Source: a virus. Taken from it: a stretch of DNA of 24,112 nucleotides. The stretch spans positions 1 through 24,112 of the IMG/VR virus record IMGVR_UViG_3300045950_000011; one strand, 5' to 3'. Positions 1 to 24,112 of this stretch are shown one piece after another; position 1 is the stretch's first letter; every line of letters begins with the position of its first letter. The position numbers and the translations under genes are program-made. The notes beneath the pieces were generated by a model, which saw only the letters and a list, made by a program, of their open reading frames with translations, was not told the DNA's origin and did no database searches.

Positions 1-526
1 TGATGCGTGCCTTACGCACCCAGACAGGAACTGCTCCGGCCGCACCAGTAGCCGCATACCAGAATTCCTTGGTATCCCCTGCATCCGACCATTTTTCAAG
101 GAAACATGGTCCGGCCACATCACGCCCGGCCCACACGCCGGTGGCGGTGTTGATGTTGCAGTTGTAGGAAATGCCGTACTCGATGCCGCCGACCGTGGCC
201 GCGTTGGTGATGTCGCCCAGCTCGCGAACGCGGCCACCTCCTGCAGGAGTCATCGTGCGGATCAGGCCGGTATCGCCGTCTCGTTTGGACAACAAGCTAT
301 ACAACGCGGTGAGCAGCTGCGTCAGGTTGGTGTGATCCGGCGTGATGCCGGCCGCCGTCAGGATCGCGCGCACCTCTTCGCCGATCTGGTGGAACCAGAA
401 CGCCCCGCCCTTGGTCGCCGGCGTGCCGGTGAGCGGGTTGCCCGGGGACGGATAGCCCGTCGAGGGCGATGCGGGGGCGGTGGGCGGCGAGGCTGCCGCG
501 CCGGATTCCCAGACTCTGTTGTCCAT
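1..526 (-). CDS. Tail fibre protein, N-terminal part (cut by window edge)
   Basis: The reading frame starts at ATG 524-526 after a good ribosome site (AAGGAG, RNA-like strand) and stays open for 175 codons to the left edge, so the C-terminal receptor-binding part is missing. The N-terminus is rich in Pro, Ser, Ala and Gly for about 40 residues. It is followed by a segment (GGAFWFHQIGEEVRAILTAAG, then TPDHTNLTQLLTAL) that I recognise from N-termini of Mu-like and other proteobacterial tail fibres that attach to the baseplate. It lies directly after the gp48-like gene, which is the place of Mu S (gp49). The role would be host receptor recognition at the tail tip. The family is assigned by order and this N-terminal style; the specificity cannot be read from the part present. 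Confidence 0.8.
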   Translation of the reverse strand, partial: MDNRVWESGAAASPPTAPASPSTGYPSPGNPLTGTPATKGGAFWFHQIGEEVRAILTAAGITPDHTNLTQLLTALYSLLSKRDGDTGLIRTMTPAGGGRVRELGDITNAATVGGIEYGISYNCNINTATGVWAGRDVAGPCFLEKWSDAGDTKEFWYAATGAAGAVPVWVRKARI

Positions 527-542
527 GCTTGTTTCTCCTTTT

Positions 543-1106
543 TTACGAGTACACAAAAAGCGCCACGGTGTGCGCGGGTTTGTCTGCGGTGATCGCGCAT
601 TCGAGCAGCTCGTTGCCCCACACCGCGAACGGCATCTCGACGTCGCTCTCGACCGTCCACTCGACGACGGTGTTGAGCGGCGCGTTGACGGCGAAGGCGA
701 AGTTCCAGTCCGCGCCGCACAGCGCGGCCTCCACGTCGTCGTTGACCGTCCATTCGTGGTATTCGGTGATCGTGACGGTGTAGCCCAGCTTCGCTGCCAG
801 CGCGATGAAGTAGGCGCGCGACTGCCCGCCGCGCTCGACCAGCTTGGCCACCAGCGCGGCGCGGCGCTGCTCGACGGTCTGCGCCAGGCTGGCGACGCAC
901 TCGCCTGGCAGGCCGGCGACGCGCTCCCAGTCGGCCAGCAGCTCGTAGGTAGTGCGCGGGTCGGCCTCGATCAGGATCAGGTCGGCCAACGCTTTGGCGG
1001 CATCCAGCGCATTGCCTTCCGCCTCCAGCTCCGCCGACAGCAGCGCGCCGTTCGGGTCGTAGGCGACCGGCGGCAGCAGGCGCTTCAGGAGTTCGGCGTG
1101 GTTCAT
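543..1106 (-). CDS. Baseplate wedge protein, Mu gp48-like (DUF2313/YmfQ family)
   Basis: A 187-aa protein beginning MNHAELLKRLLPPVAYDP, which is the usual opening of the YmfQ/DUF2313 family (Mu gp48). The central part contains the typical DPRTTYELLADWERVAGLP segment, followed by an EQRRAALVAKL helix and a Tyr/Trp-rich C-terminal beta region. The family acts in baseplate assembly of contractile tails, between the gpJ-like wedge protein and the tail fibre. Its ATG overlaps the stop codon of the gp47-like gene by four bases (ATGA), so the two are translationally coupled. The stop at 543-545 runs straight into the ribosome site for the tail fibre. Confidence 0.9.
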   Translation of the reverse strand: MNHAELLKRLLPPVAYDPNGALLSAELEAEGNALDAAKALADLILIEADPRTTYELLADWERVAGLPGECVASLAQTVEQRRAALVAKLVERGGQSRAYFIALAAKLGYTVTITEYHEWTVNDDVEAALCGADWNFAFAVNAPLNTVVEWTVESDVEMPFAVWGNELLECAITADKPAHTVALFVYS

Positions 1107-2158
1107 GTCAGCGTCACCGCGCCGAGTTCGGCCAGTTCAGAATGGGTCGCGTCGGCCAGCGGCGTCACGTTCGCGGCCGGCGCGGTCAGGTTGACGTCGG
1201 TCACGCCGGGCACGCCCATCATCAGGCTGACCAGCTTGGCGCGCGTCACCGCGTTACCCACGTGCAGCGTGGCGAAGTACGCCTGCAGCACGGTGTCGAT
1301 GCGCGCAGTGGCCTCTGCCAGCGTGGTGCCGGACAGGGTGAGCGCGGCGGTGACGTCGACCGTCACCAGCGCGGGCGCCATCACCAGCAGGTCGACGCAG
1401 GGCGGGCGCTGACTGTCGACATGGGCCGTCACGTCGGCGATCAGCTGCGCGGACGGCAGGCCGCCCGACGTCTCGATCACCACGTCCACGCCGTTGATCG
1501 CGCGGCGCTGGGTGAACACGTAGGCGTCGGTTACTCCGGGTACTTCCATCGCCCAGGCGTAGTAGTCGTGCGCGGCCCCGCCCATCGGCGGCATGCGCAG
1601 GTTGAACAGCACGCGCGCCAGCAGATCGGCATCGCTCTCGATGTCGGTACCGCCGGTCATGCTGACGATCACGGCCTGCGACTGCACGCCAGCGGGCGCG
1701 GCGCTGAGCGTCAGCGGCGTATCGGCGGCCTGGTTTCCGGAGAGTCCGGCCAGCACCGCCTTGGCGGCGATGTCCACCGTCCCACCCGCGCCGACCACGC
1801 CGGCCGCCGTGGCGACGACGGCCACGCCGTTGGCGGCCTTGGCCTCGGTGCCGATATCGATGGCGCTGCCGGCGGCGCCGGAGAAGCGCACCGTGCCGAT
1901 TGCGAAGGCCGCCGCCTTGCGGGTGATGCCGCGCGGGTTGGCGTGCTTGGTCTCCAGGTAGTCGCTATCGGCCGTGTCCGCGAAGATCTGGCGCACGATC
2001 CACTTCTGGTGCTCGTACAGCCCCTCGATGCTGGAGGCCGTGGCGTTCGCGCGCACCGCAAAGTCGGAATCCTCGCCCACATAGGCGGCCGGCTGCTGGT
2101 TGGCGATGTCGCGCAGGATGTCGGCGCGGATCTGGCGGTAGTCTTTGGTAGGGAACAT
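1103..2158 (-). CDS. Baseplate protein J-like, Mu gp47
   Basis: A 351-aa protein of the baseplate J/gp47 family (wedge component of contractile tails, comparable to T4 gp6 and P2 gpJ). It opens MFPTKDYRQIRADILRDI. It then has an Ala/Gly/Val-rich middle with the family's FSGAAGSAIDIGTEAKAANG-type beta segment and the MTGGTDIESDADLLARVL segment, followed by PPMGGAAHDYYAWAMEVPGV and a VTDAYVF strand. Length is normal for Mu-like members. It starts four bases after the gp46-like gene, with AGGTGA upstream serving as ribosome site. It lies within the baseplate operon that begins with N. Confidence 0.93.
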   Translation of the reverse strand: MFPTKDYRQIRADILRDIANQQPAAYVGEDSDFAVRANATASSIEGLYEHQKWIVRQIFADTADSDYLETKHANPRGITRKAAAFAIGTVRFSGAAGSAIDIGTEAKAANGVAVVATAAGVVGAGGTVDIAAKAVLAGLSGNQAADTPLTLSAAPAGVQSQAVIVSMTGGTDIESDADLLARVLFNLRMPPMGGAAHDYYAWAMEVPGVTDAYVFTQRRAINGVDVVIETSGGLPSAQLIADVTAHVDSQRPPCVDLLVMAPALVTVDVTAALTLSGTTLAEATARIDTVLQAYFATLHVGNAVTRAKLVSLMMGVPGVTDVNLTAPAANVTPLADATHSELAELGAVTLT

Positions 2159-2162
2159 AGCG

Positions 2163-2531
2163 TTAAATCACCTGTACCGGATGCTGGAAAGTTAACGTCT
2201 CGCCGCTGGCCGCCGTGACCTCGATCAGCAGGTTGAGGCGACCGGGCGCGCGCTGGGTGGATACGTCGATCTGCGTGGCGCGGCCGTCGGCGAGGATGGG
2301 CGCGAGCGCCTGCTCGGCGTACTGCCTGGCCAGCATCGCCACGCGCGCCACGTCCTTCTCGCGCTGCAGCTCGTGCAGGCGGCTGCCGAATGTCCTGTCC
2401 GGCCAGTAGCTGCCCAGCGGCACGGTCAGGCGCAGGTAGCAGGAGTTCGCCAGTCCGCCGGCAGGGTCGCGCCTGGCCGCGCCTTCGAGCAGCACGTAGT
2501 CGCGGGTTGTCGGGTCGATGTGGGCGTCCAT
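2163..2531 (-). CDS. Mu gp46-like baseplate protein
   Basis: A 122-aa protein. The frame is open further upstream, but the start at 2529-2531 (MDAHIDPTTRDYVLLEG) fits the family and overlaps the gp45 stop codon as TAATG. The sequence has the GP46-family layout: a short N-terminal strand region, then LTVPLGSYWPDRTFGSRLHEL, then a helix ending AEQALAPIL, and a C-terminal beta part. It is comparable to T4 gp25/P2 gpW, a small lysozyme-fold-like wedge component that fixes the tail sheath to the baseplate (family knowledge). Gene order between gp45 and gp47 supports the call. Confidence 0.88.
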   Translation of the reverse strand: MDAHIDPTTRDYVLLEGAARRDPAGGLANSCYLRLTVPLGSYWPDRTFGSRLHELQREKDVARVAMLARQYAEQALAPILADGRATQIDVSTQRAPGRLNLLIEVTAASGETLTFQHPVQVI

Positions 2532-3088
2532 TACATCTTCGCTCCGGGTGCCTGCACGATGCCGCTCATCGAATCGATCTGCGTGTGGCCGTTGTAGACC
2601 ATTCGCATGCTCGCCATGCTCTTGTTGTCGTGGTCGCTGATATCTCCCTGGGCGATGATGTCGCCGGCGACATTGAGGTTGCCGCTCATGTTCACCTCGG
2701 GCGAGGTGATGTCCACGGCGGTCGATGACACCACTTCCATGCGGCGGTCGGCCTTGAGCGCGACATAGTCGCCCCACTGGTTGTAGATCGCGGCTTCGCC
2801 GCTGGCCAGCGTCTTCAGGCGATAGCTGCCGTGTTCGGTGGCGATGATGATGCCGTGGGCGGTCTTGCCGCCGATCGGCAGCACGATGCCCATCGTCCCC
2901 TTGGGAAGGTTGCTGGTGAAGCCGAACTGCTGGAACAGCTCAGCATCCTGCAGCTTCTCGCCGCTCAGCCCGTCGAACTGCACCAGCTGCACCGCACCCG
3001 CCGCCTTGGCCAGCGTCACCACGCCACGGAAAGCGAGGCGGATGCCGGACATGTGGCGGCGGATGCGGGCGTCGATTTGCCTGATCAT
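2531..3088 (-). CDS. Baseplate spike protein, Mu gp45-like
   Basis: A 185-aa protein. I chose the start at 3086-3088 (MIRQIDARIRRHMSGIRLAFRG) because it overlaps the P gene stop by ATGA and because the Mu gp45 family starts this way. The longer open frame upstream reads only as shadow of P. Residues 30-75 form an OB-like beta region (VQLVQFDGLSGE, FGFTSNLPKGTMGIVLPIGG). Residues 120-185 hold the repeating beta pattern of the tail spike (AVDITSPEVNMSGNLNVAGDIIAQGDI). In Mu this trimer forms the membrane-piercing spike below the baseplate hub. It is the third gene of the N-P-gp45 block. Confidence 0.92.
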   Translation of the reverse strand: MIRQIDARIRRHMSGIRLAFRGVVTLAKAAGAVQLVQFDGLSGEKLQDAELFQQFGFTSNLPKGTMGIVLPIGGKTAHGIIIATEHGSYRLKTLASGEAAIYNQWGDYVALKADRRMEVVSSTAVDITSPEVNMSGNLNVAGDIIAQGDISDHDNKSMASMRMVYNGHTQIDSMSGIVQAPGAKM

Positions 3089-4191
3089 GGAGCGGGCCTC
3101 CCCAGCAGGCTGTTTTTGCCGCGGCGGTGGCGGTTGTGCGGGTGGGCATCGAGCACCCATACGCCGTCTTCCTTGAGCGTCAGCAGGGAGCGCGTGCCGT
3201 CCGCCCGGCTCCGGGTGAATTTGCGCGCCATCAGGAAAAAGATCGCGTCCAGGTTGTGCGGCTCGGAATACACATGCACGCGCTGGCCGGGCTTCCACAG
3301 TTCCCCATCCGATTCGAGTCCCGGCGCGACGATATGGTGGCCTTTCACCGTGGCGGACAGCGTCAGGCCCTGCAAACGGCTGTCCGCCAGCAGCTTGCGC
3401 GCACGGTCGCGGCATACGGCAATGCTGTCCGCCTCGTGGTCGATGACGATCCTGGGCCGGTACCGCGGCACATCCTCATCCTGCGCGGAGGCATGCAGAT
3501 CGTTCTTGCCGGCATCCAGATCGGTGCCGTGCGACTGCCCGTAGACGGTTACCTTCGAGTAGCGCTCGGCCATCGACTCGGTCTTGTCCAGGCTCAGCAC
3601 GTTGTTGCCCTTGCCGTCGTAACGCAACACCAGGTGGGCCACCACCGGCGTGGTGTAGTCCGGCCCGCCGACCACCAGCGTGCCGTCCGGCTCGAACCAC
3701 GGCCACAGCCCGTTCGCCTCGGCGGCATGGACCAGGGTATTCCAGGCGGTCTCGCCCGGATCGACCGCAACCTTCTTGCGGGTGCGGGTCTTATCCGCAT
3801 CGATGCGGTGACGCGTGATATTGAATTCGCGCACGATGGCGGCGACGATCTCGCTCAGGCTTGCCTGCTGCTTGGTGAATACCGGACAGGCACAGTCCAG
3901 CAGGTCGGCCGCCAGATCGCGGCCGGACATGGTGAACGTATGATTGCCCTTGCTGACCAGGTGACTGACCTCGTCGACGCTGCCGGTCAGCACCGTCTCG
4001 CCGCCCACCTTCACTTCCACCGGCGCACCCGTGACCACATCCGGCGGCATCTTGCCGCCGCTCATGCCCAGCGCGACATGCCAGGCGTCTGCCGGCGTCA
4101 GCAGGTCGGAGTCGATCTCGTAGCTGGACCAGTCGCCGTGCGTCTTGCCGGCGATCAGCAGCTCGACCTTGTCGTCAGCGAGCGTAGACAT
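3085..4191 (-). CDS. P: Baseplate hub protein, Mu gp44 (P)-like
   Basis: A 368-aa protein of the Mu gp44 / T4 gp27 hub family. It starts MSTLADDKVELLIAGK and shows family features in order: the GETVLTGSVDEVSHLVSKGNH strand pair, the SGRDLAADLLDCACPV motif near residue 90-105, ETAWNTLVHAAEANGLWPWFEPDGTLVV around 150-180, and a C-terminal PGLESDGELWKPGQRVHVYSEPHNLDAIFFL segment. In the virion it forms the ring between tail tube and spike. The start overlaps the end of N by 17 bases and the stop overlaps gp45 by four, which suggests coupled translation. Confidence 0.92.
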   Translation of the reverse strand: MSTLADDKVELLIAGKTHGDWSSYEIDSDLLTPADAWHVALGMSGGKMPPDVVTGAPVEVKVGGETVLTGSVDEVSHLVSKGNHTFTMSGRDLAADLLDCACPVFTKQQASLSEIVAAIVREFNITRHRIDADKTRTRKKVAVDPGETAWNTLVHAAEANGLWPWFEPDGTLVVGGPDYTTPVVAHLVLRYDGKGNNVLSLDKTESMAERYSKVTVYGQSHGTDLDAGKNDLHASAQDEDVPRYRPRIVIDHEADSIAVCRDRARKLLADSRLQGLTLSATVKGHHIVAPGLESDGELWKPGQRVHVYSEPHNLDAIFFLMARKFTRSRADGTRSLLTLKEDGVWVLDAHPHNRHRRGKNSLLGRPAP

Positions 4192-5464
4192 GGACGCTGC
4201 CTCCTGCGTTGACGAACGGGCTGCGCGCGCCGTTCAGGCGGTACAGCTCGGCGGCCCTGGTGTGGTCGCCATAGAACAAGTGCGCCAGCAGGCGCAGGTT
4301 GCCAGGCGCCTCCGCCTGGCGCTGAATAAGCGGCGGACGCGCGGCAATCACTGCCCGCGCCGCCTCCTGAACCGCCAGCCCTTGGCCTTTCAGCGGTTCC
4401 GTGATCGTCCGGCTATATTCGATGCCGTAGATGTTGCGCACCTGGTTGATGGTGATCTCGATCTCGATCCGCACCTGGTTGATGGTGATCTCGATCTCAA
4501 GCGGCGACATGGTCGGCGTATCGGCCTCGGCGGCCAGCACGTAGCCGGCGGCATTCGCCAGGCAGACGCACTTGTTCACCTGTACGGTGGCGGCGGCGGC
4601 CGCGATGGCCTGCGATTCGGTCGGTGTGCCGCTCGATGTCACGGGCTCCGGTGTCGTATCCAGCAGCGCGCCGCTCGATGCGGCCTGCGAGAACGCGGAA
4701 TCCGGCGAGCTGAACAGAGAGAACGCATCCAGATCGCTCTTGATTCCCGCCCAGTCGCCGGAGAGGTTGCTGCCGAACTCGCGCATGTCCAGGATGCCGA
4801 GCGCCAGCGCGGATATGTCGTTTCCCCACGCGCGCGGATAGGCCAGCACGTCCAGACCGGACAGCACCACGCCGGTTTGCGCGGTGATCGCCAGCAGCGG
4901 CGCGGTCAGCGTCTGACGCAATGCATCCAGACCGGCCAGCGGGTTAGCGGCGCGCAGGCGGTCGATCAGCGAGGCGATGCCGTTGGTCGCGGCAGCGGTG
5001 GCCAGCAGGCCGTGCTGCGGAACGGCATCGGCTTTTTGCACGGCCAGTTCGCGCGAGAAGAACGGGGCGGACGGGATGGACACGATGAACTCGATCTGCA
5101 CGCGCGCCTCGTCGACCGACTCCGCGTCGTGGCTGATCGTCCGGCTCGCCACCTGCACGAAGAGCATGCCGAACACCGGATGCTGCAGCCAGCCGCCCTT
5201 GCGATCTTCCTCTTCGCTGATGGTGACGATCTTGTTGTCCAGCACGTCCAGGAATTGTTGCAGGCGCGACTCGTAGTCCGGGCCGTAGAACACGGCCTGC
5301 ACCGAGATAGTGGCGGCATCGGCTCCCATGTCCTCGACGTCCGCGCCGTCGACGTATGGATACTGGTGCTTGACCAGCGCGCGCGTCTCAGCATCCGTGG
5401 TGCTCACGCACTCGAACGGAACGCCGCGGAATGTTGCATCGAGAAGGTTGTCTGCCCAAGCCAT
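4175..5464 (-). CDS. N: DNA circularisation / tail protein N, Mu gp43-like
   Basis: A 429-aa protein with the DNA-circularisation N-terminal family in residues 1-130 (MAWADNLLDATFRGVPFECV, HQYPYVDGADVEDMG, PDYESRLQQFLDVLD, LQHPVFGMLFVQV). The C-terminus ends NAGGSVHVYAR, a LysM-like tail-completion ending. In contractile phages this protein links tape measure and hub. The ATG at 5462-5464 has no Shine-Dalgarno and lies six bases after a predicted -10, so its mRNA may be leaderless. An 11-residue stretch (IEIEITINQVR) occurs twice in tandem near residues 320-345 through a 33-bp duplication. It is the first gene of the baseplate block. Confidence 0.92.
   Translation of the reverse strand: MAWADNLLDATFRGVPFECVSTTDAETRALVKHQYPYVDGADVEDMGADAATISVQAVFYGPDYESRLQQFLDVLDNKIVTISEEEDRKGGWLQHPVFGMLFVQVASRTISHDAESVDEARVQIEFIVSIPSAPFFSRELAVQKADAVPQHGLLATAAATNGIASLIDRLRAANPLAGLDALRQTLTAPLLAITAQTGVVLSGLDVLAYPRAWGNDISALALGILDMREFGSNLSGDWAGIKSDLDAFSLFSSPDSAFSQAASSGALLDTTPEPVTSSGTPTESQAIAAAAATVQVNKCVCLANAAGYVLAAEADTPTMSPLEIEITINQVRIEIEITINQVRNIYGIEYSRTITEPLKGQGLAVQEAARAVIAARPPLIQRQAEAPGNLRLLAHLFYGDHTRAAELYRLNGARSPFVNAGGSVHVYAR
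4439..4498. repeat. 33-bp in-frame tandem duplication inside N
   Basis: Bases 4439-4465 recur exactly at 4472-4498, a shift of 33 bp; the six bases after each copy differ. Because 33 is a multiple of three, the reading frame is preserved and the protein gains a second copy of IEIEITINQVR. It looks like a recent duplication by replication slippage, with little divergence between copies. Confidence 0.9.
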
Positions 5465-5515
5465 GCGGGCAGGTTACGCGCGCGCACGGGACGGGTTAAG
5501 GCTGAAGCGCTTCAG
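5465..5515 (-). promoter_or_regulatory. Predicted late promoter of N with palindromic operator
   Basis: Read on the minus strand: palindrome CTGAAGCGCTTCAG (5515-5502), CC, -35 TTAACC (5499-5494), a 17-bp spacer (5493-5477), -10 TAACCT (5476-5471), six bases, then the ATG of N. The element fills the 55-bp gap between the tape-measure stop and N. The same arrangement recurs before I and before the lysis block. The palindrome abuts the -35, as expected for an activator that contacts RNA polymerase there; Mu late promoters, which need protein C, have a comparable design. The function is inferred from repetition and position. Confidence 0.72.
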
Positions 5516-5519
5516 GCGC

Positions 5520-7214
5520 TCAGTTACGGCGGGCAGTGCGCGTCGCGGTTTCGTTGACCGACGCGACTATATTCCCGTTCTGCACTTCGACCTGCACTTT
5601 GACAGGCGCAGGGTCACGGTTCAGGAAATCATAGATTGCCGCGCCCAGCGTTGTTTCATGGCCTGACACGGCAGATACCAACGAATCGATGCCGTCGCGA
5701 ACTACCGGTCCGATCATGTTATAGCCAAGTTCCCACCCGCCGTATGCTGCGGCAGCCTGCCCAAGCCCGTTTGCCAGCTTACCCAGCTTGCCTGCTGGCT
5801 TCTGCGGAGCCTCACCCTCTCCAGGGACGACCACGCCGCCACGGCCGGCGCGCTTCTGCTTGAGCTGGTCTCCTGGCAACAACATGCCGCCGGGCCAGTT
5901 GGTCACGAATACTTGTTGCACTCCGGCTGCGCCCGCAACTGCATCGGCGATTCCGGCGGACTCGCCAAGCCTGGCATTGCGGTTCTTGCGCGCGCGGTTG
6001 AGCAGGTAGAGCGCCCCAATCCCGAGCCCACCCTTCAACGCCATGTCCGGGTCGTCTGCCAGCTTGCCCGCCATCCCGCCGATGAACGAAGTGGCCTTGC
6101 CAGAGCTATCGGATAGCTTCAGCTTTTCAATCTGAATTTCGGCAGCCTTGATCTTGCCGAAATTCGCCTGCTTGATCTCGGCGAGATCGGTGGTGATCTG
6201 GTCTTTTGCGGCGGCCTGATCGGCAGCAGCCATCTCGCTCCGAATCTTGTCCGAGTACTGCATCAGCGCACGGAAAAACTTGTTTGTTTCCTGATCGGCG
6301 AAGCCGGCCTGCCCGAGCTTGAACGGATCTTCCAGCCCCTTCTTCTTCATCGCGTCCACCAGCGCCAGCAAACCATCGACGCCGCCCTCGCCGTAGAACT
6401 TTCCGCCGGGGGCGTATTTCTTGATGTCGATGCCAAACTTCTGCAACCCCTGCACATAATGCGGACTGACGATGTGGCCCAATCCCTGCTGCATGAGCGT
6501 CGAAACTTTCCCGGGATCATTCACCGAGGCGTACTTCATCAGCACCTGGGTCAATGCACCGGTGAAATTCAGCCCGCGCTCACCGCGCACACCGACTGCC
6601 CCGACTGCATTGAACAGCTCCGGCGCTTGGCGTGCCAACTGGGGAGCCTCGAACCGTCCTGAGTTGCCGTGGTAGTACAGCATGTTGTGGACGGCATTGA
6701 GACGCTTTGGATCGATGTTGAGCTTGTCGGTGATATCGAAGTCCATGTTGGCGATTTCTTCGACCGACGCGCGAAATACGGTGGCGGCCTTGGCGGCGGA
6801 AACCGCCTTGACTCTGATATCCTCGAACTTCTCGCCGGCCCTGGCAAATGCCTTCATGCCGATCATGATTTCGTGCGGGGTTTGCAATGCCGATTCAGCG
6901 GAATCAATGGCGAGCCGGCGCAGCTCGTCGGCCTGCTCTTTGAGCATGCCGCTGTTCTGCTTCATTTCCAGGATATCGCGCTCGAAATTCAGGTTGGCGT
7001 TGAGGGTGCTGCGCACCGCGGCCAGCCCGCCCGCGGCGGCAAACAGCTTGGTTGCCGCCGTGAAGCCATTGAAGTCGGACCAGAGCTGCTTCACCTCGCG
7101 GCGCATGTCGCCCAATCCGCGCGCGCTTTGCTCGGTGAAGCGGCGCATTCCCGCCGCCGCTTCCGCATTGCCGCGCAGCCTTAACCACAGCGCGATTTCA
7201 AGATTCTTGCTCAT
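5520..7214 (-). CDS. Tail tape measure protein (Mu gp42 position)
   Basis: A 564-aa protein that sets tail length and is ejected with the DNA in contractile phages. The first 130 residues are helical with the usual phage tape-measure opening (MRRFTEQSARGLGDMRREVKQLW, AAAGGLAAVRSTL, FERDILEMKQNSGM, DELRRLAIDSAESALQTPHEIMIGMKAFARAG). Middle segments such as RLNAVHNMLYYHGNSG and NFTGALTQVLMKYA belong to the TP901/phage-tail TMP core. The C-terminal half has low-complexity Gly/Ala stretches and a Gly-rich linker. It is short for a tape measure, so a short tail is expected. The ribosome site (GAGGGC) is about 10 bases from the ATG. It stops at 5520 just before the N promoter. Confidence 0.9.
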   Translation of the reverse strand: MSKNLEIALWLRLRGNAEAAAGMRRFTEQSARGLGDMRREVKQLWSDFNGFTAATKLFAAAGGLAAVRSTLNANLNFERDILEMKQNSGMLKEQADELRRLAIDSAESALQTPHEIMIGMKAFARAGEKFEDIRVKAVSAAKAATVFRASVEEIANMDFDITDKLNIDPKRLNAVHNMLYYHGNSGRFEAPQLARQAPELFNAVGAVGVRGERGLNFTGALTQVLMKYASVNDPGKVSTLMQQGLGHIVSPHYVQGLQKFGIDIKKYAPGGKFYGEGGVDGLLALVDAMKKKGLEDPFKLGQAGFADQETNKFFRALMQYSDKIRSEMAAADQAAAKDQITTDLAEIKQANFGKIKAAEIQIEKLKLSDSSGKATSFIGGMAGKLADDPDMALKGGLGIGALYLLNRARKNRNARLGESAGIADAVAGAAGVQQVFVTNWPGGMLLPGDQLKQKRAGRGGVVVPGEGEAPQKPAGKLGKLANGLGQAAAAYGGWELGYNMIGPVVRDGIDSLVSAVSGHETTLGAAIYDFLNRDPAPVKVQVEVQNGNIVASVNETATRTARRN

Positions 7215-7342
7215 CTGTTATGCTGCCCTCATGTCCAGCCTGCTGATGATCTTGTTGCTCGGCCTCGCTCTGGTGGTGTTCCTGCCGGACATTGTTTTCG
7301 CGCCCGTGGTGTTTGTGCTTTGGCTGGCCGAGAAGGGCATGA

Positions 7343-7570
7343 TCACGGCTTCACGCCTTGTTTCTTTCTGCGAGCGCCCTTGTAGTGGCGGCTCTCGGTT
7401 CCGCTAGTCTTGCCGCTTTGCCGGCGGACGGATTCCGCCTCGGCATTCACCATCGCCAGTAGCCACAGCCACTGACCTTCCGTCAGGTCGCAGGCTGGGA
7501 CACCAAAGTAGTGATAAGCCTTTTCAGCATGGCGGAACTTAAATCGTTCAAAAGCGGATTTTCCGGCGTT
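7343..7570 (-). CDS. Tail chaperone frameshift extension (gp41'-like)
   Basis: This frame has no good start of its own; it is reached by a -1 slip in the preceding chaperone gene. After the slip it encodes 75 residues (NAGKSAFERFKFRHAEKAYH, then YFGVPACDLTEGQWLWLLAM, VNAEAESVRR and a basic end with RRKKQGVKP) before TGA at 7343-7345. The aromatic EGQWLWLLAM helix and the Lys/Arg-rich C-terminus read as a real protein, and the extension fills most of the otherwise empty space before the tape-measure gene. Two overlapping frames joined by slippage are a conserved feature of tail assembly chaperones in dsDNA phages, lambda G/GT being the model. The fusion product would be 209 aa. Confidence 0.82.
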   Translation of the reverse strand, partial: NAGKSAFERFKFRHAEKAYHYFGVPACDLTEGQWLWLLAMVNAEAESVRRQSGKTSGTESRHYKGARRKKQGVKP

Positions 7571-7971
7571 TTTTTTACCGCCTCGACCAGCTCGCTGAAC
7601 TCCGCATCCGTCATCGTCCGCTCGGAGGGAGAGAAGGTCTTTTCGTGATCCAGATATTCCTCGATCAGCGCGGTCTTCTCGTCGCGGCTGAGCGCCTCGC
7701 GCAACGCCTTGGCGGAATCGGCCACCGGACTCTTGATGGCCGGGTCGATCAAGGCGCGCAGCAATAACTGGCTCGCCTTCTCAGACTCGAACGCTTCGGC
7801 CGAAGACAGGCCCAGCTCGATACCAGCTTCCCTCATGGCCAGCTCGGTGGCGATCTGCGCTTCGAGGTAGTCCTGTTCGGTCAGCACGCGCAGTCCGAAT
7901 TTAACGCCGTTCAATGTGACTTCCTTGATTGCTGAGCGGCCAGCCTTCAGCCTGTCCAGGAGTGCGCTCAT
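7483..7971 (-). CDS. Tail assembly chaperone, Mu gp41-like
   Basis: A 162-aa acidic, helical protein (MSALLDRLKAGRSAIKEVTL, NGVKFGLRVLTEQDYLEAQI) in the place of Mu gp41, between tube and tape-measure genes. Proteins of this position coat the tape measure while the tube polymerises around it. The short form ends ITTLVSQPAT. Residues 134-135 are encoded by a run of eight A where ribosomes can slip to the extended frame. Start at 7969-7971 is three bases after the tube gene stop, so translation is probably coupled. Confidence 0.87.
   Translation of the reverse strand: MSALLDRLKAGRSAIKEVTLNGVKFGLRVLTEQDYLEAQIATELAMREAGIELGLSSAEAFESEKASQLLLRALIDPAIKSPVADSAKALREALSRDEKTALIEEYLDHEKTFSPSERTMTDAEFSELVEAVKKTPENPLLNDLSSAMLKRLITTLVSQPAT
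7570..7576 (-). promoter_or_regulatory. Programmed -1 frameshift site, A AAA AAA
   Basis: On the minus strand the chaperone frame reads GTA AAA AAA ACG, giving the canonical slippery heptamer A AAA AAA within a run of eight A (7576-7569). A small stem (CGGA-AAA-TCCG) follows a few bases downstream. Slipping back one base opens the 75-codon frame ending at 7343, while staying in frame ends at 7483. Both products have sensible sequence. Confidence 0.82.
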
Positions 7972-7974
7972 CGC

Positions 7975-8340
7975 TTATGCCTCGCGCAGGAAGTAGCCGG
8001 AGATGTCGCGCACCGCCTCGCCTTCGAGCTGGTAGCGATTGCCGACGGTCTGCACGTTCGCGTCGATGAAGGTCGTGCGCTTGGAGGGATTCTCCACCGG
8101 GTAGATCACGATCTGCGCGTCCTTCATGTTCGTCCAGTCGAACTCGCCCGCGGCCGGCGCCGCGGCCGTGATCTTGAAGTCGTAGGTCTTGATGCCGGTC
8201 ACGCTGCCCTTGGCGCGGCCGGTGCGGTTCATCGTCTTAACGGGCTTGCGTCCGGTGTTAACGGTGTAGTCGAGCGAGACGACGTCCACCTCCTGCCCGT
8301 TGATCTCTACCACTACCTCGCCGTCGTAATCGATAGCCAT
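7975..8340 (-). CDS. M: Tail tube protein (Mu gp40/M-like)
   Basis: A 121-aa protein, the size of Mu-like tube subunits, that stacks as hexameric rings to form the inner tail tube. It is beta-rich (YDGEVVVEINGQEVDVVSLD, VTGIKTYDFKITAAAPAAGE, DAQIVIYPVENPSKRTTFID) and ends RDISGYFLREA. A strong ribosome site (GAGGAG) precedes the ATG at 8338-8340. It directly follows the sheath gene, the order found in all Mu-like phages. Confidence 0.92.
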   Translation of the reverse strand: MAIDYDGEVVVEINGQEVDVVSLDYTVNTGRKPVKTMNRTGRAKGSVTGIKTYDFKITAAAPAAGEFDWTNMKDAQIVIYPVENPSKRTTFIDANVQTVGNRYQLEGEAVRDISGYFLREA

Positions 8341-8358
8341 GTCTTTACTCCTCTATGG

Positions 8359-9777
8359 TTACAGGAACAGGTCCAGGCGCTGCGCGATGACGTGCAGGCC
8401 GTTGACCACGTTGACCTTGATGCGGATGTTGTAGCGGCTCGGGTCGACGCTGTCATCCTCGATCAGGATGTCTTCCTTCTTGACGTTCTCGATGATCTCC
8501 AGCTCTTCGAGCTTGAGCATCACGTTGTAGATCGCGTCATGCAGGCGCGCCTTGGTGCGCACCGACTTCTTGTCGCGCGGGAAGCGCAGGCCGATGACTT
8601 CCTCGATCGCCTTGGCCACGTAGTCCAGCGTGCCGATGGTGGTCCAGTCCAGCATCGAGATGTCCGGCACGTTGTTGGCGTTGACCAGGTAAGTGGTGAT
8701 CGCTCGCACGATCTGCACCTTGTTGCCGGGGCCGATGCGCACCGGCGTCACGCCGTTGTGCAGCGCGGCCTCGATCTGCTCCTCGGACAGCCAGTTGGCC
8801 ATCGGCGGCGCAGTCAGACCACCGAGCGGCAGTCCGTTCAGCTGGCGGGCCGGGTCTTCCTCGCTCGCAGCGACGGCGGCCATCGCGGCGGCGACTTTGT
8901 ACGAGGATTCCTTGGCGGACGGGTCGAGCACGCACAGCATGCGGCCACTGTTGATCGCCGTGGCCAGCGTGGTGGCCTGCGCGTAGGTGCCGATATGGGC
9001 GAACACCGCGCGGCAGCGGCGCTTCTCGCGCGGGCCGGATACCGCGTCGATGTGCGTGCGCAGCGCGGTCAGGTTGGTCTGGTCGTTGTAGGCGCTGATG
9101 ATGATGTGATGGCCGGCGTTGTAGATCGCGGTCAGCGCGCTGGTCATATCTGGATCGTTCAGGCCGTTGGCCATCGCCACCACGGCCGCGCCGACGCCGG
9201 CCGCGCCGGATACCATTGCCGTCAATTTGATGGCGTTGCCCAGCGTGCCCTTGTTCTTGGCGCTGACCGTAATCACCCCGGCCAGCACCGTTGCAGTGAT
9301 GGGCAGGTCGGGCTGCAGCGCGATCTGCGCATTGAGCGCTGCCGCGATGGCGTTGGCCGTGTCGCCGGAGGCAATGGCGATATCCACCGCCTCGTCGTCA
9401 ACCGTCAGGCGAAGTGCGCCGCTGGAGGTGGCCGGGCCGGTGATGGTCACCGTGCCGCTGGCGGCCACGCCGGCACCGGCGTCATCCAGCGCGATGGCTT
9501 GAAGCGACAGGTAGCGGTTCGCCTCGATGGCGGCACGCACGGCGAGGTGCGCGATCGAGCCGCGGCCGAAGTACACGGCGGCCTCTTCTTCGGAGAAGAT
9601 GTCCGCCGCCACATTGGCTGCGACGGCTCCGGCAGCCAGGCGCTGGCCGACCACGATCACCTTGTACAGATTGGCGGGCAGGGTATTGACCGCCATCTTG
9701 GTATTGAACTCGGTATAGATTCCCGGCTTGCGGATGGTGGACGGGACGTTATCGAACTGGATGTTGGGGCTGGGCAT
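8359..9777 (-). CDS. L: Tail sheath protein (Mu L-like)
   Basis: A 472-aa contractile sheath subunit. The N-terminus (PSTIRKPGIYTEFNTKMAVN) and the LPANLYKVIVVGQRLAAG strand are typical of Mu-like sheaths. An inserted Ala/Val/Thr-rich domain follows (about 95-210: GTVTITGPATSSGALRLTVD, TVLAGVITVSAKNKG). The conserved C-terminal domain includes IYNAGHHIIISAYND, NWLSEEQIEAALHNGVTPVR, VRAITTYLVN and the final NIRIKVNVVNGLHVIAQRLD that makes the interlocking strands. An AGGAG ribosome site precedes the ATG. The sheath contracts to drive the tube through the cell envelope. Confidence 0.95.
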   Translation of the reverse strand: MPSPNIQFDNVPSTIRKPGIYTEFNTKMAVNTLPANLYKVIVVGQRLAAGAVAANVAADIFSEEEAAVYFGRGSIAHLAVRAAIEANRYLSLQAIALDDAGAGVAASGTVTITGPATSSGALRLTVDDEAVDIAIASGDTANAIAAALNAQIALQPDLPITATVLAGVITVSAKNKGTLGNAIKLTAMVSGAAGVGAAVVAMANGLNDPDMTSALTAIYNAGHHIIISAYNDQTNLTALRTHIDAVSGPREKRRCRAVFAHIGTYAQATTLATAINSGRMLCVLDPSAKESSYKVAAAMAAVAASEEDPARQLNGLPLGGLTAPPMANWLSEEQIEAALHNGVTPVRIGPGNKVQIVRAITTYLVNANNVPDISMLDWTTIGTLDYVAKAIEEVIGLRFPRDKKSVRTKARLHDAIYNVMLKLEELEIIENVKKEDILIEDDSVDPSRYNIRIKVNVVNGLHVIAQRLDLFL

Positions 9778-9801
9778 GATCGCTCCTGGTTAGTTTGCGG
9801 A

Positions 9802-10056
9802 TTAGGCCTTGGCTGCCTTCGCAGCTTCCGCCTTGGCTTTTTTGTCTGCGGCGATCGCGGCGGCTTCCGCCTTGGCATCCGCCTCCTGCTGCGCCGCCCA
9901 CTCCTGGTCTGTGGCCTCGACCAGATCGCCGGCGGACACCATGCTGCGGTAATAGTGGCTATCCTCCACCTCGACGAAGCGCTCATCCGGAATGTAGATC
10001 TTCGGCCTGTGCTGCAGCGGCGCCTTGATGCCAGGCTTGGCTTTTACTCTCAACAT
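9802..10056 (-). CDS. DUF2635 protein, Mu gp38-like
   Basis: An 84-aa protein starting MLRVKAKPGIKAPLQHRPKIYIPDE. The VKAKPG.K.P and (F)VEVEDSHYYRSMVSAGDLVEA segments are the DUF2635 pattern of Mu gp38. Its role is not well established; it sits always just before the sheath gene. The last 35 residues are an Ala/Lys/Glu-rich helix (AAQQEADAKAEAAAIAADKK), a composition also found in the gp35-like protein nearby. AAGGAG precedes the ATG. Confidence 0.88.
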   Translation of the reverse strand: MLRVKAKPGIKAPLQHRPKIYIPDERFVEVEDSHYYRSMVSAGDLVEATDQEWAAQQEADAKAEAAAIAADKKAKAEAAKAAKA

Positions 10057-10068
10057 GTTTGGTCTCCT

Positions 10069-10671
10069 TTACGTTAACGTGACTTCGCCGCGCATATCGG
10101 CGACGCCGTCGTCTGGCTGCAGGTAGTAATTGATGCCGACGCTGAGGAAATCGCCCGACGTCGGGTCTATCGCTTCGCGCGGCTGCGTCTCGATGAACTC
10201 GCAGTGCCATTCGCGGGCGAATACCGCCAGCCCCTTGCCGTTCAGCCTGGTGTTGTACAGCGTGCGGATCGCACCCGGCTTCAGCGGCGTGATCGCCAGG
10301 CCGAGATCGCTGCCCGCCAGCAGCAGGCCCATATCCTTCAGGATCTGGTACACGCCGACTTCCTTGATCACGCCGCCGACCGTCAGCCCCTTGCGCGTGG
10401 CGCGCTCGCCGCGCACGTTGCGAGATCCGCACATCGTCACGAAGGTGGCCGAAGTGCGCCACTTGTTGCCCGCCGTGTTCGCCTTGGTCGATGCGCGGCA
10501 ACCCGCGAAGGTCACCCACACCGCCGGGAATTTGCGCACCACGGTGGCCAGATCGTCGTCCAGCTCGCCGCCGTAGCTTTCCACGATGGGCAGCTTGTAG
10601 CCCAGCCCCGGCGTAGCAGCGGCGGCTGCAGCGATGCGGGCGATCATGGCGTCTTCGATGGCGGCGATCAT
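10069..10671 (-). CDS. DUF1834 protein, Mu gp37-like tail terminator candidate
   Basis: A 200-aa protein. The frame is open upstream, but ATG 10669-10671 (MIAAIEDAMIARIAAAAAAT) overlaps the gp36 stop by ATGA and matches the DUF1834 start. Family features are VESYGGELDDD, VVRKFPAVWVTF, a Ser/Thr-rich KWRTSATFVTMCG strand pair, and a C-terminal EFIETQ... beta region. Mu gp37 (K) is thought to end the tail tube and join it to the head; this role is taken from the family, not visible here. Confidence 0.9.
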   Translation of the reverse strand: MIAAIEDAMIARIAAAAAATPGLGYKLPIVESYGGELDDDLATVVRKFPAVWVTFAGCRASTKANTAGNKWRTSATFVTMCGSRNVRGERATRKGLTVGGVIKEVGVYQILKDMGLLLAGSDLGLAITPLKPGAIRTLYNTRLNGKGLAVFAREWHCEFIETQPREAIDPTSGDFLSVGINYYLQPDDGVADMRGEVTLT

Positions 10672-11087
10672 CCGCGTGTGCTCCGATCGAATACGCGCCC
10701 GCCTGGTGCGCTGAATTGCACCGTGTTGGCAGGCGGTGCCACGTTGTTCGCCGCATCCAGCCCGAGGCCGAGCTTGCCGGCGGCCACGCTTTCCAGAAAC
10801 CTGACCGCATCCTTGTAGCGGTTGCGGATCGCCTCCGTCTCCATCACCGACGCACCGCACAGCCGGTAGCGGGCGATGTCGCAGGCGTAGCCGATCAGGA
10901 TCTTCGGCACGCTGGCCAGCGGCAGCTGGTGGCGCGGTGCCAGATACGGATCGATCTCGGCATCGGCCTCGGCCAGCGCGGAATTCAGCACCGCGTCGTC
11001 GATCACGCCGAGGTTGGCGCGGTCGGTGAGCGCGATTACCTCGTCTTCACCGAAGCGGGCGATCATGGCGGCCTTGGTGGCGTACAT
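10668..11087 (-). CDS. DUF1320 protein, Mu gp36-like head completion
   Basis: A 139-aa protein of the DUF1320 family, opening MYATKAAMIARFGEDEVIALTDR. The acidic IDPYLAPRHQLPLASVPKIL segment and the IGYACDIARYRLCG helix with the following NRYKDAVRFLESVAAGK helix are diagnostic. The fold belongs with the head-tail adaptor/completion proteins (comparable to HK97 gp6 type), acting at the portal vertex. Start lies three bases after the gp35-like stop; the end overlaps gp37 by four bases. Confidence 0.9.
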   Translation of the reverse strand: MYATKAAMIARFGEDEVIALTDRANLGVIDDAVLNSALAEADAEIDPYLAPRHQLPLASVPKILIGYACDIARYRLCGASVMETEAIRNRYKDAVRFLESVAAGKLGLGLDAANNVAPPANTVQFSAPGGRVFDRSTRG

Positions 11088-11090
11088 GGA

Positions 11091-11438
11091 TTACTCGTCG
11101 ACCTCAATCTCGGCGACGGTCAACAGCGCCTCGCCCTTGATCTGCGCGATCTGCTCGTCGTTCAGATCAGAGAGCTTCACCACCGTTTCGCCCTTGGGCC
11201 ATGCGCGGCCACCGCGGCGGAAGCCATCGCGGGAGCAGGTCACACTGAGCGCCGGCACCTTGTTGCCGGCACCGCCTGTCTTCTTCGCGGCCGCAGCTTC
11301 AGCTGCTTCCTCGGCGGCCTTCTTCGCAGCCTTTGCTGCGGCCGCTTCCTCGGCGGCCTTCTTCTCAGCTGCTGCCTTCTCAGCCTCTGCCTTCTTCGCG
11401 GCTTCCTGCGCCGCCTTGTTGGTGTTGGTCTTGGACAT
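11091..11438 (-). CDS. Mu gp35-like protein with FluMu N-type domain
   Basis: A 115-aa protein. Residues 1-55 are a nearly pure Ala/Lys/Glu helix (KKAEAEKAAAEKKAAEE). Residues 60-110 form a small domain (SVTCSRDGFRRGGRAWPKGE, DLNDEQIAQIKGEALLTVAE) recognisable as the FluMu_N/HI1506-type domain of Mu-like phages. Function is unknown. Its ribosome site (AGGAG) lies at the foot of a possible hairpin described separately, so its translation may be structure-controlled. Confidence 0.85.
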   Translation of the reverse strand: MSKTNTNKAAQEAAKKAEAEKAAAEKKAAEEAAAAKAAKKAAEEAAEAAAAKKTGGAGNKVPALSVTCSRDGFRRGGRAWPKGETVVKLSDLNDEQIAQIKGEALLTVAEIEVDE

Positions 11439-11445
11439 GTTCGCT

Positions 11446-11491
11446 CCTGGTTGTCTTTATCCAACCAGCCCCGCACTCAAGGCGGGGCTGG
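11446..11491 (-). ncRNA. Two competing hairpins downstream of major head gene
   Basis: On the mRNA strand a perfect 10-bp stem (CCAGCCCCGC / GCGGGGCTGG, 11491-11465) with a 7-nt loop follows the T gene. A second 7-bp stem (CTGGTTG / CAACCAG, 11468-11447) shares the CTGG arm with the first, and its 3' arm reaches into the AGGAG ribosome site of the gp35-like gene. Both cannot form at once. There is no U-tract, so a simple terminator is unlikely. The place corresponds to the published Mu-gpT-DE RNA motif (downstream of gpT); I cannot confirm a match to it. Confidence 0.5.
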
Positions 11492-11520
11492 GGTCTCTAC
11501 TTCGCTCCGGGGGATATTCC

Positions 11521-12564
11521 TTATGCGCCCAGGCCGGTGGAGCCGTAGCACAGCTGCCAGAAGCCGTAGCCGCCAGCTGCACGCGCTTCTGCGCCGTAGC
11601 GGTACTTCTTGCGCATGAACACGTTGTCGCCGCTCATATCGGTCTGCTCGACGAACACCGGGGCCTTGCGCTCCTGGTAGATGAACGGCTTGATCGCCTT
11701 GGTGGTGTCCAGCAGGAACCATGCGGTATCGCTGGTCAGGCGCGCATCCACCACCACTTCGAACATGCCCTTGTAGGGGTTCTGCTTGCCGTCTTCCAGG
11801 CGCTCGTTATTGGCCAGCACCAGAGCGGTATCTTCCAGCGCGGGCGGCACCAGCAGCACGTTCGGGCGGATGTTCAGCGGGCGGCCTTCGTCGTCCCTGA
11901 ACTTGCGCATCGCGGTACGCGCCGCACCGATACTGGCTTGCGCGGCCGCCAGTGTGGCGCAGGACAGTACAGCCACGCCCTTGTTGGAGACCGATGCACC
12001 CTTCACGACGTGGTCGGTGTCGCAGAAATACTGGCCGTCGAAGCACGCAGTGGTGAATACCCCGTTGACCAGGCTCATCACGATCTCGTCCGGCAACTGC
12101 GCGGCGGACTCGCCGGCCATCTGCGCTTGCGGGCCGTAGATGCCAAGGTTGTCGTCCTCGACGTCGTTTCGGTCCACCTCGACCGTTGCCTCCCAGTCGT
12201 CATTCTTGATGGTGTACTTCGAGGCTTCCAGCGACTTCACGTTCTTGTCGCCGATCCACTTTGCCATCATCGGGAACTTGGAGAGCCAGGCGTAATCGTT
12301 CTGGCCGGTAGTGCTGGGCACCTTCATGGCGATCTTCTGCCACACCGACGGCGCGGCCGAGAAGGCGTTGTTGAAGGTGGTCTTCAGGCTGATGAACAGG
12401 TTGGAGAGGTTCTCGCGGTTGACGATCATGCCGCCCAGCGCGATGCCGAGGCCGGAGGCTTCCGGAGACAAGCCGATGTGCGTTGCCGGCGCACCGACGA
12501 TCATGCAGATCACGGCCAGCGCGAAAGCACCGAGAAGCCAGATAAGGGGTTTAACGAGTTTCAT
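11521..12564 (-). CDS. T: Major head protein, Mu gpT-like, with extended N-terminus
   Basis: A 347-aa Mu gpT-family capsid protein. From residue 46 on it aligns by eye with gpT: MIVNRENLSNLFISLKTTFN, APSVWQKIAMKVPSTTGQND, YAWLSKFPMMAKWIGD, YTIKNDDWEATVEVDRNDVE, and the C-terminal RYGAEARAAGGYGFWQLCYG. The 45 residues before that (MKLVKPLIWLLGAFALAVIC onward) hold an 18-residue hydrophobic segment, unexpected in a capsid protein. The ATG at 12562-12564 has an excellent AGGAGA ribosome site, while M46 (12429) has none, so the longer form is probably made. Internal proteolysis by I could remove it. HK97-fold shell subunit. Confidence 0.92.
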   Translation of the reverse strand: MKLVKPLIWLLGAFALAVICMIVGAPATHIGLSPEASGLGIALGGMIVNRENLSNLFISLKTTFNNAFSAAPSVWQKIAMKVPSTTGQNDYAWLSKFPMMAKWIGDKNVKSLEASKYTIKNDDWEATVEVDRNDVEDDNLGIYGPQAQMAGESAAQLPDEIVMSLVNGVFTTACFDGQYFCDTDHVVKGASVSNKGVAVLSCATLAAAQASIGAARTAMRKFRDDEGRPLNIRPNVLLVPPALEDTALVLANNERLEDGKQNPYKGMFEVVVDARLTSDTAWFLLDTTKAIKPFIYQERKAPVFVEQTDMSGDNVFMRKKYRYGAEARAAGGYGFWQLCYGSTGLGA

Positions 12565-12601
12565 TGCGGATCTCCTATCGAATTAACGGGACGGGTTCGG
12601 C

Positions 12602-13267
12602 TTACGCCTTGTGCACGGTGGCGCGGTAGGTGGCCGATGCGGCATCCACCGGGGCGGCGCTGATGTTGGTGGCGCGCACCGTCACTGTGTTGACGGCGGA
12701 CACGAACGCGTTGAACACCAGGCCGGCAGTTGGCGCGGCAGGCAGACCCAGCGACACCGCGTCGCCGACGGCAGCTCCCGGCACGGCGATGGTCAGGTCT
12801 GCGCTGGCCGCGGCGGCGATCGAGGCGAAGTCCAGCGCAGCGGCGACGGTCAGGTCGGAGCGGGTTGCTTCCCCCACCCACACGCCGTCGGCATCCACGC
12901 CCAGCACGATGCCGGCGACGGAGCGCGCGCCGTCGCCGCTGGTCTTGGCGACCTGCGCGTCGTCGTAGATGTAGCAGGGCTTGCCCACCTCGGCCTGGGT
13001 GACGGCGTCCGAAGCGTAGTTGCCCCACTTGAACGCCTTGCCGCGACGGACCAGCACGGTCTTGTCGCCGACAGAACCGCCGGTGTTGTCCACGGTCTCT
13101 TCGGCGCGGCCGAAGTAGGTCAGCGTGGCGGAAGCTGCGCCGGGCGTGGCGTAGCCGCTGGCGTTGATGGCAGTCAGCCCGCCGGCGAAGATCTTCGCGA
13201 CGGCCATCTTCACGGGCACCAGTTCGGCGTCTTTCATTTGAGTGTTGCGATCAGCAGTCAATCCCAT
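12602..13267 (-). CDS. Putative capsid cement/decoration protein
   Basis: A 221-aa protein between protease/scaffold and major head genes. Residues 20-75 (VKMAVAKIFAGGLTAINASG, YFGRAEETVDNTGGSVGDKT, VLVRRGKAFKWGN) and 85-135 (GKPCYIYDDAQVAKTSGDGA, AGIVLGVDADGVWV) have the pattern of small beta-rich phage cement proteins (structural proteins carrying a ...YFGRAEE...N..G..G.. segment). The rest is Ala/Val/Thr-rich beta sequence without features I recognise. It would bind the outside of the mature shell. An AGGAG site precedes the ATG. The identification rests on place and composition more than on exact motifs. Confidence 0.72.
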   Translation of the reverse strand: MGLTADRNTQMKDAELVPVKMAVAKIFAGGLTAINASGYATPGAASATLTYFGRAEETVDNTGGSVGDKTVLVRRGKAFKWGNYASDAVTQAEVGKPCYIYDDAQVAKTSGDGARSVAGIVLGVDADGVWVGEATRSDLTVAAALDFASIAAAASADLTIAVPGAAVGDAVSLGLPAAPTAGLVFNAFVSAVNTVTVRATNISAAPVDAASATYRATVHKA

Positions 13268-13294
13268 GTCGTTCTCCTGTTGGTTGATCGGTGG

Positions 13295-13870
13295 TTACGA
13301 CGCAGCCTGGGCGGCCAGCGTCTTCTTGAACTCGTCCGGCGAGACGCCGGTCGCGGTACACATCGCCAACTGCGCTTCGCTCAGCTCGCCTTGCGGCTTC
13401 ACTTCCGGCGGATTGCCGCCGGTCTGGGTTCCGGTCAGCGCATCGATCGGCTGCGCGGTCTCCAGGTACTGGTTGAGCGCGGCGAGGTTGCTCATGCCGA
13501 GATCGCGCGCCCACTTCTCCTGGGCGGGCAGCAGTTTGCCCTGCGACATCGCGGCCACCACGACGCCATCCACATCGCGCTGCAGGTTGGCCTTCTTCAG
13601 ATCGGCCAGCTCGGACTGCAGCGCCTGCATGGTCTCGACCGGCGCATACTTGGCCGGGTCGGGCGTGGCGGCGGACAGCGCGGCCACCTGGGCATTCAGG
13701 CCGGTGACGAGGCCGGTGATGCTGAAGGAAGCGGCTGCGGTCTCGGTCGGGTTCGACTGCTTGATCGCGTTGACGGCCTTCTGCAGCTCGGCCATGACCT
13801 CTTCCTTGGTCGCCAGCGTCGGCAGGTTGAACAGCCAGCGCAGCTGCTCCAGCAAATCTTCGATATCCAT
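13295..13870 (-). CDS. Z: Nested head scaffold protein Z (internal start in I)
   Basis: The last 191 codons of the protease gene can be translated separately from ATG 13868-13870, which has a perfect AGGAGA (13881-13876) with six-base spacing inside the coding sequence. The product (MDIEDLLEQLRWLFNLPTLA onward) is acidic and helical with a coiled-coil-like TMQALQSELADLKKANLQRD part, as scaffolds are. Mu encodes scaffold Z in the same way, as the in-frame 3' part of I. It would guide prohead assembly and be removed by the protease. Confidence 0.82.
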   Translation of the reverse strand: MDIEDLLEQLRWLFNLPTLATKEEVMAELQKAVNAIKQSNPTETAAASFSITGLVTGLNAQVAALSAATPDPAKYAPVETMQALQSELADLKKANLQRDVDGVVVAAMSQGKLLPAQEKWARDLGMSNLAALNQYLETAQPIDALTGTQTGGNPPEVKPQGELSEAQLAMCTATGVSPDEFKKTLAAQAAS

Positions 13871-14416
13871 CGTTGTCTCCTGTGGGTTGGTGAGTTGTGC
13901 CAGGTCAGCGCTGGCGGCAGCGATGGCGACTTCCGCCATGCCATCGATGTTCGGGGTGTTGGTCAGGGCGGCGGAATGGATGCCCAGGACGTTCCCGGTC
14001 TTCTTGTCGTAGAAGAACACCGGAGAGAGGTATTTGTATTCGCCGGCGGCGATGTAGTCCTTGGCACGCTGGGTCAGCTCGGCGCGCGCGAACAGGCCTT
14101 CACCCTCGCGGAACACGAGTCCGGCGCCGCTGAACCATCCGGCAGCCGGCGCTGGCTGGCCGTTCTTTTCCTTGTGCAGGGTCTGGTGCTCGTAGTCGAT
14201 GACCAGATCGATGTTGCGCGACGAGTTGAACGCGATCACATTGGCCGCGATCGCGGAGTCGATGTTCCAGGCTGGCACCTCGGCCGGACGGCCGTCGATG
14301 CCACGGAAGGAACCTGCCGGAGTGAGCTGCAGCTCGCCCGCCTCGTTCAGCGACAGCGAACATGCGGCGACGCCGACGCCGATCTGCTGCTTGGTCTTGG
14401 TGGATTTGTTTGCCAT
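13295..14416 (-). CDS. I: Head maturation protease I
   Basis: A 373-aa Mu I-type protease/scaffold. Residues 10-180 form the protease part: VGVAACSLSLNEAGELQLTP, FRGIDGRP, NIDLVIDYEHQTLHKEKNGQ, PAAGWFSGAGL, YIAAGEYKYLSPVFFYD, HSAALTNTPNIDGM. The EH in IDYEHQT and the Ser-containing YLSPVF and HSAALTNTP segments are the family's conserved points. The C-terminal half is the scaffold. The start (MANKSTKTKQQIG) has no Shine-Dalgarno and lies six bases after a predicted -10; the frame stays open upstream but that stretch is promoter DNA. It opens the head operon. Confidence 0.9.
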   Translation of the reverse strand: MANKSTKTKQQIGVGVAACSLSLNEAGELQLTPAGSFRGIDGRPAEVPAWNIDSAIAANVIAFNSSRNIDLVIDYEHQTLHKEKNGQPAPAAGWFSGAGLVFREGEGLFARAELTQRAKDYIAAGEYKYLSPVFFYDKKTGNVLGIHSAALTNTPNIDGMAEVAIAAASADLAQLTNPQETTMDIEDLLEQLRWLFNLPTLATKEEVMAELQKAVNAIKQSNPTETAAASFSITGLVTGLNAQVAALSAATPDPAKYAPVETMQALQSELADLKKANLQRDVDGVVVAAMSQGKLLPAQEKWARDLGMSNLAALNQYLETAQPIDALTGTQTGGNPPEVKPQGELSEAQLAMCTATGVSPDEFKKTLAAQAAS

Positions 14417-14467
14417 GCCGCCATTCTGGAGAGGGCGACACGGGGAGTTAAGGCTGAAGCACTTCAG
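14417..14467 (-). promoter_or_regulatory. Predicted late promoter of I with palindromic operator
   Basis: On the minus strand: CTGAAGTGCTTCAG (14467-14454, one base off perfect symmetry), CC, -35 TTAACT (14451-14446), 17-bp spacer (14445-14429), -10 CAGAAT (14428-14423), six bases, then the ATG of I. It has the same layout as the sites before N and the lysis block. Its place corresponds to PI of Mu. Confidence 0.72.
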
Positions 14468-14646
14468 GCGGGATGCTGCAGGGTCTTTTTTCACCCTATC
14501 AGAGCCGCCGGAAAAATGCAAAATCGGCGACTACTCGGAAACCCGCATCCGAAACTACAGAAAAACACCCGCACAAAGGCCGTTAGACCACCGTTAAAAA
14601 CGGCGCGCGCGATTTTTGGCTATATCGGCGCGTGGCGATGGGTAGT
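14468..14646. other. Non-coding gap between I promoter and terminator
   Basis: About 180 bases without a credible gene on either strand. It is less GC-rich than the coding parts and has one small hairpin (CCGTT-AAA-AACGG near 14591-14603). The open frames crossing it are continuations of shadow frames with unlikely composition. It separates the end of the G gene operon from the I promoter. Confidence 0.6.
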
Positions 14647-14669
14647 AAAACGCCGTAGGGCGTTTTTTT
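14647..14669 (-). terminator. Intrinsic terminator after G, possibly bidirectional
   Basis: A perfect 8-bp stem AAAACGCC / GGCGTTTT with a 4-base loop. On the minus strand it ends GGCGTTTTAC, on the plus strand GGCGTTTTTTT, so it could stop polymerase from both sides. It lies 10-30 bases after the G stop and before the I promoter, so it would end the operon that begins at the lysis promoter. Confidence 0.75.
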
Positions 14670-14675
14670 CCTGAG

Positions 14676-15188
14676 TCACCTTCCGGCGACGTTGGACAGG
14701 TAGTTGCTGGCCAGGCTCAGGATCGCTTCCCGAGCCTCGGGCTGGAGGCTTCCTTGGGCGTCCACCGGCAGGAAAGGCCGGGCCGGGATGTTTGATCCTG
14801 GATGATTGACCGACTTGACCACACGCCCGCCGAAGGCCAGCGCCTGCTTGTTGCGCGGACGGATCACATGCGGCCTGGTCTTTCCGCCGAGCTGGTGGAT
14901 GGCGGCATACACCTTGTTGCTGCCGATCACGGCGCTGGTTGCATCGCTGGTGGTGCTGATCGATGCCGCGAGCTGGCCCGTATCCTGCAGGATTTGTCCG
15001 CCCTCGCGCCCCTTGCGCGGCTGGATGCCAAGCCATTTCGGACGGCCTTCGGCCTCGAAATTGGCCTCGGTCTGCTCCCTGAGCTCTTCCGCTATCGAAC
15101 GCATTACCGGAGACATGTCGCGCCCGGCCTGCTCCAGCCTGCCCAGTGCGGCCATGATGGCCTGGTCTTCAATCTTGATTTCAAACAT
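14676..15188 (-). CDS. G: Virion morphogenesis protein G (Mu gp31-like)
   Basis: A 170-aa protein of the phage virion morphogenesis family (Mu G; P2 gpS-like tail completion). It opens MFEIKIEDQAIMAALGRLEQ and has the conserved MRSIAEELREQTEANFEAEG, RPKWLGIQ, GQILQDTGQLAASISTTSD, AAIHQLGG and IPARPFLPVD segments; the last, with its (P)ARPFLP core, is diagnostic. The role is in joining heads and tails. A 108-bp gap with a tRNA-like structure separates it from F. A terminator follows. Confidence 0.92.
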   Translation of the reverse strand: MFEIKIEDQAIMAALGRLEQAGRDMSPVMRSIAEELREQTEANFEAEGRPKWLGIQPRKGREGGQILQDTGQLAASISTTSDATSAVIGSNKVYAAIHQLGGKTRPHVIRPRNKQALAFGGRVVKSVNHPGSNIPARPFLPVDAQGSLQPEAREAILSLASNYLSNVAGR

Positions 15189-15204
15189 GGCTCTGCCTCA
15201 TAAT

Positions 15205-15300
15205 GTAGCCAGCTAGGCTGGGTGTGTCGCCCACGGGTAACGGGAGGCTGGAGCAATCCAGTCGAGAATGTAGGTTCGAGTCCTACCCCCAGCCGGCTAC
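15205..15300 (+). ncRNA. tRNA-like structure between F and G
   Basis: The plus strand reads like a degenerate tRNA. GGCTGGG (15216-15222) pairs with CCCAGCC (15288-15294) as acceptor stem. The T-arm is perfect: GTAGG, loop TTCGAGT, CCTAC (15270-15286), including the GGTTCGAGTCC B-box. The middle stem CTGGA / TCCAG (15248-15261) encloses only GCAA, not a 7-base anticodon loop, and the D-arm is poor. An outer stem GTAGCC / GGCTAC (15205-15210, 15295-15300) lengthens the whole. No CCA is encoded. It may be a decayed tRNA, a tRNA mimic, or, read on the late mRNA strand, a processing or stability element. Confidence 0.45.
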
Positions 15301-16613
15301 TTCTTCTCGACGTACCGATCCGTTTCAAGCCTCCCCGCGCCGTCCTTTGTAGCTTCAAGCCTGTAAGCGTTCACGATGGCGTCCAACTTGCCGTGCTTCC
15401 TGACCGTGTAATCGGTATCCACTGGAACATAGATCACCTCGCCGTTGCGCTGGCGACGCACATATACCAGCGTCTTGTGCTTGGTGTCCCAGTACACCGC
15501 GCTCGGCTGTGCGATGATGGATGGCAGCGATTGATACTCTTCCTGCGTCAACGCGATCCCTTCTGTCCGATGATCCGGACTGTCAGCATGCATCAGTCGC
15601 TTCTCAGGCAGCACCAGCACACGTGCCGCCTCTACGCCACCGTTGTGCGCCTTGGCAAAGGCTGCGATGTCTTCTTCCACAAATCCGGCCACCTGCGCAT
15701 CGTGTCCCGCCGAACGTTTGGCCAAGGCTGCCGCCACCCAGTTGGCGAACACCTGGTGGCGCAGCGCCGAGTTGTTGATCGCCTGCACGGCCTGCACGCG
15801 GATCGCGCGGTCCTTCACCGCGGTGATCTTGCGCATCACCTCGACGTCGTTGCCGAAAGCGACCGCGCCGGGGTTGTAGCTCCAGCCCGCGTCCGGTGCG
15901 AACAGCTTGTCCTGTCCCTCGACCTTCACGCGCAGCGCCTTGACCCGGACAGTGCTGCCGTCCTTCATGCGGATCTCGTGATCGACCAGACGGCCTTCGG
16001 AGCTGTCCGGCGTGATGCCGTCGCGCTCGATGGAATCAGCCGTGCGTGCGCGCACGCGGCAGCGGCAGTTGAAGCCGTTGGGCGGGTAGTGCGTCTGCCA
16101 GAACGGATCGTCGTGGCGAAACACGCGGCCGTTCATCGCGCGGTGCATCGGCCGCGTGCGGCCGTCCAGGATCGCCACATACTGCCAGTACGGATGGCTG
16201 TCGGATGCCTCCTTCATCTGTCGGTAGCGCCCGGCCATGTAGGCAGTCTGCAGGTTGGTCTGGTAGATCGTACGCAGGCGGCGCGGGCTGCCGAGCTGGG
16301 CGGTGCTGGTCTCGCCGGTGACGGTGTTGACGTGTTCCGTCTTGCCCCACCAGCCCTTGGCCTGCAGGATGGGCGTTAAATTCTTCTGGAAGTCGGCAAG
16401 CGTGGTGCCGTTGTTTAACGCATCGTCCACGGCGGAGCGGATGTCCTGCAGGATGTCTGAGCGCATCACCTTGGCCACGGTGAACGTCCTGGCCTGCGCC
16501 TCCTGCCACAGCTCGCGCCAATCCCAGGTGAGCTTGTAGCCCTTGGACTGGAAGTATTCGATCGCCCTCTCCGGCGGAAGGCCGAAGGCTACCGACAGGT
16601 CAACCTTGCTCAT
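15297..16613 (-). CDS. F: Head morphogenesis protein F with C-terminal extra domain
   Basis: A 438-aa Mu F-family minor head protein. The core (about 1-190) contains TNLQTAYMAGRYRQM, ILDGRTRPMHRAMNGRVF (149-165) and HYPPNGFNCRCRV (175-187), the diagnostic ends of the family; it binds at the portal and acts in head assembly or ejection. After a linker there is a C-terminal domain (about 330-438: RVLVLPEKRLMHADSPDHRT, LTQEEYQSLPSIIAQPSAVY, TLVYVRRQRNGEVIYVPVDT). It resembles the PBECR-type (barnase/EndoU/colicin/RelE-like) nuclease domains seen fused to such head proteins. This second assignment is by pattern only. Confidence 0.9.
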   Translation of the reverse strand: MSKVDLSVAFGLPPERAIEYFQSKGYKLTWDWRELWQEAQARTFTVAKVMRSDILQDIRSAVDDALNNGTTLADFQKNLTPILQAKGWWGKTEHVNTVTGETSTAQLGSPRRLRTIYQTNLQTAYMAGRYRQMKEASDSHPYWQYVAILDGRTRPMHRAMNGRVFRHDDPFWQTHYPPNGFNCRCRVRARTADSIERDGITPDSSEGRLVDHEIRMKDGSTVRVKALRVKVEGQDKLFAPDAGWSYNPGAVAFGNDVEVMRKITAVKDRAIRVQAVQAINNSALRHQVFANWVAAALAKRSAGHDAQVAGFVEEDIAAFAKAHNGGVEAARVLVLPEKRLMHADSPDHRTEGIALTQEEYQSLPSIIAQPSAVYWDTKHKTLVYVRRQRNGEVIYVPVDTDYTVRKHGKLDAIVNAYRLEATKDGAGRLETDRYVEKK

Positions 16614-18183
16614 CTTGCGCGCTCAGCCGGCCCCACACCTCGGCCACGAACATGGCGCGCGCCAGCGTCTCTTCGAGCTGCTGCGTGTTCATGGACGGGA
16701 ATATTTCCGCTAGCTTGCCGTGGATCTCGGCGTAATCGGCCGAGGCGGCAATCATCTCCAGCACCGGCTTGAGCGTGGCGGCGGCTTGCCCCTGCAGCAG
16801 ATCCGGCGCGATGGATTCGATCATGGCATCGAGCGCGGTCTGGTCGGCGAACGTGTCTGCGCCGGTGGCAGACAGCGCGGCCAGCGAGGCGTTGGCAGCC
16901 ACGCCCGGACCTGCCGCCGGCTTCTCCTCTCCCAGCACCGCCGCGCCTTCCTCGGCCTGCGGGATGCCGGCGCGCTCGTGCGCCCAGTCCAGCGGGATGT
17001 TCATGCCGAGGCCGACCAGCTTGGGCAGCGCTTCGGCCAGCACGCCGAGATCCTCGGAGTCGTCGAACACGAACTTGAATTTCGGAAGGCGACGCAGATC
17101 GTCCACGCCGCCCTTGTTCAGAGCCAGCAGCGGATACACCAGGTCGCGCGTCAGCGTGCCGGCCAGCTGCACGGCGTCAGCGCGCATCAGATCTTCGCGC
17201 ACTTCGTTGTGCACGTTGCCCAGTGCGTTGGTGCTGCTCTTTCCGTCCGCCTGGCTGGTCAGCGTTCCGCCCAGAATCGCTTTACTCTGGCTCTTTTCGC
17301 ACCAGTCGGTCATCGCCATGAACGGGCCTTCGCTACCCTTGGCCGCTTCCTTGAACTCGATCATCATGCCCTCGGGGATGATGCCGGCGGCGTCGTGACC
17401 GATGCTCATCACCGCGCGCAGCAGTGTGGCCTTCTCGTCGTCGGACGCGCCGGACTGGTAAGTGCCCAGGCGCAGCGGCAGGCCGTAAATCTCCAGGAAC
17501 TCGGCCAGATCGCCGACCGAGTAGTTCTTGAACAAGTAAGGCCACGACAGTACGCGGTGCAAGCCGGATCGGGCGATGTAGCCGCTCTTGGCCTTGTGCA
17601 CATGCCTGATCCAGCCAAACGGCCGCAACGCCTCACCGTCCAGCGAATTGTCGCGCAGGCGGATCTCGGTGCGGGTCGCCATATCGGTTTGGAACCAGCC
17701 CTGCGGGCGATGGCTGATCTCCTTCGGCATCCACTCGCGCCCGATCAGCTCCCACTCGATCTCCTGGCAGCTGTAGCCGTGGCCGATACCATCCAGCGCG
17801 TCTAGGATCACATCCTCGAAGTTCGGCACGTCCTGCATCAGCTCCTTCGCATAACCCGCCAGCTTGCGCTCGGTGGCGCTGGCGTTGCGCGGCGGCACGA
17901 TGTCCCATTCCACGGTAAGCAAGGCGCGCTTGCGCTTGCCCATCTCGGCGAAGATATGGGTGTCTTTCTCTTCCATGTCCATGAACAGCTCGTGCTGGGC
18001 GCGGATATCGCCCTGCTCGGCGGCTTCCAGGATGCGCGCCAGCTTGAGCGGCGTTAAACCGCGCGACGGATGGCTGGCGAATTCACGGTGCAGCTGCGCC
18101 AGCTTCGAGGTCTGAGGCTCCTGCAGCTCGGTGCGCTTGATCGGGTTGCCGTGCTGATCGAGGATACGTGTAGTTTCTACCAT
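16600..18183 (-). CDS. Portal protein, Mu gp29-like (DUF935)
   Basis: A 527-aa portal of the DUF935 family. The N-terminus (MVETTRILDQHGNPIKRTEL, ASHPSRGLTPLKLARILEAA, EQGDIRAQHELFMDMEEKDT, HIFAEMGKRKRALLTVEWDI) and the middle (GIGHGYSCQEIEWEL, GLHRVLSWPYLFKNYSVGDL, AEFLEIYGLPLRLGTY) are highly characteristic. It forms the dodecameric DNA channel at one vertex, to which terminase docks. Start overlaps the terminase end by seven bases; end overlaps F by 14. Confidence 0.95.
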   Translation of the reverse strand: MVETTRILDQHGNPIKRTELQEPQTSKLAQLHREFASHPSRGLTPLKLARILEAAEQGDIRAQHELFMDMEEKDTHIFAEMGKRKRALLTVEWDIVPPRNASATERKLAGYAKELMQDVPNFEDVILDALDGIGHGYSCQEIEWELIGREWMPKEISHRPQGWFQTDMATRTEIRLRDNSLDGEALRPFGWIRHVHKAKSGYIARSGLHRVLSWPYLFKNYSVGDLAEFLEIYGLPLRLGTYQSGASDDEKATLLRAVMSIGHDAAGIIPEGMMIEFKEAAKGSEGPFMAMTDWCEKSQSKAILGGTLTSQADGKSSTNALGNVHNEVREDLMRADAVQLAGTLTRDLVYPLLALNKGGVDDLRRLPKFKFVFDDSEDLGVLAEALPKLVGLGMNIPLDWAHERAGIPQAEEGAAVLGEEKPAAGPGVAANASLAALSATGADTFADQTALDAMIESIAPDLLQGQAAATLKPVLEMIAASADYAEIHGKLAEIFPSMNTQQLEETLARAMFVAEVWGRLSAQDEQG

Positions 18184-19718
18184 GCTGATCTCCTGTCGAT
18201 TCCGCCGTTGTCGTCGTCGCGCTTTGGGACGCCTTCATAGTCAATCGGGGCCACCTCGCGCTTCATGGCGTAGTGCCCGAGGAACAGGCTGATGGCCGAG
18301 TCGCCGTGGCGCTGCAGCTTCTCGCCTTCCCCGGTTTGCGTCTTGGCCTTGCCCAGCTTCGGGATGCCGTCGACTAGCTTGAGCGCGCGCAAGTCATCGC
18401 GCGTTTGCGAATCTCTGGGGATGTCGGTCAGCGTTCCGTCCTGCAGTGCAGCCTTGAAGCGCGGCATATTGGCCAAGTAGAAGGAATCGCTGAGCATCAC
18501 CTGTTCCACGCGCGCTGCCCCGAACTTCTGCGCCGCCCGCTCGGCCAGATACTGTCCGTTGCCGCGCGCATCGAACGCGGCAGAGCGGAAGCGCGGCAGG
18601 TGGCTGAGGATGTAGAAGACGATCTGCTCCTGCTGGCGGAACGGGCAGTTGGATAGCTCGATCTGCCCGCGCACGCGGGTGATGAGGTCGCGGCCTTCTT
18701 CCATGATGTTCAAGGTGGTCAAATCGCCCAGGCGGCCAAAGTCCTCGCCCAGTCCATGCGCCAGATCCTTGTTGAGCGTGTCCAGGATGGGCTTGATGTG
18801 TTCCTCGCACCAGGCGGCCACCTCGGCCTCGCGTTCCCAGTCCGGCAGGTAGGCGAACTCCGATGTCCAGCGTCCGCGCACCAGCGGCGTGTCCGGGTTC
18901 ATGCGCGCCTCGATCAGGCCCATCGTCAGGTACGCACCGGCCGATTGCGACGGCACCACGTCCAGTTCCTCGCTGGCATCTTCGCCGTAGAACGCATAGG
19001 CATCGGCCACCCACTGCGCCTCGCCTTCCGCTGTCCACTCGATGCCGCGCCGCAGGCACACGCGCTGATACAGCCCCTGTTCGACCGCCTCGCGGAAGGT
19101 GATGCGGTGCACCGATCCCTTGCGCTTGCCGGCGCGCACTTCCTGGATGAGTTCGTTGAACGGGTTGTCCTGCCCGTCGTGGGTAGAGAAGATGCGCACC
19201 TTGTCGCCCCACAGCAGCATGGCCATCGCGGCCTTAAGCAGCGCGGCCAGATCGTTATGGAACGCGGCCTCGTCGATGACGATCACGCCCTGCTTGCCGC
19301 GCAGGTTGGTCGGGCGCGAGCTGAGCGCCACGATGCGGCGGCCAGTAGCAGGGAAGTCGATCTTGTAGGTTTTGATCTCCTTGTCGCCGTCGACGAAGAT
19401 CCCTTCCTCGATCTCGGATGCTGCATAGTCGAATGCGCGCGCCCACATGGCGCAGGCTTCGATGTACTCCAGCGCCATGTCCTGCGTAGGGCCGATGTAG
19501 AACACGTTTGAGCTAAGTTCCTCGCGCGCCGCGATCAGCACGTCGTCTGCGGCCTCGCCCCATGTCCAGCCAACCCGGCGCGACTTCTCCCCGATCTTCA
19601 GGGGGCTGTCGTCGGCGATCCACCGCTGCTGGTATGGCAGTAAAGCAGGCGGCGGCGCGTCCTTGCGCGCCGCATCGCTCGGGAGGCCGACCGGAATCGT
19701 TTTAGCTGGGGATGCCAA
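18177..19718 (-). CDS. Terminase large subunit, Mu gp28-like
   Basis: A 513-aa DNA-packaging motor with ATPase and nuclease. A deviant Walker A (KSRRVGWTWG, residues 45-54), typical for the Mu gp28 branch, precedes Walker B VIVIDEAA (145-152). The RNase H-like nuclease begins with DFGRLGDLT (326-334), with further conserved acids near D383 (FDARGNG) and D473 (HGDSAISL). It cuts host-flanked prophage DNA and pumps it into the prohead. The start lies within the last codons of the small subunit gene. Confidence 0.95.
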   Translation of the reverse strand: MASPAKTIPVGLPSDAARKDAPPPALLPYQQRWIADDSPLKIGEKSRRVGWTWGEAADDVLIAAREELSSNVFYIGPTQDMALEYIEACAMWARAFDYAASEIEEGIFVDGDKEIKTYKIDFPATGRRIVALSSRPTNLRGKQGVIVIDEAAFHNDLAALLKAAMAMLLWGDKVRIFSTHDGQDNPFNELIQEVRAGKRKGSVHRITFREAVEQGLYQRVCLRRGIEWTAEGEAQWVADAYAFYGEDASEELDVVPSQSAGAYLTMGLIEARMNPDTPLVRGRWTSEFAYLPDWEREAEVAAWCEEHIKPILDTLNKDLAHGLGEDFGRLGDLTTLNIMEEGRDLITRVRGQIELSNCPFRQQEQIVFYILSHLPRFRSAAFDARGNGQYLAERAAQKFGAARVEQVMLSDSFYLANMPRFKAALQDGTLTDIPRDSQTRDDLRALKLVDGIPKLGKAKTQTGEGEKLQRHGDSAISLFLGHYAMKREVAPIDYEGVPKRDDDNGGIDRRSAW

Positions 19719-20214
19719 GGATCTGGCTCCTGATCTCTTTGACCGCAGCGGCGGACAGCCCGCCCTTCTTGGCGATCTTCTCGACGGCAGCTGCGGCGGA
19801 CTCCGCCTTGGCGCGCACCTCGGCGGCGAACTGCTTCTGCTTCACGGTGGCATTGGAGAGGCGAGCCACCATCAGCCCAATCTCCTTCATCGGCGCGCCT
19901 TCCTCCATTTTGAGCAGAGTGTCGAACGCCTTCTGCTGCACCAGCCGGATCAGCGCATCGTTCATCGCGCCGGCATCGTCCGGCGCCGCCTCGGAGATCG
20001 CCTTGGCCTGCTCCGTGGCCAGCTTGAGCGCGTGCAGACGCTGCTCGAACTCCTGCCCGTAACGGTTGATGCTGGACTTGCCGATCGCATAACCGCGTTC
20101 GGCCAGCTCCTTCTCCAGCAGCTCGTAGCCGGAGAAGTTGCCCTCGATCAGCGCCCGGTCCAGCCATTGCTTGACCGGGTCCGGCAGCTGCTTGATTTTG
20201 GAACGCGGCGGCAT
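19702..20214 (-). CDS. Terminase small subunit, Mu gp27-like (DUF3486)
   Basis: A 170-aa helical protein, MPPRSKIKQLPDPVKQWLDR at the N-terminus followed by LEKELAERGYAIGKSSINRY, a helix-turn-helix-like DNA-recognition part with the family's K(S)S(I)NRYG. The remainder is helical. DUF3486 proteins sit immediately before gp28 in Mu-like phages and are regarded as the small terminase that selects the packaging site. Start is one base after the gp26-like stop. Confidence 0.92.
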   Translation of the reverse strand: MPPRSKIKQLPDPVKQWLDRALIEGNFSGYELLEKELAERGYAIGKSSINRYGQEFEQRLHALKLATEQAKAISEAAPDDAGAMNDALIRLVQQKAFDTLLKMEEGAPMKEIGLMVARLSNATVKQKQFAAEVRAKAESAAAAVEKIAKKGGLSAAAVKEIRSQILGIPS

Positions 20215-20215
20215 G

Positions 20216-20527
20216 TCATCCTGCCCAGTACTTCGTGGGGCGCGCGATACCAGGATCGCAGTCGACCGTGTACTCGGCCAAGTCGGTGCCGTAGCGCGTG
20301 AGATCGGCGAACCAGCGTCCGCCCGGCTCTTTGACCAGCTTGATCAGCTCGCGATCGGAGAGGTAATCCAGCGCGCGCCGCACCTCCAGCGCCGTGGCGT
20401 CCTGGAACATGCCCTGCACCGTGGCCAGCACCAGCTCCTCGTAAGCGCCCATCGGACTGGCGTTGTGCAGCGTTAAAATCACCAGCCAGCGCACGTTCTC
20501 GCGCCGTACTTTTTCCTGGTCAATCAT
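20216..20527 (-). CDS. gp26-like winged-helix protein (VpaChn25_0724 type)
   Basis: A 103-aa protein. The start at 20525-20527 (MIDQEKVRRENVRWLVILTL) was preferred over an upstream one because the preceding gene ends here and because the family starts with R(R)ENVR..IL..L. The EVRRALDYLSDRELIKL helix followed by the RWFADLTRYGTDLAEYTVDC wing and terminal GIARPTKYW fit a small winged helix found just before the terminase genes in Mu-like phages. Function is not established; DNA binding in packaging or late regulation is plausible. Confidence 0.82.
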   Translation of the reverse strand: MIDQEKVRRENVRWLVILTLHNASPMGAYEELVLATVQGMFQDATALEVRRALDYLSDRELIKLVKEPGGRWFADLTRYGTDLAEYTVDCDPGIARPTKYWAG

Positions 20528-20876
20528 GTTTGGCCCCCTGTATCTGTACCACTTCGACCTTGCTGTAAAGCGCATCCAGCTTGGCCTCGATCACTGTCTG
20601 TCCGCGTATGTAGTCTTCGCGCCGCACATACAACACCGGCAGGTCGCGCTGGAACTCAAGGAACTCCCGCTCGAACTTGCGCAACTGTTCTGCCACCTTG
20701 ACATCGTCCGCTGCGCGCTTGGTCAGGTCCGCCTGGATGGAAGTGAACCGCTGATCGAGCTGCGCCTTGAATTGGCGTACCAGGATCGTGCCGAACAGCC
20801 ACATCAGCGTGGCGAACACGCCGATCAGCGATGCGACCGCCATAATCAGCTCCCACAGATCAATTTGTACCTGCAT
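20520..20876 (-). CDS. DUF2730-like small membrane/coiled-coil protein (gp25 position)
   Basis: A 118-aa protein. The start at 20874-20876 (MQVQIDLWELIMAVASLIGV) was chosen for the family-like N-terminal membrane segment at residues 7-31 followed by a long helix with heptad-like spacing (QFKAQLDQRFTSIQADLTKR, VAEQLRKFEREFLEFQRDLP). This membrane-plus-coil design and its place between the zinc-finger gene and gp26 match DUF2730 proteins (Mu gp25). Its job is unknown. It overlaps both neighbours by a few bases. Confidence 0.75.
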   Translation of the reverse strand: MQVQIDLWELIMAVASLIGVFATLMWLFGTILVRQFKAQLDQRFTSIQADLTKRAADDVKVAEQLRKFEREFLEFQRDLPVLYVRREDYIRGQTVIEAKLDALYSKVEVVQIQGAKHD

Positions 20877-21090
20877 AACTGCCTTTCGCTTTCTCCCGGC
20901 GCGCCTGGCACGCCGCACAAAACCGCACTCGCGGATACGCCTTGCGGCGCTCTTCCGGGATCTCCTCGCCGCAATGGATATCCCGGCAATGCGTGGCCGG
21001 AATGGCATCCGGCTCGGGCAGCCCGGCGCTCTCCTGCCGCGCCTCCCACTCCTGCAGTTCCAGCTCCTGCGCGCGGTCTTCCGGCCTCAC
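20860..21090 (-). CDS. TraR/DksA-type C4 zinc-finger protein
   Basis: A 76-aa protein starting at GTG 21088-21090, which overlaps the Rz stop (GTGA). Cysteines 35, 40, 58 and 61 form a zinc site (CRDIHCGEEIPEERR, then RFCAACQARREK); the C-terminal part is basic. The first pair is spaced C-x4-C instead of the usual C-x2-C. Relatives (TraR, DksA) bind in the RNA polymerase secondary channel; many short phage forms exist with unproven roles. The N-terminal 30 residues are acidic. Confidence 0.85.
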   Translation of the reverse strand: MRPEDRAQELELQEWEARQESAGLPEPDAIPATHCRDIHCGEEIPEERRKAYPRVRFCAACQARREKAKGSYAGTN

Positions 21091-21617
21091 CGCGCGCCCG
21101 TTTCCATCAGGTGGTCGATCAGTTCGTCGTGCCGCTTGCGGTCTTCGGCGCAGAGGCGGGCGTTGATGGCGACGTTGTCGAGGGCTTCGCGGGGCGTAAC
21201 AGGACCGGCTGGTGCGACTTCGCCAGCAGCTCCGCCGGTATCGCCTTCAGCGAGCTCGGGTTGCCAGGCGGCGTTGTACAGGCCGACCCAAGTGCCGCTG
21301 AGCAAAGCAGCATGAACGCCAGCCTGCGCCGGCTCGCATTGCGCGAGATTCGCGTCTTTCTCATGGTCCAGCCTCTCTTTCCAGTTGCGGTAATAGTTCT
21401 CGGCCTTGCGCTGCCAGGCGATGACGTTGGCGGCGTGCGTCTTGCCGCTGACCAGCGCGGCCTGGAACGCCTTGTCGGACTCGCGCTTCTGCGCCAGCTC
21501 GATCGCGTCGCGGCGGTTCGATTCGATATTCAGGCCGGCCACGGCACCGGCGGCGATGCAGGCCAATACCAGCAGCACCAGCGCGAGGATGCGGTACGGA
21601 GCGGGGATCAGGCGCAC
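21087..21617 (-). CDS. Rz: Inner-membrane spanin, Rz-like
   Basis: Start assigned to GTG 21615-21617 because a GGAGG (21628-21624) lies six bases before it; an in-frame ATG at 21635 has no such site. The 176-aa product has a membrane anchor near the N-terminus (ILALVLLVLACIAAGAVAGL), then a periplasmic helical part (ESNRRDAIELAQKRESDKAF, WQRKAENYYRNWKERLDHEK). A second gene for the outer-membrane partner lies entirely inside it in another frame. Together they would fuse inner and outer membrane at the last step of lysis. It follows the endolysin gene. Confidence 0.85.
   Translation of the reverse strand: MRLIPAPYRILALVLLVLACIAAGAVAGLNIESNRRDAIELAQKRESDKAFQAALVSGKTHAANVIAWQRKAENYYRNWKERLDHEKDANLAQCEPAQAGVHAALLSGTWVGLYNAAWQPELAEGDTGGAAGEVAPAGPVTPREALDNVAINARLCAEDRKRHDELIDHLMETGAR
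21119..21364 (-). CDS. Rz1: Outer-membrane spanin lipoprotein, Rz1-like, embedded in Rz
   Basis: An 81-aa protein fully inside the Rz gene, shifted frame, with its own ribosome site (GAGAGG, seven bases before ATG 21362-21364). It has a basic N-terminus, a hydrophobic run and a lipobox-like end at Cys29 (RRRLAFMLLCSAALGSAC). The -3 residue is Gly, not the usual Leu. The mature part is Pro/Ser/Thr-rich (TTPPGNPSS, PAKPSTTSPSTPASAPK), as in known Rz1 proteins. This nested arrangement is classic for lambda Rz/Rz1. Confidence 0.82.
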   Translation of the reverse strand: MRKTRISRNASRRRLAFMLLCSAALGSACTTPPGNPSSLKAIPAELLAKSHQPVLLRPAKPSTTSPSTPASAPKTASGTTN

Positions 21618-22234
21618 TGGATACCTCCGCCCCATCCGGCATAGATGGGCTGCCAGCGCGTCAGGATCAGGCGCGGGTAGCCGCGATTCTCGGAAAATGC
21701 GGCCTTGCTGCGCCCTGCGTTAAACCGCTCGACCTGGCCGAACCAGCGGGCGCGATCCGCGCCGTGCTGCGCGGCCAGCTTCTGGTCACGGTACACCCAG
21801 CCCAGCCCGCCGTTGTAGGCGGAAAGCGCCATCGCCATGCGGCTGCAGGCGTCGGATGCCCGCACGCGCTCCCACAGGTGGCGGTCGTAGGTGACCAGCG
21901 CGCGCAGCGCCCATCCGGGGTTGTAGGGCTGCGCCTCGCCCCAGCGGTACGCGCCGGAAATCCACGTCGCCGTGGCCGGCATGAACTGCGCGATGCCCTG
22001 CGCGCCCACCGGGCTGCGCGCATCGGTGCGCCAGCGGCTCTCCTGGTGTATCTGCGCGGCGAAGGCGGCGACCGGCGCATCCATGCCCCACACGGCGCGC
22101 GCCTGGCGCGTCAGGTCGCGCTGGTAATGCCTGGCCGCCTGCGGCACATCGGCGGCCATCGCCAGCAGCGGCAACAGCATCAGCGCCACCACGGCGATCA
22201 GCGCGTACCGGGCATGTTTGCGCGGGAATCTCAC
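21608..22234 (-). CDS. Lytic transglycosylase endolysin with signal peptide
   Basis: A 208-aa protein starting at GTG 22232-22234, which shares its G with the holin stop (TAGTG). Residues 1-27 are a signal peptide or release-type anchor (basic RFPRKHARY, hydrophobic ALIAVVALMLLPLLAMA). The SLT fold follows, with catalytic Glu65 in QIHQESRW, GAQGIAQFMP (77-86) and ALSAYNGG (136-143). It cleaves peptidoglycan glycan strands. In Mu the lys (gp22) product has the same function. Export through Sec would mean the holin works by depolarising the membrane. Confidence 0.92.
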   Translation of the reverse strand: MRFPRKHARYALIAVVALMLLPLLAMAADVPQAARHYQRDLTRQARAVWGMDAPVAAFAAQIHQESRWRTDARSPVGAQGIAQFMPATATWISGAYRWGEAQPYNPGWALRALVTYDRHLWERVRASDACSRMAMALSAYNGGLGWVYRDQKLAAQHGADRARWFGQVERFNAGRSKAAFSENRGYPRLILTRWQPIYAGWGGGIQCA

Positions 22235-22515
22235 TACACCCCCAGCGAGACGCCAAGCATGGCGCAGCCGACGATGATGGCGCGGCGCAGCATGGCGGCG
22301 GCGATCAGCAGGTCATACGGATCGAGCTTCGGGTTGTCCGGCCGCGCATACGGGAACAGCGAGCGGTCGATCCAGTAGCCGATCACTGCGGCCGTGGTGA
22401 TGAGCGACAGCTTGTAGGCGGATACGAGCAGTTGCTGCGGGGCGAGGACGTAGATCAGCACCGTCAGCAGGACGGTGACGATGATCCAGTCGTACATGCG
22501 CGGGAGTCTCTTCAT
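22234..22515 (-). CDS. Putative holin
   Basis: A 93-aa hydrophobic protein: membrane segments at about residues 9-27, 33-47 and 68-88, separated by the YWIDRSLFPYARPDNPKLDP segment I associate with a family of putative phage holins of Mu-like phages. ATG 22513-22515 overlaps the stop of the preceding small gene (ATGA) and has GGAG upstream. It lies directly before the endolysin, the usual place. It would set the time of lysis. Confidence 0.8.
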   Translation of the reverse strand: MKRLPRMYDWIIVTVLLTVLIYVLAPQQLLVSAYKLSLITTAAVIGYWIDRSLFPYARPDNPKLDPYDLLIAAAMLRRAIIVGCAMLGVSLGV

Positions 22516-22673
22516 TTGGCGCTCCATCTGGTCGGGTTGAACAGGCACGCGGATTGCCTGTGCGAGTAGTGGCCGACAGGCCGGTGCGCGCATCCGCCGT
22601 GGTCAGGCATGCGCGCATCGGTGTGGCACGTCCACTTGCCGCAGTTACCGCAGGTTTGTTGAGGGGTTTGCAT
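22512..22673 (-). CDS. Small Cys/His-rich protein (53 aa), first gene of lysis operon
   Basis: A short frame from ATG 22671-22673 to TGA 22512-22514: MQTPQQTCGNCGKWTCHTDA, then RMPDHGGCAHRPVGHYSHRQ and a Trp-containing end. Four Cys in the first 27 residues (CGNCGKW...C...C) plus a CAHRPVGHYSHR tail suggest a small zinc ribbon. Evidence for expression: the promoter -10 lies seven bases before the ATG, there is a four-base overlap with the holin, and the product is not random in composition. Function unknown. There is no Shine-Dalgarno. Confidence 0.75.
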   Translation of the reverse strand: MQTPQQTCGNCGKWTCHTDARMPDHGGCAHRPVGHYSHRQSACLFNPTRWSAK

Positions 22674-22725
22674 GCCGCGCACAGTACGCGCGCGCGCGGA
22701 GAGGATTAAGGCTGAAGCGCTTCAG
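22674..22725 (-). promoter_or_regulatory. Predicted late promoter of lysis operon with palindromic operator
   Basis: On the minus strand: CTGAAGCGCTTCAG (22725-22712), CC, -35 TTAATC (22709-22704), 17-bp spacer (22703-22687) with an alternating GC tract, -10 TACTGT (22686-22681), seven bases, then ATG. Same layout as before I and N; position corresponds to Mu Plys. Confidence 0.72.
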
Positions 22726-22756
22726 GAAAAGCAAAGCCCCGCACGGGGGCGGGGCT
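22726..22756 (-). terminator. Intrinsic terminator after the cargo gene
   Basis: On the minus strand, stem AGCCCCGC / GCGGGGCT (22756-22749 with 22742-22735), 6-base loop, followed by TTGCTTTTCC. It is a strong hairpin with a broken U-tract ending one base before the lysis-promoter palindrome. It insulates the lysis operon from the upstream middle genes. Confidence 0.85.
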
Positions 22757-22779
22757 AGGCGGTATTACGCTGGCACTGA

Positions 22780-23364
22780 TTAAGCAGGCTCTTTGCGATC
22801 CTTGTGCTCGATCGTAAGGAAGAACATGCCCAATTCCTTTATCAGGGTCAGCCTGACCCGCTTGTTGCCTTGAACGATTTCTTCTCCCTTGGAGCCATTT
22901 GCCAGATTATTCACGGCCACATTTGCCCACTTCATGCTGCCGGGCCATTCTGGCATGACGTTGTTGAACAGGAGTGCAATGCAGGTCACATTGCCGATGT
23001 TGATGGCGACATCGTCTTTAACGGCACCGTACATCATCGTCACGCGATTGATGCTGTCCGGTTCACCCATGACTTCAAGGGATACCAGCGCTTTGATTTG
23101 GTCTGTCTGTCCCATCATGCGCCGCTCTCCGGTATTCAATGGAGCTTCATTCAGCGTCATCCCGAACTGCTCAAACCCTTTTATGGATTGGCTGTAAGGA
23201 ACGCCAATGCTGGGGCCGAAATCCAGTTTCTTGGATTCTTGCTGAGGAACTGGTGCCTTGGATTCCTGGCCTCCGCTAATTACCGACACCAGCCCGGCGA
23301 TCAAAGCTGCACCAACCAGAGCGCCCACCACCTCTTTTCCGCTCAATTTCTTGTGGAAATCCAT
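22780..23364 (-). CDS. Membrane-anchored protein of unknown function (moron candidate)
   Basis: A 194-aa protein I do not recognise. Residues 12-31 (VVGALVGAALIAGLVSVISG) form one membrane anchor; the basic residues before it suggest the rest is periplasmic. The remainder (about 45-190) is a mixed alpha/beta domain without visible catalytic motif: SIKGFEQFGMTLNEAPLNTG, MMYGAVKDDVAINIGNVTCI, RLTLIKELGMFFLTIEHKDR. A strong GGGAGG site precedes the ATG. Base composition is clearly poorer in GC than the flanking phage genes, and it lies between the activator gene and the lysis promoter, with its own terminator. This is where accessory genes are inserted in Mu-like phages; a lysogenic-conversion role is possible but unproven. 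Confidence 0.8.
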   Translation of the reverse strand: MDFHKKLSGKEVVGALVGAALIAGLVSVISGGQESKAPVPQQESKKLDFGPSIGVPYSQSIKGFEQFGMTLNEAPLNTGERRMMGQTDQIKALVSLEVMGEPDSINRVTMMYGAVKDDVAINIGNVTCIALLFNNVMPEWPGSMKWANVAVNNLANGSKGEEIVQGNKRVRLTLIKELGMFFLTIEHKDRKEPA

Positions 23365-23394
23365 CGATCCCTCCCTTCGTTAAGTTACCGCACT

Positions 23395-23784
23395 CTAAAA
23401 CAGGCTGACCTGCCTGTCATCCATCAACTCGTCGCAGATCGCATAGATTTGCCGCTCGGTCAGCCCGTATTCCAGCGCCAGGCTGCGTACTGACTCGCCT
23501 TTGATGCGGCGGCGCCTGATCTCCGTGTCGCGCACGGCACGCAGGGCGCGCTCAGCCTTGGGCAGGTCGAAGTGCTCGTCGCCGCCGAACATGGACTGCA
23601 GCTTCTCGGCGGCCTCGCGCCCCAACAACTGCACTAGGTAGTGGTCATCCTCCAGCTCCAGCTTGGGCACGTACAGCCGCACGCCGCCGCGCGCCTGCAC
23701 CAGCTTCATGGTGAGCGGCAGGCCGATCCCGGCGACGATATTCTGCAGGATCGGCGGCAACAGGTCGGTATCAATCTCGATCAT
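23395..23784 (-). CDS. Mor/C-family late or middle transcription activator
   Basis: A 129-aa protein, the same size as Mu Mor. The start at 23782-23784 (MIEIDTDLLPPILQNIVAGI) has AAGGGA before it and overlaps the GemA-like stop (ATGA). Residues 1-60 form the dimerisation part with the family's LYVPKLELEDDHYLVQLLG; the C-terminal helix-turn-helix is IRRRRIKGESVRSLALEYGL followed by TERQIYAICDEL. Mor and C bind as dimers to dyads next to poor -35 regions and recruit RNA polymerase. Only one such gene is in the window; it is the best candidate for the palindrome-binding regulator of the three late promoters. Confidence 0.92.
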   Translation of the reverse strand: MIEIDTDLLPPILQNIVAGIGLPLTMKLVQARGGVRLYVPKLELEDDHYLVQLLGREAAEKLQSMFGGDEHFDLPKAERALRAVRDTEIRRRRIKGESVRSLALEYGLTERQIYAICDELMDDRQVSLF

Positions 23785-24112
23785 TTCCCTTGCTCCGTCC
23801 TGTGCTGCCTGGTGCGCTCCAGCACGCCGGCCAGCAGCCACAGTTCGCCCTGGTCCATCATCTCCAGCTTGCGGTCGATGCCGTGCTGGCGCTTGGCCGC
23901 GCCCTCGGCGTAGGCTTTGCCCACGCCCATGTCGATGCACACCGCGCAGATCTTGCGCAGCAGAGGCTGGCGGTCGGCGGAGGCGCGCTTGATGAAGGCC
24001 CACTCGTTGGGCTTCTTGACCTGGATTCCGTGCGCCTTCATCAGCTCTGCCAAGTGATCGAGCACCTTCCTGCGCCCTTGCCAATCCAACGCCGCTGCCG
24101 AACGAACGAGCG
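23781..24112 (-). CDS. GemA-like protein, Mu gp16 (DUF1018), 5' part missing
   Basis: The frame is open to the right edge, so the N-terminus lies outside; 109 codons are visible. It contains the C-terminal part of the gp16/GemA family: QGRRKVLDHLAELMKAHGIQ, DRQPLLRKICAVCIDMGVGK, AKRQHGIDRKLEMMDQGELW, LLAGVLERTRQH. GemA in Mu affects host gene expression and DNA supercoiling in the middle of the lytic cycle. It is translationally coupled to the activator gene by ATGA. Confidence 0.82.
   Translation of the reverse strand, partial: LVRSAAALDWQGRRKVLDHLAELMKAHGIQVKKPNEWAFIKRASADRQPLLRKICAVCIDMGVGKAYAEGAAKRQHGIDRKLEMMDQGELWLLAGVLERTRQHRTEQGK

Follow-up and report, generated by a model that had tools for sequence, protein, structure and literature searches.

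Three copies of one block of sequence in the 24,112-bp virus record analysed here (the window) are very probably late promoters of the sigma70 type whose activity requires the Mor/C-family activator made by the phage itself, and their transcripts are predicted to be leaderless. Every gene in the window is on the minus strand, and the genes follow the order of Mu, starting with a GemA-like gene, Mor (PF08765), an unknown 194-aa ORF, holin, transglycosylase and Gp27, continuing with terminase (assigned from gene order only), portal, F, G, the I protease, gpT and sheath, and ending with tape measure, N, a P-like hub and baseplate J. One Mor-family gene was found in the window; the early region lies outside this fragment, and a second Mor/C paralogue might be encoded elsewhere.

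In the proposed mechanism, a dimer of Mor, whose gene closes the early region, would bind CTGAA-N4-TTCAG centred at -44/-45, with Tyr114 reading T:A in each half-site. Bound beside a poor -35 (TTAA), Mor would help the host RNA polymerase to use a weak -10. The lysis-terminase-portal, protease-capsid-tail and N-baseplate operons would be switched on together, and initiation at the A of ATG would produce leaderless late mRNAs.

Structure and location of the three blocks

The block CTGAAGYGCTTCAG-CC-TTAA is present exactly three times in the window, at 5515, 14467 and 22725 on the minus strand. Exact copies of CTGAAGYGCTTCAGCCTTAA occupy minus-strand positions 5515-5496, 14467-14448 and 22725-22706, and no further copy was detected in the window with up to 2 mismatches allowed, confirming the original prediction that the block is confined to these three places. 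This phage is Mu-like, and the blocks stand before its gene N, its protease gene I and its lysis operon. Their elements and the genes that follow them are listed below; the -35 and -10 assignments are from sequence.

22712..22725, minus strand, operator O-lys, CTGAAGCGCTTCAG, centred at -45.5 from the ATG, of a class shared with relatives
22704..22709, minus strand, -35-like TTAATC of Plys, with CCTTAA kept in relatives
22681..22686, minus strand, -10 TACTGT of Plys, of the A-11/T-7 type
22512..22673, minus strand, small Cys-rich ORF of 53 aa, with its ATG 7 nt past the -10 and no Shine-Dalgarno sequence
14454..14467, minus strand, operator O-I, CTGAAGTGCTTCAG, centred at -44.5 from the ATG
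14446..14451, minus strand, -35-like TTAACT of PI, conserved
14423..14428, minus strand, -10 CAGAAT of PI
13295..14416, minus strand, gene I, Mu-like protease/scaffold (PF10123), with N-termini that align across relatives
5502..5515, minus strand, operator O-N, CTGAAGCGCTTCAG, centred at -44.5 from the ATG
5494..5499, minus strand, -35-like TTAACC of PN
5471..5476, minus strand, -10 TAACCT of PN
4175..5464, minus strand, gene N (PF07157, 'DNA circularisation'), directly upstream of the P-like hub gene

In each block the palindrome is followed by TTAA at the -35, the -10 begins 17 nt past the -35-like hexamer, and the ATG follows after a further 6 (N), 6 (I) or 7 nt (lys). The palindrome centre lies 44.5 nt before the A of the start codon for the ATGs at 5464 and 14416 and 45.5 nt before it for that at 22673, so the spacing is constant to within one base as had been claimed, and the weak -10 hexamers TAACCT (N), CAGAAT (I) and TACTGT (lys) were found as quoted. 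The original prediction assigned the blocks to the lysis, head and baseplate operons, with Plys, PI and PP of Mu as the model; the third operon starts with gene N, upstream of the P-like hub, and not with P itself. Markov-1 simulation of the window gave a mean of 0.10 CNGAA-N4-TTCNG palindromes, and 0.003 with an ATG at 44/45, versus 3 observed in each case.

At the Pm promoter of Mu, the mapped Mor dyad spans -51 to -36, with its centre at -43.5 (PMC4287176). Because the geometry of the block matches that of this dyad, its layout would be that of a Mor/C-type activator site, provided that transcription starts (+1) at the A of the start codon. A palindrome adjoining the -35 could also serve a repressor of the phage or the host that holds the late genes off. 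However, a centre at -44/-45 is typical for activators and almost coincides with the centre of the Mor dyad (PMC4287176); both the -10 and the -35 are poor, which is expected of a promoter that needs help; and a base of the operator covaries with the recognition helix of a protein from a known activator family, Mor (see below). A repressor operator is therefore considered very unlikely, and an activator site is the preferred reading.

Conservation in related phages

About 170 related loci made up the comparison set, and the survey of relatives, which was anchored on the I protein and not on the motif, covered 80 viral loci. Most of these 80 carry a palindrome at the equivalent place, with a sequence that varies by subgroup, and the palindromes precede a -10-like hexamer and often GGCGGC-ATG. 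Among 64 non-redundant I promoters, complementarity between the arms of the operator dyad was above that of swapped arms (z=11.9), and three control regions gave z values of -1.5 to 0.9 in the same test. The arm-swap test was used in place of a gapless column-pair analysis, which was too diluted by register shifts of 1-3 nt.

With each phage's own I operator as the probe, a matching site was found ∼8 kb upstream (lysis) in many relatives and sometimes ∼9 kb downstream (N). Lysis and I operators agree within one phage, whereas operators differ between phages. Phages B23, DMS3, VW-6B and YPCBV-1 have a related site at both lysis and I and, like the window, one Mor-family gene found in each. Downstream of Mor, 52 operators have an ATG at about the right distance (in 1.29 Mb); upstream of it, 2 do (in 0.73 Mb). 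The third site, before N, is found in a few relatives only and is missing from most, including the nearest by I protein (L030). The expectation that close relatives would carry sites at the same three places thus held for I and usually for lysis, but mostly failed for N.

Relatives were obtained from alignments, and a single-protein search of viral contigs with the window Mor gave no confirmed relative. Exact-pattern scans of viral and genome contigs returned mostly chance matches, the credible ones being L009 and a site in a Proteobacteria MAG (L023/L017).

The Mor protein and the operator base

The candidate regulator is encoded upstream of all three blocks:

23395..23784, minus strand, Mor/C-family activator (PF08765, E=2.6e-12), HTH with recognition helix 110-116 and Tyr114

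Its match to PF08765 scores 47.1 bits (cut-off 24.9) and its sequence profile matches the Mu C and Mor chains with the HTH region aligned; judged by these matches, the regulator is a member of the known Mor/C family. Helices are predicted at residues 99-106 and 110-116 (AlphaFold model, mean pLDDT 83), and residue 114 is predicted to sit on the recognition helix, 110-116. The modelled HTH superposes on the transcription-complex structures of Mu C (9l0x) and Mor (9l0y) and on 1rr7 with Z about 5 over 43 residues, and many other HTH proteins superpose on it equally well. Matches to the whole model in a structure search were weak, the HTH alone being informative.

The operator base N in CNGAA-N4-TTCNG tracks Mor residue 114, with T accompanying Tyr or Trp, G accompanying Arg and C accompanying Glu. 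When strict operators at the correct distance from an ATG were searched for blind, counts over distinct helices were 6:0 for W/Y-T and 9:0 for R-G (Fisher p=2e-4, kinship ignored), and one E-C and one F-G were also obtained. The site in L153 lies inside an apparent coding sequence and may be a chance match. For L038, Arg was predicted from a CGGAA operator and was then found in its Mor in the full record. The sister of the window Mor on the tree (97/93 support), the 67% identical Mor of L123, has Arg at 114 and CGGAA operators, whereas the window Mor has Tyr114 and T operators, and the two would represent a candidate activator-operator pair with a natural specificity switch (Tyr/Arg versus T/G). 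At least three changes on the Mor tree are needed to account for the Arg label at residue 114. Phe goes with G in one group and with T in another, so the base is not determined by residue 114 alone; operator specificity appears to be set in part by this residue of the recognition helix.

Co-occurrence of the site with the Mor subtype, suggested in the original prediction as a check, is seen in relatives, where the operator base follows residue 114 of the Mor encoded upstream. The assignment of the palindrome to the protein encoded at 23784-23395 is supported by the conserved geometry and by the covariation of operator base and recognition helix, both of which are features of the sequences themselves, as are the sites and their conservation. 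From these we infer that Mor binds the sites and activates the promoters, and that a single activator would suffice.

A different, unseen regulator might bind the palindrome, the correlation with Mor reflecting shared descent; the early region is absent from the record, and kinship inflates the association between residue and base. Against this, the change falls in the recognition helix and in the chemically expected direction (Arg-G, Glu-C), and it is seen repeatedly on the Mor tree, even between sister Mors, together with corresponding changes in the operator. This is the least probable of the readings considered, and Mor is retained as the predicted activator.

Start site of the late transcripts

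Late transcripts are predicted to begin at the A of the ATG and hence to be leaderless. Across 82 promoters, the base at -11 is A in 76% and that at -7 is T in 62%, the others being apparently shifted by one, and C is found at -1, before the A of the ATG, in 91%. The -10 to ATG distance in the window is 6-7 nt. No Shine-Dalgarno sequence was found at the three window ATGs, whereas 17 of the 24 other ORF starts tested have one under a loose criterion. Gene N is mostly preceded by an AGGAG-like (Shine-Dalgarno-like) sequence where it lies inside operons of relatives, and no such sequence is present where it lies behind a Mor promoter (the window, L034, L035, L037 and L198). At sites with no adjacent ATG, among them L023, L154, L130 and L196, the -10s (TAGCAT, TAATCT, TAAATT and TAACCT in these four) are at the same spacing, and the promoter is therefore separable from the start codon.

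The 53-aa Cys-rich ORF and gene N are predicted to be the leaderless first genes of the lysis/terminase and baseplate operons, respectively. The ATG at 14416 is, on alignment, the true start of gene I. For gene I of DMS3, the annotated start is at 19163, and the conserved N-terminus and an ATG following the promoter are at 19037. If the prediction is correct, the start codons of key late genes (such as I of DMS3) are mis-annotated because the corresponding messages are leaderless.

Inverted repeat around the -10 region

A second, covarying inverted repeat surrounds the -10 and runs up to the ATG, with arms such as GTCGCCAT/ATGGCGAC, GGTTGCCA/TGGCAACC and TCGCGCA/TGCGCGA. Pairing is 5.34 of 7 positions versus 4.56 for swapped arms (z=10), and 13 full stems were observed versus 1.8 expected. 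The mismatches include 36 G.T versus 6 A.C (p=0.08 against swaps), and of the few sites that have no adjacent ATG, the majority lack a good stem. The window copies are weak, each having 5/7 pairs, and that at PI is weaker than many in relatives:

14417..14439, minus strand, imperfect inverted repeat around the PI -10, GTCGCCC/TGGCGGC, 5/7 pairs

Neither this repeat nor the leaderless start featured in the original prediction.

The loop of the repeat is 3 to 10 nt long, and a binding site for a protein dimer is disfavoured by this variation. If transcripts began further upstream, the repeat would be a hairpin in the 5'-UTR directly before the ATG and the messages would not be leaderless. The significance of the repeat, its variable loops and its compensatory arms fit such a hairpin, as do G.T mismatches that are not depleted and A.C mismatches that are scarcer, a pattern expected of a sense-strand RNA hairpin. 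However, no alternative -10 was consistently seen at any fixed distance, hexamers of the TAACCT/TAATCT type lie exactly 19 nt after TTAA even at the four listed sites lacking an ATG, and the operator would be placed at about -20, which is unlikely for an activator. An upstream start is therefore judged unlikely, and initiation at the A of the ATG remains the preferred reading.

There are hints in the mismatch pattern and stems that the repeat acts at the RNA level, in read-through transcripts. Mu-like late genes behind Mor promoters might be leaderless with the repeat serving as a fold-back insulator that hides the start codon in read-through RNA, a proposal we consider speculative and rather unlikely. 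Translation of the lysis, protease and baseplate genes would then be limited to transcripts initiated by the activator.

Comparison with known systems

The promoters probably work like C-dependent late promoters, differing from those of Mu in the operator and probably in the start. The features that appear to be new are the operator, the apparent control of all late operons by one activator, the predicted leaderless starts and the specificity code; these operators, leaderless Mu-like late RNAs and the recognition code were not found described in the literature covered, the D3112 and B3 genome papers being outside that coverage.

Mu Mor activates Pm only and not the late promoters; Plys, PI, PP and Pmom contain dyads to which Mu C binds (PMC4287176). 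The Mor/Pm system (PDB 1rr7, 9l0y) shares with the window a Mor-family HTH activator, a dyad at -43.5 (-44.5 here), a weak or absent -35 and a gene that closes the early region after GemA. The window differs in that its Mor apparently acts on all three late operons, in operator sequence and in the predicted leaderless starts. The C-dependent late promoters (PDB 9l0x, 9vw8) are likewise co-ordinated at the lysis genes, I and the N/P region and have a dyad-symmetric activator site upstream of the -35; the window -10s are likewise non-consensus. In contrast, no separate C gene is visible in the window (the early region is outside the record), and I of Mu has a Shine-Dalgarno-type leader. No window-type operator is present at the Mu late genes; identity with the Mu C site was rejected on this basis, in agreement with the earlier claim that the palindrome is a distinct element. 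No operator was found before a second activator, the early region being outside the window record. If the model is correct, the two-step cascade of Mu, Mor then C, is not a general rule, and late-gene control in many Mu-like phages could be read from sequence.

DMS3 (NC_008717), of the DMS3/D3112-type Pseudomonas phages, has one Mor-family gene after GemA, and its lysis and I promoters carry TTGAACCCCTTC at an unchanged spacing, together with GGCGGC-ATG. It differs from the window in having a half-site variant of the operator, and an N-type third site was not found. Alteromonadaceae phage B23 (KY939598) differs in having Trp instead of Tyr at 114 and, at N, a Shine-Dalgarno-like sequence with no operator directly before the gene. 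Its Mor is 44% identical to that of the window, and CTGAA-N4-TTCAG is present at its lysis and I promoters in the same geometry.

Inverted repeat around the -10

The -10 hexamer of the predicted leaderless-type promoters, in which the RNA is predicted to start at the A of the ATG, is flanked by a second, covarying inverted repeat that ends at this ATG (z=10 versus swapped arms). Three copies, each surrounding the -10 and extending up to the ATG, are present in the window, and the repeat is also found in the gene I promoters of the related loci L031, L034, L101 and L105, among others.

14417-14439, second inverted repeat
22674-22696, second inverted repeat
5465-5487, second inverted repeat

The 20-bp block of the three predicted late promoters of the window, CTGAAGCGCTTCAGCCTTAA, recurs in L023 (2781-2800) and L017 (Proteobacteria MAG), where TAGCAT stands at an unchanged distance from it. 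This block has no ATG at +1, and a 781-aa ORF lies downstream.

In phage DMS3 (L028), the annotation places the start of the I gene at 19163, but the conserved start, which follows the late promoter, lies at 19037. On the lysis side, an unannotated ORF seems to begin at the ATG that comes after the promoter near 10262.

Promoter and duplication of gene N

Among the N genes of the window and the relatives compared, the third late promoter was seen immediately ahead of N only in the window, L034, L035, L037 and L198. In other relatives, N mostly lies within the tape-measure operon and has a Shine-Dalgarno-like sequence. The window N gene contains an in-frame 33-bp tandem duplication (CGCACCTGGTTGATGGTGATCTCGATCTC...; 4437-4502), the copies of which are 94% identical.

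Mor-family genes and adjacent ORF

The window type carries one Mor-family gene, whereas some Mu-like prophages (L072, L093, L186-L190) have two near each other. In the AGTAAAACGCTTTACT operator group (L060, L062, L064, L066, L095 and L106), a Mor-like gene is immediately upstream of gene I rather than where the early region ends.

In the window, an ORF lies between Mor and the lysis operon:

22780-23364, 194-aa ORF

Its product has a hydrophobic stretch at the N-terminus and no match in Pfam. In Mu, this position is occupied by the middle genes and C.
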